From positions 1-64,000 of the forward strand of contig JAGFNJ010000001.1 in the NCBI GenBank assembly GCA_017592775.1: a stretch of 64,000 bases of DNA, read 5' to 3'. How positions within the stretch are numbered: position 1 is the stretch's first letter; every line of letters begins with the position of its first letter. Below, one piece after another: positions 1-64,000 of the stretch. A program made the position numbers and the translations under genes. The DNA is from Candidatus Accumulibacter conexus. GTDB taxonomy: Bacteria > Pseudomonadota > Gammaproteobacteria > Burkholderiales > Rhodocyclaceae. The notes beneath the pieces are model-generated. The model saw nothing but the letters and a program-made list of their open reading frames with translations. It ran no database searches and was not told the origin of the DNA.

Positions 1-431
1 ATCTTTTCCGAGGAGAAGAAATCAGTGCCGTCCAGGGCAATCAGCAGGGTGTCGTTGATCGAGCGAAATCCCGCCAGATAGCCTTGCTGGTACAGGGCAT
101 CGCCAATCTCGGCCATGACCGGGTACACCGTTTCCGGCGGCACCGGATCCAGCAGATTGCGAATCTGGTTATCGCAGGGAATCTCATGCACCCCGAACAG
201 CGAAGAGGCATTGTTCCGCCCCAACTGCTTCTGCATCCTGACTTGGCTATCGAGGAAGGACGGACTTTGCGAGAAAAACACGGCGAAGGCCGACAGGGCC
301 GCATCCTCCATCTCATAGCGCCGGGCGTTGCTCTGCTTGCGCCCGTCGGGCAAAGCCCGGAACGCATCCCGAACCTTCTCGATCAAGGCGACGGCAGGGC
401 TCGGCAGGGGGATGGGGGCAACGGTTGAAAT
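1..431 (-). CDS. Transposase, partial (IS4-like DDE type), runs off left edge
   Basis: The minus-strand frame is open from base 431 to the window edge, about 143 codons. It reads like the N-terminal part of an IS4-type transposase, with stretches such as LGRNNASSLFGVHEIPCDNQ, IRNLLDPVPPETVYPV and LLIALDGTDFFSSEK. The last is the context where the first catalytic Asp of a DDE enzyme is expected. There is no in-frame ATG at the N-terminus: an in-frame stop lies just upstream of 431, and the candidate starts are ATT (429-431), CTG (408-410) or TTG (387-389). The gene may therefore use a rare start or be 5'-damaged. Terminal inverted repeats could not be fixed from this end alone. Family naming is from memory of similar proteins and is tentative. 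Confidence 0.6.
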   Translation of the reverse strand, partial: MSTVAPIPLPSPAVALIEKVRDAFRALPDGRKQSNARRYEMEDAALSAFAVFFSQSPSFLDSQVRMQKQLGRNNASSLFGVHEIPCDNQIRNLLDPVPPETVYPVMAEIGDALYQQGYLAGFRSINDTLLIALDGTDFFSSEK

Positions 432-665
432 GGGCTGGGCACCTGAAAATCATCAATACTTCGATCAAGTTCGAGGTTAACACTATAACGTACTGTTTAC
501 CAGCATTATTTTCCGAAAATTTGGGGTATTCCTCAATCTTCGTCGCCCAAGTCTGCCAATCCTCGTGCGCCAACCTACGCCAACAGCCGCCTTGCGTGGG
601 TTTGAAATGAGAACTGCTGGCGGCCACGGCAGGCTTGCCGCGCCGTGTCGTCACGGCGGCGATCG

Positions 666-1460
666 TCAGTCGGTGCTCAGTGCCTCGACGATCAGCTGGT
701 TGGCGTCCGGCTCGACACTCTCCGCCAGTCGCACCTGGACCGGCCGGCCAGCCAGTGCGTGCGGGACGCCGCCGTCGAAGGTCCGGTACAGTCCCGCCAC
801 CGAAACCAGTTCGGCGTCGAAGCGGGTGCAAAGGATGCGCGCATCGGTCGCGCCGCCGGCGCCGGCCAGTGCGCGCCCGCGCAAAGGCGCGTAGATGTGG
901 ATGCTGCCATCGGCAATCACCTCCGCGCCCGCGTTGACTGCGGCCAGGACGACGAGGTCGCCGCCGCGGGCGTACACCTGTTGTCCGGAACGCAAGGGCC
1001 GGTTGACGAACTGTGTTGGCGTCCTGGTGACCAGCGGAGCCGGCGCCGCCGCCAGTTCCGCCGGGGGGGTGGCTGCCGTCTCGACTACGGCTGGCGGACT
1101 GGCGGTCGCTGCGCGCGCGGCTGTGACGGCGGCCGGGCGGTCGCTGACCGCATAGGTCGGCAAGCCCGCAAAAGCGGCTCCGTAACGCAACTCTTCGCTG
1201 CCGCCGCGAACGCCAATGACGTTCAGGCCATGCGACTTGAACACCTGTTTCAGCCGTCGCCAGTCGGGCTCGGGGACATCGACGAGTTGTGCCAAGTCGA
1301 GCACGGCGGCATCACCGTCGAAGAAGTCACTGCCACCGAACAGCGCCGTGGCTGCCCGCGCCAGTTCGTCTGCCTGCAGCGAACGCAGGGTGACGACGAC
1401 TATCGGCAGGGTGGTGCCCTTGAACTCGATGGGCTGCGGGATCTTGTTTGTTCGCTGCAT
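666..1460 (-). CDS. minC: Septum site-determining protein MinC
   Basis: MinC is the inhibitor component of the Min system; with MinD it blocks FtsZ ring assembly near the poles. The predicted 264-residue protein has an N-terminal domain (about 1-100, including VVVTLRSLQADELA and PVIGVRGG-like core strands). An Ala/Pro-rich linker follows, and then the C-terminal beta-helix domain with its typical RSGQQVYARGGDLVVLAAVN, GAEVIADGSIHIYAPLRGRA and DARILCTRFDAELVSVAG segments. The ATG at 1460 (MQRTNKIPQPIEFKG) was chosen over an upstream in-frame ATG because it matches the usual MinC N-terminus. minD and minE normally follow directly downstream but do not; a transposase fragment on the same strand sits there instead. 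Confidence 0.93.
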   Translation of the reverse strand: MQRTNKIPQPIEFKGTTLPIVVVTLRSLQADELARAATALFGGSDFFDGDAAVLDLAQLVDVPEPDWRRLKQVFKSHGLNVIGVRGGSEELRYGAAFAGLPTYAVSDRPAAVTAARAATASPPAVVETAATPPAELAAAPAPLVTRTPTQFVNRPLRSGQQVYARGGDLVVLAAVNAGAEVIADGSIHIYAPLRGRALAGAGGATDARILCTRFDAELVSVAGLYRTFDGGVPHALAGRPVQVRLAESVEPDANQLIVEALSTD

Positions 1461-1593
1461 GATGGCGTCGGGCGTGCTCGGCTGGAGTGGGCAAGCGGCC
1501 AAGTCTAGCCCAATCGGCAACAAAGCGGAACATGGCCAGTGTCGGCCTTTCGCCAGCCTGTCGCTGGCGACGTGCGTGTGACGGGGCAGGGGC

Positions 1594-2740
1594 CTACGGC
1601 CAGGCGCGCGCTCCCCAGATCATCCGCCGGGCGACGAAGTGTCGCAGCGGCGGCAGCAACTCGAGTGCCAGCAGGCCAAGTCCGCGCGCGTGCCGCAGGG
1701 GTGCCAGATCGTTCGTGAAGACGCGCACGATGCCGTCGGTGAAAGCGGCGCTGCCGCTGCGATCGATCCGCCTGCGGCGGCCGTAGGCCGCGAGAACGGT
1801 CGCGTCCCCGGCATCGTCGCCGGCCCCGCCGAGCAGCGTGTCGGCCAGTTCCCAGGCGTCGCGCAGACCGAGGTTGAAGCCCTGACCGGAGACCGGGTGC
1901 AGCGTCTGCGCGGCGTTGCCGATCCACACCTGCCGACCGACCGTGAGCTGGCGACGGATGCGCAGTGCCAGCGGAAAACCGGCCCGCGGGCTGCAGGCAA
2001 CGAAATCCATGCGATCAGCGAAGCGTGTGCGCAGGGCGGCGAGAAAGGCATGCTCGTCGAGTTCGAGAAACGCCGCTGCCATCGCCTGCGGTGCGGTGAA
2101 CACCAGCGAGTAGTCGTGGCCCAGTGGCAGCAGGGCGATCGGTCCGTCGCCGGTGAACCGCTCCCAGGCGCGGTGATCGTGCGGCGCTGCCGGCCGCACC
2201 TCGGCGACCACGGCGTGCTGGCGATAATCGCAGACGCGGACGTCGGCGTCGTCACCAGGCGTGCCCTCGGCATGGACGACGAGCCGTGCCGTGATGCGCC
2301 AGGTCTCGTCAGCGCGACGCAGGGTGATCACGGCGCGGCCGCCGTCGCTGTGGATTCCCTGCACGCTGCAGCTGTCGAGCAACAGGGAGTCGCCGAGGCG
2401 TGCATCGAGGGCGGCGGCAAGGTCGCGGTAACGCATCACGTAGCCCAGAGCCGGCAAGCCGTAGTCACTGGCGGCGATGATGGTGCGACCGAAGCCGGCG
2501 CGCTGCGAGACGTGAATCGTCGCAATGGCGGTTGTCGCGTCGCAGTTCCAGGCCTGCAGACCTTGCAGCACCTGCCGGGTTCCGTGCGCCAGCGCCAGTG
2601 CGCGTGGGTCACCGCGCCACGCGCCACGCGGCCGGGCGTCGATCAGACGGACACAGTGCGGACCACCGGCGAGCGCCAGCGCGAGAGTCATTCCCACCGG
2701 GCCGGCACCGATGATCGCGATGTCGACCGACTCCTGGTGT

Positions 2741-2748
<8 letters not shown>
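1594..2748 (-). CDS. ubiH: UbiH/UbiF/VisC-family FAD-dependent monooxygenase
   Basis: This 384-residue flavoprotein belongs to the ubiquinone ring hydroxylase family. The N-terminal FAD-binding motif IIGAGPVGMTLALALAG starts about residue 10. The second FAD motif appears near residue 285 as IGNAAQTLHPVSGQGFNLGL, with Asn-Ala-Ala-Gln where the family usually has Asp-Ala-Ala-His. The expected role is aerobic hydroxylation of a polyprenyl-phenol intermediate in ubiquinone synthesis; UbiH, UbiF and UbiL cannot be separated by eye. The start at 2748 (MPEHQESVDIAIIGAG) overlaps the end of pepP by 8 bp, indicating translational coupling; pepP-ubiH adjacency is common in proteobacteria. Family assignment is firm, the exact hydroxylation position is inferred. 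Confidence 0.88.
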
Positions 2749-5777
<3,029 letters not shown>

Positions 5778-5797
5778 GCCGCTTCTCCTTTGACGAT

Positions 5798-5825
5798 GAT
5801 GCTAGAATTGGCCGATTTTAGCATC
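5798..5825. promoter_or_regulatory. Symmetric divergent promoter region between amgK and lptD
   Basis: A 28-bp imperfect inverted repeat (12 of 14 positions pair; half sites GATGCTAGAATTGG and GATGCTAAAATCGG) lies between the divergent operons. Each arm carries a good -10 element: TAGAAT at 5803-5808 facing lptD, TAAAAT at 5820-5815 facing amgK. Predicted leaders are about 75 nt for lptD and about 31 nt for amgK. No strong -35 is visible for either. Assignment as overlapping promoters is inference from sequence. Confidence 0.5.
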
Positions 5826-5889
5826 CGCCCGCGCGCTCCATGTGCCGACGACCGACCACTCGAAGTACCAATCACTGACACGCAGCGGA

Positions 5890-8748
5890 ATGAAGCTTCC
5901 TTTCCAGCGCAAGCCGCTGACCTTGATCTTCTGTTGCACCTTCGCCGGAACGCTGGCCGTCAGCTGTCCTGGAGCAGCGCGCGCGCAGGGTGCAACGCCC
6001 TTTCGCGTCGATCCGCGGCTGCTCGGGTTGCCGCCGGCGACACCCGCACGACCGGCTGTCGACGCTTCGCTGCAGCAACCGGCGGCCGAGCCGCGAGCGG
6101 TCGAGCAGCCGGTGGTCGAGGCGTACCCGTTGCCGGCCCCGCCCACCGCGGCAGTCGATCCTGGTCCGCGCGGCAGAACGGCGGTGCCGACTCCGGCGGC
6201 CAGCAGCGCGCCGGCGGCCGTTGCTGCGCCACCGCGGCGCGTGCCCGCAGCGGCAGCCGAACGGGTGGTCAGCGAAGCCGCTTCCCCGGTATCGGGTTCG
6301 CGTGCTGCCGCGGGCGCGCCGCGCGTCGGGCCGGCAGCCGCCGCCGTCACCGGGGAACCGGCAGAAGGTGGTCGCCAGTTGCCGACAGCGCCGCCGTTGC
6401 CAGCGCCTGTTGCCACATCCGCGACCCGGCCTGCCGATGGGCCGCCGCTGGCGTTGCAGGCAGCCACCGCCGTGCAGCCGCCAGCGCCGGAAAGCGACGT
6501 GCCGCGACCGGTGTTCCTCAGTGCGCGAAGCGTTTCGGGAGTCCTCGATCGCGAGGCCGTGGCCGAAGAGGACGCCGAGCTGCGCAAGGCCGGAACCGTC
6601 CTCACCGCCGACCGGATGACCTACTGGCCGATCGCGGACGAGGTCGAGGCGATGGGCAACGTTCACCTGCAGCAGGGCGAGGACCGGCTGTCGGGCACGC
6701 AGGCACGGCTCAGGCTTGAGGACCAGGTCGGCTTTTTCGACCAGGCTTCGTACTTCATCAAGCGGCAAGCGAACGTTGTGCCGCCGGCTGACAGCGAACC
6801 GACGACGGGCTTCGCCGCGCCGCGGGTGATCGCCATCAAACCGGGCCAGAGCAAGGTCAAGGCGACCCAGAAACCGGCCAGCGAGTTGACCGAGGCACGT
6901 GGCGAGGCCGAACGCATCGATCTTGAAGGCGAGAATCAGTTTCGCCTGACAGGCGCCACGTACACCACGTGCAAGCCGGGCAATGACGACTGGTACCTCT
7001 CCGTCGCCGATCTCAAGCTCGACTACGACAACGAGGTGGGAACGGGCAGCGACGCCACGGTCCGCTTCTTCGACGTGCCGATCCTGCACTCGCCATGGCT
7101 GTCGTTCCCGCTGAACAACGAGCGCAAGTCGGGTTTCCTGACCCCGAGCTATGGTTCGAGCAGCAGCAGCGGGGTCGAATTGACGGTGCCGTACTACTGG
7201 AACATCGCACCGAACATGGACGCGACCTTCGAACCACGCCTGCTGACGAAGCGCGGCGTGCAACTCGGCAGTCAGTTCCGCCACCTCAACGAAGCGTTCG
7301 GCGGTATCTACCGTAGCGAGGCCCTGTTCGAGTATCTGCCGCATGACCGGCTCGCAGACCGGGATCGCTGGGGCGTCGCCGTGCAGCACACGCAGGCGAC
7401 GGCGAACGGCTTCAGCGGAACGGTTAACTACAACCGGGTGTCGGACAACGACTATTACACCGATCTGTCGAGCCGCATCACCCAGACGTCGCAGACACAA
7501 CTGCTGCAGCAGGGGACCCTCACCTACGGTGGTGGCGGCTGGTGGACGGCGACGGCCACTGTCCAGTCCTTCCAGACCCTGGAACCGGACCCCAAGAATC
7601 CGGTCACCAAGCCGTATCGTCTGCTGCCGCAGATTACCGTCAATGCCCGGCAGCCGGACCTGTTCTTCACCGACAGTTCCTTCTACGGTCAGTACACCTC
7701 GTTCGTCCATCCCGAGAAGGCTCTCGTCGAGGGACAGCGGATTGTCCTGCAGCCGCAGATCTCGGTGCCGTTCGTGACGCCTGGATGGTACGTGACGCCC
7801 CGGGTCGGCGTGAACATCACGCACTACGACCTGTCGTATCCCGTTGGCGGGCTGCTGCGTCCGGAGTCGATCAGCCGCACCCTGCCAATCTTCAGCGTCG
7901 ATTCCGGAATGACTTTCGAACGTTCGAGCGTCTGGTTCGACCGCGAGTACACGCAGACGCTCGAGCCGCGTCTGTTCTACCTCAACATCCCCTACAAGAA
8001 CCAGGACGACATACCGATCTTCGACACGGCGCTGGCGGACTTCAACTTCGCCCAGATCTTTGCCGACAACCAGTTTTCCGGCTGGGATCGCCTCAACAAC
8101 GCCAATCAGCTGACGGCCGCATTGAGTTCGCGCCTGATCGATCCGGCGAACGGGGCGGAGATCATGCGGGCGATGATCGGCCAACTCATCTACTTCTCGG
8201 ACGACAGGGTGACGCTGCCGGGTACCACTCTTCGCAAGTGGGGGTCGTCGGATTTCCTGGCAGCCTTCAGTGGTCAGGTCTGGCCCAGGCTGTATGTAGA
8301 CGCGGCGCTGCAGTATGACCCGAGCGACTCGACGTTCGAGCGCTACGCCGTCGGCGCTCGTTACCATCCATCGCCGGGCAAGGCCCTCAACGCGAGCTAC
8401 GTCTTCAATACCGATGCCTCAGTGCCCATCAAGCAGGTCGACTTTTCCGGACAATGGCCGATCACCGGTCGCTGGCAAGCGGTCGGTCGCTACAACTACT
8501 CCTTCCTGCAGAATACGCCGATCGAGATCATCGGCGGCCTGGAATACAATGCCGGCTGCTGGGCCGTGCGCACCGTGGCCCACCGCTTGCAGACGGCACA
8601 GGCCGATTCGACGACGCAGTTCTTCGTCCAACTGGAATTGAGCGGCCTGTCGAGCGTTGGTTCGAGCACCCAGGACCTTCTGCAACGCCGCATCCCTGGC
8701 TACGCCGGTGGGGCAACGGGCAGTGACCAGAGTCTGGCCCAATGGTGA
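5890..8748 (+). CDS. lptD: LPS-assembly protein LptD (OstA)
   Basis: LptD is the outer-membrane beta-barrel that inserts lipopolysaccharide into the outer leaflet. The 952-residue protein starts with a signal peptide (MKLPFQRK, then a hydrophobic stretch ending AARAQ). A long Ala/Pro-rich segment (about residues 40-215) follows, then an OstA/LptA jellyroll (AEVEAMGNVHLQQGEDRLSG-like region near 250-275) and the LptD barrel. Only two cysteines remain in the mature protein: Cys361 (YTTCKPGNDDWYL) and Cys890 (YNAGCWAVR). One interdomain disulfide is therefore expected, where E. coli LptD has two. The start at 5890 was chosen for the signal peptide. Its stop overlaps the surA start (ATGGTGA). Confidence 0.93.
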   Translation: MKLPFQRKPLTLIFCCTFAGTLAVSCPGAARAQGATPFRVDPRLLGLPPATPARPAVDASLQQPAAEPRAVEQPVVEAYPLPAPPTAAVDPGPRGRTAVPTPAASSAPAAVAAPPRRVPAAAAERVVSEAASPVSGSRAAAGAPRVGPAAAAVTGEPAEGGRQLPTAPPLPAPVATSATRPADGPPLALQAATAVQPPAPESDVPRPVFLSARSVSGVLDREAVAEEDAELRKAGTVLTADRMTYWPIADEVEAMGNVHLQQGEDRLSGTQARLRLEDQVGFFDQASYFIKRQANVVPPADSEPTTGFAAPRVIAIKPGQSKVKATQKPASELTEARGEAERIDLEGENQFRLTGATYTTCKPGNDDWYLSVADLKLDYDNEVGTGSDATVRFFDVPILHSPWLSFPLNNERKSGFLTPSYGSSSSSGVELTVPYYWNIAPNMDATFEPRLLTKRGVQLGSQFRHLNEAFGGIYRSEALFEYLPHDRLADRDRWGVAVQHTQATANGFSGTVNYNRVSDNDYYTDLSSRITQTSQTQLLQQGTLTYGGGGWWTATATVQSFQTLEPDPKNPVTKPYRLLPQITVNARQPDLFFTDSSFYGQYTSFVHPEKALVEGQRIVLQPQISVPFVTPGWYVTPRVGVNITHYDLSYPVGGLLRPESISRTLPIFSVDSGMTFERSSVWFDREYTQTLEPRLFYLNIPYKNQDDIPIFDTALADFNFAQIFADNQFSGWDRLNNANQLTAALSSRLIDPANGAEIMRAMIGQLIYFSDDRVTLPGTTLRKWGSSDFLAAFSGQVWPRLYVDAALQYDPSDSTFERYAVGARYHPSPGKALNASYVFNTDASVPIKQVDFSGQWPITGRWQAVGRYNYSFLQNTPIEIIGGLEYNAGCWAVRTVAHRLQTAQADSTTQFFVQLELSGLSSVGSSTQDLLQRRIPGYAGGATGSDQSLAQW

Positions 8749-10061
8749 CGTCAATGATCGCGTTTCTCATGCGCTGCGTGTTGTTCGCCTGCTGTCTCGT
8801 TGGTGCTGCGGCAGCACAGCAGCGGACCGGCAGCCAGCCGGTCCCCGTTGACCGGGTCGTTGCCGTCGTCAACGACGAGGTGATCACCCGGCATGACCTG
8901 CGTTTACGCCTCGACTCGGCGCTGGCGCAGCTGAAACGTCAGGGGGTGCAGTCGCCGCCGAGGGATGTGCTCGAGAGACAGGTGCTCGAACGGCTGGTGG
9001 TAGACAAGCTGCAACTGCAACTCGCTCGCGACATGGGACTGCGCGTGGACGACGCGCAGCTCGATCAGGCGCTGCAACGCATTGCCACCGGCAACCGCAT
9101 GTCGCTGCCGCAGTTCCGGGCGGCGCTGGAGAAGGACGGCATCGCCTTTGCCAGCTTCCGCGAGGAAATCCGCGCCGAGATGACCATCGCCCGGGTTCGC
9201 GAGCGCGAGGTCGATGGCAAGATCTTCATCTCCGACGGGGAGATCGACAACTACCTGTCCGGCCTGTCGACGCCGGGAGGGGCTGGCGAGGAGTATCGCC
9301 TGGCGCACATTCTGCTGCGCGCACCCGAATCGGCGAGCCCCGAGCAGATCCAGAAACTGCGGGCGAAGGCCGAACAGGTTCTGGACCGGCTGCGCAAGGG
9401 CGATGACTTCGGCCAACTGGCGGCAAGCCATTCGGATGCGCCGGACGGAATGAAGGGAGGTGACCTCGGCTGGCGACCGCTCGATCGCCTGCCCGGGGTC
9501 TTTGCCGAGGCGAGCGTCAAGCTCAAGGTTGGCGAAGTGTCGCCAATCATACGCAGCTCGAATGGTTTTCACCTGGTCAAGTTGCTGGACAAGCGTGGCG
9601 GTGGTGCCCCGGCGGCGGTCGAGCAGACGCACGCCCGCCATATCCTGATCAAGGTCAACGAAATCGTCTCCGAACCCGAGGCCCGTCACAAGATCGAGGG
9701 CTTGCGGCAGCGGATCAGCCACGGTGAGCGTTTCGCCGAACTGGCGAGACTCTTCTCGCAGGACGGCTCAGCGTCCAAGGGTGGCGACCTCGGCTGGATC
9801 TATCCCGGTGACACGGTCCCGGAGTTCGAGCGGGCGATGAATCAACTCGCGCCGGGCGAACTCAGCCAGCCGGTGCAATCGCCATTCGGCTACCACCTGA
9901 TCGAAGTGCTCGAGCGGCGGGTGCAGGATGTGTCGAGCGAGCGACAGCGGGCGGCAGCACGTCAGACCCTGCGTGAACGCAAGCGTGACGAGGCGTATCA
10001 GGACTGGTTGCGGCAGGCGCGTGACCGCGCCTACGTGGAAATCCGGCTGGAGGAGGTCTAG
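8742..10061 (+). CDS. surA: Periplasmic chaperone / peptidyl-prolyl isomerase SurA
   Basis: SurA escorts unfolded outer-membrane proteins across the periplasm. The 439-residue product has a signal peptide (RCVLFACCLVGAAAAQ), a SurA N-domain beginning VDRVVAVVNDEVITRHDL, and two parvulin domains. These are recognisable from YRLAHILLRAP...GGDLGW...IRSSNGFHLVKL and ARHILIKV...GGDLGWIYPGD...SPFGYHLIEV. The first ATG (8742) overlaps the lptD stop; a second ATG at 8754 would give a shorter, more typical signal peptide, so the start is uncertain by four codons. The order lptD-surA-pdxA-ksgA is conserved in proteobacteria. Confidence 0.93.
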   Translation: MVTSMIAFLMRCVLFACCLVGAAAAQQRTGSQPVPVDRVVAVVNDEVITRHDLRLRLDSALAQLKRQGVQSPPRDVLERQVLERLVVDKLQLQLARDMGLRVDDAQLDQALQRIATGNRMSLPQFRAALEKDGIAFASFREEIRAEMTIARVREREVDGKIFISDGEIDNYLSGLSTPGGAGEEYRLAHILLRAPESASPEQIQKLRAKAEQVLDRLRKGDDFGQLAASHSDAPDGMKGGDLGWRPLDRLPGVFAEASVKLKVGEVSPIIRSSNGFHLVKLLDKRGGGAPAAVEQTHARHILIKVNEIVSEPEARHKIEGLRQRISHGERFAELARLFSQDGSASKGGDLGWIYPGDTVPEFERAMNQLAPGELSQPVQSPFGYHLIEVLERRVQDVSSERQRAAARQTLRERKRDEAYQDWLRQARDRAYVEIRLEEV

Positions 10062-10064
10062 GCC

Positions 10065-11054
10065 GTGCGTTCCCTGCCGGTGATCGCGGTGACGGTTGGC
10101 GAGCCCGCGGGCATTGGCCCCGACATCTGCCTGCGACTGCTCGATCGTGCGCGCCAGGCGCCATTCTCGGCGCATGTCGTCGTCCTTGCCGATCGCTTCC
10201 TGCTGGCGGAACGGGCGGCGCTGCTGCAACTGCCGGTCAGCCTGCGCGACTGGGATGCTTCGCTGCCGCCGCGCGCAGGTACCCTGGACGTGCTGCATCT
10301 GCCGTTGGCAGTGCCGGCCTGTGCCGGTCGCCTCGATCCCGCCAATGCGCCGCAGGTTCTGGCGTTGCTCGACCGTGCGCTTGCCGGTTGCCGGTCCGGC
10401 GAGTTCGCGGCGATGGTCACCGCGCCGGTGCACAAGGGGGTGATCAACGATGCGGGCATGCGTTTCACGGGCCACACCGAATACCTGGCCGAACAGACCG
10501 GTACGCCGCGGGTGGTGATGATGCTTGCCGGCGGCGGGTTGCGGGTTGCGCTGCTGACGACGCACCTGCCTCTCAAGGAGGTGCCGGCTGCGGTGACGGC
10601 TGTCGCGCTGGAGGAGACTTTGCGTATCCTGCACCGTGAGATGGGCCGCAAGTACGGTATCGGCCGTCCGCGCATTCTGGTTGCCGGACTCAATCCGCAC
10701 GCCGGCGAAGGCGGTTATCTTGGCCGCGAGGAGATCGAGGTGATCATGCCGGTCATCGAACGCCTGCGCGTCGACGAGGGGATGACCCTGCTCGGTCCGC
10801 TGCCGGCGGACACGATGTTTTCGCGGCCCGTCCTCGCGCGCGGCGACTGCGTCCTGGCGATGTACCACGACCAGGGCCTGCCCGTCCTGAAGTATGCGAG
10901 TTTCGGTCACGGCATCAACGTGACCCTCGGGTTGCCGATCATCCGTACCTCGGTCGATCATGGGACGGCGCTCGACCGGGCGGGGCGCGGCGAGGCGGAT
11001 CCAGGCAGCCTGTTCGTCGCCATCGAGCAGGCAATCGAGATGGCGCGCCGCTGA
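10065..11054 (+). CDS. pdxA: 4-hydroxythreonine-4-phosphate dehydrogenase PdxA
   Basis: PdxA oxidises 4-phosphohydroxythreonine in pyridoxal-5-phosphate biosynthesis. The 329-residue sequence has the family N-terminus [15 protein letters not shown] and the metal-site His segments [17 protein letters not shown] and [12 protein letters not shown], plus the substrate-pocket segment [16 protein letters not shown] near the end. The start is GTG at 10065, three bases after the surA stop, preceded by a GGAGGAG ribosome site inside the surA end. It lies in the lptD-surA-pdxA-ksgA operon. Confidence 0.95.
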
Positions 11055-11071
11055 CTGCGCGCGCTGATCGG

Positions 11072-11857
11072 ATGCGGCCGCACCGTGCGCGCAAGCGTTT
11101 TGGCCAGCATTTCCTGGTGGACCGGGATGTCATTGCGGACATCGTCGGTTGCCTTGCGCTGCAGGATGGCGACCAGGTGGTCGAGATCGGCCCCGGTCTC
11201 GGTGCCTTGACGGGTCCGCTGTTGCAGCGGCTGAGCCACCTGCACGTGGTCGAAATCGACCGCGACATCATTGCCCGCCTGCAACAGCGCTACCATCCCG
11301 ACCGCCTGACGATACATGCCGGCGACGCTCTGCTCTTCGATTTCGCCGGGTTGGCCCGCGCTGCCGGCGGCAGGTTGCGGATCGTCGGCAACCTGCCGTA
11401 CAACATCTCGACGCCACTGCTGTTTCACCTCGCGCGTTTTGCCGGCCTGATTGGCGACATGCACTTCATGCTGCAACGCGAAGTCGTCGAGCGCATGGTC
11501 GCCGCTCCGGGAAGCAGCGCCTTCGGGCGCCTGTCGGTCATGCTGCAATACCGCTTCGGCATGGAAGCGTTGCTGCAAGTGCCGCCCGAGGCCTTCGATC
11601 CGGTGCCGCGGGTCGATTCAACCGTGGTGCGTCTGATTCCGCGGCCAGCGGAGGAACTGGTGGCAAGGGACGAGAGGCGCTTTGCGGCGCTGGTTGCGGC
11701 CGCTTTCGCGCAGCGGCGAAAGATGCTGCGCAACAGCCTTGGTGGGCTGGTCGAGGATGCGCAGCTGGCAGCCCTCGGTCTGGCATCGAGCTGCCGCGCG
11801 GAAGAGCTGTCGGTTGCCGATTTCGTCCGTCTGGCGAACGCCCCGCAACGCCAGTAG
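11072..11857 (+). CDS. rsmA: 16S rRNA dimethyladenosine transferase (KsgA/RsmA)
   Basis: KsgA dimethylates two adjacent adenosines near the 3' end of 16S rRNA as a late small-subunit maturation step. The 261-residue protein starts [14 protein letters not shown] and contains SAM motif I ([12 protein letters not shown]), the acidic VEIDRD motif II and the target-base motif NLPYNIST. The C-terminal domain has [11 protein letters not shown] and RRKMLRNSL. It is the last gene of the lptD operon, 17 bp after pdxA, followed by a strong GC hairpin. Confidence 0.95.
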
Positions 11858-11890
11858 TCGGCGGATCATCCTCTGTGGAACGTCACTGCC

Positions 11891-11920
11891 GCCGCTGGAG
11901 CCGGTCACGGCTCCAGCGGC
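11891..11920. terminator. Strong hairpin between convergent rsmA and DUF2892 gene
   Basis: A perfect 12-bp stem (GCCGCTGGAGCC / GGCTCCAGCGGC) encloses a 6-nt loop (GGTCAC). It lies 33 bp after the rsmA stop and 19 bp beyond the end of the oppositely oriented DUF2892 gene. There is no clear T-tract on either side, so it may act as a bidirectional or Rho-assisted terminator, or as an mRNA 3'-end stabiliser. Confidence 0.6.
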
Positions 11921-11939
11921 CCGCATGGCGGGACCCGCT

Positions 11940-12137
11940 TCAGGGAGTCTTCTTGATTGGGCAGGTATTCATCCCGAGCAGCGAGTAGGCGGGGCAGACG
12001 CCGAAGAGGCCGGTCAGCAGTGGCACGACACCGATCCAGCCCCAGGCGCCGATCATGCCCAGGGCAGCCAGGGCGATGAGCGCGATACCGACGACGATGC
12101 GCAGCACCTTGTCGATTCCACCGACGTTGGATTTCAT
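11940..12137 (-). CDS. DUF2892 (YgaP-like) small inner-membrane protein
   Basis: The 65-residue protein begins MKSNVGGIDKVLRIVVGIAL. It has two hydrophobic helices separated by a short turn and ends in the typical cysteine-bearing segment FGVCPAYSLLGMNTCPIKK. This is the DUF2892 family, found alone or fused to rhodanese in YgaP. The family is often associated with sulfur metabolism, though the function of stand-alone members is not known. It sits downstream of and co-oriented with a Crp/Fnr regulator gene and has its own promoter with a near-palindromic TGT-N10-ACA site. A GG(A)CTCC-side ribosome site (minus-strand GGAGTCC) is just upstream of the ATG. Confidence 0.85.
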   Translation of the reverse strand: MKSNVGGIDKVLRIVVGIALIALAALGMIGAWGWIGVVPLLTGLFGVCPAYSLLGMNTCPIKKTP

Positions 12138-12172
12138 GATGGACTCCATTGGGGGTTGTTGACGATGGGTGC

Positions 12173-12215
12173 AGGATAGGCAGCGATCTCGACCGTGTAT
12201 GTAACCGCGGTCACA
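12173..12215 (-). promoter_or_regulatory. Candidate class II Crp/Fnr-type promoter for the DUF2892 gene
   Basis: Positions 12200-12215 read TGTAACCGCGGTCACA, a Crp/Fnr-like palindrome with one mismatched pair. On the minus strand a -10 hexamer TATCCT lies at 12178-12173, which predicts transcription start near 12166. The operator centre (12207.5) then falls at -41.5, the standard class II activator position. The site lies between the DUF2892 gene and the Crp/Fnr-family gene at 12361-13038. Activation by that neighbour is an inference. Confidence 0.55.
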
Positions 12216-12360
12216 GAACCTGATGCCCTGTTCTTGCTGCCGACATTCGCTGCAGCGGGTTCCAGCGTGGCCGCGGGCGCCGGCTTGCCATGGCGGCGCG
12301 CGGGGGAGTTTGCCGGGCCGGACGCCGCGACAGGTGGCTGGCGACGGTGCCGGCAGCTCT

Positions 12361-13038
12361 TCAGCGCCCGGCGTCGGCCAGTTGCTGGAGACCCGCCCGA
12401 TCGACGACCACGATCTGCTCGCGCGCGAGCGATACGAAGCCGGCGGCGGCAAAGCCCTTGAGCAGGCGGCTGACGATCTCGCGGACGCTCCCGAGTTCTT
12501 CGGCGAGGGCTTGGTGGGTGCAATGGATGGCGTCGCCGCGGGCAAGCAGCAGCTTGGCGAGCCGCTGGTCGAGGCGGTGGAAGGCGACCTCCTCGACCAG
12601 TTGCATCAACTCGGCGATGCGCTCGGCGAAGAGCTGAAAGACGAAGTCCCGGAAGGGGCGGCTGTCGGCCATCAGTTCCTCGAAAGAGGCGATTGGCAGG
12701 AGCAGCAACGAGAGCGGCGACTCGGCGACGCCGCGCGCGGAATAGGGGCTGCCGGCGAGCAGGCAGCTCGAGGTGATGATGCACGAATCGCCTGCGGGCA
12801 CCCGGTAGAGCAGCATCTCGCGTCCGCCAGCCGAGGTCTTCACCACCTTGATCGTGCCGCGGAGGATCAGCGGAAATCCCTTGCAGGTCTGTCCTTCGGC
12901 AAACACCTCGCCGCTGGCAGGCACCTGCAGAAGGGTCGCCGCCTGGCAGAGCGCGGCCAGTTGTGCTGGCGGCAAGGCGCGCAGCACCGGATAGAGCAAC
13001 AGCAGCGACTCTGCCAGATCCGCGTGCGCCTCCCTCAA
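12361..13038 (-). CDS. Crp/Fnr-family transcriptional regulator
   Basis: This is a 225-residue regulator if translation begins at the TTG at 13038, which overlaps the xth stop (TTGA) and suggests coupling. The N-terminal cyclic-nucleotide-like beta-roll covers about 20-130 (GEVFAEGQTCKGFPLILRGTIKVVK, then GDSCIITSSCLLAG). The C-terminal winged helix contains THQALAEELGSVREIVSRLL, the recognition-helix pattern of this family. There is no N-terminal Fnr-type Cys cluster, but the CII...SSC segment in the sensory domain contributes two cysteines. The ligand is not predictable. The neighbouring DUF2892 gene carries a matching operator. A longer N-terminus reading back into xth is possible but gives non-homologous sequence. 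Confidence 0.8.
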   Translation of the reverse strand: MREAHADLAESLLLLYPVLRALPPAQLAALCQAATLLQVPASGEVFAEGQTCKGFPLILRGTIKVVKTSAGGREMLLYRVPAGDSCIITSSCLLAGSPYSARGVAESPLSLLLLPIASFEELMADSRPFRDFVFQLFAERIAELMQLVEEVAFHRLDQRLAKLLLARGDAIHCTHQALAEELGSVREIVSRLLKGFAAAGFVSLAREQIVVVDRAGLQQLADAGR

Positions 13039-13802
13039 TCCGTCAGCTCCGCGGTGACCGGCGCGTGGTCCGATGGACGTTCGAGCTTGCGCATCTCGCG
13101 TCTGATGCCGGCGGCCGTGCAGCGAGCGGCCAACGGCGACGAGAGCAGGATGTGGTCGATTCGCAGCCCATGGTTCTTCTGGAAGCCGAGCATGCGGTAG
13201 TCCCACCACGAGAAGCTCTTCTCGGCCTGCGCGAACAGGCGAAAGCTGTCGTGCAGGCCAAGGTCCAGCAGGGCCCGATGGGCACTGCGCTCGGCGTCCG
13301 AGCAGAGGATCTGCCCGGCCCAGGCGATCGGGTCGTGCACGTCGCGGTCTTCGGGCGCGATGTTGAAGTCGCCGGCGAGAATGAGGTGCGGATTGCCGCG
13401 CAGGCGTTCGCCGATCCAGCGCCGCAGGGCGTCCAGCCAGGCGAGCTTGTAGTCGTATTTCTGGCTGCCGACCGCCTGTCCGTTCGGGACGTAGGCGCAG
13501 ACGACGCAGATTCCCCTGACCGTCGCGGTCAACAGGCGCATCTGCTCATCGTGCAGGAATGGATTGCCGACCACCACGTCCGACGCACTTTCCCGGGTCA
13601 GCAGGGCAACGCCGTTGTAGGTCTTCTGCCCGGCAAAGATCGGGCGATAGCCACAGGCCTCGATCTCCAGCCTCGGGAAACCGCTGTCCTCGAGCTTCGT
13701 CTCCTGCAGACAGACGATGTCGGGGTGTTCGCTTCCCAGCCATCCCAGGAGCTGTGGCAGGCGGATCTTGAGCGAGTTGACGTTCCAGGAAGCGATCTTC
13801 AT
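13035..13802 (-). CDS. xthA: Exodeoxyribonuclease III
   Basis: The 255-residue enzyme is an exonuclease III / AP endonuclease acting in base excision repair. It begins MKIASWNVNSLKIRLPQLL and carries the expected active-site series: LQETKLED (metal-binding Glu), YNGVALL, GDFNIAPEDRDVHDP (catalytic Asp, Asn), SWWDYR, LRIDHILLS and SDHAPV (catalytic His). The start at 13802 gives the canonical N-terminus; upstream in-frame codons are not conserved-looking. It overlaps the following Crp/Fnr gene by 4 bp. Confidence 0.95.
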   Translation of the reverse strand: MKIASWNVNSLKIRLPQLLGWLGSEHPDIVCLQETKLEDSGFPRLEIEACGYRPIFAGQKTYNGVALLTRESASDVVVGNPFLHDEQMRLLTATVRGICVVCAYVPNGQAVGSQKYDYKLAWLDALRRWIGERLRGNPHLILAGDFNIAPEDRDVHDPIAWAGQILCSDAERSAHRALLDLGLHDSFRLFAQAEKSFSWWDYRMLGFQKNHGLRIDHILLSSPLAARCTAAGIRREMRKLERPSDHAPVTAELTD

Positions 13803-14267
13803 CGGCTGACGGCGGTGCGGTGTGACGGATCCTCGTGGCCACCTGGCGCTGTCTTGCCCGCGCTGTCCGGTCGCCCGTTGGTTGAGCACTTATATGAGTA
13901 TGTTATCTTATAGTCTGTTGTTTTCGCCGCCGTCGCTCAAGAAATGGCGCGCAGTGTGCGTTATTTCCCTTGTGCGACGTTCTGCAGCCGGTATCCTTCG
14001 ACCGTTGCCAAGCCCTTGGGGCAGTGTCTGGCCAGGAAGGCCGCCCGCGGTCTTGCGGTGCGTGGAAGCAGCAGTCGTGGATCAGCGGCGGGCGGAGTGT
14101 GATCGCAAGCCCGTGAGCGGATCCGTGTTCGCCCGGGCGCCGCGCCTTTTTTGCCGTCCGGGCCAATTCCACTATACTGTGGCGCGCTCCATGGGGGGCC
14201 GCCGGCCCGGGCACGAGTGATTTGCGGTAAACCGTTTCCAAGCTGGGGATTTGAAAAGGAGAAAACC
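13803..14267. other. Divergent intergenic region between xthA and the exosortase A locus
   Basis: This 465-bp gap contains no convincing gene. It holds an unusually AT-rich island at about 13888-13922 within very GC-rich DNA, with a direct repeat of CTTATA at 13889-13894 and 13907-13912. Closer to the export gene are a candidate sigma-70 promoter (14151-14178) and an AAAAGGAG ribosome site at about 14254-14261. No convincing sigma-54 (-24/-12) site was found by eye. Confidence 0.5.
14151..14178 (+). promoter_or_regulatory. Candidate sigma-70 promoter of the exopolysaccharide locus
   Basis: TTGCCG (14151-14156) and TATACT (14173-14178) are separated by 16 bp, upstream of the first gene of the exosortase A locus. 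The predicted start is near 14185, leaving a leader of about 83 nt before the ATG at 14268. This is a visual match only. Confidence 0.45.
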
Positions 14268-14903
14268 ATGCTCAAGCGCCTGAATGCCGTCATTGGCGTT
14301 GTCCTTCGTTGGCTCGTGCCGGCTGCCGCCGCTGCCGTGGTTGCGGGTTGCGCCTCGTCCTTCCCGCCGGCGCCGGTATCCGCGGCTTCGTCGGACTATC
14401 GCTACATCATTGGTCCTGGTGACAACGTCAATATCGTCGTCTGGCGCAATCCGGAACTCTCGATGTCGGTGCCCGTACGTCCCGATGGTCTGATTGCCGG
14501 CCCGTTGATCGAGGACATGCAGGCGATGGGCAAGACGCCGACCGCGCTGGCACGCGACATGGAGAAAGCGCTGGGGACCTTCATCCGTGACCCGATCGTC
14601 ACCGTCATCGTCACCGGTTTTGTCGGCACCCAGGCCGAACAGATCAGGGTCATCGGCGAGGCAGCCAAGCCGCAGTCGCTGCCGTATCGACAGAGCATGA
14701 CCCTCCTTGATGTGATGATCGCCGTTGGTGGTCTGACCGACTTTGCCGACGGCAACCGGGCGACCGTCCTGCGGACGAACCCGGAAGGGCCGAGCCAGCA
14801 GTACAGCGTTCGCCTGACCGACCTGATCCGGCGGGGGGACGTCTCGGCCAACGTCGACATGAAGCCGGGTGACGTGCTGATCATCCCGCAAAGCTGGTTC
14901 TGA
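14268..14903 (+). CDS. Exosortase A-associated polysaccharide export lipoprotein (Wza-like)
   Basis: The 211-residue lipoprotein carries a signal peptide ending in the lipobox VVAGC, so Cys becomes the acylated N-terminus. The mature part has the polysaccharide export domain (YIIGPGDNVNIVVWRNPELS, VPVRPDGLIAGPLIED) and an SLBB-like second part (IRVIGEAAKPQSLPYRQSMT, LLDVMIAVGGLTDFA), ending KPGDVLIIPQSWF. Wza-type proteins form the outer-membrane exit channel for capsule or EPS. It is the first gene of the exosortase A / PEP-CTERM EPS locus. The start at 14268 follows AAAAGGAG and gives the lipoprotein signal. Confidence 0.9.
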   Translation: MLKRLNAVIGVVLRWLVPAAAAAVVAGCASSFPPAPVSAASSDYRYIIGPGDNVNIVVWRNPELSMSVPVRPDGLIAGPLIEDMQAMGKTPTALARDMEKALGTFIRDPIVTVIVTGFVGTQAEQIRVIGEAAKPQSLPYRQSMTLLDVMIAVGGLTDFADGNRATVLRTNPEGPSQQYSVRLTDLIRRGDVSANVDMKPGDVLIIPQSWF

Positions 14904-15010
14904 TCCGCCGGCACCCGCCGAGTCCTCGTTCAATTCCGGTTCAATTCCGTGCCCTCGCGCCGTCCTGGGTGGCGGGGGCCGCAACCGATAACTGATAAAG
15001 TCTGAATCCG

Positions 15011-16570
15011 ATGGATGAACTGCTTCGACAGGCAATCGCCGTCCTGCGCGGGATGTGGCAGCGCCGCTGGCTGGGAATCATTGTCGCCTGGATTGTTGGG
15101 ATCGCCAGCGTCGTGGCGGTGCTGGCCATCCCCGACAAATATGAGGCGACGGCCCGCGTCTTCGTCGATACACAGTCGATCCTGCGGCCGCTGATGTCCG
15201 GTCTGGTCACACAGCCCAACATCGACCAGCAGGTGATGATGCTCAGCCGGACCCTGATCACCCGCCCCAACGTCGAGAAGCTGATCAGGATGGCCGATCT
15301 CGATCTCAAGGTTCAGTCGAGGTCCGAGCGCGAAACGCTCATCGAAGGGCTGATGTCCTCGCTGAAGATCAACAATACGTCGCGCGACAACATCTATACG
15401 ATCACCTATCGCGACACCAATCCGGAGAGCGCGAAGCGGGTGGTGCAGTCGCTGGTGTCGATCTTTGTCGAATCGAATCTCGGCGATGCGCGCAAGGACA
15501 CGGAGTCGGCACGCAAGTTTCTCGAGAAGGAGATCGAGGGGTACGAGAAGAAGCTTGAAGAGGCCGAGGCGCGTCTGAAGGAGTTCAAGATGCGCAACAT
15601 GGCGACGCAGAGTGCCGAGGGCAAGGACTACTTCACGCGCATGAGTGCCGCCGGTGCACTGCTCGAGCAGAGCAAGCTGCAGCTGCGCGAAGCCGAGCAG
15701 TCGCGCGATACGCTCAAACGCCACATCGTCGGTGACGAGCCTTCGCTCGTGCCGGACCCTTCCCAGGAATCCATCGCCGGTATCTCGGTTCCCGAACTGG
15801 ACGCGCGCATCGACGCCCTGCAGAAGAGCCTCGATGGGCTGCTGCAGCGTTACACCGACCAGCATCCCGACGTCGTCAGCGCGCGCCGTCTGGTCAAGGA
15901 ACTGGAGGACCAGAAGCGGCAGGAAGTCGCTGCCCGCCGCAAGGCTGCAGCGACCAACCCGGCAGCGTCACTGAGCGGCAATCCGGCGCAGCAGCAACTC
16001 AAGCTGACGCTCTCCGAGGCCGATGCGAATGTCGCCGCCCTGCGCACGCGCGTCGCCGAGTACCAGGCCCGCTACAATCGCCTTGCCGAGTCGGCAAAGA
16101 TGATGCCGCAGATCGAAGCCGAGTTTGCCCAGCTCAACCGCGACTACGAGATCAACAAGAAGAACTACGAGCAACTGGTGCAGAGGAGGGAGTCCGCCAG
16201 CATGGGCAGCGAGATGGAGAATGCCGCAGGCGTCGATTTCCGCCTGATCGATCCCCCGCGCGTCTCGCCGAAGCCGGTGGCGCCCAACCGCACCGTCTTC
16301 CTGCCGTTGACCCTGCTGCTGGCACTCGGCGCCGGCATCGCCGCCACCTTTGCCACCAGCCAGCTGCGCCCGGTCTTCTTCGATGCGCGGTCGTTGCGCG
16401 AGGCAAGCGGTCTGCCCCTGCTCGGCACCGTGACGCTGCTGGTCGACGACGCACGCAAGCAGCGCGAGAGGAAGGACCTGCTGCGCTTTGCGGCAGCCTG
16501 CCTGACGCTGATCGGCGCCTATGGGGCCGGCCTGCTTGCCTTGTTTCTCATTTCCGTCCGTACTGCCTGA
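15011..16570 (+). CDS. Exosortase A-system chain-length determinant protein (Wzz/GumC type)
   Basis: This 519-residue inner-membrane polysaccharide co-polymerase has a Wzz domain at the N-terminus with the first membrane helix at about 20-40 (WLGIIVAWIVGIASVVAVLA). A long periplasmic part rich in coiled coil follows (about 150-390, e.g. EKEIEGYEKKLEEAEARLKE). Near the second helix are a GNVR-type Tyr/Pro segment (FRLIDPPRVSPKPVAPN) and LTLLLALGAGIAATFA. An extra hydrophobic helix ends the protein. It controls polymer length and pairs with the adjacent autokinase. It lies 107 bp after the export gene and 9 bp before the kinase gene. Confidence 0.92.
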   Translation: MDELLRQAIAVLRGMWQRRWLGIIVAWIVGIASVVAVLAIPDKYEATARVFVDTQSILRPLMSGLVTQPNIDQQVMMLSRTLITRPNVEKLIRMADLDLKVQSRSERETLIEGLMSSLKINNTSRDNIYTITYRDTNPESAKRVVQSLVSIFVESNLGDARKDTESARKFLEKEIEGYEKKLEEAEARLKEFKMRNMATQSAEGKDYFTRMSAAGALLEQSKLQLREAEQSRDTLKRHIVGDEPSLVPDPSQESIAGISVPELDARIDALQKSLDGLLQRYTDQHPDVVSARRLVKELEDQKRQEVAARRKAAATNPAASLSGNPAQQQLKLTLSEADANVAALRTRVAEYQARYNRLAESAKMMPQIEAEFAQLNRDYEINKKNYEQLVQRRESASMGSEMENAAGVDFRLIDPPRVSPKPVAPNRTVFLPLTLLLALGAGIAATFATSQLRPVFFDARSLREASGLPLLGTVTLLVDDARKQRERKDLLRFAAACLTLIGAYGAGLLALFLISVRTA

Positions 16571-16579
16571 GGAAAACCG

Positions 16580-17575
16580 ATGAGCCTCATTGAACAAGCG
16601 GCCAAACGTCTCGAGCAGCTGCGCAAGGCAGGGGTTCCCGTACGCGGCTCGGAATCGGACGCTGGCCTCGCGCCAACGGATGCGGGTGTCGAGACCCGGG
16701 TGCAGAGCGACACCACCACATCGCAGGTTGCCGCGCCCGCACCCGCGACCCCTGTTGCGGCTGCGAACCTGGGCGCCTCCACTGACCCCGTGCGCGTTGC
16801 ACCGCCAGCTCCGGTCGTTTCCCGCCGCGTCGACATCGATCTGCAGGCGCTCGCGGCGCGCGGCCTGATGAGCCCTGATGCGCCCCGTTCGCAACTGGCC
16901 GACCAGTTTCGCGTCATCAAGAGGCCGCTCATCGCCAACGCCATGGGCAGGGGAGTTGCGCCGGTGAAGCGTGGCAATCTGATCATGGTCACCAGCGCGC
17001 TGGCGGGTGAGGGGAAGAGTTTCACGGCGATCAACCTGGCGATCAGTATCGCCATGGAACTCGACAATACGGTCATGCTGGTCGACGCCGATGTGCCCAA
17101 GCCGTCGGTGCTGAAGATGCTCGGAGTGCCGCCGGCGCGCGGCCTGCTCGATGCGCTGACCGATGAGTCGGTCGAATTCTCGCAGGTGCTGCTGCGCACC
17201 AACGTCGAGAAGCTGAGCATCCTGCCCAGCGGGACGCAGCACGCGCGCGCAACCGAACTCCTGGCGAGCGCGGCCATGGTGCAGATGCTCGACGAGATGG
17301 CGAGCCGCTATCCGGACCGAATCATCATTTTCGATTCGCCGCCTCTGCTGATGACCACCGAATCGCGGGTTCTGGCCGGCCACATGGGTCAGGTGGTGCT
17401 GGTGGTCAGGGCCGAAAGCACTGCCCGTAGCGATGTCAAGCATGCTCTGATGACGATCGAGTCATGCCCGGTGAAGCTGATGTTGCTCAATCAGGCGCGG
17501 ACGGTGTCGCAGGACGGCTACGGCTACGGATACGGCTACGGGTACGGTTATGGCTATGGTTCAGAGAGTGCTTGA
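16580..17575 (+). CDS. Exosortase A-locus tyrosine autokinase (BY-kinase, CpsD/Wzc-like)
   Basis: The 331-residue cytoplasmic kinase partners with the chain-length protein. A variable Ala/Pro-rich N-terminus is followed by a P-loop ATPase: Walker A VTSALAGEGKSFTAINLA, Walker A' VMLVDADVPKPS, Walker B IIIFDSPPLLM. The C-terminus is a striking (Gly-Tyr)7 run followed by GSESA. BY-kinases normally carry a C-terminal tyrosine cluster that is phosphorylated in trans to regulate polymerisation, so the run is the probable substrate tail. It is encoded by hexanucleotide repeats that also contain the start codons of the next gene. Confidence 0.93.
   Translation: MSLIEQAAKRLEQLRKAGVPVRGSESDAGLAPTDAGVETRVQSDTTTSQVAAPAPATPVAAANLGASTDPVRVAPPAPVVSRRVDIDLQALAARGLMSPDAPRSQLADQFRVIKRPLIANAMGRGVAPVKRGNLIMVTSALAGEGKSFTAINLAISIAMELDNTVMLVDADVPKPSVLKMLGVPPARGLLDALTDESVEFSQVLLRTNVEKLSILPSGTQHARATELLASAAMVQMLDEMASRYPDRIIIFDSPPLLMTTESRVLAGHMGQVVLVVRAESTARSDVKHALMTIESCPVKLMLLNQARTVSQDGYGYGYGYGYGYGYGSESA
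17516..17557 (+). repeat. Seven tandem GGNTAY hexanucleotides encoding (Gly-Tyr)7
   Basis: Seven consecutive GGN-TAY units occupy 42 bp at the end of the tyrosine autokinase gene. Copies vary at codon third positions (GGC/GGA/GGG/GGT and TAC/TAT). The ATGs at 17550 and 17556, candidate starts of the next gene, arise from the TAT-GGN junctions of the last two units in another frame. Confidence 0.9.
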
Positions 17576-19175
17576 GGTGGCTGCCTGCGCTGCCGGCGAT
17601 GCGACGCTTTCGCCGGCGTCCTTCCCCGGTCGGTTGCCTGCCGCACGCCGGCGGAGCCGCTGCCGACGCGCGCCGCGCCTGGGCGCGCGGCTCGCATCGG
17701 CCCTGCTCGTGCTGGCGCTGCCGGCGCACGCGGAAAACTGGGTCATTACGCCGAACATTGGCATCGGCGAGACGCTGACCAACAACCTGTACCTGACATC
17801 GACGAACCGTACCAGTGATCTGGTGACCTCGATCACGCCGGGTATCTCGATCGACGGCAGGGGCAGGCGCGCCAATCTGCGTCTGGGTTACTCGATCACG
17901 CAGAACATCTATGCGCGCGAGTCTTCGGAGAACAACCGGCAGCAGAGTCTGCTTGCAGCCGGGACGCTGGAGGCGGTCGAGGACTGGCTGTTCGTCGACG
18001 CCAGCGCGACGATCTCGCAGCAGTACATCTCCGCCTTCGGTGCGGTCGCCCCGTCCAATGCCAACATCGACCGGAACCGCACCGAGACCTTCTACTACTC
18101 GCTCTCGCCGTATGTCCGCGGCCGTCTCTTCTCGTCTGCCGACTACCTGCTGCGCTACTCGGTCAGCGGGACCAATCCCGACTCGCAGGCGGTGTCCAAC
18201 ACGACAACGAGCCAGTGGCTCGGGCGGCTCAATGGCAATACGCGCTGGAGTGCGCTCAGGTGGTCGATGGACCTGAGCAGCACCAGTGCCAACTACGACG
18301 TCGGACGTGACCGTGACGACACGCGCTACGGGCTGACGTTGTCGTACCGCTTCAATCCCGAGATCGAGGTGTCGGCGATCTTCGGGCGCGAAAAGACCAA
18401 CCTCGTCAGCCTGCAGGACGAGACCAACAACGACTCCGGTTTTGGTCTGCTGTGGACGCCCAGCCCGCGGACGAAGCTGGAAGGCCGCATGACCCGGCGT
18501 TTCTTCGGCAACGGGTACAACGTTGCCTTCAGTCATCGCATGCCGCTGTCGGCGTTCAACTATTCTGCCAGCCGGGATGTTTCCTATCAGCCGGCGGGGG
18601 TGACGAACACCGGCCAGGGGAGCAACTACGATGCCTACTATGCGATCGTCGCGGCGAACAATCCTGGCCTCGCGCCGGATGCGATCAGGACGCAGGTCAA
18701 CCAGATCCTGCAGGGCAGGGGCGTCCCGACGGACGGCGCGGTGGTCAATGGCTATCTGGCCAACCGGCCAAGCCTGCAGACCCTGCAACAGGTTTCCTAC
18801 GCGCTCCTGGGCGTGCGCAACACGCTGACCTTCAATGCGACCGAGAGCCAACAGCAGCCGCTGGGTGTGATCAGCGGTCTGACCGACGATTACTCGCTGG
18901 CCAACGAAGTGACCCAGCGCGGTTACGGCGTGATCTGGGGCCATCAGCTCACCGGACTGTCGTCGCTGTCGCTGTCGCTCAACCAGCAGCGCAGCCTGGC
19001 GAAAGGAAGCGGTGCCGTGGACTCGAAAACGACGGGCGCGTATCTGCTGTTCACTACCTCGCTCGGTCCCCGTACGAATGCCAATGTCGGTGCCCGACAC
19101 GTGATCTCCGACGGGGGCGTCAATGCGGACTATACGGAGAGCGCCCTGACCGCCTCGCTATCGCACGCCTTCTGA
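17550..19175 (+). CDS. Exosortase A-associated outer-membrane beta-barrel protein
   Basis: The product is about 541 residues, of the outer-membrane barrel family specific to PEP-CTERM/exosortase A EPS loci. A hydrophobic signal segment (LASALLVLALPAHA, cleavage before ENWVITPNIG) is preceded by an Arg-rich stretch. The mature protein has alternating aromatic strands typical of a barrel (LRLGYSITQNIYARESSENN, YYSLSPYVRGRLFSSADYLL) and ends in Phe (SLSHAF), the usual BamA signal. The start is uncertain: ATG 17550 and 17556 lie inside the kinase gene's Gly-Tyr repeat, and GTG at 17568 or 17577 is also in frame. The expected role is passage or anchoring of the polymer at the outer membrane. Confidence 0.85.
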   Translation: MAMVQRVLEVAACAAGDATLSPASFPGRLPAARRRSRCRRAPRLGARLASALLVLALPAHAENWVITPNIGIGETLTNNLYLTSTNRTSDLVTSITPGISIDGRGRRANLRLGYSITQNIYARESSENNRQQSLLAAGTLEAVEDWLFVDASATISQQYISAFGAVAPSNANIDRNRTETFYYSLSPYVRGRLFSSADYLLRYSVSGTNPDSQAVSNTTTSQWLGRLNGNTRWSALRWSMDLSSTSANYDVGRDRDDTRYGLTLSYRFNPEIEVSAIFGREKTNLVSLQDETNNDSGFGLLWTPSPRTKLEGRMTRRFFGNGYNVAFSHRMPLSAFNYSASRDVSYQPAGVTNTGQGSNYDAYYAIVAANNPGLAPDAIRTQVNQILQGRGVPTDGAVVNGYLANRPSLQTLQQVSYALLGVRNTLTFNATESQQQPLGVISGLTDDYSLANEVTQRGYGVIWGHQLTGLSSLSLSLNQQRSLAKGSGAVDSKTTGAYLLFTTSLGPRTNANVGARHVISDGGVNADYTESALTASLSHAF

Positions 19176-19184
19176 TCGATCTGC

Positions 19185-20279
19185 ATGTACGAATCCTTCT
19201 ATGGTTTGAGCAGCAAGCCGTTCCAGCTGAACCCCGACCCTTCCTTCTACTTTGCCAGCAAGCAGCATCGGCGCGCGATGGCCTACCTGGAGTATGGCCT
19301 CAATCAGAACGAGGGATTCATCGTCGTCACCGGTGAGGTGGGCGCGGGCAAGACGACGATCGTTCGTGGTCTGCTCAATGAGCTTGATTCCGGGAAGGTG
19401 GTTGCCGCGCAGCTGGTGAGCACGCAGCTCGACGCTGAAGACACCTTGCGCATGGTGGCGGCTGCATTCGGTGTCGGCGGCAGGAACCTGGGCAAGTCGG
19501 AGACTTTGCTGGCCCTCGAGGCGTTTCTCGTCGATGTCACTCGCCAGGGCAAACGCTGCCTGCTGATCGTCGATGAGGCACAGAACCTGACGCCGCGCGC
19601 GGTCGAGGAACTGCGCATGCTGTCGAACTTTCAGTTTGGCACACAGGCCCTGCTGCAGAGCTTTCTCATTGGCCAGCCGGAGTTTCGCAAGATCATGCAG
19701 AGTCCGCAGATGCAGCAGCTGCGGCAGCGCGTCATCGCTGCCTGCCACATCGGTCCGATGGACCAGGATGAGACGCAGGCCTACATCGAGCATCGCCTGA
19801 AGTGCGCCGGATCGAAGGGATCGCCGCGCTTCGACGCCGGCGCCTTCGAAGCCCTCTTCGAAGCCAGTGGTGGCGTTCCGCGGCGGATCAATGCCCACTG
19901 CGACCGCCTGCTGCTGGCCGGTTTTCTGAACGGCAAGAGCGAGTTTGCGCGCGGCGATGTCGAGGAAGTGGCGCGCGAACTGCGCGAGGAGACGCAGGCC
20001 GGCACCACGGTTGCGGCGGGCAGCGGTGCCGACGCCGCGCAGCCGGCGGCACATCCGCAGCTGACCGACAGCGGCATCATCGACATCGACCTGTCGCGCG
20101 TTGCGCTCGACGGCAGCACTGCCGACCAGGCGGCACGCGTCATCGCCGATCTGAAGAGCGGTCAGTCGGAGCAGCGGCTGATTCGCATCGAACGCAGCAT
20201 GTTCCGTCTTGAACGGAACAACGCGGCGATCCTTTCGCTGCTGCAGCAGCTGGTCGATGCGGTTCGGGTCAAACATTGA
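19185..20279 (+). CDS. XrtA-associated ATPase (ExeA/GspA-type AAA)
   Basis: The 364-residue protein begins MYESFYGLSSKPFQLNPDPS, the hallmark of the ExeA/GspA-like AAA ATPases in EPS loci. It has Walker A TGEVGAGKTT, Walker B LLIVDEAQNL and the arginine-rich sensor region QLRQRVIAACHIGPM near 180-195. A C-terminal tail of about 100 residues is unrelated to the ATPase core and ends in a helical LLQQLVDAVRVKH. It follows the barrel gene by 9 bp. The family is a near-constant partner of exosortase A, but its mechanical role is unknown. Confidence 0.92.
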   Translation: MYESFYGLSSKPFQLNPDPSFYFASKQHRRAMAYLEYGLNQNEGFIVVTGEVGAGKTTIVRGLLNELDSGKVVAAQLVSTQLDAEDTLRMVAAAFGVGGRNLGKSETLLALEAFLVDVTRQGKRCLLIVDEAQNLTPRAVEELRMLSNFQFGTQALLQSFLIGQPEFRKIMQSPQMQQLRQRVIAACHIGPMDQDETQAYIEHRLKCAGSKGSPRFDAGAFEALFEASGGVPRRINAHCDRLLLAGFLNGKSEFARGDVEEVARELREETQAGTTVAAGSGADAAQPAAHPQLTDSGIIDIDLSRVALDGSTADQAARVIADLKSGQSEQRLIRIERSMFRLERNNAAILSLLQQLVDAVRVKH

Positions 20280-20285
20280 AAGGGT

Positions 20286-21464
20286 ATGATCGTGGTGAGT
20301 GAAACGTGGCCAGCGGGGCTGGGGCCAGTGATCTGCGTCGTCGGGGCGCGTCCGAACTTCATGAAGATGGCGCCGATTCTGCGTGCCTTCGCGGCGCATC
20401 GTCCGCCACTGCCGGCGCTGCTCGTCCACACCGGCCAGCATTACGACCGTGATATGAACGATCGCCTGTTCGACGATCTGCGACTGCCGCGTCCCGATAT
20501 CAATCTCGAAGTCGGGTCCGGCACGCACGCAGTGCAGACGGCGGAGGTGATGCGTCGCTTCGAACCGGTACTCGACGCACAGCGGCCGGCCTGCGTGCTG
20601 GTCGTCGGCGACGTCAATTCGACCCTCGCCTGCGCCCTCGTGTGCGCCAAGAAGGATGTGCCCGTGGTGCATGTCGAGGCCGGCCTGCGCAGTCACGATC
20701 GCCGCATGCCGGAAGAGATCAACCGTCTCCTGACTGACCAGATTGCCGATCGGCTCTACACCACGGAGCGTGGTGCGCACGTGAATCTGGAGCGCGAAGG
20801 GGTCGCCACCGAGCGCCTGTGTTTTGTCGGCAACGTGATGATCGACTCGCTACTGGCGAACAGTGAGTTCGCTCCCCCTGCGACGAAGACCCTGCAACTG
20901 GCTGGCATCGCGGCGCAGGTTGCCGATACCGCACCGGGTTACGCCGTCGTGACGCTGCATCGGCCATCCAACGTCGATCGGCCGGAGTCGCTGCAACCGC
21001 TGCTGAGCGTACTGCGGGAGGTGTCGCAGAAGCTGCCGCTGATCTTCGCCATGCACCCACGGACGCGCGCCAACATGGAGCGTTTCGGCCTGCAGGATCT
21101 GCTGTCCAGCCCGCGCATCGTTCTCCTGCCACCCCAAGGCTATCTGGAGATGCTCGGTTTGCTGAAGGGCGCGCGGCTCGTTCTCTCGGATTCCGGTGGC
21201 CTGCAGGAGGAAAGCACGGCCCTTGGCGTGCCCTGCCTGACGATACGCGAGAACACCGAGCGGCCGATCACCGTCGACGAGGGAACCAACACACTGGTCG
21301 GCAGCAATCCTGAGGCGATCCGCGCCGGCGTCGACGCGATCCTTGCCGGCGCTGGCAAGACCGGGCGCATCCCTGAGTTCTGGGATGGCCGGGCGGCGCA
21401 AAGAATCGCTGCCGATCTCGCCACGTGGCTGCTGGCGCGGCACCAGCAGCAGGCGTCGCTCTAG
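20286..21464 (+). CDS. wecB: UDP-N-acetylglucosamine 2-epimerase (non-hydrolysing)
   Basis: The 392-residue enzyme interconverts UDP-GlcNAc and UDP-ManNAc. It shows the family features VVGARPNFMKMAPI, LLVHTGQHYDRDM, VVGDVNSTLACAL, VEAGLRSHDRRMPEEINR, VTLHRPSNVD and the C-terminal LSDSGGLQEE and TERPITVDEGTN. It lies 6 bp after the ATPase gene. In this locus it would supply a ManNAc-type nucleotide sugar, or its derivative, for the repeat unit. Confidence 0.93.
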   Translation: MIVVSETWPAGLGPVICVVGARPNFMKMAPILRAFAAHRPPLPALLVHTGQHYDRDMNDRLFDDLRLPRPDINLEVGSGTHAVQTAEVMRRFEPVLDAQRPACVLVVGDVNSTLACALVCAKKDVPVVHVEAGLRSHDRRMPEEINRLLTDQIADRLYTTERGAHVNLEREGVATERLCFVGNVMIDSLLANSEFAPPATKTLQLAGIAAQVADTAPGYAVVTLHRPSNVDRPESLQPLLSVLREVSQKLPLIFAMHPRTRANMERFGLQDLLSSPRIVLLPPQGYLEMLGLLKGARLVLSDSGGLQEESTALGVPCLTIRENTERPITVDEGTNTLVGSNPEAIRAGVDAILAGAGKTGRIPEFWDGRAAQRIAADLATWLLARHQQQASL

Positions 21465-21481
21465 GCTGCGGGGTACGCGAG

Positions 21482-22342
21482 ATGCCGGGCAAGCCGATCA
21501 CCAACGCCCTGACGATCGATGTCGAGGATTATTTTCAGGTATCGGCACTTGCCCCGTACATCCCGCGGGACGAGTGGCCGCAGCGCCCCTGCCGGGTCGA
21601 ACGGAACGTCGAGCGGATTCTGCTGATGCTCGACGACAGCCGGGTTCGGGCGACCTTCTTCACACTGGGCTGGATTGCCGAGCGCTATCCGCAACTGGTG
21701 CGGCGAATCGCCGATGCCGGGCATGAAGTCGCCAGCCACGGCTTCGGTCATGAGCGCGCCAGCGATCTCAGCCGGGCCGACTTTTACGCCGATATCCGCC
21801 GTGCCAAGCTGCTGCTCGAGGACATCTCGGGCCAGGAGATCAGGGGCTACCGCGCGCCGAGCTTCTCGATCGGGGCGGGCAACCTGTGGGCGTTCGATTG
21901 CCTGGCCGAGGCAGGCCATCAGTACAGTTCGAGCATCTATCCGATTCGCCACGACCACTACGGCATGCCGGACGCCCCGCGCTTCGCGCATCGCGTGCGG
22001 CACGGCCTGCTCGAGCTGCCGGTGACCACCGCCCACTTCCTGAATCGCAACTGGCCGGCCAGCGGCGGTGGCTACTTCCGGCTGCTGCCGTACGTGCTGT
22101 CGCGCTGGCTGTTGCGGCAGGTGAACGAGCGCGATGGGCAGCCGGCGATCTTCTACTTCCATCCCTGGGAAATCGACCCCGGGCAGCCACGAATCCCGGA
22201 TCTCACGGTCAAGACACGTTTTCGCCACTACGTGAACCTGGATCGCACCGAGGGACGTCTGCGGCGACTGCTGGCCGATTTTCGCTGGGGCCGCATGGAC
22301 GAGGTATTTCTCGGCAGCGGCATTGCCGCAGTCGCCGCATGA
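21482..22342 (+). CDS. XrtA-system polysaccharide deacetylase
   Basis: The 286-residue NodB-fold deacetylase has the catalytic Asp region NALTIDVEDYFQ at the N-terminus, the metal-binding His motif VASHGFGHE near 90, and RGYRAPSFSIG. The C-terminal part carries AIFYFHPWEIDPGQPRIP. The exosortase A deacetylase family is usually about this size. It is probably cytoplasmic because no signal peptide is seen, and acts on lipid-linked or nucleotide-linked amino sugars by inference. The start at 21482 is 17 bp after wecB; its stop overlaps the FemAB start (ATGA). Confidence 0.9.
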   Translation: MPGKPITNALTIDVEDYFQVSALAPYIPRDEWPQRPCRVERNVERILLMLDDSRVRATFFTLGWIAERYPQLVRRIADAGHEVASHGFGHERASDLSRADFYADIRRAKLLLEDISGQEIRGYRAPSFSIGAGNLWAFDCLAEAGHQYSSSIYPIRHDHYGMPDAPRFAHRVRHGLLELPVTTAHFLNRNWPASGGGYFRLLPYVLSRWLLRQVNERDGQPAIFYFHPWEIDPGQPRIPDLTVKTRFRHYVNLDRTEGRLRRLLADFRWGRMDEVFLGSGIAAVAA

Positions 22343-23424
22343 GAACGACCAGCGAGGAAGTATCGAGAATCGCCGCCGCGACGGCCCCACTCGTCGTCAG
22401 GCGCCTGCAGGTCGGCGATGCCGCCGCCGTTGCACGCTGGGACGCGTTCGTCGATGAGTGTCCGCCGGCGACCTTCTTTCATCGCGCCGGCTGGCAGCGA
22501 ATCGTCGCCGAGGTCTTCCGCCATCCGACGCACTTCCTTTATGCCGAGCGTGCCGGTCGCATCGAGGCAGTCCTGCCGCTGGCACAGGTGAAGAGCCTGC
22601 TGTTCGGCAACGCGTTGGTCTCGCTGCCCTTCGCCGTCTACGGTGGTGTCGCTGCCAGCACCCCGCAGGCTGCCGATCTTCTCGAAGACGAGGCGCAAGC
22701 CCTGGCGCGGCGCCTCGGGGTCGACCATCTGGAACTGCGAAACGTGCACCAGCGTCATCCGGAATGGCCGCAGCAGAGCCTCTATGTCCGGTTCCGGCGA
22801 GCCATCGCCGCGGAAGTGGAAGCGAACATGCTGGCGATTCCGCGCAAGCAGCGCGCGATGGTGCGCAAGGGAATGAAGAGCGGTCTGCGCAGCGAAATCG
22901 ATTCCGACAGCCAGCGCTTTTTTGCGCTCTACGCCGACAATGTCCACCGCCATGGCACGCCAGCCTTGCCACGGCGCTATTTTGACCAGTTGCAGCAGGT
23001 CTTTGCCGGCAGTTGCGACATCATGACCGTGGTTGATGAGACCGGACGCCCGGTGAGCAGTGTCCTCAGCTTCTACTTCCGCGATGAGGTCCTGCCCTAT
23101 TACGCTGGCGACGAGCCCTCGGCACGTCATCTGGCGGCCAACGACTTCAAGTACTGGGAGCTGTTGCGCCGTTCCTGCGAGCGTGGCCTGAAGGTCTTTG
23201 ACTACGGACGAAGCAAGCGGGATACCGGCTCCTACTCCTTCAAGAAAAACTGGGGATTCGAGCCCGAGCCACTGTTCTACGAGTATTGCCTCTATCGTCG
23301 CGACGCGGTACCGCAGAACAACCCGGCGAACGCCAAGTACCGCCTGTTGATCAACACCTGGCAGCGGCTGCCGCTTGGTGTGGCCAACTGGCTGGGGCCG
23401 TTCATCGTTCGCAACCTCGGCTGA
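22339..23424 (+). CDS. FemAB-like XrtA/PEP-CTERM system protein (GNAT fold)
   Basis: The 361-residue protein belongs to the FemAB-related acyl/aminoacyl transferases of exosortase loci. Landmarks are FFHRAGWQRIVAEVF, a conserved basic segment IPRKQRAMVRKGMKSGL, and the GNAT-like C-terminal half with VSSVLSFYFRDEVLPYYAG and FDYGRSKRDTGSYSFKKNWGFEP. Canonical FemAB enzymes use aminoacyl-tRNA to add amino acids to peptidoglycan precursors. Here an amino acid or acyl decoration of the polysaccharide precursor is plausible but unproven. It is translationally coupled to the deacetylase. Confidence 0.9.
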   Translation: MRTTSEEVSRIAAATAPLVVRRLQVGDAAAVARWDAFVDECPPATFFHRAGWQRIVAEVFRHPTHFLYAERAGRIEAVLPLAQVKSLLFGNALVSLPFAVYGGVAASTPQAADLLEDEAQALARRLGVDHLELRNVHQRHPEWPQQSLYVRFRRAIAAEVEANMLAIPRKQRAMVRKGMKSGLRSEIDSDSQRFFALYADNVHRHGTPALPRRYFDQLQQVFAGSCDIMTVVDETGRPVSSVLSFYFRDEVLPYYAGDEPSARHLAANDFKYWELLRRSCERGLKVFDYGRSKRDTGSYSFKKNWGFEPEPLFYEYCLYRRDAVPQNNPANAKYRLLINTWQRLPLGVANWLGPFIVRNLG

Positions 23425-23507
23425 GCGAGCACGGGCGTGATCCCATGTTGTCCCCGGTCCAAGCTGGTCATTTCCTCTCCGTTCCCCACGCCTGCTGAAA
23501 GTCTTAC

Positions 23508-25061
23508 ATGATTGCCCGCGAAACAAGCTCTGCAGCTGCCGCGAAGGACCCTGGCTGGAGGTTGGCGGCGCCAGCACTCGTCCTGGTGCTGCTGGCCATC
23601 CTGGTGCTCTTTCGGGAAACGGCAAGCGACATGGCGAGCATCTGGTGGCGCTCGGATACTTACGCGCATGGAATGATCGTGCCGCCGATCGCATTGTGGC
23701 TGGTCTGGCGGGTACGCGCGGGACTCGTCGCGCTGACCCCACGGTCGAGCTACCTGGCCGTTTTCCTGCTGGGCGGCGCCGGTCTTGGCTGGTTGCTGGG
23801 CCAGGTGGCGGCGGTGAACGCGCTCTCGCAGTTTGCGCTGGTGGCCATGCTGGTTCTGGCCGTGCCAGCGCTGGTGGGCTGGCAGGTCGCGCGCTGGCTT
23901 GCGTTTCCGCTGCTGTTCCTCTTCTTCGCCGTTCCCTTCGGTGATTTCACGCAGCCCAAGCTGATGGAGTGGACTGCCGACGCGACCGTCGCCGGCCTGC
24001 GGCTCAGCGGCATCCCGGTGTACCGCGAGGGACAGCACCTGGTCATTCCGAGCGGCAACTGGGCGGTGGTCGAGGCCTGCAGTGGCGTACGCTACCTCAT
24101 CGCGTCGATCACGGTGGGAACGCTGTACGCCTATCTCACCTATCGTTCGACCTGGCGGCGCCTGCTTTTCTTCCTCGTCTCGATCATCGTGCCGGTCCTT
24201 GCCAACTGGGGGCGCGCCTACATGATCGTCATGCTCGGCCACCTTTCCGGCAACAAACTTGCGGTCGGCGTCGACCATCTGGTGTATGGCTGGGTGTTTT
24301 TCGGCGTCGTCATTCTGGCGATGTTCTGGATTGGTGCCCGCTGGCGCGAGGATGACACGCTGCCACAGGGGCCGGTCGTGGTGCCTGCGACTGGCTCGCG
24401 CGCATCCCCGGCGGCGCTGCTGGCGGCAGGACTGACGACCGTGCTGGTGGCCGGCGTGTGGCCGCTGGCGCTCTGGCAACTCGACCATGCCGCCGCGCAC
24501 GAGGTGAAGAGCCTGGCGCCTCTCGCCCCGATCGCCGGCTGGCAGAATGGCGATGCCGGTGGTCCATACGACTGGCAGCCCCGGTTTGCCGGCGCCGACG
24601 CGAGCAGGCAGGCTGTGTTCGCGCGCGATGGCCGGCGCGTCGGGCTCTTCGTTGCCTACTATCGCAACCAGGACCAACAGCGCAAGCTGGTCAGCTCGAC
24701 CAATGTCCTGGTGGCCAGTGACGATCCGGTATGGGCGAGGGTCGCCGGCGGCGTCCGGGAGATCTCGTTGAACCGGCAGCCGGTCAGGATTCGTACCGCC
24801 GAGTTGCGCGGTCCCGAAAGCGTGCGCCTGCTGGTCTGGCAATGGTACTGGATCAATGGCCGCTGGACTTCCAGTGAGGCCATCGCCAAGGCCTACACGG
24901 CGCTGTCGCGCCTCACCGGTCAGGGCGACGATTCCGCAGTCGTCATCCTGTTTGCGCAGCAGGAGGGGCCTGCGGCAGCCGATGCGACACTCGCCGACTT
25001 TGTCGACGTGGCCGCTGAGGCGATCGGGACCGCCTTGCAGCAGACCGCGAGCGGGCGCTGA
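23508..25061 (+). CDS. xrtA: Exosortase A with fused EpsI-like C-terminal domain
   Basis: The 517-residue product has two parts. Residues 1-290 form a multi-helix membrane transpeptidase with the exosortase catalytic triad: Cys in VVEACSGVRYL, Arg in NWGRAYMIVML and His in VDHLVYGWVFF. Residues about 300-515 form a periplasmic EpsI-like domain (DWQPRFAGADASRQA, ELRGPESVRLLVWQWYWING). Exosortase A recognises PEP-CTERM tails and is thought to cleave and transfer such proteins to an acceptor at the cell surface. No PEP-CTERM substrate gene is in this window. It follows the FemAB gene after 83 bp. Confidence 0.93.
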   Translation: MIARETSSAAAAKDPGWRLAAPALVLVLLAILVLFRETASDMASIWWRSDTYAHGMIVPPIALWLVWRVRAGLVALTPRSSYLAVFLLGGAGLGWLLGQVAAVNALSQFALVAMLVLAVPALVGWQVARWLAFPLLFLFFAVPFGDFTQPKLMEWTADATVAGLRLSGIPVYREGQHLVIPSGNWAVVEACSGVRYLIASITVGTLYAYLTYRSTWRRLLFFLVSIIVPVLANWGRAYMIVMLGHLSGNKLAVGVDHLVYGWVFFGVVILAMFWIGARWREDDTLPQGPVVVPATGSRASPAALLAAGLTTVLVAGVWPLALWQLDHAAAHEVKSLAPLAPIAGWQNGDAGGPYDWQPRFAGADASRQAVFARDGRRVGLFVAYYRNQDQQRKLVSSTNVLVASDDPVWARVAGGVREISLNRQPVRIRTAELRGPESVRLLVWQWYWINGRWTSSEAIAKAYTALSRLTGQGDDSAVVILFAQQEGPAAADATLADFVDVAAEAIGTALQQTASGR

Positions 25062-25488
25062 ACGCCTGCAAGGTGGTGCTGCCCGGCTTGTCGCCGATCG
25101 TGAACAATGACACGGCACGTGACGGCGCGTCGGGGGATCATTGGCGCGCTGGCTGGCGGCGAGCGGCTGCCAGTTGCAGGGGATGAGAGCCTGTCCGGGA
25201 AGGGTGACGACGGGCAGGCAGTGCGATGGCGTTGCCGGTCGGCAGCACGTGCCGGGCAATCCGCTGCGGCATGCGCTGCGGCTCGGCTTTTTTGCCATCC
25301 GCCGCGGCAGCACCACTGGGGATATCGATTGGGGCAATGGACAATCAGAGACGCGTGGTCGTCAGCCGCCGCCGCGGTGCACACGACAGCCGGCGCGGCA
25401 ACCGGCGGGTTCCAGGTTTGCCGCGGAATCAGGCGGGAGTTTCCGCCGCGGTCGTCGGTGTCCCACTGTTGCCGCGTGTGGGGCTGAC
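25062..25488. other. Non-coding gap between xrtA and the next glycosyltransferase gene
   Basis: A 427-bp stretch has no credible coding frame. Open frames here have Arg/Ala-rich, non-homologous translations and no ribosome sites. A run of six T at about 25288-25293 follows a GC-rich imperfect hairpin region and could be a weak terminator, but the stem is not clean. No promoter stands out. Confidence 0.4.
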
Positions 25489-26709
25489 ATGAAGCCCGAG
25501 ACGCGACCGCTGATCCTGCACGTGATCCATCACCTGGCGACCGGCGGACTGGAGAACGGTCTGGTCAACCTGATCAACCATCTTCCCGAGAACCGGTTTC
25601 GCCACGCCATTGCCTGCGTCGAGGACTTCTCCGATTTTCGCTTCCGCCTGACGCGGTCCGACACGCCCGTGTTTGCGTTGAACCGCTCCCGTGTCGGCGT
25701 CTGGCGGCTGCGGCATGGGTTGTTCCGTCTGTGTCGCCAGTTGCAGCCGACCATCGTCCACTCGCGCAACCAGTCGGGGCTGGATGCACTCCTGCCGGCC
25801 AGGCTGGCCGGCGTGCCGCACTGCATTCATGGCGAGCATGGCTGGGATGTCGATGATCTCGCCGGGCGACGGATCAAGCCGGCGCTGTTGCGTCGTCTGC
25901 ACGCACCGCTGATCGATCGCTACATCACCGTGTCGGCTGAACTCAGGAACTACCTTGTCGATCGTGTCGGTATTTCGTCGCGCCGGATCACCCAGATCAT
26001 CAACGGTGTCGATACCGTGCGCTACGCTCCGGCCACCCAGGCCGGCGAGCGCTGGCAGTCGCTGCCGGCGGGCTTTGCCGTCCCGGGCAGCGTGCTCATC
26101 GGAACGGTGGGACGGCTGCAGGCTGTCAAGGACCAGGCGACGCTGCTGCGTGCCTTTGCCCGCGTCGTCCGGGACGGCGATGCGGCCGCGTCGCGCGCAC
26201 GGCTGGTGATCGTCGGCGATGGCCCGCTGCGCGAATCATTGCGCAGCCTGGCTGCCGAACTCGGCGTTTCGTCACTGACCTGGTTCCCGGGTGCGGTCAG
26301 CAACGTCGGCGAAGTGCTGCAGGCTCTGGACCTCTTCGTCCTGCCGTCTCTCGCCGAGGGGATTTCGAACACGCTGCTGGAAGCAATGGCGACGGGTTTG
26401 CCGTTGCTTGCGACGGCGACCGGCGGCAACGTCGAGCTGGTAGCCGATGGGCTCAGCGGCCGCCTTTTCCAACCGCGAGACGTTGCCCGACTGGGCGACC
26501 TGTTGCGGCAGTATCTCGCCGATCCACGCCTGCGCCAACAGCACGGGAGTGCGGCGCGGGAAATCGCCGTCGCCCGCTTCAGCCTGGCAACGATGCTGGC
26601 TGACTACCAGTCCGTCTACGAGGAGTTCTGCGATCGGCGCCAACAGGCTCCAGTGACACTTGCCAGCCGTCGGCCGAACTGCGGCGCGGGGCCGGCCGAT
26701 GGCAGCTGA
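25489..26709 (+). CDS. Exosortase A-locus GT4 glycosyltransferase (first)
   Basis: The 406-residue GT-B glycosyltransferase has the PEP-CTERM-locus sugar transferase signature at the N-terminus (LHVIHHLATGGLENGLVNLI). The centre includes HCIHGEHGWDVDDLAG, and the donor-site region includes IGTVGRLQAVKDQATLL and FVLPSLAEGISNTLLEAMA (the E-x7-E motif of GT4). It probably adds one residue of the EPS repeat unit on the cytoplasmic face; the sugar is unknown. The start at 25489 gives a canonical N-terminus; frames upstream are not conserved. Confidence 0.9.
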   Translation: MKPETRPLILHVIHHLATGGLENGLVNLINHLPENRFRHAIACVEDFSDFRFRLTRSDTPVFALNRSRVGVWRLRHGLFRLCRQLQPTIVHSRNQSGLDALLPARLAGVPHCIHGEHGWDVDDLAGRRIKPALLRRLHAPLIDRYITVSAELRNYLVDRVGISSRRITQIINGVDTVRYAPATQAGERWQSLPAGFAVPGSVLIGTVGRLQAVKDQATLLRAFARVVRDGDAAASRARLVIVGDGPLRESLRSLAAELGVSSLTWFPGAVSNVGEVLQALDLFVLPSLAEGISNTLLEAMATGLPLLATATGGNVELVADGLSGRLFQPRDVARLGDLLRQYLADPRLRQQHGSAAREIAVARFSLATMLADYQSVYEEFCDRRQQAPVTLASRRPNCGAGPADGS

Positions 26710-26788
26710 GGCTGCCTTGCTGACCACTGCCGTCGCTGCAGGCGAATTGCCGACGGTTTCTTTTACCACGAGAGAATGAATACCCGAC

Positions 26789-28729
26789 ATGTGCGGCATT
26801 ACCGGAATTTTCGATACCCGTAGCCAGCGCGAAATTGATCGTGCGGTGCTTGCCCGGATGAACGAATCGCAGCACCATCGCGGCCCGGATGAGGGTGGCC
26901 TGCACATCGAGCCCGGGCTTGGGCTCGGTCACCGGCGGCTGTCGATCATCGACCTGTCGACGGGGCAGCAGCCGCTCTACAACGAGGACGAGAGCGTCTG
27001 TGTGGTCTTCAACGGCGAGATCTACAACTACCAGGAGTTGATCCCGGAACTGCTGGCGCTCGGTCACCGATTCCATACGCGCAGCGATACCGAAGTCATC
27101 GTGCACGCCTGGGAGTCCTGGGGCGAGGACTGCGTGCGCCGCTTTCGCGGCATGTTCGCCTTCGCGCTCTGGGATCGCAACCGCCAGACGCTCTTTCTGG
27201 CGCGCGACCGGCTGGCGGTCAAGCCGCTGTACTATGCGCTCCTGCCCGACGGAACCTTCCTCTTCGGCTCCGAGCTCAAGTCGCTGCTGGCGCATGGCGG
27301 CCTGGCGCGCGACATCGACCCGCTGGCGGTCGAGGAATACTTCGCCCTCGGTTATGTCGCCGAGCCGCGAACGATCTTCCGCCAGGCAAGGAAGCTGCCG
27401 CCGGCACACACGCTGACCCTGCGCCGGGGAATGCCGCTGGCCGAGCCGAAGGAGTACTGGGACGTGCGCTTCAGTCTCGACAGCCGCATCTCGCTGGCTG
27501 ATGCCTGTGCGCAGCTCGACGAACGGCTCGGCGAGTCGATTCGCCTGCGCATGATCGCCGAAGTGCCGCTTGGTGCCTTTCTCTCCGGAGGGGTCGATTC
27601 GAGTGCCGTCGTCGCCCTGATGGCGGGTCTGTCGTCGGCACCGGTGAACACCTGCTCGATCGCTTTCGATGACCCCGCCTTCAACGAAGCCGCCTTTGCG
27701 CAGAAGGTTGCCGACCGCTACCGGACCAACCATCACTGTGACCTCGTCGCCAGCGATGACTTCGACCTGATCGATACGCTGGCCCGGCTGTACGACGAGC
27801 CGTATGCCGACAGCTCGGCGATTCCCACCTACCGCGTTTGCCAGCTGGCGCGCCAGCATGTGACGGTGGCGCTTTCCGGCGACGGTGGCGACGAGACCTT
27901 TGGCGGCTACCGCCGTTACCGCCTGCACCTGATGGAAGAGCGTCTGCGCACGGCGCTGCCCTATGGGGTGCGGCGGCCGCTCTTCGGCCTGCTTGGCCGG
28001 GCCTACCCGAAGGCCGACTGGGCGCCCCGCATGTTTCGCGCCAAGACCACCTTCGAGGGCATGGCCAGAACGACCGTCGGCGGCTATTTCCACGCCATGT
28101 CGATCCTGCGTGATCCGATGCGCCGCGAGCTGTTCACCGATCGCTTCCGCCGCGAGGCCGGCGGCTACAGCGCGCAGGAGGTCTTTCGCCGGCACGCGCA
28201 GCGCGCCGGTACCGAAGATCCGCTGGCCCTGATCCAGTACCTCGATCTCAAGACATACCTCGTCGGCGACATCAACACCAAGGTGGACCGTGCCAGCATG
28301 GCGCATTCGCTCGAAGTCCGCGAGCCGCTGATGGACCACGAACTGGTCGAGTGGATGGCGACTCTGCCCTCTTCGCTGAAGGTGCGCGGCCAGGAGGGGA
28401 AGTTTCTGCTGAAGGAAGCCATGAAGCCGCGCCTGCCGCAGGACATCCTGTTCCGGCCCAAGATGGGTTTCGCCGTGCCGCTCGCGCGCTGGTTCCGCGG
28501 CCCGCTGCGGGAACGCGTGCAGCAGGCCGTGCTCGGTCCGCGCCTGGCGGCCACCGGCTGGTTCAACCCCGTCTACCTGCGGCATCTGATCGAAGCGCAC
28601 CAGTCTGGCGCAAGGGACTACAGTGCGCCCCTGTGGACGATCCTGATGTTCGAGGCTTTTCTGCGCAACGTCATGGACCCGCCGGCCGAGCATCCCGCTG
28701 CGGTTTCCGTGGTCGACGCATCGCGATGA
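26789..28729 (+). CDS. XrtA-system asparagine-synthase-like amidotransferase 1
   Basis: The 646-residue protein is a class II glutamine amidotransferase fused to an asparagine-synthetase domain. The chain begins MCGITGIF, leaving the nucleophilic Cys at the mature N-terminus, with RGPDEGG and FNGEIYNYQEL in the glutaminase domain. The ATP-pyrophosphatase loop FLSGGVDSSAVVALM and VALSGDGGDETFGGYRRY lie in the C-terminal half. Members of this exosortase-locus family are expected to amidate a carboxylate other than free aspartate, most likely on the sugar or its substituent. Its stop overlaps the following glycosyltransferase start (ATGA). Confidence 0.9.
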   Translation: MCGITGIFDTRSQREIDRAVLARMNESQHHRGPDEGGLHIEPGLGLGHRRLSIIDLSTGQQPLYNEDESVCVVFNGEIYNYQELIPELLALGHRFHTRSDTEVIVHAWESWGEDCVRRFRGMFAFALWDRNRQTLFLARDRLAVKPLYYALLPDGTFLFGSELKSLLAHGGLARDIDPLAVEEYFALGYVAEPRTIFRQARKLPPAHTLTLRRGMPLAEPKEYWDVRFSLDSRISLADACAQLDERLGESIRLRMIAEVPLGAFLSGGVDSSAVVALMAGLSSAPVNTCSIAFDDPAFNEAAFAQKVADRYRTNHHCDLVASDDFDLIDTLARLYDEPYADSSAIPTYRVCQLARQHVTVALSGDGGDETFGGYRRYRLHLMEERLRTALPYGVRRPLFGLLGRAYPKADWAPRMFRAKTTFEGMARTTVGGYFHAMSILRDPMRRELFTDRFRREAGGYSAQEVFRRHAQRAGTEDPLALIQYLDLKTYLVGDINTKVDRASMAHSLEVREPLMDHELVEWMATLPSSLKVRGQEGKFLLKEAMKPRLPQDILFRPKMGFAVPLARWFRGPLRERVQQAVLGPRLAATGWFNPVYLRHLIEAHQSGARDYSAPLWTILMFEAFLRNVMDPPAEHPAAVSVVDASR

Positions 28730-29937
28730 GCCTGCGCATCCTGCACGTCCTCGACCACTCGTTGCCGCTGCACAGCGGCTACAGTTTTCGCACGCTGGCC
28801 ATCCTGCGCGGGCAGCACGCGCTTGGCTGGCAGACGGTGCATCTGACGACGCCCAAGCAGGGCGCCAGCGATGCCCTGTGCGAGGAGGTCGACGGCTGGA
28901 CGTTCCACCGCACGCCGAGCGCGCCGGGCTGCGGCCTGCTGCGGCAGATGCGGCTGACTGCGGCGCGCCTGCAGCAAGTGGTCAGTGCCACCGCGCCGGA
29001 CCTGATCCACGCCCACTCGCCGGTCCTCAACGCCCTGCCGAGCCTTTGGGTCGGGCGGCGCCAGCGGCTGCCCGTGGTCTACGAAATGCGCGCCTCGTGG
29101 GAGGATGCGGCGGTCGATCACGGGACGACGCGTGCCGGCAGCCTGCGCTACCGTGCATCGCGGGCACTCGAGAGCTTCGCCCTGCGGCAGGCCGACGAGG
29201 TGACGACGATCTGTCAGGGACTGCACGCAGACATCGCCGTCCGCGGCATCGCGCCGGAGCGCATCACGGTGATCCCGAACGCGGTCGATGTCGAGCTGTT
29301 TCGCCTTGACGCGGAACCGGACTCCGCCTTGCGGCGGTCGCTCGGACTCGACGGCGCGACGGTCGTCGGTTTCGCTGGTTCGTTCTACGGCTATGAAGGG
29401 CTCGACCTGCTGCTCGAAGCGGCCCGCTTGCTGCTGCCCCGCCATCCGCAACTGCGTGTGTTGCTGGTCGGTGGCGGGCCGCAGGAAAGCAGCCTGCGGG
29501 CGCAGGCGACAGCGGCCGGCATCGCGCAGCACGTCATCTTCACCGGTCGGGTGCCGCATGCGGACGTGCAACGTTACTATGGACTGATCGACGTCCTCGC
29601 CTACCCGCGCCTGCCGATCCGGCTGACCGAACTGGTGACGCCGCTGAAGCCGCTCGAGGCGATGGCGCAGGGGCGGATGCTGGTCGCTTCCGACGTTGGC
29701 GGCCACCGCGAGCTGATCCGGCACGGCGAGACCGGCTTCCTCTTCCGCGCCGGGGATGCCGGTTCCCTGGCAGCGGCCATCGACGAGTTGCTCGCCAGGC
29801 GCCAGCGGTGGCCGGACATCCGCCAGCAGGCGCGCCGCTTCGTCGAGGTCGAGCGAACCTGGGCGACCAGCGTGGCGCGTTATCGCGAGGTCTACCGGCG
29901 GGCTCTGGCCCGCCATGGCCGCAGCCCATCCATCTGA
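28726..29937 (+). CDS. Exosortase A-associated GT4 glycosyltransferase (Daro_2409-like)
   Basis: The 403-residue glycosyltransferase begins MSLRILHVLDHSLPLHSGYS, characteristic of the third exosortase A sugar transferase family. It continues with HAHSPVLNALPSLWVGRR, VIPNAVDVELF, VGFAGSFYGYEGLDLLLEA and the donor-binding PLEAMAQGRMLVASDVGGHRE region. It lies between the two amidotransferase genes, translationally coupled to the first and 15 bp before the second. This alternating arrangement is typical of the family's loci. Confidence 0.9.
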   Translation: MSLRILHVLDHSLPLHSGYSFRTLAILRGQHALGWQTVHLTTPKQGASDALCEEVDGWTFHRTPSAPGCGLLRQMRLTAARLQQVVSATAPDLIHAHSPVLNALPSLWVGRRQRLPVVYEMRASWEDAAVDHGTTRAGSLRYRASRALESFALRQADEVTTICQGLHADIAVRGIAPERITVIPNAVDVELFRLDAEPDSALRRSLGLDGATVVGFAGSFYGYEGLDLLLEAARLLLPRHPQLRVLLVGGGPQESSLRAQATAAGIAQHVIFTGRVPHADVQRYYGLIDVLAYPRLPIRLTELVTPLKPLEAMAQGRMLVASDVGGHRELIRHGETGFLFRAGDAGSLAAAIDELLARRQRWPDIRQQARRFVEVERTWATSVARYREVYRRALARHGRSPSI

Positions 29938-29952
29938 GCGCGAGGTTCCATC

Positions 29953-31878
29953 GTGTGTGGCATTCACGGCATCTATCGTTTTGACGGGTTGAGCGTCGAG
30001 CCCGGGCTTCTCTCCGCCATGGGTGATCGCACCCGGCATCGTGGGCCCGACGACGAAGGCAGCCATCTCGATGGTCCCTGCGGCATCGCCATGCGTCGCC
30101 TGTCGATCATCGACCTTGCCGGTGGCCATCAGCCGCTGTCGAACGCCGACGGCAGCCTGTGGCTGGTATGCAACGGCGAGATCTACAACTACCGCGAACT
30201 GCGACGCGAGCTGCAGGAGAAGGGCTACCGCTTCAAGACTGGGTCCGACTGCGAAGTGCTCATCCACCTCTATGACGCCGAGGGTGACGCGTTCATCCAG
30301 CGGCTGAACGGGATGTTCGACTTCGCCCTCTGGGACGCGCGCCGGCACCGGCTGTTGATCGGGCGTGACCGACTGGGCGTGAAGCCCCTGTATGTCCTGC
30401 ACGACTGGCAGCGCCTGGCCTTTGCCAGCGAAGCCAAGGCTCTGCTGGCGTTGCCCGGCATCAGCGCCGAACTCGATCGCGAGGTGCTGGCCGACTACCT
30501 GCACCTCGGTTACGTTGCCGCGCCCGGCTGCATCTTCAAGGGCATCCGCAAGCTGCCGCCGGCGACACTGCTGGCGGTCGAGGCGGGTCAGGTGCGCGAG
30601 TGGCGCTATTGGCGCCTGCCCGACCGCTGTACGCCGGGCGTATCCGAAAGTGAATGGTGCGACCGCGTGCGGCTGCAGCTCGACGAGTCGGTGCGCATGC
30701 AGATGGTCAGCGACGTGCCGATCGGCGCCTTCCTGTCAGGGGGAGTCGATTCGAGTGCCGTCGTCGGCCTGATGGCCCGCCATTCGGAGCAACCGATCCG
30801 GACCTACGCCATCGGCTTTGCCGGCGGCGAGGCCGAGGCACTGTACAACGAGCTTCCCTACGCGCGCCGGGTGGCCGAACTCTTTGCCACCGAGCACCGC
30901 GAGATCCTCGTCCGCCCCGATGTCGTCTCGCTGCTGCCGAAACTCCTGTGGCACATGGACGAACCATTGTCCGATACCGCCTTCATCACCACCTTCCTCG
31001 TTTCCGAGTTCGCGCGCGAGGATGTCAAGGTGATCCTGTCCGGCGTCGGCGGCGACGAACTGTTCGGCGGCTACCGGCGCTACCTCGGCGGGCACTATGC
31101 CAGGCGCTATCGCAAACTGCCGGCGTGGCTGCGCAGCCTGGCAGGTCTGGCTGCTGCACGCTTGCCCGCCGACCGGCACGCCGGTCTGCTCAACCGGCTG
31201 CGCCTGGCGAAGGGCTTCATCGCCTCGGCCGGGATGAGTGCCGACGAACGCTATCGCAGCTACCTGCAGGTTCTCGACCGGCAGGCCGTGGCGACGCTGT
31301 TGATCCAGCCACCCGGCCACGCCTCGGATCCGCTGACGCGCGCCTTCGCCGCGGCGGGCAATGACGATGAGCTGAACCGCATGTTTGCCGTCGATGCGGA
31401 GACGCAGTTGCCGGACGATCTGCTGCTGCTGACCGACAAGATGAGCATGGCGGTTTCGCTCGAGTGCCGGGTGCCGTTGCTGGATCACCAACTCGTCGAA
31501 CTGGCGGCAGCGATCCCGGCTTCGGTCAAAGTGCGCGATGGCCGGCTGAAGAGCCTGCTGAAGCTGGCTCTGACCGACCTGCTGCCCGACGACATCCTGA
31601 ATCGCCAGAAGCGCGGGTTCGGTACGCCGATGGGTGCCTGGCTGAAGCGCGAACTGGCGCCGCTCCTGCGCCGTCTGCTGGCCCCGGCGGTGGTCGACGC
31701 GCGCGGCCTTTTTCATTCCGCGCTGGTGGCACGGCTGATCGCCGACCATGACGCCAACCGGATCGACGGCACCGATATCCTGTTGGCGCTGCTCAACCTC
31801 GAGGTGTGGAGCCGCATCTACCTCGACCGGCGTGACCCGGCCGATGTTGCGGAAGAACTCAGGAGCTACGTGGCATGA
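29953..31878 (+). CDS. XrtA-system asparagine-synthase-like amidotransferase 2
   Basis: This 641-residue protein is a paralogue of the protein at 26789. Translation must start at GTG 29953, because the next codon TGT encodes the essential N-terminal Cys (MCGIHGIYRF). The glutaminase motifs RHRGPDDEGS and CNGEIYNYREL and the synthetase motifs FLSGGVDSSAVVGLM and LSGVGGDELFGGYRRY are intact. Two non-identical amidotransferases in one locus imply either two target carboxylates or sequential steps. Its stop overlaps the next ATG (ATGA). Confidence 0.9.
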   Translation: MCGIHGIYRFDGLSVEPGLLSAMGDRTRHRGPDDEGSHLDGPCGIAMRRLSIIDLAGGHQPLSNADGSLWLVCNGEIYNYRELRRELQEKGYRFKTGSDCEVLIHLYDAEGDAFIQRLNGMFDFALWDARRHRLLIGRDRLGVKPLYVLHDWQRLAFASEAKALLALPGISAELDREVLADYLHLGYVAAPGCIFKGIRKLPPATLLAVEAGQVREWRYWRLPDRCTPGVSESEWCDRVRLQLDESVRMQMVSDVPIGAFLSGGVDSSAVVGLMARHSEQPIRTYAIGFAGGEAEALYNELPYARRVAELFATEHREILVRPDVVSLLPKLLWHMDEPLSDTAFITTFLVSEFAREDVKVILSGVGGDELFGGYRRYLGGHYARRYRKLPAWLRSLAGLAAARLPADRHAGLLNRLRLAKGFIASAGMSADERYRSYLQVLDRQAVATLLIQPPGHASDPLTRAFAAAGNDDELNRMFAVDAETQLPDDLLLLTDKMSMAVSLECRVPLLDHQLVELAAAIPASVKVRDGRLKSLLKLALTDLLPDDILNRQKRGFGTPMGAWLKRELAPLLRRLLAPAVVDARGLFHSALVARLIADHDANRIDGTDILLALLNLEVWSRIYLDRRDPADVAEELRSYVA

Positions 31879-33089
31879 ACATTCTCTACATCTGCCACCG
31901 CTTCCCCTTTCCGCCGAAGCGCGGCGGCAAGATTCGTCCCTTCAACATGATCCGCCATCTCTCCGCCTGCGGCCACCGGGTCACCGTCTGCTCGCTCGCC
32001 CGTTCGGCGGCGGAGGCCGAGGAAGGGCAGGGGATTGCCGCCCATTGCGAACGCTTTGCCATGGGGATCGTTTCCGAACCCGTGCAGACGCTGCGGATGG
32101 TCGCGCGTCTGCCGCTGACGACGCCCTCGTCGATGGGCTATTTCCATTCGCCCGCGCTGCAGCGGCAGGTTGATCACCTGCTGCAGGCGGAAAAGTGGGA
32201 CCTGATCTTCGTGCACTGCTCGTCGGTCGCACAGTACGTCGAACGTGTGCGGACGGTGCCGAAGATACTCGACTTTGGCGACATGGACTCGCAGAAGTGG
32301 CTTGAGTATGCCAACTACAAGCCCTTTCCACTGTCGCTCGGCTATCGTCTCGAAGGCACCAAGGTGCTTGCCGCCGAGAAGCGCCTGGCGAGGCTGTTCG
32401 ATCTATGTACGGCGACGACGCGCGCCGAATGGCAGACGCTCGAGGACTACCGCACGGGTGTGGCGACGGACTGGTTTCCCAACGGAGTCGATGCCGACTT
32501 CTTCTCGCCGACAGCGGACGCCTGCGATCCCGACACTCTGAGTTTCATCGGCCGCATGGACTACTATCCGAACCAGGAGTGCATGGCGCGCTTCTGCGCG
32601 CAGATCTGGCCGCTGCTGCGGGCACGTCGTCCGCAGCTCAAGTTGTTGATCATCGGTGCCGACCCGTCGCCCGAAATGCGCCGCCTGGGCGAGTTGCCCG
32701 GTGTGACCGTCACCGGTTCGGTGCCCGACGTGCGTCCCTTCGTCCGGCAGTCGGCGCTGATGGTCGCGCCGCTGAACATCGCTCGCGGAACGCAGAACAA
32801 GATTCTCGAGGCGATGGCGATGGGTGTACCGGTGGTCACCAGCCGGGTTGCCGCAGGCGGCGTCGACGCCGAGCCCGTGAAGCATTTCCTTGTTGCCGAC
32901 ACGCCTCAGGAATATTCTGACGCCATTCTGGGGGTGCTGCAAAACCCGGTGGAAAGGCAGAGATTGGCCGTCGCCGGTCGGCAGCGGATGCTCAGCAACC
33001 ACGCCTGGTCGCATTCGATGGCACGGCTCGACGGGATCATCGAGCGCTGCCTCAGGGATTTTTCGCACAGAAAAGGAAAAAGCGCATGA
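31875..33089 (+). CDS. Exosortase A-locus glycosyltransferase (stp1 type)
   Basis: The 404-residue GT-B enzyme begins MNILYICHRFPFPPKRGGKI, the hallmark of the first PEP-CTERM-locus sugar transferase family. It contains LDFGDMDSQKWLEYA and the C-terminal donor region LMVAPLNIARGTQNKILEAM. It is coupled upstream to amidotransferase 2 and downstream (ATGA, 33086-33089) to the dehydrogenase gene, so at least asnB2-GT-algD are made from one message. Confidence 0.9.
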   Translation: MNILYICHRFPFPPKRGGKIRPFNMIRHLSACGHRVTVCSLARSAAEAEEGQGIAAHCERFAMGIVSEPVQTLRMVARLPLTTPSSMGYFHSPALQRQVDHLLQAEKWDLIFVHCSSVAQYVERVRTVPKILDFGDMDSQKWLEYANYKPFPLSLGYRLEGTKVLAAEKRLARLFDLCTATTRAEWQTLEDYRTGVATDWFPNGVDADFFSPTADACDPDTLSFIGRMDYYPNQECMARFCAQIWPLLRARRPQLKLLIIGADPSPEMRRLGELPGVTVTGSVPDVRPFVRQSALMVAPLNIARGTQNKILEAMAMGVPVVTSRVAAGGVDAEPVKHFLVADTPQEYSDAILGVLQNPVERQRLAVAGRQRMLSNHAWSHSMARLDGIIERCLRDFSHRKGKSA

Positions 33090-34402
33090 AAATCAGCATC
33101 TTCGGTCTCGGTTACGTGGGCGCGGTATCGCTTGCGTGTCTCTCGCGCGACGGCCACGAGGTGATCGGAGTCGACATCGATGCCAGCAAGCTTGATCTGA
33201 TCGTTGCCGGCAAGACGCCGGTGGTCGAGGAGGGCATGGTCGATCTGATGGCGCTCGCCGCGAGCAGTGGCCGCGTCTCGGTGACCACCGATGCGCAACG
33301 CGCGGTGCAGGACAGCGAACTCTCGCTGGTCTGCGTCGGCACGCCTTCGGCGGCCAATGGCAGCCAGGACCAGGGCGCGATCCTGCGGTTGGCGGAGGAG
33401 ATGGGCCTTGCCATCGCCGGCAAGAGCACGCCGCACATCGTCGTCTTCCGGTCGACGCTCGTCCCCGGCACCGTCGAAGACATCCTGCGCCCGATCATCG
33501 AAGCGAAATCGGGCAAGAAGGACGGCGAGGGCTTCTTCCTCTGTTTCCAGCCGGAGTTCCTGCGTGAGGGATCGTCGATCCGCGACTATGACAAGCCGCC
33601 GTTCACCGTCGTCGGGGCCAACCACGCTTATCCGATCGATCGCCTGCGCGAGCTGTTCGGCAAGCTGCCCTGTCGCTTCATCCCAACCTCGGTGCGCTCG
33701 GCGGAGATGATGAAGTACTGCTGCAACAATTTCCATGCCCTCAAGATCACCTTCGCCAACGAGACCGCCCGTCTGTGCGATGCGCTCGGCGTCGACCCCT
33801 TCGAGGTCATGAACCTGGTCTGCCAGGATACCCAGCTCAACATCTCGACCGCCTATCTGCGGCCCGGCTTTGCCTTTGGCGGCTCCTGCCTGCCGAAGGA
33901 CCTGCGGGCGACCACCTATCTGGCGAAGATGCACGATGTCGAGGTGCCGATGCTGGCCGGGATCATGCAGTCGAACCGCGATCACCTCGCCCTGGCGTTG
34001 CGCAAGCTGCTTGCCCTCGGCCGGCGGAAGATCGGCTTCATCGGCCTGTCGTTCAAGACCGGCACCGACGACCTGCGCGAGAGCCCGCTGGTGACGCTCG
34101 CCGAACAACTCATCGGCAAAGGCATGCAACTGGCCATCTACGATCCCGAGGTCCATCTCGCACGGCTGCTCGGTGCCAACCGCAGCTTCATCGAACGCCA
34201 CCTGCCGCACATCGGCGACATGATGCGTTCGGAAATAGAGGAGGTGATCGCCGAGTCGGAAGTCCTGGTGCTCGGCCTTGGCGGGCAGGAAGTCGCCGAC
34301 AGCCTGGCGCGTTGCTGTCGCCCCGAGCAGATCGTTCTCGATCTGGTTGGACTGCGCGACCGGCAGGCGATCGGCGCCGTCGTCGAGGGACTCTGCTGGT
34401 AG
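33086..34402 (+). CDS. algD: UDP/GDP-sugar 6-dehydrogenase, most like GDP-mannose dehydrogenase
   Basis: The 438-residue NAD-dependent four-electron dehydrogenase has an N-terminal Rossmann motif ISIFGLGYVGAVSLACL and FRSTLVPGTVEDIL. The catalytic Cys lies in LRPGFAFGGSCLPKDLRA, preceded by VCQDTQLNIS. The combination GK(S/T)P(I/V)VE near residue 45, CQD-x-x-LN, and PGFAFGGSCLPKD is that of AlgD rather than of Ugd. The expected product is GDP-mannuronate, an activated uronic acid for the polymer. Assignment to GDP-mannose over UDP-glucose or UDP-HexNAc rests on these motifs and should be treated as likely, not certain. Confidence 0.82.
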   Translation: MKISIFGLGYVGAVSLACLSRDGHEVIGVDIDASKLDLIVAGKTPVVEEGMVDLMALAASSGRVSVTTDAQRAVQDSELSLVCVGTPSAANGSQDQGAILRLAEEMGLAIAGKSTPHIVVFRSTLVPGTVEDILRPIIEAKSGKKDGEGFFLCFQPEFLREGSSIRDYDKPPFTVVGANHAYPIDRLRELFGKLPCRFIPTSVRSAEMMKYCCNNFHALKITFANETARLCDALGVDPFEVMNLVCQDTQLNISTAYLRPGFAFGGSCLPKDLRATTYLAKMHDVEVPMLAGIMQSNRDHLALALRKLLALGRRKIGFIGLSFKTGTDDLRESPLVTLAEQLIGKGMQLAIYDPEVHLARLLGANRSFIERHLPHIGDMMRSEIEEVIAESEVLVLGLGGQEVADSLARCCRPEQIVLDLVGLRDRQAIGAVVEGLCW

Positions 34403-34442
34403 CGGCGCGGCAGGGGTTCGGGACAGGCGGCAGGAACTGAGG

Positions 34443-35567
34443 ATGGCGAGTGCAGGCACGGTGTTGTCCGGCGGTGGCGCGCAATGGCCAGCGGTCTGCG
34501 TCGTCGGCCCGCTGCCGCCGCCATCGGGCGGCATGGCCAACCAGTGCGAACAGCTCGTGCGCCTGCTGCGCGCTGACGGAGTGAGCGTGGAACTGGTGTG
34601 CACCAACCCGCCCTATCGACCGCGCTGGATCGGCAGCCTGCCGGTGCTGCGCGCCGGATTTCGTCTGCTTCCCTATCTGCTGCACCTGTGGCGGGCGATT
34701 GGCAGGGCAGCGGTGGTGCACGTCCTGGCCAACTCCGGCTGGGCCTGGCATCTCTTCGCCGCGCCCGCGATCGTCATCGCTCGCTGGCGCGATACCCCGG
34801 TGATCATCAACTACCGGGGTGGCAATGCAGACAGCTTTCTTGCCCGTGCTCCGCGGCACGTCCGCCGCCTCCTGGCCGCGGGCTCGCTGCGCGTCACGCC
34901 GTCGGTCTTCCTGCAACGGGTCTTCGCCAAGTACGGCCTGAGCGCCGAGGTGGTCCCCAACATCATCGACCTGTCGCGTTTCGCACCGGTGCCGCAACGA
35001 TCCTTCGGCGACGCGCCCCATCTGGTGGTGACACGCAATCTGGAGGAGATCTACGACATTCCGACGGCGCTGCGGGCCTTTGTCCGCATCCGCACCGTCT
35101 TTCCGCAGGCGCGGTTGACGGTCGCCGGCAGTGGTCCGGAAGGCGAGCGTCTGCAGGCCCTGGCGGGCGAACTTGGCCTGCGGGACAGCGTCCGCTTCGC
35201 CGGCCGCATCGCCAACGTTGCCATGCCGGCGATCTACGCTGCTGCCGACTGCATGCTCAACCCGAGCACCGTCGACAACATGCCGAATTCAATCCTCGAG
35301 GCCTTTGCCAGTGGCGTTCCGGTTGTCAGTACCGATGCCGGCGGCATCCCGGACCTCGTCCGCGACGGGGTCTCCGGCTTGCTGGTGGCGGTCGGTGACG
35401 AGCAGGCCATGGCGCGTGCGGCGCTGCGCGTGTTGCAGAATGGCGAACTGGCGACTGCCTTGCGGCAGGCCGGACTCGAGCAGGCGGCATCCTATGCCTG
35501 GCCGCAGGTCCGTGCCCGATGGCTGGCCGCCTACAGCCGGGTTGCCGGCGGGAGGAGTGCGTCATGA
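34443..35567 (+). CDS. GT4-family glycosyltransferase
   Basis: The 374-residue GT-B glycosyltransferase has an N-terminal acceptor domain with VVGPLPPPSGGMANQCEQLV. The C-terminal donor domain has LTVAGSGPEGERLQALAGEL, AADCMLNPSTVDNMPNSILE and AFASGVPVVSTDAGGIPDLV. The Glu residues of NSILEAFASG follow the GT4 E-x7-E pattern. It marks the transition from the conserved exosortase A genes to the more variable part of the locus. It begins 40 bp after algD, and its stop overlaps the next ATG. Confidence 0.88.
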   Translation: MASAGTVLSGGGAQWPAVCVVGPLPPPSGGMANQCEQLVRLLRADGVSVELVCTNPPYRPRWIGSLPVLRAGFRLLPYLLHLWRAIGRAAVVHVLANSGWAWHLFAAPAIVIARWRDTPVIINYRGGNADSFLARAPRHVRRLLAAGSLRVTPSVFLQRVFAKYGLSAEVVPNIIDLSRFAPVPQRSFGDAPHLVVTRNLEEIYDIPTALRAFVRIRTVFPQARLTVAGSGPEGERLQALAGELGLRDSVRFAGRIANVAMPAIYAAADCMLNPSTVDNMPNSILEAFASGVPVVSTDAGGIPDLVRDGVSGLLVAVGDEQAMARAALRVLQNGELATALRQAGLEQAASYAWPQVRARWLAAYSRVAGGRSAS

Positions 35568-36943
35568 ATCCATACACCGCGCTCTGTTCGGGCCTGTTCT
35601 TTCCCCTGCATGAGCGCCTCAAGGGGCACGATTCGGTCGCCTTGCGCAAACGGCTCGAGGCAAGCCAGTGGTGGTCGGCCGAGCAGCTCGGCGAGCAGCA
35701 GGCCCGGCGCCTGCGCGAGTTCCTGCAACGGATCGGCCGTGACGTGCCCTATTACCGCGACCTCTTCCGGGCGGTCGGCTTCGACGCCGCTGGCGTGCGT
35801 TCAACCGACGCCCTGCGCGCCCTGCCGCTGCTCGGCAAGCCCGAGATCCGGGCGAATCTGGAGCGGCTGCAGGCGGCCGGACACGGTCCGCTGACGCGTT
35901 ACAACACCGGTGGCTCGTCGGGTGAACCACTGATCTTCTTCATGGGCAAGGAGCGCAAGAGCCACGACGTCGCGGCGAAATGGCGGGCCACACGCTGGTG
36001 GGGCGTCGACATCGGCGACCGCGAACTGGTGGTCTGGGGCAGCCCGATCGAACTCGGCGCGCAGGATCGGCTTCGCCGCCTGCGCGACGGACTGCTGCGC
36101 AGCACGCTCCTGCCGGCCTTCGAGATGTCGCCGGCCAACCTCGACCGTTTCGTGGCAACGATCGTCGACTGCCGCCCGGCGATGTTGTTTGGCTATCCGT
36201 CGAGCCTCTCGTTGATCGCGCGCCACGCGCAGCGGCAGCAACGGGACATGCGGGGCCTCGGAATCCGGGTTGCGTTCGTCACCTCCGAGAAGCTGTACGA
36301 CGAGCAGCGAACGCTGATCAGCGAGGTCTTTGGCTGTCCGGTGGCCAATGGCTACGGTGCCCGCGATGCCGGGTTCATCGCCCACGAGTGCCCGCACGGC
36401 AGCCTGCACATCAGTGCCGAGGACATCGTCGTCGAGACGCTGCGCCCGGACGGACAGCCTGCCGCACCCGGTGAAGCCGGTGAGATCGTCGTCACGCACA
36501 TGGCGACCGGGGATTTCCCCTTTGTCCGCTACCGTACCGGCGACGTTGGCATTCTCGGCAGCAGGCCCTGCGCCTGCGGCCGCGGTCTGCCGGTACTGGA
36601 GGAAGTTCAGGGACGGACGACCGACTTCGTCGTCGCCCGCGACGGTACCGTAATGCATGGCTTGGCGCTGATCTACACGGTCAGGGACTTGCCGGGGGTC
36701 GAGCGTTTCCGGATCGAGCAGATGTCGCTCGACCTGACGGTCGTCCGCATCGTTGCCGGACCGGCCTTCGACGCTGCGGCCGAGGAGCGGATCGTGCGCG
36801 ATTTCAAGGCGCGCCTCGGCGATGCCGTCGCCATCCGCGTCGAGCGTGTGCCGGTCATCGCCGCCGAGTCTTCGGGCAAGTTCCGCTACGTGGTCAGCCA
36901 GGTCAAGGCTCCCGGCAGCGACAGGGGCGCTGCGCATGCGTGA
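35564..36943 (+). CDS. CapK/PaaK-like adenylate-forming enzyme
   Basis: The 459-residue protein resembles phenylacetate-CoA ligase and CapK of capsule loci. It has the AMP-binding P-loop-like YNTGGSSGEPLIFFMGK near 120, NGYGARDAGFIAHECPHG near 265, and FPFVRYRTGDVGIL followed by a CxCGRG segment (CACGRGLPVLEE). The enzyme should activate a carboxylic acid as an acyl-adenylate. In EPS loci such proteins are suspected to activate an acyl group for decoration, but no CapK substrate is established. It overlaps both neighbours (ATGA upstream, 8 bp with the ligase downstream). Confidence 0.85.
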   Translation: MNPYTALCSGLFFPLHERLKGHDSVALRKRLEASQWWSAEQLGEQQARRLREFLQRIGRDVPYYRDLFRAVGFDAAGVRSTDALRALPLLGKPEIRANLERLQAAGHGPLTRYNTGGSSGEPLIFFMGKERKSHDVAAKWRATRWWGVDIGDRELVVWGSPIELGAQDRLRRLRDGLLRSTLLPAFEMSPANLDRFVATIVDCRPAMLFGYPSSLSLIARHAQRQQRDMRGLGIRVAFVTSEKLYDEQRTLISEVFGCPVANGYGARDAGFIAHECPHGSLHISAEDIVVETLRPDGQPAAPGEAGEIVVTHMATGDFPFVRYRTGDVGILGSRPCACGRGLPVLEEVQGRTTDFVVARDGTVMHGLALIYTVRDLPGVERFRIEQMSLDLTVVRIVAGPAFDAAAEERIVRDFKARLGDAVAIRVERVPVIAAESSGKFRYVVSQVKAPGSDRGAAHA

Positions 36944-38264
36944 CCTGCTGCTGGTCGGGATCTTTCTCGCCGTCCTGCCCTTTGCCTTGCGCCATACGTG
37001 GATTGGTGTCCTGTTATGGACCTGGCTGAGCATCATGAATCCGCACCGCCTGACCTTTGGCTTTGCCCAGGATGCTCCCTTCGCAGCGGCGGCTGCCGGA
37101 GTCATCTTCCTGTCGCTGTTCATTACCCGCGACAAGCTGCGGATGCCGTGGTCGCCGCCAGTCATCGTGCTGTTTCTTTTTGTCTTCTGGATGTGCATCA
37201 CCACCGCTTTCGCGCTGAGTACGGAGGACTCCTGGCACCAGCTCAACAAGGTGCTCAAGATACAGGTGGTGACGGCCATTGCACTGATGGCCCTGCACGA
37301 GCGCCGGCACATCGAACTGTTCATCTGGGTGAACGCGCTTTCGATCGGCTTCTATGGCTTCAAGGGCGGGCTATACACGCTTACCACCGGTGGCGGCGGC
37401 AGGGTCTGGGGTCCGGCGGGGACCTTCATCACCGACAACAACCATCTCGCTGTGGCAGTCATCATGGTGATTCCATTGCTCAACTACCTGCGTACCGTCG
37501 TCACCCACAAGCACCTGCGCCTCGGTCTGCTGCTGCTGATGGTGTTCTGTGCTTTTTCCGCCTTGGGGTCACAGTCGCGCGGAGCACTCCTGGCGATCGC
37601 TGCCATGACCATGGTCCTGTGGGCGCGGTCGCCGAACAAGGTGGTGACGGGCGTGATTCTCGCAGTGATCGGCGTCGCCCTGATCGCGTTCATGCCTTCA
37701 GCCTGGGAGGATCGCATGAGCACGATTTCCACCTACGAAAGCGATGGTTCCGCCATGGGCCGGATCCAGACCTGGCAGTTCTGCGCCAACCTGGCTGCGG
37801 ACCGGCTGACCGGTGGTGGTTTCTCGATCTACAACGTTCAGAACCTGGCGATATGGGGGGCCCCCGGCGCGCGCAGTGTGCACGTTGCACACAGTATCTA
37901 TTTCTCGGTGCTGGGAGAGCACGGCTATGTTGGCTTGCTGCTCTTCCTGCTGCTCTGGTGGCTGGCGATGCGCCAGGCCGCACGCCTGCGCAAGACCAGC
38001 AAGGGCAAACCAGAGCTGGCCTGGGTGTTTCATCTGGCAGGAATGTGCCAGGTCTCTCTCGTCGGCTACTTCGTTGGTGGCGCGTTCCTGCAACTCGCCT
38101 ACTTCGATCTCCCGTACAACATTCTCGTCATCCTGGTCGTCACGCAGCGCTGGCTGGATGCGGGTGGCTGGAAAGGGGACGCAGCGGGGACCGTGGCCTC
38201 TGCCGAGAGCGCCCAACAGCGACCGTCGTCATCATCGGCGACGCAGCAGGTGGCACCATCATGA
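36936..38264 (+). CDS. Exosortase A-associated putative O-glycosylation ligase (Wzy/WaaL-like)
   Basis: The 442-residue polytopic membrane protein begins MRDLLLVGIFLAVLPFALRH and contains the family-typical MNPHRLTFGFAQ. It has a large periplasmic loop (about 245-320: YESDGSAMGRIQTWQF, VHVAHSIYFSVLGEHGYVGL) with the conserved Arg and His expected of O-antigen ligase-fold enzymes. The role is polymerisation or transfer of the lipid-linked glycan, possibly onto exosortase-processed proteins. The gene overlaps the CapK-like gene and is coupled to the deacetylase (ATGA at 38261). Confidence 0.88.
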   Translation: MRDLLLVGIFLAVLPFALRHTWIGVLLWTWLSIMNPHRLTFGFAQDAPFAAAAAGVIFLSLFITRDKLRMPWSPPVIVLFLFVFWMCITTAFALSTEDSWHQLNKVLKIQVVTAIALMALHERRHIELFIWVNALSIGFYGFKGGLYTLTTGGGGRVWGPAGTFITDNNHLAVAVIMVIPLLNYLRTVVTHKHLRLGLLLLMVFCAFSALGSQSRGALLAIAAMTMVLWARSPNKVVTGVILAVIGVALIAFMPSAWEDRMSTISTYESDGSAMGRIQTWQFCANLAADRLTGGGFSIYNVQNLAIWGAPGARSVHVAHSIYFSVLGEHGYVGLLLFLLLWWLAMRQAARLRKTSKGKPELAWVFHLAGMCQVSLVGYFVGGAFLQLAYFDLPYNILVILVVTQRWLDAGGWKGDAAGTVASAESAQQRPSSSSATQQVAPS

Positions 38265-39235
38265 TCAGGACCCTGGCCAATCTGCTGTCGCCAGCGGGAA
38301 AGAATGGACGTCTCTCCATTCTCATCTTCCACCGGGTCGTTGCCCAGCGGGATCCGGTTTTCGACTGGCATCCGGACGCAATCGCGTTCGAGCGGAGGAT
38401 GCAGTGGCTACGCACCTGGTTTCACGTTCTACCGTTGGACGAAGCCGTTCTTCGGCTGCGCGAGCAGTCCCTGCCGGCGCGGGCGGCGGCGGTCAGCTTC
38501 GATGACGGCTATGCCGACAACTATCATGTCGCGCTGCCGATTCTGCAGCGATTGGGCGTTCCAGCGACCTTCTTCGTCGCCACTGGCTACATCAACGGCG
38601 GCCGCATGTGGAACGACACGATCACCGAGGCCGTCAGGCACTGCGGCAAGGCCACTCTTGACCTTTCCGGTGCAGGGCTTGGCACACACGACATCAGTTC
38701 GGCGGAGGCCATGCGTCGGACGACCGCTGTCCTGCTCGACGGCCTCAAGTACAAGGCTGCACGCGAGCGCAGCCAGGCGGCCGACTACGTGGCGCAAGTG
38801 GCTGGCTGCCGGCTGCCTGCGGACCTGATGATGACCTCGGAGCAAGTGCGGGCGATGCGCCGGGCGGGGATGCTGATCGGTGCCCACACCGTGACGCATC
38901 CGATCCTGGCACGCCTCGACCCGGATGAGGCGCGCCGCGAAGTCGTCAATAGCAGGGATCATCTGGAGGATCTCCTGCAGGACCGCGTCGGGCTGTTCGC
39001 CTACCCCAATGGCCGCCCGTCGGTGGACTACCGCGCAGAGGATGCCGAGAGCGTAAGGGGTCTTGGCTTCGACGCGGCCGTGACGACTGCATGGGGCGTC
39101 GCCGATGCGGGTAGCGACCGCATGCAGTTGCCTCGATTCACCCCCTGGGATGGTACGCGCTTGCGCTTCGGGGTACGACTGCTGAGAAACCTGCTCGACG
39201 ATTCCCGGCGGGCAGGCACGCAGATTGCCAGCTGA
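38261..39235 (+). CDS. Polysaccharide deacetylase (NodB-fold), second in the locus
   Basis: The 324-residue protein has ILIFHRVVAQRDPVFDW at the N-terminus, the catalytic Asp-Asp motif AVSFDDGYADNYHVALP at about 75, GVPATFFVATGYING, and the metal-binding IGAHTVTHPILARLD. A C-terminal FAYPNGRPSVDY completes the CE4 pattern. It has no signal peptide. It is distinct from the XrtA-type deacetylase at 21482 and more like the YadE/PgaB deacetylase domain group. It is translationally coupled to the O-ligase. Confidence 0.88.
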   Translation: MIRTLANLLSPAGKNGRLSILIFHRVVAQRDPVFDWHPDAIAFERRMQWLRTWFHVLPLDEAVLRLREQSLPARAAAVSFDDGYADNYHVALPILQRLGVPATFFVATGYINGGRMWNDTITEAVRHCGKATLDLSGAGLGTHDISSAEAMRRTTAVLLDGLKYKAARERSQAADYVAQVAGCRLPADLMMTSEQVRAMRRAGMLIGAHTVTHPILARLDPDEARREVVNSRDHLEDLLQDRVGLFAYPNGRPSVDYRAEDAESVRGLGFDAAVTTAWGVADAGSDRMQLPRFTPWDGTRLRFGVRLLRNLLDDSRRAGTQIAS

Positions 39236-39442
39236 GTGTGGTGCCGGACAAGCGATGACGTGCAGCCAGGATCACCGCAGGCGGGCAAGGCAGGAAGAGG
39301 CCTGCCGGGAGCGGGCGCAGCCTGTCGCAGCGCGCGACGCCGCCGGCAGACCGTGGCCGCCCGGCGTCAAGCCGCCATGCATCGACACCTGCCGCGTGCC
39401 TTGCTCCTTCAACCACAACATTCTTGAGAGCCGCGAACCCAT

Positions 39443-40654
39443 ATGTCACTGAAGAAGATTGCCTCTGATTTCAAAGCACGCTACATCGATGAACGCCGTC
39501 TGCCCGCAGCAGCCCGGCAACAGCTGCGTTCCGACCGTGCCGGGCTGCCGGACCATGACGCTGGTCCCCTGGCGGTCGCTGAGGCGGGCATCGAGTGGTT
39601 GAAGCGGTCGCAGGACATGTCAGTCCATCGGGACGGCGGCTCGGCGCGCGATTTCAGTCTGATTCGAGGCTGGGCCAGTTCCTATCCGGAAACGTCGGGC
39701 TACATCGTGCCCACCCTGATCGACTTTGCGGCAAGGACCAATGACCAGTCTCTCGCCGATCGGGCGCAGAGGATGCTCGACTGGCTGGTCTCCATCCAGT
39801 TCCCCGAAGGTGGCTTCCAGGGTGGCAAGGTGGACGCGCCCGTGCGCGTCCCCGTGACCTTCAACACCGGCCAGATTCTGCTGGGGTTGGCTGCCGGAGT
39901 GCACTCCTTTGGCGAGGCCTATCGGCGCCCGATGGTGCTGGCCGCGACCTGGTTGCGTGATTCGCTGGATGCGGACGGATGTTGGCGCAAACACGCGACG
40001 CCGTTCGCCAGCCCGGGAGAAAAAGCCTACGAAACGCATGTTTCCTGGGGCCTTTTCGAAGCGGCACGGATCGAGCCCGGCCTCGGGTTTGGCGAGGCCG
40101 GGCTGAAGCAGGTGCGCTGGGCGATGAGCAAGCAGACGGCCAATGGTTGGTTTGCGAGCAACAGCCTCTCGTCGCCCGCTGAACCGCATACACACACGAT
40201 CGGCTATGTCTTGCGCGGCGTCATCGAGGCCTATCGATTTGCCGGGGAAGCGGACCTGCTGGCGGCTGCCCAGCGTACAGCCGACGCGCTCCTCCAAGTC
40301 ATTGAGCAGGACGGGCGCCTGCCGGGCAAGCTTGACCGCAACTGGCAGCCCACCGTCGATTGGGTGTGCCTGACCGGCAACGTCCAGATTGCCGCCTGCT
40401 GGCTTCTGTTGTTTGGCATCACCGGCAAGGCGGCCTACCTGGATGCCGCGCGGCGTGCCAACCGCTACGTGCGGCGATCGGTTTTCCTCACCGGCAACCC
40501 GGACGTGGTGGGCGGCGTCCGCGGTTCCTTTCCCGTCGACGGCGAGTACGGGCGCTTCGAGTATCTCAACTGGGCGGCCAAGTTCTGTATCGATTCGCAG
40601 TTGCTCGAAACGTCGGTGGACAGCCAGCTTCCGGGTACACGCAATGGCGGCTGA
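39443..40654 (+). CDS. Probable alpha/alpha-barrel carbohydrate-active protein (unknown)
   Basis: The 403-residue protein has repeated helix-loop-helix units with Gly/Trp-rich turns: DFSLIRGWASSYPETSGYIV, PEGGFQGG, ETHVSWGLFEAARIEPG, HTIGYVLRGVIEAYRF and TVDWVCLTGNVQIA. This pattern is typical of six-hairpin (alpha/alpha)6 or (alpha/alpha)7 glycosidases, lyases and epimerases. No signal peptide is seen, so a cytoplasmic place is likely. It could be a glycan epimerase, an editing hydrolase, or a VpsJ-like EPS protein; the family is not identified with confidence. It is preceded by a 207-bp gap and followed by a 162-bp gap. Confidence 0.65.
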   Translation: MSLKKIASDFKARYIDERRLPAAARQQLRSDRAGLPDHDAGPLAVAEAGIEWLKRSQDMSVHRDGGSARDFSLIRGWASSYPETSGYIVPTLIDFAARTNDQSLADRAQRMLDWLVSIQFPEGGFQGGKVDAPVRVPVTFNTGQILLGLAAGVHSFGEAYRRPMVLAATWLRDSLDADGCWRKHATPFASPGEKAYETHVSWGLFEAARIEPGLGFGEAGLKQVRWAMSKQTANGWFASNSLSSPAEPHTHTIGYVLRGVIEAYRFAGEADLLAAAQRTADALLQVIEQDGRLPGKLDRNWQPTVDWVCLTGNVQIAACWLLLFGITGKAAYLDAARRANRYVRRSVFLTGNPDVVGGVRGSFPVDGEYGRFEYLNWAAKFCIDSQLLETSVDSQLPGTRNGG

Positions 40655-40816
40655 GTGCCCGCAAGCAGCCTGCAAACTGGCGATATCGCTGGCGGCGGTT
40701 GCTGCACCGGTGGAACTGCCAGACGGCAGCAGGACCGTGGTTGTCCGGGAGGCGCCAGCGCCAGGTCGCTCGACGGCCTGCCCGAGCGGCGGTGCCGTGG
40801 CTCGCGGTCACGCCCG

Positions 40817-42286
40817 ATGAGCCTGCGCAGCCAGGTGCTCGCCGCGTTGCGGTGGACGGTTCTCGGGCGTTTTGCGAGCCAGATTGCCTCCTGGGCGATC
40901 ACCATCCTGGTGATGCGTTTCCTGATGCCGGACGACTACGGCCTGATGGCCATGGCGACGATCTTTTCCAGTCTGCTGGCGCTGGTCGCCGAGCTTGGCC
41001 TGAGTTCCAGTCTGATCCAGGCGCGCGACGTGTCCGAGCGCCAGATGCGCCAGATCTTTGCCGTCACCCTGCTCGCCAACGTCGGCGTGTTCGCCGTTCT
41101 GGCGCTGGTCATCGCGCCGCTGGCAGCCATCTTCTTCAGCGAGCCCCGCCTGCAGACGATCATTCAGGTCGTGGCGTTGCAGTTCATTCCGGCCAGTTTT
41201 GCGGTGATCCCGGGGGCGCTGTTGCATCGGGACATGGCCTATCGTGGACGCAGCCTGGTCGACTTCGTGTCCAGCCTGGCCGGCTCTCTGCTCACTCTGG
41301 GGCTGGCCTACACCTCACACGGCGTTTGGGCTCTGGCCTGGGGTGGCGTGCTCATGGCGACCCTGCGCGCTGCCGGCTACAACCTGCTCCGACCGTACAC
41401 GGGTCTGCCGCTGTTCGACTTCAGCGGCAGCGGCAGGATCATTCGCTTCGGACGTGACATCGCTGCCAACCAGGTCGTCTACCATTTCTACTCGCAAGCC
41501 GACTCGCTGATCGTCGGCAAGCTGCTTGGACGACATGACCTCGGCCTTTACTCGGTGTCAATGGACCTCGCGTCGCTGCCGACCTCACGCCTCGCATCGA
41601 TTCTGAATCAGGTGGCCTTTCCCGCGATGTCCAAGGTGCAGCGTGAGGGTGGCAGCGTCAATCCCTATGTCCTGAAGAGTCTTCGTGCCATCAGCCTGAT
41701 CAGCTTTCCCGTGATGTGGGGCATGTCGAGCGTTGCCCCGGAGATCGTTGCCGGACTCCTGGGTCGCAACTGGGACGGTGCCACCTTGCCGCTGATGTTG
41801 CTGTGCCTGATCATGCCTTTGCGGGTTCTCGGGCCGATTGTCCACGCCGCGCTGCAGTCGGTGGGGCGCGCCGACGTCAGTTTCAGGAACACCTGCACCA
41901 CTGCCGTGGTGATGTGTCTGGCGTTCATCATCGGTTGCCAGTTTGGCCTCGTCGGCCTGGCCCTCGCGTGGGTGCTCGCCTTTCCATGCGCGTTTGTTGC
42001 GAACCTGGTGCGTGCCTGTCCCCATCTCGATCTCCATCTCGGAGAAGTCATCGGCGCGCTTGGCAGGTCTGCGCTGACCAGTGTCGTCATGTACGGCTGT
42101 GTTGCTCTGGCTCGCGAAATCCTGCCGCTGCCGCCGCTGCCGCTACTGCTCGTACTCGTGGTGGTCGGTGCCGTCGCCTATCTGGCTGCGAGTGCGCTGT
42201 TCAACCGCAGGGGCATCGACGAAGCGCTGGCGCTCCTGCGACCAGAGCGGCAGCCCACAGTCACCGAAACGGAGGCTCGGTCATGA
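40817..42286 (+). CDS. Lipopolysaccharide/oligosaccharide flippase (Wzx, MOP family), first copy
   Basis: The 489-residue polytopic protein has about 12-14 predicted helices. The N-terminus has the MOP-type WzxC pattern (LGRFASQIASWAITILVMRF, then LMPDDYGLMAMATIF) and LSSSLIQARDVSERQMRQIF. The centre has the typical DSLIVGKLLGRHDLGLYSVS and LASILNQVAFPAMSKVQRE. It would flip undecaprenyl-diphosphate-linked repeat units across the inner membrane. The start at 40817 gives the canonical N-terminus; it is coupled to the ATP-grasp gene by ATGA. Confidence 0.88.
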   Translation: MSLRSQVLAALRWTVLGRFASQIASWAITILVMRFLMPDDYGLMAMATIFSSLLALVAELGLSSSLIQARDVSERQMRQIFAVTLLANVGVFAVLALVIAPLAAIFFSEPRLQTIIQVVALQFIPASFAVIPGALLHRDMAYRGRSLVDFVSSLAGSLLTLGLAYTSHGVWALAWGGVLMATLRAAGYNLLRPYTGLPLFDFSGSGRIIRFGRDIAANQVVYHFYSQADSLIVGKLLGRHDLGLYSVSMDLASLPTSRLASILNQVAFPAMSKVQREGGSVNPYVLKSLRAISLISFPVMWGMSSVAPEIVAGLLGRNWDGATLPLMLLCLIMPLRVLGPIVHAALQSVGRADVSFRNTCTTAVVMCLAFIIGCQFGLVGLALAWVLAFPCAFVANLVRACPHLDLHLGEVIGALGRSALTSVVMYGCVALAREILPLPPLPLLLVLVVVGAVAYLAASALFNRRGIDEALALLRPERQPTVTETEARS

Positions 42287-43443
42287 GGGACGACAAGACG
42301 ACAGCGGTGATCGTTGGCGGCGGATTGAATGCCCTGGGTATCGTGCGCAGCCTGGCCGCACGGGGAATCCCGATGATCCTGGTAGCCGCGGGTAGCGGTC
42401 CCGCCTGCCACAGTCGGCATCCACGGCACCATGTCGTCAGCGCGACGGAAGGCGAAGCCCTGATCGCCGCCCTCAAGTCGATCGCCGCAACCCTGCCGGC
42501 AAGACCGGTCCTTTTCCTGACCGAAGAGAAATCGGTCACATCGGTCTCCGAACGTCGGCAGGAGGTTGTCGCCGATTACCTGATCACCCTGCCCGACGAG
42601 GCGAAATTGGCGAGTCTGATGCACAAGGAAGGGTTCCAGCAACTGGCGATCGGTTGTGGGAGTCCTGTTCCGGCAGCGGTCCGTCTCCAGCGGGAGAGTG
42701 ATCTGGAACGGCTCTGCGCGTTGCGTTTCCCCTGTGTTCTGAAGCCGGCGTTCAAGCACTACGGCTACGGCGACCGGTTCAAGAAGGCGTACGTGGTGGC
42801 ATCGGTCGCCGAAGCCGCGGAGCGCTATCGCGAGATCGCACCGGTGCTCGCCGATCTGATTGTCCAGGAGTGGATTGAAGGGGACGATTCCGAGATCTAT
42901 TTCTGTCTGCAGTATGTGGCCGCCGATCAGCGTACGGTGGCCTCCTTCGTCGGCCGCAAGCTGCGGTCATGGCCACCACGGATCGGCGGCACTGCGAGTT
43001 GCATCTCGGCTCCGGAGTGCCATGACGAACTGAGCGACATGACCTCGATCTTCTTCCGCCAGGTCGGCTTCGTGGGTATGGGCAGCATGGAGTACAAGCG
43101 CGACTCCCGTGACGGCCGCTTCTACATGGTGGAGCCGACCGTCGGCCGCACAGATTTCCAGCAAGAGGTCGCCACGGTCAATGGCGTGAACATCCCGTTC
43201 GCAGCGTACTGCGTGGAAACCGGGGCTGCGCTGCCGTCGTGGCAGTATCTGCAACCACCGAAGATCTGGCGCGACCCCGTCGTTGACCGTTGGTCGGCCG
43301 AAGAACAGGGCAGCGCCAGCGCTCTGCCTGCGGCCGACATCGTCGATGCCTATTGGCGGGCCAATGATCCGATGCCGTGGTGCGCACTGATCTGGGAGCG
43401 AGTGCGCGGGCGCTGCCAAGTGCTGTTGTCGGGGCGGAGGTAG
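42283..43443 (+). CDS. ATP-grasp carboxylate-amine ligase-like protein
   Basis: The 386-residue protein has a pre-ATP-grasp N-terminal domain (VIVGGGLNALGIVRSLAARG) followed by the ATP-grasp fold. FPCVLKPAFKHYGYGDRFKKAY carries the ATP-binding Lys, LIVQEWIEGDDSEIYFCLQY the hinge, and GMGSMEYKRDSRDGRFYMVE then PTVGRT the metal-binding Glu and Asn/Thr-side region. ATP-grasp ligases join a carboxylate to an amine or thiol through an acylphosphate. In this setting, attachment of an amino acid or amine to a sugar carboxyl is plausible but unproven. It lies between a flippase and an aminotransferase gene. Confidence 0.82.
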   Translation: MRDDKTTAVIVGGGLNALGIVRSLAARGIPMILVAAGSGPACHSRHPRHHVVSATEGEALIAALKSIAATLPARPVLFLTEEKSVTSVSERRQEVVADYLITLPDEAKLASLMHKEGFQQLAIGCGSPVPAAVRLQRESDLERLCALRFPCVLKPAFKHYGYGDRFKKAYVVASVAEAAERYREIAPVLADLIVQEWIEGDDSEIYFCLQYVAADQRTVASFVGRKLRSWPPRIGGTASCISAPECHDELSDMTSIFFRQVGFVGMGSMEYKRDSRDGRFYMVEPTVGRTDFQQEVATVNGVNIPFAAYCVETGAALPSWQYLQPPKIWRDPVVDRWSAEEQGSASALPAADIVDAYWRANDPMPWCALIWERVRGRCQVLLSGRR

Positions 43444-43446
43444 CGA

Positions 43447-44685
43447 ATGTCCTACCAACGTCTGCCCTATGCCGAGTGGGGGTGGGCCGAGTTGCGCGCA
43501 GTGCTGGCAGCAGTTCTCGGCGGCCGGATACGCCGCGGTCCGGGTGTCAGGCAACTCGCTGACGGGCTTTCCAAGCTGCTGAACGTGCCGCATGTCCTGG
43601 CGGTCAATTCCGGCCGCACGGCATTGCGCGTCGGCCTGGAGGCACTGATGCAGTTGCGACCGGGGCGCAACGAGGTGATCGTTCCCGCCTTCATCTGCCC
43701 GGCCGTCATCGAGGTCGTCAGCTCTCTCGGGTTGCTGCCGGTTGCCGCGGATGTCGGCCCCGACCTGAACCTTGATCCCGGCGCGTGTGGGCAGCGGATT
43801 GGCAGCAGGACGCTGGCGATCATCGTTGCCCACATGTACGGTTGCCCGGCACAGATCGAAGCCTTCGAGACCATGGCCAGCACGGCTGGAGTATTCCTCG
43901 TCGATGACGCGGCGCAAGTTGTCGGGGAGTTCGCCGGCGGCCGCATGCTGGGGACTTTTGGCGACTTCGGCGTGCTCAGTTTCGCCCAGTCAAAGTGCGT
44001 CGTGACCGGTGAGAGCGGTGGCGGCGGCGCTCTGATCTGCCATCAGAATGACATTCTGCCCATCGTGCGGGCGCGGGTCCAGGCGCTGGCGCCGGCAGGC
44101 GGCCGATTGCGGGCGCTGGCCGCTTTCGTCTGGAACTATCTGCTGGAATCGCACACCGCATCGCTGAGCTATCGTTGGCAGCGCCTGCGGCAGCACTTTC
44201 CTGGCGGCAGACCGCCGGCACTCGCACCTGGACGCATCTCGAACCTTGATGCGCAACTGGCGCTGGCGCAACTGAATTCACTCTCGCGGCGGCGCGAGCA
44301 GCGCCTGCGGATTCTCGGCCATTATGCCGATGCGTTGGCGTCTGCCGGCGGTTCATGGCATATGCCGCAGTTCTCGCCCGGGCGGTACTTGGCACGGGTG
44401 ATGGTCTCCATGCCGCCGGGTGTGGACCTCGAGTCGTGCCGGCGGCAACTGCGGCAGGAGTCGGTCTGCACGCGGCAAGGCTACCCCACGCATCCGGGTG
44501 GACCGCACTCAGCCAAGCGAGCGCCGGAGCTGGCTGCGAGCCTGATCGAACTGCCTGCCTATGCCGGGATGACTGCCGGGGATGTCGCAGAGGTCTGCCA
44601 ACGGCTGCATCGCGTGGCTGCAGCGTATCGAAAACGTGTTCCCAACCGTCAGGACGGAGATGATCATGAGCAATGTTATCAATAG
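43447..44685 (+). CDS. DegT/DnrJ/EryC1/StrS-family PLP aminotransferase
   Basis: The 412-residue protein has the family's N-terminal cofactor-phosphate region (VLAVNSGRTALRVGLEAL), EVIVPAFICPAVIEVV, VDDAAQVVGEFAGG and the catalytic lysine in FGVLSFAQSKCVVTGESGG. The motif differs a little from the classic TKxLxxGEGG pattern. Such enzymes usually transaminate a keto-sugar nucleotide to an amino sugar; some members are sugar dehydratases. It begins 3 bp after the ATP-grasp gene and overlaps the GT2 gene by about 20 bp. Confidence 0.85.
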   Translation: MSYQRLPYAEWGWAELRAVLAAVLGGRIRRGPGVRQLADGLSKLLNVPHVLAVNSGRTALRVGLEALMQLRPGRNEVIVPAFICPAVIEVVSSLGLLPVAADVGPDLNLDPGACGQRIGSRTLAIIVAHMYGCPAQIEAFETMASTAGVFLVDDAAQVVGEFAGGRMLGTFGDFGVLSFAQSKCVVTGESGGGGALICHQNDILPIVRARVQALAPAGGRLRALAAFVWNYLLESHTASLSYRWQRLRQHFPGGRPPALAPGRISNLDAQLALAQLNSLSRRREQRLRILGHYADALASAGGSWHMPQFSPGRYLARVMVSMPPGVDLESCRRQLRQESVCTRQGYPTHPGGPHSAKRAPELAASLIELPAYAGMTAGDVAEVCQRLHRVAAAYRKRVPNRQDGDDHEQCYQ

Positions 44686-45583
44686 CAGTGAACGGGGCCC
44701 GGTGACCCCGGCGCGCGCCGTCTGGCCCGTGATGGTCCTCGCGCACAACGAGGAGCGGCATATTGGCGCGTGCCTCGACAGCATCTTTGCTGCCGACCCG
44801 GACGGCCCTTTCGAGGTCTTCGTCATGGCCAACGGGTGTACCGACAGTACGGAGGAAGTCGTCCGCGAGTACGGCAGGAAGAATCCGCATGTTCATCTCG
44901 TCTCGATCACGCTTGGCGACAAGTGCAACGCCTGGAACGTGTTTGTCCACGAAACCGTTCCACAGCAGTGCGCCGGCCAAGACGTCTATTTCTTCATGGA
45001 TGGTGACGCGCGGGCCGTTCCGGGGTCGTTTTCGGCCATGGAACGGGCATTGCTGGCCGAACCGCAGGCGCAGGCCGTCGGCGTGCCGCCGGCATCCGGG
45101 CGGAGCATGCGCCATGACCGCGAGGAACTGCTTCGTGAGCGTGGACTGGTAGCCAACCTCTATGCCTTGCGCGGCTCCTTCGTGATACGCTGCCAGGAGA
45201 TCGGCGTCAGAATCCCCCTCAGGCTCGAAGGCGACGATGGCCTCGTGGGCGCCCTGGTGAAATGGGACTTGAATCCTTCACAGCCAATGAACGACCTGCT
45301 GATCGCGCCCTGTGCGGACGCCGGGTTCATCTTCGAGTCCTTTACCATCTCAAGATTCGCGGATGTCCGCGCGTACTGGCGACGCATGGTGCGGTACGGC
45401 CGCCGGGGCTACGAGTTCAAGCTTCTCGGACCCCGTCTGCAGGCAGGAGGAATCGCTGCGATGCCGAAAGACATTCGCGAGATCTACGTTGATTCCGATC
45501 GCCTGTCACTGACCTGGAATGGTGTCTACACGCTGACGAACTGGTTTGCGTTGCGGGAAATGCGCGCAATTGGTCGCAGATAG
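44666..45583 (+). CDS. Family 2 glycosyltransferase
   Basis: A predicted 305-residue GT-A enzyme contains PVMVLAHNEERHIGACLDSI at the N-terminus, VFVMANGCTDSTEEVV and the metal-binding DxD-type FFMDGDARAVPGSF. LEGDDGLVGALVKWDL, a likely acceptor or catalytic loop, comes later. ATG 44666 was chosen for spacing to the GGACGGAG ribosome site (44653-44660); the in-frame ATG at 44660 is the alternative. No membrane helices are obvious, so it likely acts at the cytoplasmic face on the lipid-linked glycan. Confidence 0.85.
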   Translation: MSNVINSSERGPVTPARAVWPVMVLAHNEERHIGACLDSIFAADPDGPFEVFVMANGCTDSTEEVVREYGRKNPHVHLVSITLGDKCNAWNVFVHETVPQQCAGQDVYFFMDGDARAVPGSFSAMERALLAEPQAQAVGVPPASGRSMRHDREELLRERGLVANLYALRGSFVIRCQEIGVRIPLRLEGDDGLVGALVKWDLNPSQPMNDLLIAPCADAGFIFESFTISRFADVRAYWRRMVRYGRRGYEFKLLGPRLQAGGIAAMPKDIREIYVDSDRLSLTWNGVYTLTNWFALREMRAIGRR

Positions 45584-45703
45584 GCAGCCGACGGTCAGGC
45601 GGAATGCCGGCGCCTGCAGTCACGGCAATGCCGCGTCGTGGCGTTGCTGCCGCCGGCACGCGTCCGCCGCCGGATTTCTTTCTCGGCCAGTGGGAGATGG
45701 GTG

Positions 45704-46447
45704 ATGAGTGACAGTGAATCGACGGAAACCGGCGACTACAGGACGAGCCACATTGACCGCGGCGACAACTACGACCGCCATCTTGCCCGGGAGCCATTTG
45801 ATGCCTACATGTGCGACATGGAGCGTGTTCACCTGCAACACATCGTGCCGCAGCTGTTTCCGGACGGAACAGCCCGGTATCTCGATTTCGCCTGCGGCAC
45901 GGCGCGCATCACAGAGATCGTTGCACCGTTCGCACAGGAAGCAATCGGCGTCGACGTATCGCCGAGCATGCTGGCTGCGGCGCGTCAAAGGTGTCCCGGT
46001 GTGCGCTTCGTTGAAGCTGACCTGACCAGGGCCGCTGCCGACCTTGGCACCTTCGATCTGGCGACGGCGTTCAGGTTCTTCGGCAATGCAGAACCGGCGC
46101 TGCGTCAGCAGGTGCTGCAGGTGCTCGCGGGGTTGGTCAGGCCCGGAGGCTATCTGATCCTCAACAATCACCGCAACCCGCGCGCCCTCTACGCGCTCTT
46201 TCACCGCTTGACGGGCGGACGGCCCGAGATGGACCTGACGCACGCGGGACTGCAGCGACTTCTGGCGCAGCACGGCTTTCAAGTCGTCAATAGCGTGCCG
46301 ATCGGCGCCTGGCTGTACCGTTCAAGGATGCTGGGACAAGTGCGGACCATCGATGGTGGATCGTTGCGCCGCGAGGCGATCTTTGGTCACCGGCTGCTGG
46401 CGCCGGTTGCTCCCGATACGATTCTGGTTGCGCGTCGTCGTGCCTGA
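45704..46447 (+). CDS. Class I SAM-dependent methyltransferase
   Basis: The 247-residue protein has motif I YLDFACGTARITEIVA, motif II/III AIGVDVSPSMLAAAR and the post-motif LRQQVLQVLAGLVRPGGYLI. The N-terminus includes NYDRHLAREPFDAYMCDMER. It is preceded by a good GGGAGATGGG ribosome site. The target could be a sugar hydroxyl or amino group of the repeat unit. It starts a three-gene overlapping group with the two following genes of unclear function. Confidence 0.85.
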   Translation: MSDSESTETGDYRTSHIDRGDNYDRHLAREPFDAYMCDMERVHLQHIVPQLFPDGTARYLDFACGTARITEIVAPFAQEAIGVDVSPSMLAAARQRCPGVRFVEADLTRAAADLGTFDLATAFRFFGNAEPALRQQVLQVLAGLVRPGGYLILNNHRNPRALYALFHRLTGGRPEMDLTHAGLQRLLAQHGFQVVNSVPIGAWLYRSRMLGQVRTIDGGSLRREAIFGHRLLAPVAPDTILVARRRA

Positions 46448-47231
46448 GATCGAGCCGGGTGCTTGCGGCGAGCCGACAGGCGATAGCGGCCTGCGGCCCT
46501 ACGAGTTGGCCAGCGCGCGCCTGCGGGCGATCTACCAGTTGCCGGCGGTGCTCGAGCATGCCGCCGTGGTCGAGTTTCATCTCGGGGATCATGGGCGGGT
46601 GGTCGATGGCGAGTGGCCAGTGGATCTGGCGGTGAGCTGCCGTCTGGTCGCGGACGGCTGCCCGTCGTCGATCGCGATGCCAGTGAGCAAGCGGCTGCAC
46701 AGCTGTCAGGCGTCCTACAACCAGCCGCTCCCCTTTCACGCGGCAAGTTTCGATCTGGCGATCCTGCACCACACCCTCGATGATCTGGCGGCGGCGTTTC
46801 CGCAGCGACGTCCTCGCGAGGTCGCCGACGAGTGGCTGATACGCATTGCATCCATTCTCCGGCCGGGGGGGGTAGTCGCCGGTTGCGGACTCAACGCCAG
46901 TAGCCCGCGTTGCTGGCGTTGGCGCAAGGGAGGGGCGACGTCAGCCACGTCCGATGTCGCGGCCCTGGGCGTGCGTTCGTGCCAGGGCGCCTTGCTCGGT
47001 GCCGGATACCGCGATATCCAGGTGTGCAACCTGTGGCCTGACCCGCAGGCCCCGAGTACCATTGCCGCGGTCGAAGGGGAAGCCTCGCGCCGGGCGTTCC
47101 GCTACGCGCTGGAGTCCTCGCGTGCCTCGTTGAGCCGCTCCGGCTATCTGGTTCGTCGGGCGGTCGTCGAGTTGGGCCTCAACCGTCTCCTCGAGCGGCA
47201 CCTTTTCTATTGGGGGCGCCGGCCGTGTTGA
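46440..47231 (+). CDS. Degenerate methyltransferase-like protein
   Basis: The 263-residue protein is read from GTG 46440, overlapping the preceding methyltransferase stop by 8 bp. The second half resembles a class I methyltransferase (FDLAILHHTLDDLAAAF, then WLIRIASILRPGGVVAGCGL). The glycine-rich SAM motif I is not recognisable, and its place is taken by VVEFHLGDHGRVVDGEW. A run of eight G at 46865-46872 encodes Pro-Gly-Gly within the ILRPGG motif. The protein may be a catalytically altered partner of the upstream enzyme; function is unknown. Confidence 0.65.
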   Translation: MPEIEPGACGEPTGDSGLRPYELASARLRAIYQLPAVLEHAAVVEFHLGDHGRVVDGEWPVDLAVSCRLVADGCPSSIAMPVSKRLHSCQASYNQPLPFHAASFDLAILHHTLDDLAAAFPQRRPREVADEWLIRIASILRPGGVVAGCGLNASSPRCWRWRKGGATSATSDVAALGVRSCQGALLGAGYRDIQVCNLWPDPQAPSTIAAVEGEASRRAFRYALESSRASLSRSGYLVRRAVVELGLNRLLERHLFYWGRRPC

Positions 47232-48106
47232 ACCTTGTCCGGCAGGCCCTGGTATCGAGTGGGCTGGTGGAAGCGCAAGCCAGACTGGTCTTCAACGTGA
47301 TGGTTTCGCGCGGCGAGGCGATTGCGCTGGACGTCTGGGATTCCGGCAAGGACGCGTGGTATCACGTCCAGGCATGCTTCTACTACGATCTCAGTGAACG
47401 CTTCGCCAGCTATTGCCTGGCGCACGATCGCTTCGCTGAGCGCACTCCAAAGCCGCTCGCCCACCTGCGCCTTGACGGTTGGAGCCTGCTGATTGCGACA
47501 GCCTGCGAGCACCGGGTGCTGAATGCCGGTGATCTGACGGCTGCCCGTGGGTCGGCACGGCTGCTCGCGCAGTTGATCGGCTTCTTCGCCGCCGCCAGAG
47601 CCAACTCGCTCGACGCTCCGGACGCGTGCCGTCACGATCGTTTCATGGCCGAGGCCAGTGCTTTCCTGGCGGCGTCTCCCGCTGCGGGCGGCGCGCTCCG
47701 GCGATTTCTGGAGCAGGCCGACCGGACACTGTGGTCAGACATTCCCCACGTTCCACAACATGGCGACTTCGTGCTCAACAATCTCGGTTCGGCGCGCGGC
47801 GACCTGCTGGTCTTCGACTGGGAGGACTATGGCGCGACGGCGCTTGCCGGCTTCGACATCTTCATGATCAGTCTCTCGGTCGCCGGCATGAGCGCGACAT
47901 CGGCATGCCTGATCCGCGATACCGAGGATCCGTCAGCCTGCCCGTGGTTCTTCGCGCCGCGCGCCTGCGCGGCGTCGGCACTGCCCTACGCGAGATTCCG
48001 CCGCGCAGTGCCGCTCTACCTCCTCGTTTTCAGGTACCTGAAGCGCAATTACGGACGGGAGGTTGGTCAGCGGATCGACGCCATCCTGGAGCAGGTGTTG
48101 TGTTGA
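47225..48106 (+). CDS. APH-fold phosphotransferase-like protein
   Basis: The 293-residue protein is read from GTG 47225, with TTG 47228 or 47210 as alternatives, all overlapping the preceding stop. It carries the Brenner-type motif VPQHGDFVLNNLG and LLVFDWEDYGATALAGFDIF, the catalytic and metal Asp pair of aminoglycoside/choline kinase-like folds. The N-terminal half is divergent and lacks a clear glycine loop. In an EPS locus it may phosphorylate a sugar or a small alcohol used as decoration. It is followed after 6 bp by the second flippase gene. Confidence 0.72.
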   Translation: MLNLVRQALVSSGLVEAQARLVFNVMVSRGEAIALDVWDSGKDAWYHVQACFYYDLSERFASYCLAHDRFAERTPKPLAHLRLDGWSLLIATACEHRVLNAGDLTAARGSARLLAQLIGFFAAARANSLDAPDACRHDRFMAEASAFLAASPAAGGALRRFLEQADRTLWSDIPHVPQHGDFVLNNLGSARGDLLVFDWEDYGATALAGFDIFMISLSVAGMSATSACLIRDTEDPSACPWFFAPRACAASALPYARFRRAVPLYLLVFRYLKRNYGREVGQRIDAILEQVLC

Positions 48107-48112
48107 CCCGCG

Positions 48113-49600
48113 ATGACGAGGGCTGAGAAAGCGCTGTCGCCCAGTCGGCAGCTCGTTCGTGGGTCGGCGTGGATGGTCGCGGCCAGATGGGCAACGCGCC
48201 TGATCGGTCTGGTCAGCACCGTCATCCTGGCACGGCTGCTGGCCCCTGAGGACTTTGGCATCGTCGCGATAGCCCTGATTGCAGTCGGTCTGCTGGAGAC
48301 TGTCGGCTATGCCGGTGTCGATCTCGCCCTGATGCGTCCCGGAGCGAACAGCCGCGAGCACTTCGATACGGCCTGGACGATCCAGATCATCCAGGGGTTG
48401 CTGATCGCCGTGCTGCTGGTCGTGGTCGCTCCGTGGGTCGGGCAGTTGTTCTCCGAACCGCGCACGGTCGGCGTCGTGCAGGTGATCGCGCTGCGTCCGC
48501 TGATCAGCGGTTTCGAGAACATTGGCGTCGTCGCCTTCCGCAAGGAGCTCGATTTTGCCAAGGATTTCCGTTTCACCGTCTACACGAAGCTGGCGAACTT
48601 CGCGATCGTCGTCGGCTCGGCGTTCTATCTGGAGAACTATTGGGCGCTGACCATCGGCATGACCAGCGGCAGCGTCATCGCAGTCATCCTGAGCTACCTG
48701 ATGCACCCCTACCGTCCGCGCCTCAGCCTGGTCCATGTGCGTGAAATGTGGGGATTCTCGCAGTGGCTGATCATTTCCCGAGTTGGTAGCTTTCTCAATC
48801 GCAAGACCGATGAGGTGGTCGTCGGCCGCTTGCTCGGCACGAGTGTCATGGGGGGCTACCACGTCGCCAACGAACTGGCGACGATGCCCAGTTCCGAACT
48901 GGTCATGCCCCTGCGTCGCGCGTTGTTTCCGACGCTGTCCAAGGTGGCGGGAGCGCGCGACGAATTCGAGAAGTTGTTCTGTCTGAGCCTTGCGGCGATA
49001 GCCGCACTGTGCTTCTCGGTTGGCTTCGGCCTGATGGCGGTTGCGCCGGAGTTCGTGCCGCTGGTTCTCGGTGACAAGTGGCTCGGGGCGGTCGATGCCA
49101 TGCGTTGGCTGGCGCTTTACGGGGCCTTCTCGTCCCTGATCCTGACGCTCGAGATGCCCTTGTGGGTGATGGGGCGTACCCGCCTGTCAGCGGCGCAAAC
49201 CTGGCTGGAACTCGCCCTGTTGGTGCCGATCGCCTTTCTGGCGGCGCATCTCAAGGGCATGGAGGGTGTGGCGATGGCGCGTGTGGCGGTATCGATTGCG
49301 GTGCTGCCAGTGATGCTGCACTTCGTCTCCTCGTCCTGCATGATCAGGATCGGCAGGCTCTATGGCGCGCTCTGGCGCCCCTGCCTGGCGGGATTGGCAA
49401 TGTACGGCATCCTCGCCGTCCTCGCGCCGCTGGTGGACGCACCCGTTGCGCTGCTTCTCTTGCTGAAAGTGCTTGCCGGGGTGGTGATCTTTTCCAGCGT
49501 GCTGGTCGTTCTCTGGCTCGTTTCCGGCCGCCAGGCGGGCATCGAGGAACAGGCCCTGCGGACGATCGTCAGCCTCGTCGGTCGCCGGTTTCGCGGTTGA
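48113..49600 (+). CDS. Lipopolysaccharide/oligosaccharide flippase (MOP family), second copy
   Basis: The 495-residue polytopic protein, clearly homologous in pattern to the one at 40817 but divergent, contains RLIGLVSTVILARLLAPEDF, VVAFRKELDFAKDFRFTVYT, NRKTDEVVVGRLLGTSVMGG and VAPEFVPLVLGDKWLGAV. Having two WzxC-type flippases in one run of genes suggests either two glycan products or a recently joined locus. It is the last plus-strand gene before the convergent FkbM gene. Confidence 0.88.
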   Translation: MTRAEKALSPSRQLVRGSAWMVAARWATRLIGLVSTVILARLLAPEDFGIVAIALIAVGLLETVGYAGVDLALMRPGANSREHFDTAWTIQIIQGLLIAVLLVVVAPWVGQLFSEPRTVGVVQVIALRPLISGFENIGVVAFRKELDFAKDFRFTVYTKLANFAIVVGSAFYLENYWALTIGMTSGSVIAVILSYLMHPYRPRLSLVHVREMWGFSQWLIISRVGSFLNRKTDEVVVGRLLGTSVMGGYHVANELATMPSSELVMPLRRALFPTLSKVAGARDEFEKLFCLSLAAIAALCFSVGFGLMAVAPEFVPLVLGDKWLGAVDAMRWLALYGAFSSLILTLEMPLWVMGRTRLSAAQTWLELALLVPIAFLAAHLKGMEGVAMARVAVSIAVLPVMLHFVSSSCMIRIGRLYGALWRPCLAGLAMYGILAVLAPLVDAPVALLLLLKVLAGVVIFSSVLVVLWLVSGRQAGIEEQALRTIVSLVGRRFRG

Positions 49601-49616
49601 CCATCTATTACACGGG

Positions 49617-49633
49617 GTTGCTCAAGAAGCAAC
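49617..49633. terminator. Weak hairpin between convergent flippase and FkbM genes
   Basis: A 6-bp stem (GTTGCT / AGCAAC) with a 5-nt loop lies in the 49-bp gap where the plus-strand flippase gene and the minus-strand methyltransferase gene meet. No T-tract is visible; a terminator role is only positional. Confidence 0.25.
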
Positions 49634-49649
49634 AAGCCGGTGCAACACG

Positions 49650-50366
49650 CTATGCTCCCGAACGCCGCATGAAGCAGTTCAGCTCGAGCAAGCCGCCGGT
49701 CTCGATCCGGTTCACCACGGACAGGTTGTAGAGGTCAAAGCCGGCGCTCTGGTAGGTTTCAAGAGACTGGATGTAGTGGGGCATGCCCTCGTAGAGGGGT
49801 CTGACGGACAGTTCGCTCTGCAGGCCCAGAACCCGGTCAAGGGCTCCCGTGGCTCCGCTGAAGACCTCCAGGTCGTAGCCCTGAGTATCCATCTTGAGGA
49901 AGATCCTAGACGATTGGACGTCGCTTAGCTCGGATTCAAGAACCGAATCCAGCCTCCGCACCTCGATCATTTCCCTGCGGACCACATCGCGCCTGTTGAT
50001 GGGCTCCAGCAGGGAACTCATCACTCCGAGGCGGGAGATCACGATCTCCTTCGACTCGGTGGATGAACCGAGAGCCAAGCTGAATCCTCTCCAGCCGGGG
50101 TCGGCCCTGAATCGCTCCTTGAGGATCCTGAACTCCTCCTGCACCGGCTCGAAAGACACGATCAAGCCGGAGTAACCAATGCCCCGCAGCTCGCTCGCGA
50201 ACTGCCCCTGATTGGCGCCCACATCCAGTACACAGTCGATCTGCAACTGGTCGAGCAGCCGGCGGAGGAACATCAGCTCGCTGACGCGGTCTATCGCACC
50301 ATGCGGCAGACTCAATCCTTTCGAGATGCCCCACAGCGCGAAGCCCTTCGCCACATTCTGACCCAC
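49650..50366 (-). CDS. FkbM-family methyltransferase
   Basis: The 238-residue protein is read from GTG 50366, chosen because AGGAGG sits exactly 6 nt upstream and the sequence then begins VGQNVAKGFALWGISKG. It has SAM motif I IDCVLDVGANQGQFASELRG, SFEPVQEEFRILKERF and IFLKMDTQGYDLEVFSGATG, the FkbM family pattern. FkbM enzymes O-methylate hydroxyls, often on sugars, so it may methylate a terminal residue. Its own promoter appears at 50728-50699 with a long leader. It is on the minus strand, convergent with the main locus. Confidence 0.88.
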   Translation of the reverse strand: MGQNVAKGFALWGISKGLSLPHGAIDRVSELMFLRRLLDQLQIDCVLDVGANQGQFASELRGIGYSGLIVSFEPVQEEFRILKERFRADPGWRGFSLALGSSTESKEIVISRLGVMSSLLEPINRRDVVRREMIEVRRLDSVLESELSDVQSSRIFLKMDTQGYDLEVFSGATGALDRVLGLQSELSVRPLYEGMPHYIQSLETYQSAGFDLYNLSVVNRIETGGLLELNCFMRRSGA

Positions 50367-50817
50367 GTTGGTCCTCCTCAAGAAGCAAGATTCGTGCCCG
50401 ATTAGTACCGAAGCTTCATGGCGTGGACCGTCGAATCCGTTCGCGGCCCCGCATGCAGCTGCGCTCAAGACTTGTGCTTCCGCCGTTCCCGGCCCAGCAC
50501 CGTACCAGGTGTCGCCCGGATTCCGCCAGCTGTGGCAACCCGCCGAAGGCGCTCCGGTACCGGGCAGGCTGCCGGCGAGCCTGCGACGCTCGCACGAGAA
50601 GGCGGGGCATGGCAAGGTTTTCGCGGTTGCCCCGGGTCCTGCCTCTCGCGTCGTTGCGGGCAAGGGCCAGAGGATAGGGGAACCAAGCTAGGCGCGGCAG
50701 TATATGGGCCCCGCTGCACGACCGTCAACCGTGAGACTCCTTGAGCCCTGTCCAACTTGGTATGAGCCTGAGCGGCGTACACCTTTGCACTCAGGAATGG
50801 GAGCGAGGGAAAAGGGT
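50367..50817. other. Gap with long predicted leader upstream of the FkbM gene
   Basis: This 451-bp stretch on the upstream side of the FkbM gene has no convincing protein-coding frame. It contains the TTGACG-N18-TATACT promoter (minus strand, 50728-50699) and the AGGAGG ribosome site at 50378-50373. If the promoter is used, the leader is about 326 nt, long enough for a regulatory RNA or an unrecognised small gene. The glycosyltransferase gene that lies upstream ends at 50818. Confidence 0.45.
50699..50728 (-). promoter_or_regulatory. Sigma-70 promoter box for FkbM gene (copy 1 of a repeated 30-nt box)
   Basis: On the minus strand, TTGACG (50728-50723) and TATACT (50704-50699) are separated by 18 bp. 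The whole 30-nt box, spacer included, matches the box at 54371-54400 on the plus strand at 27 of 30 positions; the differences are at box positions 8, 15 and 19. It is an excellent match to sigma-70 hexamers. Confidence 0.65.
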
Positions 50818-52068
50818 TCACGCGCCATTGGCCTGACAGGCCTCAAGCAGGCGGGCCAACTCGGCCGTCCGTTCCCGGCGCGACGCCTGGCGTACGATCT
50901 CGGGTGATGGCGGTGCTGCCGTCGCCTGTCGCAGCGCGGTGACGAAGGCCATGAGCTGGGCGGCGATCGCCTCTGCCGAGTCGAGCGGTGCGACGTGGCT
51001 GACGCCCGCTGCCCGCAACGTTGCCGCGGTGTCGCCGGCAGGATCGGTGAGCGCCAGGATCGGTCGACGGGCACGCAGGTACTCATAAATCTTGGCCGGG
51101 ATCTGTTCGTTGCAGCACGCAGCCTGTAGAACCAGCAGTCCGTCGGCGCGCAGCATCTCTGCGATTGCCGCCCGATAACCCACCGCCGGCAGGCATTCGA
51201 TCCAGTCATCGACCGCATGCTCCCGGGCAAGTCGCGTCAGCATGGCATCATGAACCGCGGCCCGGAAGCGAATCTTGAGCTGTCCCGGTGCAAGCATTCC
51301 CGTCTCTTTCAAGGCCTGCAGAGCTCGCAGCAGTTGCGTCGGGTCGCGCTCCATCGGGTATACCAGTCCGCTGTGCAGCAAGGTCAACTGGCCGGCGTTC
51401 AAGGGTGCGGGTGGGTGGTCCGTGGGTGCCGTGGAGGGGAAGCTCTCTTCGTCGTAGCCATTCTCCAGGACGACGATGCGTGCAGCCGCCTCGGGGTAGC
51501 GCCGGCGATACTCGCGCGCGGCACCCGGCGTCGTGAAGGTACTGAACCTGGCCTCGCGCACCGCCGTGCCCTCTATCTGAATGAAACTCTCCCGGGTACG
51601 CGGGTTCGCCGGATAGCCCTCCTGCGCCATGGGATCGCGGAAATCGGCCAGCCATGGCACTGCCGTCCGCCGATGGAGCTGAGCCGCGATCAGGTGCGCT
51701 GTCGCGATGGGATAGGTAGACCAGATGACATCCGGTCGGTAGTCCCTGATCATGCGCAGACCCGTGCGCACGGCATCGAACCTCCAGCTCACCCATCGGT
51801 CCGGACGTGCCATCCACGCCAGGTGCCTGCCGTGTACAGCGAGATGACGGGAGGTGTCGAGGGCGAAGGCGCGATGGACGACCGTGCCGGCCGGGATTTC
51901 CTGCAGGAGGTCATCGCTCGTCCGTTCGTAGGCGCGGGGATCAGCAGTGACGACCAGGGGCTGCCATCCATATCCCGGGAGGTGTTGCACGAACCGTAGC
52001 GTGCGCTGAATGCCGCTACTGCCTGCCAGGGGTGGAAAATGGTAGGCGATCATCAGGACACGCTTCAT
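50818..52068 (-). CDS. Glycosyltransferase, GT4-like
   Basis: The 416-residue protein has an N-terminal domain MKRVLMIAYHFPPLAGSSGI and IWSTYPIATAHLIAAQLHRR, WLADFRDPMAQEGYP and VVLENGYDEESF. The C-terminal domain has LTLLHSGLVYPMERDPTQLL and IPAKIYEYLRARRPILALTD. This arrangement is typical of EPS-locus GT-B proteins with an N-terminal FPP motif. The start at 52068 gives the canonical N-terminus. It lies between the third AsnB-like gene (upstream, 112-bp gap) and the FkbM gene. Confidence 0.85.
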   Translation of the reverse strand: MKRVLMIAYHFPPLAGSSGIQRTLRFVQHLPGYGWQPLVVTADPRAYERTSDDLLQEIPAGTVVHRAFALDTSRHLAVHGRHLAWMARPDRWVSWRFDAVRTGLRMIRDYRPDVIWSTYPIATAHLIAAQLHRRTAVPWLADFRDPMAQEGYPANPRTRESFIQIEGTAVREARFSTFTTPGAAREYRRRYPEAAARIVVLENGYDEESFPSTAPTDHPPAPLNAGQLTLLHSGLVYPMERDPTQLLRALQALKETGMLAPGQLKIRFRAAVHDAMLTRLAREHAVDDWIECLPAVGYRAAIAEMLRADGLLVLQAACCNEQIPAKIYEYLRARRPILALTDPAGDTAATLRAAGVSHVAPLDSAEAIAAQLMAFVTALRQATAAPPSPEIVRQASRRERTAELARLLEACQANGA

Positions 52069-52180
52069 GGTCGGTTCCTCGGCGACGGTCGTGGGGGCAT
52101 GAACGTTGCCGGTGCAGCCGCCGCGCTGGGCGCGCGACTTGCCCACGGCCCGAACCAGCGCAGTGCCAGCGTCTGCCTCG

Positions 52181-53953
52181 TCAGGCTGCGTTGGCGTTGC
52201 GGCGGAGCCATTGCTCGAGCATGGTGAGGATCCATACCATCTCTCCATAGTAGCCCGGGTGCTGCGGGAGATGCTCGCGCAGAAGCCTGTCGACGAAGTC
52301 GTGGCGGACGATCCCCCGCGTTGCCAGCGTGTCGAGCGAGTCCCGGGCCAGTTCGAGCAGCGCTGGATTGCGCGTTGTCCAGACACCGAACGGCAGCCCG
52401 AAGCCCTTTTTCTTCTTGTTGATGATTTCGTCGGGCAGGAAGCCGCGCAAGGCTTCCTTGAAGAACCAGCGCAGCTTGAAGCGCCGGAGCTTCCAGTCCG
52501 CTGGCAGCGTCATCGAGAAGTCGGTCAGGCGATCGCTGAGCAGCGGGTAGGCGACGGCGATCCCGGCCATCTGCACCGCCCCGCGGACCTTCGGCAGGTC
52601 GCTGTCGGCGAGCGTGTAGCGCCAGTCGTAGGCCAGCATGCGGTTGATCAGGCTGCCGGCCTGGCATTCGTCCCAGGTTGCCTGCATGTGTCGGGCCGGT
52701 TCGTGCACATCGATCCCGGTCAGGAAATCGGCGCTGAGCACCTGCGCCGGATCGAGTTGCATGAGCAGGTTGAAGCTCTGCAGCCGGGCCGGCAGTGTCA
52801 CCCTTGAGTGACGCACGTAGCCGGTCGCCTGCTTCAGGCCGGGGATTCGGCGCAAGGGGCTGCCGTCTGCGCACATCGGTTCGATCGCCTGCCTGATCGC
52901 CTGCGGTACGCTGTGGTAGAACTCGAACAGCCGCTGCATGGCGTAACGGGAGTTGCCACCGAACAACTCGTCGCCGCCGTCGCCCGCCAGCATCCTGCTG
53001 CAGCCATCGCTCTTGGCGACCTGGGCGCAGTAGTAGGCCGGCAGAGCCGACGAGTTCCCGAACGGCTGATCGTGGTGCTGGGCCACGGCCGGGATGCTCG
53101 CCAATAGGTCGGATGGCGTCACGTAGTACTCGTGGTGCTCGCAGCCAAAGTGCCTGGCGGCGATGCGCGCATACTCCATCTCGTCGTAACCTTCGGCGTC
53201 AAAGCCAATCGAATACACCGGCGCCGCCGCGCCGGTGATCTGGCAGAGCATGCCGGCGACCGTCGAGCTGTCGGTGCCGCCCGAGAGAAAGGCGCCGACC
53301 CGTTGCTGCCCGGCGAGCTGTTCGGCAACGCTGTCGCGGATCAGGCTGCGGAACGAGTCGCGTGCGGCATCGAAGGAAGGGCGACGTTGCTCGTCGAAGC
53401 GCAAGGGCCAGTGGCGAATCTCGCGCACGCCCTGGTCATCGACGAGCAGCGCATGCGCTGCCGGCAAGCGCCGTACCTGGCGGAAGATCGTCCGCGGCGC
53501 CGGGATCATGTGAAAGTACAGGTAATCGAAGATTGCTTGCGGGTCGAGTTGCTGGTCGTGCGCCGCGATGCAGTCGGCGCGGTCGGCGAACGCCAGGGTC
53601 TTGCCGTCGGTGAAATAGCACAGGGTCTCGATGGCGAAGCGGTCGACGGCGAGGAAGGTCGACCGACGCACGGTGTCGACGATGACCAGCGCGTAGCCAC
53701 CGCTGATGTGCGAGGTGAGATCGACACCATGTTTGTGCCAACCCGACAGCATTGCGGCAGCAAGACCTGCGGGTGGCGCCGTTTTGGCATCGCTGTGCGC
53801 GCTGTAGCCAGGCGAGCCGATCAGCGAGCAGATGGCGCGATCGTCGCGCGCCACGTGCTCGCCCTGCAGCGCGATCGACCGCATCAGTTCCGGAGACGTT
53901 GCGGAGCCGAGAAGTTCGGTCAGATCCAGGTGGCCGGATAGTCTTGCTTTCAT
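52181..53953 (-). CDS. Asparagine-synthase-like protein lacking the glutaminase cysteine
   Basis: The 590-residue protein begins MKARLSGHLDLTELL. Unlike the paralogues at 26789 and 29953 it has neither the N-terminal Met-Cys-Gly nor the NGEIYN motif. About the first 60 residues are degenerate, although the end of the glutaminase domain (HISGGYALVIVDTVRRSTFL, DRFAIETLCYF) is recognisable. The synthetase domain is complete: FLSGGTDSSTVAGML, MLAGDGGDELFGGNSRY and NKKKKGFGLPFGVW. It may use free ammonia or another amine as nucleophile, as beta-lactam-synthetase-like relatives do, or receive ammonia from a partner. Confidence 0.85.
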   Translation of the reverse strand: MKARLSGHLDLTELLGSATSPELMRSIALQGEHVARDDRAICSLIGSPGYSAHSDAKTAPPAGLAAAMLSGWHKHGVDLTSHISGGYALVIVDTVRRSTFLAVDRFAIETLCYFTDGKTLAFADRADCIAAHDQQLDPQAIFDYLYFHMIPAPRTIFRQVRRLPAAHALLVDDQGVREIRHWPLRFDEQRRPSFDAARDSFRSLIRDSVAEQLAGQQRVGAFLSGGTDSSTVAGMLCQITGAAAPVYSIGFDAEGYDEMEYARIAARHFGCEHHEYYVTPSDLLASIPAVAQHHDQPFGNSSALPAYYCAQVAKSDGCSRMLAGDGGDELFGGNSRYAMQRLFEFYHSVPQAIRQAIEPMCADGSPLRRIPGLKQATGYVRHSRVTLPARLQSFNLLMQLDPAQVLSADFLTGIDVHEPARHMQATWDECQAGSLINRMLAYDWRYTLADSDLPKVRGAVQMAGIAVAYPLLSDRLTDFSMTLPADWKLRRFKLRWFFKEALRGFLPDEIINKKKKGFGLPFGVWTTRNPALLELARDSLDTLATRGIVRHDFVDRLLREHLPQHPGYYGEMVWILTMLEQWLRRNANAA

Positions 53954-54370
53954 TGGTTTCGGGTTCGCCGGGCAGGGTTGGCGGTGTTGTCGGTCGCCCC
54001 GGGAGCCCGATAAGCCGGCAGCGATCGTCTGGCAGTGAGCCATCTCCTCGTTCGCGAAACATGAAACGAACCCCGGGGGCACTTGCCGGAGCCGTCATGC
54101 TCGGGTTTCCGGCTGCGGTCGCCTCGGTCAGCGCTGAATGCTACGCTAAACTGATGCTCCTTGCTGTGCGGGATTTCACTCGTTGCTGCTCTTGCCGATC
54201 GTGTCGCTCACGGCAGCACCGTGGAGTCGATCAATGTTTGCCGGACGAAACGGGTGCGCGCCTGCACGGGGTTCCCGTCTTGCCGCGCGCTCGCCCAGCG
54301 CCCTGCGGAGGCCTGCGGTCCGGTGCGACCGGTCGGCGGTCGATCGGGAAGGTCGCGTCTGCCGCTCGCG

Positions 54371-54400
54371 TTGACGGCCGTGCATCGGTGCCCATATACT
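54371..54400 (+). promoter_or_regulatory. Sigma-70 promoter box (copy 2 of the repeated 30-nt box)
   Basis: TTGACG (54371-54376), an 18-bp spacer and TATACT (54395-54400) face the membrane protein gene at 54565. The predicted transcription start is near 54407, giving a leader of about 158 nt that includes the C7 tract and the 28-bp palindrome. The box matches the minus-strand one at 50728-50699 at 27 of 30 bases. Confidence 0.65.
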
Positions 54401-54461
54401 TTTTCCGGGACAGCCGGCTTTCTTGCCATCCAGCCCCCCCTCCTGCAGGACCAAGGTGCAA

Positions 54462-54489
54462 CGGATCGCAGACGGCCGTCTGCGATCCG
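54462..54489. repeat. Perfect 28-bp palindrome in the leader of the 54565 gene
   Basis: The half site CGGATCGCAGACGG is followed immediately by its exact reverse complement with no spacer. It lies about 55 bp after the predicted start of transcription and 76 bp before the ATG. In RNA it would form a hairpin of up to about 12 bp with a tight loop; in DNA it would suit a dimeric regulator. Confidence 0.9.
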
Positions 54490-54564
54490 GGCGTCGGGTG
54501 GTGGGGAGTCCGCCGGCGCGCGCAGCGGCCTGACGTCATCGGGGTCCTAACCTGTCAGTGAGGA

Positions 54565-55632
54565 ATGCCCATGCTGTCTTTCGGCCGTGCCTGGCGGCGT
54601 TGGTTGCGCCTTGGTTTGCCGCTGATCGTTGTCGCCTTTCTCCTCGGCGCCATGGTCGGTCTGCTCGGACGGTTGCCCGGAGCACCAGGCAACCTCAGGG
54701 AACTCATGTGGCGCGGTGGCAACCCGCTCAACTGGCTGATGTTCGGCCTCTGGATCTGCTGGCTTGGCATCGGTAGTGGACTCATGGCACTGTCCATGCG
54801 GCGGTGGCCCGCAGCCGTCCTGCTGTCACCGCTGCTTGCCGTCGCGGTGAGCGTTACCAGCTTCGCCTTTCTGTGCTTGAGCGTGACCCCGGAAAGCCTG
54901 CACGACATCCTTGGTGTGCCGGTGTGGACACAGAGCGGCTGGCAGGTCGCCCAGACCCTGCCGCCGGCGGCGCAGCAGGCGATTGCCCTGCACCCGCGGC
55001 TGGCGGACTACGTCGAGATGGGTGGCCGCTACATCGGCATCTATGCGCCGATTCCGATCCTGGTCTCGCTCGCCGTCGTTCTGCTCGGCAACTACGTTGC
55101 TTACGGGCGGCGAGCGCCTGGCGGGTTGCCCTTGCTGGCGATATCGATTGGCATGTTGTGGTTGTGCAAGCTGATCGTCGTTGATCATGCGGTGACAAGC
55201 AACGTGGTGGAACTGATTGCACAGAGATCGGCATTTGGCATCCCGGCGATGGTTTGGCTGTACCTGGCACTATTTCTGCTGGCGGTGGGCGCGGCCCTGA
55301 CCTGGGGAAGCATGATCGGGCTGCTGTCGCCACTGCTCGCACTGTTTCTCAGCCTGTTGCTCTTCCCCGTCGGCTTTCTGGCTGCGACACAGGGTCTGGA
55401 GGGGGCAGTCGAGAAGTACGGTCATCGTTTCTCCGCTCTGCAATTCCTGTTGGCGGGCGATCGCGCTGGTGACTGGTCCGTGGCTGCCACGATTGCCGCG
55501 TGGGCCGGCATACAGATTGTCTTCTGTCTGCTGCTTGCGCCGGGTCTGAGACTGGCGATACCGGGGTGGCGACCGGCCGCAGGGGCGGCAGGTCCACCTG
55601 GGCAAGGCAGCGTCGGGGTGCCAGCAGCGTGA
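54565..55632 (+). CDS. Unknown polytopic membrane protein
   Basis: The 355-residue protein has about seven to eight hydrophobic segments (e.g. LGLPLIVVAFLLGAMVGLLG, LLSPLLAVAVSVTSFAFLCL, LLSPLLALFLSLLLFPVGFL). A periplasmic-looking loop at about 115-170 contains VPVWTQSGWQVAQTLPPAAQ and MGGRYIGIYAPIPILV. No family is recognised. It follows a GAGG ribosome site and its stop overlaps the GTG start of the VanZ-acyltransferase gene (GTGA). The two products are therefore probably made together and may act as a complex. Confidence 0.75.
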   Translation: MPMLSFGRAWRRWLRLGLPLIVVAFLLGAMVGLLGRLPGAPGNLRELMWRGGNPLNWLMFGLWICWLGIGSGLMALSMRRWPAAVLLSPLLAVAVSVTSFAFLCLSVTPESLHDILGVPVWTQSGWQVAQTLPPAAQQAIALHPRLADYVEMGGRYIGIYAPIPILVSLAVVLLGNYVAYGRRAPGGLPLLAISIGMLWLCKLIVVDHAVTSNVVELIAQRSAFGIPAMVWLYLALFLLAVGAALTWGSMIGLLSPLLALFLSLLLFPVGFLAATQGLEGAVEKYGHRFSALQFLLAGDRAGDWSVAATIAAWAGIQIVFCLLLAPGLRLAIPGWRPAAGAAGPPGQGSVGVPAA

Positions 55633-58442
55633 AGCTGATCTTTGCAGCGGCAACGCTGCTGATCGTCTATGGTTCGCTTTACCCCTTCGACTTCGCCGCG
55701 CTGTCGGCTGCCGACCTGCGCAGCCGGCTGGCCACGCTGGGGTCGTTGCAGCTGACGATGCGCGGTGACATGCTCGGCAACTTCGCCCTCTTCGTGCCGT
55801 TCGGTTTCTTCGGATCGCTCGCTTTTCTGCGCCAGGAAGACGATGCGGCGCCAATCGTGAGGCTCGCCGTGGCCGGCCTGGCCCTGGCCCTGGTTCTGCA
55901 ACTGGGGCAACTGGCCTTGCCGACGCGTGACCCGTCGCTGGTCGATGTCGGGCTCAACGCCATGGGGATCGCGGTTGGCGTGCTGATCGCCCGCATCCCT
56001 TGTGTGAGCCGACTGGCCCTGGGCTTGTCGTCGGCACGGAGACTCGATGTTCCCCTGTACCTTGCCGGGATGTGGGTCGTCTCGCAACTCGTGCCACTGG
56101 TGCCAACCCTGGACCTGTCGGTCGTCAGGACAGCCTTGAAGCCGCTGCTGCTGCAGCCGGTCGCCTCGATCCCGGAAGCCGTGCTGTATTTCGCGGCATG
56201 GCTGGCCGCCCTCCACATGTTGGACCGTCAGTTCCCGGGTGCCCGACTGGGCAAGCTGCTGCCGTTTCTGCCGCTCGCGGTACTTGCGCCACAGCCATTC
56301 ATCGTCAGTGGCGAGATAACACCCGGTGAGGTCGCTGGCAGCGTGGCTGCCGGGCTGGTCTGGCTTGTTGCGCGGTCGTGGTTGAAGCCGATGGCACTTG
56401 GCGTGCTGCTGCTGGCGGCGACTCTCGGCTCGAATCTGCTCCCCTGGGAGGCTTCGGTATGGGCGAGAGACTTCCACTGGGTACCCTTCGCGAGCCTCCT
56501 CGAAGGAAACATGTCAGCAAACTCGGCGGCGCTGCTGCGCAAACTCTTTCTTTATGGTGGCTCGGTGTGGCTGTTCCGTTCCGGCGGCAGCACGTGGCTG
56601 GGGGCGGGCGGCGTTGTCTTCCTGGCTGTCGGCATGCAGGAGGCGGCGCAGATCGTATCGATGCGGGGCAGCCCGGACATCACTGATCTCCTGCTGGCTG
56701 CGATCGCGGCCGGCGGTCTCGCCTCGATCGACAGGCATTCCAGTGCGCCGCCGACGTCAAGTGGCCTCCGGGTACCCGTAGCCGTACACCTTCCACCTTC
56801 GCCGGCGCCGCCGGCCGTCGGTACCCCGGCGGAAAATGATCGCCTCGCCGGCTTGGACGGGCTGCGTGCGATTGCGGCGCTGGCCGTCTTTGGCGTGCAT
56901 TTCAATCAAATGGCGGGGCTGGATGCCAACCTCGGACCGTTCGATCTCGGCCGCTGGCTGGCGAATGGCAATACCGGCGTCGCGCTGTTCTTCGTCCTCA
57001 GCGGTTTTCTGCTGTCCATGCCATTCTGGCGCCAGGTGCATGGGTCGGGATCGACGGTCAATGTCGGGAGCTATGTCGTCCGTCGCCTGGCACGCATCCT
57101 GCCGGCCTACTATCTGTGTCTGTTCGGTCTGCTTGGCATCATGCTCGCGAGTGGGGGCGCACCGAGCATCAACAACGTGCTTTCGCACATCGTCTTTCTC
57201 TACAACCTCAACGACTGGAACATCCTCAGCCTGAATGCGCCCTTCTGGACGCTGGCGGTCGAGATGCAGTTCTATCTCGTGTTGCCGTTGCTGATGCTGG
57301 GTCTGCGTCGACTTTCTGCCAGGGCTGCCCTGACCGCGGTTTCGTTGCTCGTCGTCGGTACCTATCTGGCAAACTACGGGCTGATGTCCTTCTTGCTGGC
57401 GCGTGGCCAGTGGCCGATTCAGGTCAGCCTGATCTGGCCCTTTTCGCTTTACATCTCGGGGCCGGGCAGCTTCGTCCTGACCTATTCGACCCTGGCGCAT
57501 GCGACTTACTTCCTGATCGGCATCGCCACTGCACTGCTCTTCGTGCTCGGCGCGCGTGGCAGCGGTGCCCAATCCTCTGGTGCTGCCGGGTCGCGAGCCG
57601 ACTGGGTTTTCTGGTCATGCGCCGGAGTGGTGCTACTGGTACTGAGCACGCCGCTCGACGACATGCTGCAAGCACCCCACGGTCACTACAACTGGCCTTT
57701 CGTGCCGCTGCTGCTGGCCGCGATGATCTACGTTACGCCGCGCTCGAGGCTCGCCAGGAATCTCCTCGAAACCGCTCCCCTGCGTTGGCTGGGCTTGATC
57801 TCGTATGGCTTCTACATCTTCCACTATCCGGTCCAGAAGCTTTTCGCGCGACTGCTGGGGCAGGCCGGTCTGTCAATGACCCAGTTCTGGTGGTTGTTCG
57901 CGGCGCTGAGTCTGGCTGGATCAATGGCGGTCGCGGCGCTGTCCTTCCGCCTTCTGGAGCGGCCAGTGATGCGCCTGGTGAGCGGCCGGAGGCGGGACGT
58001 GGTGCGGCAGCCACCCCATGGCGAGGCGCCTGGAATGGTCGCGCTGCGCACTCAACCGGGCAATTCGCCCGTAGTGGGCGCTGACTGGAGGCAAATCACG
58101 GTGCAGTTCCGTGGCCGGCAGTTGGCGGCACTGCGCGAGATCGCGAACGCGCAACGGGTCAGTCTGTCCGCGGCCGCGCGCCATCTGCTGACGATGCACA
58201 TCGCGGATCATGCCGCGCTGGCGGCATCGCTACCGTCGCAGGCAGCGGTCGACGCGGACGCTGACGACGACCAGACTGAGGTCTGTCGGGTCAACATCCG
58301 GAGCCGGCAGCACGAATTCCTGCTGCACGCTGCGCAGCGACTCGGCTGCAGTGTCGACGTTTTCTTTGGCCTGATCGTGGATCACCAGCGAAGGCCTCAG
58401 ACGCAGCAGCCAAGCGGCCAGTCGTCGGAGCAAGGCACCTGA
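55629..58442 (+). CDS. VanZ-like / acyltransferase-3 fusion membrane protein
   Basis: The 937-residue protein is read from GTG 55629. Residues 1-400 contain two VanZ-like units (MLGNFALFVPFGFFGSLAFL near 50; WVPFASLLEGNMSANSAALL near 285). Residues about 400-785 form an acyltransferase-3 domain starting RLAGLDGLRAIAALAVFGVH with the conserved His. It continues LFFVLSGFLLSMPFW, FWTLAVEMQFYLVLPLLMLG and YGFYIFHYPVQKLF. The last 150 residues form a soluble tail with two short similar units (VQFRGRQLAALREIANAQRV near 823; VNIRSRQHEFLLHAAQRLGC near 888). The acyltransferase-3 part probably O-acetylates surface glycan; the VanZ part is of unknown function. Confidence 0.85.
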   Translation: MKLIFAAATLLIVYGSLYPFDFAALSAADLRSRLATLGSLQLTMRGDMLGNFALFVPFGFFGSLAFLRQEDDAAPIVRLAVAGLALALVLQLGQLALPTRDPSLVDVGLNAMGIAVGVLIARIPCVSRLALGLSSARRLDVPLYLAGMWVVSQLVPLVPTLDLSVVRTALKPLLLQPVASIPEAVLYFAAWLAALHMLDRQFPGARLGKLLPFLPLAVLAPQPFIVSGEITPGEVAGSVAAGLVWLVARSWLKPMALGVLLLAATLGSNLLPWEASVWARDFHWVPFASLLEGNMSANSAALLRKLFLYGGSVWLFRSGGSTWLGAGGVVFLAVGMQEAAQIVSMRGSPDITDLLLAAIAAGGLASIDRHSSAPPTSSGLRVPVAVHLPPSPAPPAVGTPAENDRLAGLDGLRAIAALAVFGVHFNQMAGLDANLGPFDLGRWLANGNTGVALFFVLSGFLLSMPFWRQVHGSGSTVNVGSYVVRRLARILPAYYLCLFGLLGIMLASGGAPSINNVLSHIVFLYNLNDWNILSLNAPFWTLAVEMQFYLVLPLLMLGLRRLSARAALTAVSLLVVGTYLANYGLMSFLLARGQWPIQVSLIWPFSLYISGPGSFVLTYSTLAHATYFLIGIATALLFVLGARGSGAQSSGAAGSRADWVFWSCAGVVLLVLSTPLDDMLQAPHGHYNWPFVPLLLAAMIYVTPRSRLARNLLETAPLRWLGLISYGFYIFHYPVQKLFARLLGQAGLSMTQFWWLFAALSLAGSMAVAALSFRLLERPVMRLVSGRRRDVVRQPPHGEAPGMVALRTQPGNSPVVGADWRQITVQFRGRQLAALREIANAQRVSLSAAARHLLTMHIADHAALAASLPSQAAVDADADDDQTEVCRVNIRSRQHEFLLHAAQRLGCSVDVFFGLIVDHQRRPQTQQPSGQSSEQGT

Positions 58443-58581
58443 GGCTGCCGCTGGCACCACTGTGTCGTCCCTGACCATATCGTGGTCCGGGAAGATGGCC
58501 TCGGACATTCTGCCTTGGCCTTCTGCCATCACGATTGCAGCGGTCCAGGGTGCTTTGCAGCAGCGGCGAAGCGGGCTCCCT

Positions 58582-60906
58582 TCACTGCCGTAGCCGGGCA
58601 AAGGCGCTGGCCATTGCGCTGGCCGGTTCGGGTTGCTTCTGCTGGCGCTGCCGTACGCGTCCGGAGGGTATCGCTGCCGCCGTCTTCGCCACACCGGGTG
58701 GCTCGTCGGCGAGCCGCATGCTGAGCGCGATGCGCTTCCGCACCAGGTCGACTTCGAGTACCTTGACCGTCACCACATCGCCGGCCTTGACCACCGACCG
58801 TGGATCCCTGACGAAACGCTCGGCAATCGCCGAGATATGAACCAGGCCATCCTGATGTACGCCGAGGTCGACGAAGGCGCCGAAGTTGGCGACATTGGTG
58901 ACGACGCCTTCGAGAATCATTCCCGGTTGCAGGTCCTTGATCGTCTCGACGCCCTCCCGGAAGGCGGCAGTGCGGAACTCTGGACGCGGATCGCGACCCG
59001 GCTTCTCGAGTTCGCGGATGATGTCGGCGATGGTGGGCAGGCCGAAGCGATCGTCGATGTATTTCTCGGGTCGCAGTGCCCGCAGGGTTTTCGCGTCACC
59101 GATCAGGTCGTCGATGCTGCGGCCCGTGTCGGCGAGGATTCGCTGGACCACGGGGTAGGCTTCGGGATGCACTGCCGAGCGATCCAGCGGATTGTCCCCG
59201 GCGTGGACGCGCAGGAAGCCGGCAGCCAGTTCGAAGGTTTTCTCGCCGAGTCGCGGCACCTGCCGCAGCTCCTGGCGGTTGCGAAACGGGCCGTGGCGGT
59301 CGCGGTGGGCGACGATGTTCGCCGCCAGTGTCGTGCTGAGTCCGGAGACGCTCGCCAGCAGTGGCGCCGAGGCGGTGTTCACCTCGACGCCGACGGCGTT
59401 GACACAGTCCTCGACGACCGCATCGAGCGCCCTGGCCAGCCGGATCTGGCTGACGTCGTGCTGGTACTGGCCGACGCCAATCGCTTTCGGATCGATCTTC
59501 ACCAGTTCGGCGAGCGGATCCTGCAGGCGACGGGCGATCGACACCGCGCCACGCAGGCTGACGTCGAGTTCCGGGAACTCGCGCGAGGCGTACTCCGAGG
59601 CCGAATAGACCGAAGCACCGGCTTCCGACACGACGACCTTGCGCAGTCCCATTTCCGGATGACGGCTGATGAGTTCGGCGACCAGGCGGTCGGTTTCGCG
59701 TGAGGCCGTGCCGTTGCCGATGCTGATCAGATCGATCCGATGGCGCTGCGCGAGCAATGCCAGAACGTGCAGCGCGCCGTCCCAGTCGCGCCGGGGTTCG
59801 TGCGGGTGGATGGTGGCGCTGTCGAGCAGCTTGCCGGTGGCGTCGACGATGGCGACCTTGACGCCGGTGCGCAGGCCGGGATCGAGGCCCATCGTCGGTC
59901 GCTGGCCGGCCGGGGCGGCGAGCAGGAGGTCGTGCAGGTTGCTGCCAAAGACACGAATCGCTTCATCCTCGGAACGTTCGCGCAGCGCCGACAGCAACTC
60001 CGTTTCCAGGTGCAGCGAGACGCGGATTCGCCAGGCCCAGCGGACCGTTTCGGCGAGCCACGCGTCGCTTGCCCGCCCCCGATCGGCAACGCCGAAACGG
60101 TGTGCGATGCGGCTCTCGCAGGGATGGCGAGTGCCGGCGCGGGTCGGATCCAGGTCGCTGTCAAGCAGCAGGCTGAGTTGCAGCAGTCCCTCGTTGCGGC
60201 CACGGAAGAGCGCTAGGGCGCGATGCGAAGGGATCGCGAGCAGCGCCTCGGAGTAGTCGAAGTAGTCCTGGAATTTGAGGGCTTCGGCTTCCTTGCCGTT
60301 GACGACGGTAGACTTCAGATGGCCGTGCGTTTCGAGGTAGCCGCGCAGTTCGCCGAGCAGCGCGGCATCCTCGGCGAAGCGCTCCATCAGGATCTGGCGC
60401 GCGCCATCGAGCACGCTGCGCACGTCGGCGAAGCCCGCGTCGGGGTTCAGGCAGCGGGCGGCTTCGGCTTCCGGCGAGTGGGTCGGCACCGCCAGCAGCA
60501 GTTCGGCGAGCGGGGCGAGGCCGGCCTCGCGAGCCAACTGCGCCTTGCTGCGCCGCTTCGGCTTGTACGGCAGATAGAGGTCTTCCAGGCGCTGCTTGCT
60601 CTCGGCGGTGATGATCTCGCCCGCCAGTTCGGCCGTCAGCTTGCCCTGCTGGTCGACCGACGCAAGGATGCTGCTGCGCCGCTCTTCGAGCTCGCGCAGA
60701 TAGCGCAGCCGCTCGTCGAGCAGCCGCAACTGACAGTCGTCGAGGCCGCCAGTGGCCTCCTTGCGGTAGCGGGCGATGAAGGGCACGGTGGCACCGTCGT
60801 CGAGGAGGGCGGCCGTGGCGAGCACCTGTGGCGGGCGGCAACCGATCTCGTCGGCAATTCTTTCTGCGATCAGTTGGGGGACATCTCGATCTGCGAAACG
60901 AAGCAT
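58582..60906 (-). CDS. tex: Transcription accessory protein Tex (S1 RNA-binding)
   Basis: The 774-residue cytoplasmic protein has the full Tex architecture: N-terminal helical region ([36 protein letters not shown]), YqgF-like RNase H fold ([35 protein letters not shown]), a helix-hairpin-helix part ([34 protein letters not shown]), and a C-terminal S1 domain ([20 protein letters not shown]). A tail rich in Gln/Lys follows. Tex binds nucleic acid and RNA polymerase and affects transcription and stress survival. Start ATG 60906 gives the canonical [17 protein letters not shown]. Confidence 0.95.
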
Positions 60907-61074
60907 GGGCTCTGCGGGCCTTGGTTGGTTGACGGTGGAGCGCGCTGGTGACCGCGAATGCTCCCTGCGGCCGCAGCCGGCGACCAGCAGAAGACGGCCG
61001 GGAACGGTCATGGCTGCCGATCCGTTCCTGCCCGATCGCCCTCGGCGCCGCCGGCTGTGTCGCGAAAAGCGCGA

Positions 61075-61103
61075 ACTATGCAGAATCGGGCGGCAAAACT
61101 CAA
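61075..61103 (-). promoter_or_regulatory. Candidate sigma-70 promoter of tex
   Basis: On the minus strand TTGAGT (61103-61098) and CATAGT (61080-61075) are 17 bp apart. The predicted leader to the tex ATG is about 160 nt. Moderate hexamer matches; visual call. Confidence 0.35.
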
Positions 61104-61142
61104 GGCGGCGCTTGTGCCGGAGGCGTCGGCGGCGAAGAGGAT

Positions 61143-61171
61143 TTGCCGCAGGGCCGGGAAAAAGGTTAAAT
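61143..61171 (+). promoter_or_regulatory. Candidate sigma-70 promoter of fliW
   Basis: TTGCCG (61143-61148) and TTAAAT (61166-61171) are 17 bp apart, upstream of the G10 tract and the fliW ATG at 61223. The predicted start is near 61178. Confidence 0.4.
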
Positions 61172-61206
61172 TGGTGTTTTCGGGTGGCTGCATCTCGCAG
61201 TACGTC

Positions 61207-61216
61207 GGGGGGGGGG
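61207..61216 (+). repeat. G10 homopolymer at the fliW ribosome-binding position
   Basis: Ten consecutive G lie 6 nt before the fliW ATG, exactly where a Shine-Dalgarno sequence belongs, and no other one is visible. The tract could itself serve as a degenerate ribosome site and is long enough to be unstable. Confidence 0.85.
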
Positions 61217-61222
61217 TAAGCG

Positions 61223-61654
61223 ATGAAGATTGATCTCGAACGCTTTGGGCTCAAGGATGTGCCGGTCGATCCGCAGACCGTCTTCACCTTCGCGGTTGGC
61301 CCTGCTGGCTTCCCGGATTGCCGGCGCTTCACGTTCTTCCACGAGGAAGGACCGCAACCGGCCGTCTTCTGGCTGCAGTCGCTCGACGATGTGGCCGTTG
61401 CCTTCCCGATCGTTGCCCCCGAAACGCTGGACCTCGAGTACGAGATCGAGCTGTCCGACGCCGACTGCGCCCAGCTCGAACTGGAGCGTGCCGAGGACGC
61501 GGCGGTGGTGATCATCGTCTACCGCAGTGCGGCAGACGGAGGCGCGATTGCCGCCAACACCCGCTCGCCCATCATTCTCAACCTGCAGCGGCGCCGGGCG
61601 ATGCAGAAGATCCTGCAGGAGGTTCATCCGACCCTGCTCTATCGGGCGCGCTGA
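61223..61654 (+). CDS. fliW: FliW-family flagellar assembly factor
   Basis: The 143-residue protein matches FliW in length and pattern: [58 protein letters not shown] and [20 protein letters not shown]. FliW binds flagellin and antagonises CsrA, coupling flagellin supply to translation control. It is normally found with csrA or flagellar genes; here it stands between tex and a FecR gene with no csrA or flagellar gene in sight. Family assignment is good, its partner is unknown. Confidence 0.85.
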
Positions 61655-61809
61655 TTCGCAGCCAGATGTCGGCCGGGCACCGGTGACGGCGGTGGCGCCG
61701 GCGTGAGCGTGCCGGGTTCGCAGCTGCACACGGCGCCGGCGCAGCGGTTGGTCAGCGCTGGCAAGTTTTCCTCGCCACTCGCCCTGCCGACCGGACGGAG
61801 GTTCCCGCA

Positions 61810-62262
61810 TTGAGGTTCTGTCGTTTCCTGCCGTTTCTGCTGTCGCTCTTCGTCTCGGCCGCCGGTGCCGACGCAGGCTTGCCCGTCGGCAAGGTGAAGC
61901 GCTACGAAGGCAGCGTGAACCTGCAACGTGCCGGGCTGACGCTGCCGGTGCAGGTGGGCAGCCCGGTGCAGGTCGGCGACCGGGTTCGTACCGGCGTCGA
62001 TGGTGCGGTCGGCATCACGCTTGCTGACGACACCCTGCTCACCGCCGGGCCGAACAGCACGCTCTTGATCAACGACTTCCGCTTTGATCCGACGACGCGC
62101 GAAGGCGGCATGTTGACCACCCTGCTCAAGGGTACGCTGAGCGTCGTGACTGGCCTGCTTGCCAGGCAGACTCCCGAGAACGTGCGCTTCACGACACCGA
62201 ACGTCGTGCTCGGCATCAGGGGCACCGAGTTCATCATCGAAGCCCGTGGGGCAGACGAATGA
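61810..62262 (+). CDS. FecR domain-containing periplasmic protein
   Basis: The 150-residue protein is read from TTG 61810, chosen for the GGAGG ribosome site about 8 nt upstream and for the signal peptide it gives (CRFLPFLLSLFVSAAGADA). The mature part is a FecR domain: VQVGSPVQVGDRVRTGVDGA, VGITLADDTLLTAGPNSTLL, TTLLKGTLSVVTGLLARQ and VRFTTPNVVLGIRGTEFIIE. Such stand-alone FecR proteins commonly precede an OmpA-like lipoprotein and a CHASE2 cyclase or kinase, as here. Its stop overlaps the next ATG (ATGA). Confidence 0.88.
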   Translation: MRFCRFLPFLLSLFVSAAGADAGLPVGKVKRYEGSVNLQRAGLTLPVQVGSPVQVGDRVRTGVDGAVGITLADDTLLTAGPNSTLLINDFRFDPTTREGGMLTTLLKGTLSVVTGLLARQTPENVRFTTPNVVLGIRGTEFIIEARGADE

Positions 62263-62849
62263 ATCGTGCCTGGATCGTCCCCTGCATCTTCTGGCTGGCG
62301 CTCGCTGCCTGTTCGCGGGTGACCGACCACGTCCTGCTGCTGCCCGGGCCGGACGGTCGCGTCGGCGCGCTTTCGGTGACGGCTGCCAGCGGCGAGATTC
62401 TGCTCGCCGAGCCCTACAGTGGCGTCGATGTTCGCGGCGGTACGCCGAGCAGGCTCACCAGTAGTCCACGCATGGTGCGGGAGTCCTATGGCCGGCTGCT
62501 CGACATGCAACCGGCGCGCCCGCGCATCTACGTCATTCATTTCGAGACCGGAACCTCCGCCTTGACGCCCGAGTCGCGCAGCAAGTTGCCGATCATTCGC
62601 GACGAACTCGCCACCCTGCCGGCGGCCGAGGCGATCGTCATCGGCCATACCGACCGGGTGGGCAGTTCCGCGTTCAACGACCGGCTGTCGCTGCGCCGCG
62701 CCGAGGCGGGGCGTGAACAACTGATCGGGGCCGGCGTTGCGCCGGATGCGATCAGCGTCGTCGGTCGCGGCGAGCGCGAACCGGTGGTTTTCACCGAGGA
62801 CGGTGTCGCCGAGCCGCGCAATCGCCGTGTCGAGATCAAGCTTCGCTGA
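62259..62849 (+). CDS. OmpA-family lipoprotein
   Basis: The 196-residue protein starts with a lipoprotein signal (IFWLALAACS, lipobox LAAC). The C-terminal OmpA domain has IYVIHFETGTSALTPESRSK, IVIGHTDRVGSSAFNDRLSL and a final NRRVEIKL, the peptidoglycan-binding consensus. It is predicted to be anchored by lipid and to contact peptidoglycan. It is the middle gene of a coupled FecR-OmpA-CHASE2 group. Confidence 0.9.
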   Translation: MNRAWIVPCIFWLALAACSRVTDHVLLLPGPDGRVGALSVTAASGEILLAEPYSGVDVRGGTPSRLTSSPRMVRESYGRLLDMQPARPRIYVIHFETGTSALTPESRSKLPIIRDELATLPAAEAIVIGHTDRVGSSAFNDRLSLRRAEAGREQLIGAGVAPDAISVVGRGEREPVVFTEDGVAEPRNRRVEIKLR

Positions 62850-64000
62850 CTTCGCTGCGACAGTCGGACGGGGCCTGTCACCTGCCGGCTGGCGCGGCCT
62901 GCTTGGGCTGCTGCTGCTCGGCGTGCTCCTGGCGCACAGTCTGCGCTGCTTCGAGATCGGCGCCCTGCACCGACTCGACGCCGCGCTGTATGATGCCCGC
63001 GTGCGCTGGTTCGCGCAGGCGCCGATCGACACCAGCATCGTCATCGTCGATATCGATGAGCGCTCGCTTGCAGAACTCGGACGCTGGCCATGGAGCCGTG
63101 CCCGGTTGGCCGATCTGGTCGAGCGGATCTTTTCCGACTACGGCGCGCTGCTGCTCGGCCTCGACGTCATCCTCGCGGAGGCCGACGAAAGCTCCGGTTT
63201 GCCGGTGTTGGAGGCGCTGGCACGCGGGCCCCTGCGGCAGAACGCAGCCTTTCGCTCGGCCGTCGAAGACCTGCGGCCGGCGCTCGACAACGACGGGCGG
63301 CTCGCCGAAGTCCTGCGCCGACATCCGGTGGTGCTCGGTTTTCACCTGTCGACCGGTGCGGTTGCGACGACGAGCGGCGCCCTGCCACCCGCGCTGCCGA
63401 TCGGCGCTGCCGAACTCGCGCAGGCAACGGGTCTGACCGACTGGCCGGGCTACGGTGCCAACCTGCCGTTGCTGCAGCAGGCGGCCGCGGGCGGCGGCTT
63501 CCTCGGTGCACCGGTCGATCCGGATGGCGTCGTCCGCCGCGGCTGGTTGCTGGCGCGGCATGTGGGGCAGGTTCACGGTGCACTGCCGCTAGTCATGGCG
63601 CAACTGCTCCTTGGTGGTCCGGCGCTGCGGCTGCACTTCGCCGAACGGCTTTCCTGGCAGTCCACTTCGCCGTCGCTGGTCGCCATCGAGCTGTCGAGCA
63701 CGCGCGGTTCGCGACTCATCGAGGTCGATCGACAGGGGGCGGTGCTGCTGCCTTTTCGCCGGGTGGCGGGTGGATTTCGCTATCATTCGGCGGCCGATGT
63801 CGCCGCCGCCAGGCTGCCCGCCGACGCTCTGCGCGGGCGGATCGTTCTCCTGGGCAGCAGTGCTGCAGGCCTGCTCGATCAGCGGGTGACGCCGGTCAAC
63901 GAGGCTCTGCCGGGAGTCGAGGTGCATGCCAACCTGCTCGCCGGGCTGCTGGCGGGCAAGCTGCCGCATGCGCCACCGTGGGCGACGCTTCTCGAAGCGG
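62827..64000 (+). CDS. CHASE2 domain sensor protein, partial (likely adenylate cyclase)
   Basis: This gene runs off the right edge; 391 codons are visible if GTG 62827 is the start, which overlaps the OmpA gene by 23 bp. A membrane helix (RGLLGLLLLGVLLAHSLRC) is followed by a CHASE2 extracytoplasmic sensor domain: FEIGALHRLDAALYDARVRW, IVIVDIDERSLAELGRWPWS, LLGLDVILAEADESSGLPVL, LRGRIVLLGSSAAGLLDQRV and TPVNEALPGVEVHANLLAGL. In this gene order the missing C-terminus is usually an adenylate/guanylate cyclase domain, sometimes a kinase. The output domain is not visible here. Confidence 0.85.
   Translation, partial: MSRSSFADFAATVGRGLSPAGWRGLLGLLLLGVLLAHSLRCFEIGALHRLDAALYDARVRWFAQAPIDTSIVIVDIDERSLAELGRWPWSRARLADLVERIFSDYGALLLGLDVILAEADESSGLPVLEALARGPLRQNAAFRSAVEDLRPALDNDGRLAEVLRRHPVVLGFHLSTGAVATTSGALPPALPIGAAELAQATGLTDWPGYGANLPLLQQAAAGGGFLGAPVDPDGVVRRGWLLARHVGQVHGALPLVMAQLLLGGPALRLHFAERLSWQSTSPSLVAIELSSTRGSRLIEVDRQGAVLLPFRRVAGGFRYHSAADVAAARLPADALRGRIVLLGSSAAGLLDQRVTPVNEALPGVEVHANLLAGLLAGKLPHAPPWATLLEA

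Follow-up and report, generated by a model that had tools for sequence, protein, structure and literature searches.

Uronamides and amino-acid sugars have already been proposed as products of exosortase loci, in passages of PMC7468200 and, with reference to wbpS, of PMC3684757, so that the chemistry of exosortase A polymers is less of a blank than an earlier note on the DNA considered here had supposed. According to parts of PMC7468200 and PMC6025236, uronamides require enzymes of the WbpS type, and sections of the former further indicate that VimA of P. gingivalis and T. forsythia sets which amino acid, serine or glycine, goes onto the sugar, and that the compound to which exosortases attach PEP-CTERM proteins was unidentified at the time of its writing. 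Three wbpS-like genes, two of them with transposon hits, are described in an XrtA/PEP-CTERM EPS cluster in PMC3684757, and two asparagine-synthase genes in such a cluster in portions of PMC9012009. Parts of PMC9012009 and PMC12019908 also tie floc formation in wastewater bacteria to PEP-CTERM proteins and EPS clusters of this kind, and report PEP-CTERM proteins from granules of Ca. Accumulibacter.

We analyzed a stretch of 64,000 nucleotides from Candidatus Accumulibacter conexus (hereafter the window) and found it to be an XrtA/PEP-CTERM EPS locus, in which TIGR03006, TIGR03019, TIGR03027, TIGR03007, TIGR03015, TIGR03016 and XrtA are all matched above their cut-offs (Table 1). Hence, the assembly of genes in the window is not due to chance, and its core set is similar to that of the clusters of Rubrivivax (psc1), Thauera MZ1T, Zoogloea and Aquincola. 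The nearest named relative is Ca. Accumulibacter regalis. The earlier note had assigned all of its listed enzymes, namely an AlgD-like dehydrogenase, three asparagine-synthase-like proteins, an ATP-grasp ligase, a CapK/PaaK-like protein and a FemAB-like transferase, to one polymer chemistry. This is not supported, as only some of these genes belong together. The three asparagine-synthase-like proteins are indeed all present, and they form separate clades and look like three different things rather than a single set. The amide enzymes sort into 1) a core pair, AsnB1 and AsnB3; and 2) an AlgD-linked accessory block, AsnB2-stp1-AlgD. On balance, we favor a surface polysaccharide of the XrtA/PEP-CTERM type in which at least one, and probably two, uronic acids are present as primary amides. 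We infer throughout the substrates and products of all the enzymes, and likewise the level (nucleotide sugar, lipid-linked unit or polymer) at which amidation would take place.

Table 1. Genes of the window discussed in the text, with positions, strand and the matches on which their assignment is based
Feature	Position	Strand	Basis
UDP-GlcNAc 2-epimerase (WecB-like)	20286..21464	+	TIGR00236 305 bits, cut-off 210
XrtA-system polysaccharide deacetylase, VimE-like role possible	21425..22342	+	TIGR03006 457.5 bits, cut-off 276
FemAB-like transferase, VimA-related family	22432..23424	+	TIGR03019 514 bits, cut-off 260
Exosortase A (XrtA), EpsI-like C-terminal domain	23508..25061	+	TIGR03109 357 bits (cut-off 208), TIGR02914 132 bits (cut-off 43)
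Glycosyltransferase stp2	25141..26709	+	TIGR03088 438.9 bits, cut-off 409; family match from residue 122 of open frame
AsnB1, glutamine-type amidotransferase, WbpS-like core enzyme	26789..28729	+	TIGR03108 1086 bits, cut-off 816.9
Glycosyltransferase stp3	28726..29937	+	TIGR04063 628 bits, cut-off 442
AsnB2, glutamine-type amidotransferase, proposed mannuronate amidotransferase	29953..31878	+	TIGR01536 491.6 bits; TIGR03108 540.4, below cut-off
Glycosyltransferase stp1, proposed mannuronate/mannuronamide transferase	31875..33089	+	TIGR03087 490 bits, cut-off 317
AlgD-type GDP-mannose 6-dehydrogenase	33086..34402	+	1mfz 462.6 bits, full length; GGSCLPKD motif
CapK/PaaK-like adenylate-forming protein	35564..36943	+	NCBIfam 130 bits; Pfam AMP-binding 27.2
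Wzy-like polymerase/ligase	36753..38264	+	PF19358 and Wzy_C; match from residue 62 of open frame
Second polysaccharide deacetylase	38222..39235	+	PF01522 83 bits
ATP-grasp-like protein	42283..43443	+	~20 bits to PRK12767 models
AsnB3, AsnB relative with ruined glutaminase	52181..53953	-	Pfam Asn_synthase 254 bits; partial GATase_7

AsnB1 is the WbpS-like core amidotransferase of the TIGR03108 family, and its predicted activity is the conversion of a uronate to a uronamide. In a sample of 150 genomes of the order, comprising 40 with XrtA and 110 others, a protein above the cut-off of this model is encoded by 35 of the 40 XrtA genomes, and throughout the aligned clade (35 of 35 rows) Cys2, Arg31, Asn75 and Asp100, which we take to be the class II glutaminase site residues, are kept. 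Like WbpS, WbqG and the other TIGR03108 proteins of P. aeruginosa O6, E. coli O121, P. gingivalis (PGN_1234) and H. pullorum, AsnB1 exceeds the curated cut-off and retains both glutaminase and synthetase residues, and the genome also has a TviB/TviC pair of the WbpO/WbpP type. In contrast, AsnB2 fails this cut-off, belongs to a separate clade and is partnered by AlgD rather than by a HexNAc dehydrogenase, and AsnB3, its glutaminase ruined, is more distant again at 256.6 bits. The TviB/TviC pair lies outside the window, adjoining the XrtA regulators PrsT/R/K. Of the 35 XrtA genomes having TviB, 10 carry PrsR and PrsK in its vicinity; TviB itself adjoins XrtA in G020 and, at 4 of the 11 named AsnB2 loci, is no more than ~1.2 kb away from it. 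TviB is also present in genomes without XrtA and is thus not XrtA-specific, and five of the 40 XrtA genomes (G037, G082, G103, G049 and G056), three of them with AsnB1, have no TviB match of at least 480 bits. Nevertheless, it is probably this pair, and not AlgD, that supplies the uronate of AsnB1; acting as UDP-N-acetylhexosamine dehydrogenase and epimerase it would, together with AsnB1, give an N-acetylhexosaminuronamide, as proposed for WbpO/WbpP/WbpS.

The AlgD-like dehydrogenase of the earlier note is borne out by a match over residues 1-438 to the GDP-mannose 6-dehydrogenase 1mfz, versus 207.9 bits for the next structure, a UDP-glucose dehydrogenase. The motif around the catalytic cysteine, GFAFGGSCLPKD, aligns unchanged to the solved enzyme, and the GGSCLPKD motif is kept, as in AlgD of alginate synthesis. 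Unlike the latter, the window AlgD has stp1 and AsnB2 as neighbors within an XrtA locus, and the window genes scanned include no alginate polymerase genes. The order of the block is AsnB2, stp1 and AlgD, with overlapping reading frames at both junctions, and a gene for GDP-mannose supply (TIGR01479, 672 bits) is found in the same genome. The AsnB2 clade is separate in the tree with a support of 100, and the Cys/Arg/Asn/Asp of its glutaminase site are kept in all 8 sequences. In the pathway we propose, AlgD would oxidize GDP-mannose to GDP-mannuronate, AsnB2 would adenylate the mannuronate carboxylate with ATP and then form the amide from glutamine-derived ammonia, and stp1 would add the sugar, as mannuronate or as mannuronamide, to the lipid-linked unit under assembly.

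This block distinguishes the locus from the published clusters of floc and biofilm formers. A search of 399 genomes of the order, in which three candidates were scored per genome so that some AsnB2 genomes may have been missed, recovered AsnB2 in only 13, all 13 of which have the AlgD type. The two genes share a contig in 12 of them; in G100 they are split over two contigs, AsnB2 lying at the end of its own. The AlgD type was present at 21 of 24 AsnB2 loci, including 8 of the 11 named ones, and in each set the contigs of the other three end too early; one of these, L116, has neither stp1 nor AlgD in the 2.7 kb remaining after AsnB2. As a control, of 69 other AsnB loci from the same scan, 2 have the AlgD type nearby. 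The position of the block varies, and yet it stays together: before XrtA in G613 and G428, after AsnB1 in the window, and ~15 kb from AsnB1 in G525. In L108 an AlgD of 47% identity lies ~8.8 kb from AsnB2. In the regions fetched from the 40 XrtA genomes, stp1 orthologs (at least 67% match) were found in exactly the 9 with AlgD, with other matches at 36% or less, and AlgD was detected in only 1 of the 27, out of 35 with full AsnB1, that lack AsnB2. The linkage statistics are weakened by relatedness: G613 and G428 are near copies, and for AsnB2/AlgD the AsnB1 tree yields between 2 independent contrasts, counting supported branches, and 4, on which a sign test is not significant.

The tight linkage of AlgD and AsnB2 fits a uronamide, and of the conversion of uronate to amide put forward in the earlier note it is this part, confined to AsnB2, that is supported; from it we infer that AsnB2 probably amidates mannuronate. 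An unlikely alternative is that AlgD provides unamidated mannuronate to the EPS, with AsnB2 acting on another carboxylate and found on the same glycosyltransferase branch by chance. G062, which has AlgD and stp1 but lacks AsnB2, points to mannuronate being usable in the absence of this enzyme; nonetheless, all 21 AsnB2 loci with a sufficiently long contig have AlgD, which is the direction expected if the AlgD product is the AsnB2 substrate. AsnB2 also passes a plain asparagine synthase model, so that its sequence alone would be compatible with an asparagine-making role. Indeed, AsnB1 and AsnB2 both reach ~490-500 bits with TIGR01536 (cut-off 267), which would accord with ordinary or specialized asparagine synthetases, serving for example Asn-rich PEP-CTERM proteins and placed in the locus for regulation only. 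However, four other AsnB relatives scanned in the genome pass this model too, which therefore does not discriminate, and with PRK09431, the model of AsnB proper, the two score 280 and 305, far below the cut-off of 499. As this proposal further leaves the AsnB2-stp1-AlgD linkage unexplained, and the separate clades each have their own fixed residues close to the synthetase motifs, we consider it very unlikely. On mannuronamide as a natural polysaccharide sugar, which the favored role of AsnB2 would yield, the literature searched held no biosynthetic paper.

AsnB3 is present in 33 of the 40 XrtA genomes and in none of the 110 others sampled, and its clade exceeds no NCBIfam cut-off. Its GATase_7 match begins only at profile position 59; in all 33 sequences Arg31, Asn75 and the Cys at position 2 are absent and the NGEIYN loop is cut down to its Gly, and Asp100 is found in 2 of 33, in a loosely aligned column. 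In three cases a start codon (one ATG, two TTG) directly precedes a displaced Cys, such that an N-terminal Cys is possible there. Accordingly, AsnB3 is not to be called a glutamine amidotransferase, the class in which the earlier note had placed it, and we rejected it as a glutamine-dependent asparagine synthetase. The loss would also suit a non-catalytic scaffold or regulator, but SGG.DS (the ATP/pyrophosphate loop), GDGGDE and lysine 498 are retained by all 33 sequences, and the fold model matches beta-lactam synthetase, which is glutamine-independent, to much the same degree as AsnB (3e-20 versus 8e-19 for E. coli AsnB, with the TsnB9 hydroxyamidotransferase best at 1e-22), making such a role quite improbable. 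Going by this model, AsnB3 would work like the glutaminase-less AsnB relatives, with an intact ATP-pyrophosphatase site and a dead glutaminase, and could form an amide or similar bond either to free ammonia or to some other amine, as opposed to ammonia released from glutamine. It shares its fold and the lack of Cys at position 2 with the beta-lactam and carbapenam synthetases, and differs from them in its low identity (17-18% to the beta-lactam synthetase) and its polysaccharide-locus setting, with nothing in the sequence to suggest a lactam. A bolder reading, which we hold to be improbable, combines mannuronamide from AlgD and AsnB2 as a natural polysaccharide sugar with AsnB3 as an amide ligase that is dedicated to exosortase A systems and does without glutamine. 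AsnB3 would then join a uronate, or another glycan carboxylate, to an amine such as the amino-acyl group that FemAB attaches; in this way it might build or cross-link an amine-bearing acceptor for the loading of PEP-CTERM proteins by exosortase A.

The FemAB-like transferase is well matched, though it lies outside the segment 26789-53953 in which the earlier note had placed it. TIGR03019 is exceeded in 41 of the 150 genomes, 38 of these being among the 40 with XrtA. The amino-acid substituents that the note had envisaged are plausible through this enzyme, by analogy with its relative VimA as presented in parts of PMC7468200: the deacetylase and FemAB may set an amino acid on the freed amine, as proposed for VimE/VimA in P. 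gingivalis, and the product is perhaps the acceptor needed by exosortase A. Sections of PMC7468200 and PMC13086638 describe a Wbp/Vim linking-sugar pathway in type IX secretion, which our locus may resemble in its TIGR03019 protein, deacetylase and WbpS-family enzyme beside a sorting transpeptidase, the likeness to VimA and VimE being at the level of family models. In our locus the exosortase replaces the type IX sortase and there is a second, AlgD-based uronate. It is conceivable, at somewhat under even chances, that the enzymes mainly serve such a linking sugar, an amino-acyl uronamide joined by exosortase A to PEP-CTERM proteins, rather than a repeating EPS, with AsnB1 making the uronamide, the deacetylase the free amine and FemAB adding the amino acid. 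The joint presence in the window of TIGR03019, TIGR03006, TIGR03108 and XrtA, and the recurrence of TIGR03019 and TIGR03108 in most XrtA genomes, speak for this. However, the AlgD/AsnB2/stp1 block is left unexplained; the window genes scanned include no WbpA/B/E/D set of the kind that makes a 2,3-diamino uronate; and G049 and G056 have XrtA and TIGR03019 without close AsnB1 or AsnB3, implying that in these two the amide is not needed for the exosortase. Moreover, parts of PMC13086638 indicate that P. gingivalis WbpS is also dispensable for cargo attachment.

With the favored uronamide-bearing polysaccharide, the sorting into a core pair and an accessory block renders the amide chemistry testable gene by gene, and G049 and G056 offer natural comparisons. 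As amidation removes charge from the polymer, the ties of PEP-CTERM proteins and these EPS clusters to floc formation, and the presence of PEP-CTERM proteins in granules, suggest that polymer charge may matter in practice.

Of the listed enzymes, two remain. The CapK/PaaK-like protein was correctly recognized in the earlier note, and is a divergent member, scoring below the cut-offs of both the NCBIfam AMP-dependent CoA ligase family (300) and Pfam AMP-binding (29.9). It recurs at ~40% or more identity in 22 of the 40 XrtA genomes, in the regions fetched, and is not tied to AlgD. The ATP-grasp call is weak, resting on two PRK12767 models with no Pfam match at 0.001. Within the regions fetched, one other of the 40 XrtA genomes, G049, gives a match of 57%, truncated where the stretch ends, and G112 gives one of 27%. 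It sits in a stretch mostly absent from the sampled relatives and looks like a local add-on.

The window opens with housekeeping genes, among which the PdxA and RsmA matches exceed their family cut-offs and the LptD-like and SurA-like ones fall below theirs, and then enters the exosortase A (XrtA) locus of this 4.87 Mb, 102-contig genome. A nearest-record search, which may omit very close records, placed the nearest named relative of AsnB2 in Candidatus Accumulibacter regalis (85% identity), where WecB, the second deacetylase and the genes between them are arranged as in the window. Accumulibacter, exopolysaccharide and exosortase were not found together in the literature searched.

Features of the window and of other contigs of the same genome
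Feature	Position	Match or remark
Export protein TIGR03027	window 14151	above curated cut-off
Other XrtA-system families: chain-length determinant TIGR03007, kinase TIGR03018, TIGR03016, TIGR03015, deacetylase TIGR03006, FemAB TIGR03019, XrtA TIGR03109, TIGR03088	window	above curated cut-offs
Further XrtA-system families: TIGR03108, TIGR04063, TIGR03087	window	above curated cut-offs
AsnB1 (TIGR03108, WbpS-like)	window 26789-28729	
AsnB2	window 29953-31878	
Glycosyltransferase stp1	window 31875-33089	
AlgD-type dehydrogenase	window 33086-34402	
CapK	window 35564-36943	
Decoration-gene stretch	window 39443-50663	ATP-grasp (42283-43443), DegT aminotransferase, methyltransferases, kinase-/phosphotransferase-like protein, two Wzx-type flippases, FkbM
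AsnB3	window 52181-53953, minus strand	
VanZ and Acyl_transf_3 domains	window 55500-58442	joined in one open frame, beyond AsnB3
tRNA-Thr, anticodon agt	window 63555-63646	92 bases (ARAGORN); unusual call, may be false
TviB-type dehydrogenase	contig C46	PRK15182, 491 bits, under cut-off of 592
TviC-type epimerase	contig C46	450 bits, under cut-off of 760
Second exosortase-like gene	contig C92 9568-10347	140 bits to XrtA, under cut-off

To compare the three asparagine-synthase-like proteins, we gathered their relatives from the loci of the 40 genomes scoring above the XrtA cut-off out of 150 genomes of the order. In the resulting 88-row tree, obtained by a short search, AsnB1 (35 rows), AsnB2 (8) and AsnB3 (33) are each set apart from all other rows by a branch of support 100. 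Two rows were removed beforehand, namely the AsnB1 of G052 (458 residues, at a contig end) and G118_C95_274951 (1036 residues); open frames of 400 residues or fewer, including the fragmentary AsnB1 of G126, were left out, and AsnB matches of 532-556 bits in G118 (contig C90) and G016 (C17) lie outside the tree. In the alignment Cys2, Arg31, Asn75 and Asp100 are conserved in all 35 AsnB1 and all 8 AsnB2 proteins. The 33 AsnB3 proteins all lack a cysteine at position 2: in 20 it is displaced, within a CGW-like motif, and in the other 13 there is none. Neither Arg31 nor Asn75 is retained in any of them, the loosely aligned Asp100 column holds an aspartate in 2, and just the glycine of NGEIYN is left in every member. 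The SGG.DS and GDGGDE motifs and lysine 498 are retained in 33/33. We assign the former residues to the glutaminase site of the family and the latter to its synthetase site. The separate clades and the residue differences rule out the three being interchangeable amidotransferases, and AsnB3 is predicted from its residues to be a synthetase without a working glutaminase. Three of the 20 displaced cysteines are immediately preceded by a start codon (one ATG, two TTG), so an N-terminal cysteine is possible in 3/33. Long AsnB-like open frames, matched by TIGR03108 in separate pieces, were seen in G020 (C1:2063631-2066447, 1086 residues) and G095 (C2:191974-194760, 936 residues).

The earlier note had called the 33086 product an AlgD-like dehydrogenase, and this call is right, since the protein aligns from end to end with GDP-mannose 6-dehydrogenase (1mfz) at 462.6 bits (next, a UDP-glucose enzyme, 207.9), the GFAFGGSCLPKD stretch is conserved in the alignment, and the genome carries GDP-mannose pyrophosphorylase/isomerase (TIGR01479, 672 bits). 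In the retrieved locus regions of the 40 XrtA genomes, the AlgD type is present in 9, among them all 8 that carry AsnB2; the ninth, G062, has AlgD and stp1 without AsnB2, and stp1 matches of at least 67% identify exactly these nine. A profile search of 399 genomes of the order, which scored the best three candidates per genome so that absences are not proof, recovered AsnB2 in 13, eight of them already in the XrtA set; in all five additional ones AsnB2, stp1 and AlgD stand in a row. In G100 the contig ends at AsnB2 and AlgD lies on a separate contig. Named genomes supplied 11 AsnB2 loci (54-85% identity), 8 of which have the AlgD type at 59-88% identity (47% in L108, from the cultured Pelomonas sp. 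KK5); the sequences of L109, L112 and L116 stop too early to show it, L116 running 2.7 kb beyond AsnB2 with no stp1 there. Overall, the AlgD type is present at 21 of 24 AsnB2 loci, the other three being undecided as their contigs end too soon, against 2 of 69 other AsnB loci of the same scan, a control figure that is a lower bound because many of these loci are on short contigs. The block lies upstream of XrtA in G613 and G428 (whose AsnB2 proteins are 96% identical), follows AsnB1 in the window and, in G525, is separated from AsnB1 by about 15 kb; it thus stays together while its place shifts. On the AsnB1 tree there were two to four independent contrasts, AlgD changing in the same direction as AsnB2 in 1.9 of 2 and never in the opposite one (200 random pairings), too few changes for the test to be significant. 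A structure model of AsnB2 from 8 rows was too poor for use (mean pLDDT 53.6). On this genomic linkage with AlgD, rather than on chemistry, we propose mannuronate as the substrate of AsnB2. Within the literature searched, seen in part, we found neither mannuronamide biosynthesis nor AlgD-linked amidotransferases in exosortase loci; a Geobacter paper (PMC7962754) mentions both AlgD and exosortase.

AsnB1 exceeds the TIGR03108 cut-off in 35 of the 40 XrtA genomes, with two further fragmentary copies (G052, G126). AlgD is rejected as its substrate source: 27 of these 35 genomes lack AsnB2, and G062 is the only one of the 27 with AlgD in the retrieved regions. The mere presence of a nucleotide-sugar dehydrogenase above cut-off, as in 40/40 XrtA genomes, says little because 13 of 14 control genomes have one too. 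On contig C46 the putative UDP-N-acetylhexosamine dehydrogenase/epimerase pair of TviB and TviC type directly follows the XrtA regulators prsK, prsR and prsT and an XrtA-type first glycosyltransferase. TviB matches of at least 480 bits occur in 35 XrtA genomes; TviC (at least 60%) lies no more than 900 bases away in 25 of them, and the retrieved 7 kb include PrsR and PrsK in 10. TviB is also present in many genomes that lack XrtA; among the 15 of these that match TviB best, TviC at that identity and distance occurs in 4 (two more at 58-59%) and Prs genes were found near TviB in none of the retrieved regions. TviB adjoins XrtA in G020 and lies 26-1147 bases from it in four (L107, L108, L109, L115) of the 11 AsnB2 loci from named genomes. 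In P. aeruginosa, WbpO, WbpP and WbpS are held to make N-acetylgalactosaminuronamide, according to the summary in PMC6025236. Given this precedent and the position of TviB/TviC beside Prs genes or XrtA, AsnB1 probably acts on an N-acetylhexosaminuronate. The TviB role is not universal, as G037, G082 and G103 carry AsnB1 without a TviB match of at least 480 bits. Two genomes, G049 and G056, have XrtA and TIGR03019 with no close AsnB1, AsnB3 or TviB, and are natural comparisons for the role of the amide enzymes.

The earlier note's general idea, that amide- and acyl-forming enzymes amidate or aminoacylate a uronate exopolysaccharide, is already published as a hypothesis. In PMC7468200, the P. 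gingivalis linking sugar is 2-N-seryl-3-N-acetylglucuronamide, WbpS is equated with eps_aminotran_1, VimA is TIGR03019-related, and a similar compound is suggested as a possible product of exosortase loci. For Rubrivivax, PMC3684757 lists three genes resembling wbpS in psc1, two of them hit by transposons, and mentions uronamides. In the colony-form mutants of PMC11340318, 12 insertions lay in an amidotransferase associated with exosortase, and a need for asnB or asnH in floc formation is cited in PMC7662799. The literature searched, seen in part and mostly outside subscription journals, yielded no description of the AsnB2-AlgD block or the AsnB3 clade.

With a 12-row profile, AsnB3 scores at least 590 bits in 33 of the 150 genomes of the order (next, 452); all of these belong to the 40 with XrtA, and the other 110 yielded no such match. 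A sample of the class, which comprises 274 genomes and shares G000 and G049 with the order sample, has AsnB3 (at least 584 bits) in 40: 35 of the 51 with XrtA above cut-off, leaving 16 XrtA genomes without it, and 5 of the 223 others. These searches scored the best eight (order) and four (class) candidates per genome, so that absences are not proof, and the Fisher probability of about 1e-26 in each sample presupposes an independence between genomes that does not hold. The five exceptions (G193, G201, G339, G396, G413) argue against strict linkage. G193 has an XrtA match of 182 bits; in G201 (L209) the AsnB3 contig begins inside AsnB1, so its XrtA may simply be unassembled. For the AlphaFold2 model of AsnB3 (mean pLDDT 85) Foldseek ranked TsnB9 hydroxyamidotransferase, beta-lactam synthetase and AsnB in this order, with close E-values. 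The gene is convergent with a Wzy-like gene or a deacetylase in several loci, e.g. G050, G095, G028, G032, G120, L111 and L114, and in G029 (L097) it adjoins a second deacetylase.

As for the remaining genes, CapK (at least about 40% identity) is present in the retrieved regions of 22 of the 40 XrtA genomes, and lies outside the AlgD block because it accompanies 15 of the 31 genomes without AlgD as well as 7 of the 9 with it. ATP-grasp and DegT were rejected as members of a conserved set, with close matches in the retrieved regions of one and none, respectively, of the other genomes among the 40, and the decoration-gene stretch as a whole is mostly missing from the retrieved regions of the sampled XrtA relatives. 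Elsewhere in the same genome, contig C6 (51204-73542; L017, L018) carries three more AsnB-like genes, two in tandem, close to epimerase-like frames, and is perhaps a second amide-rich locus.
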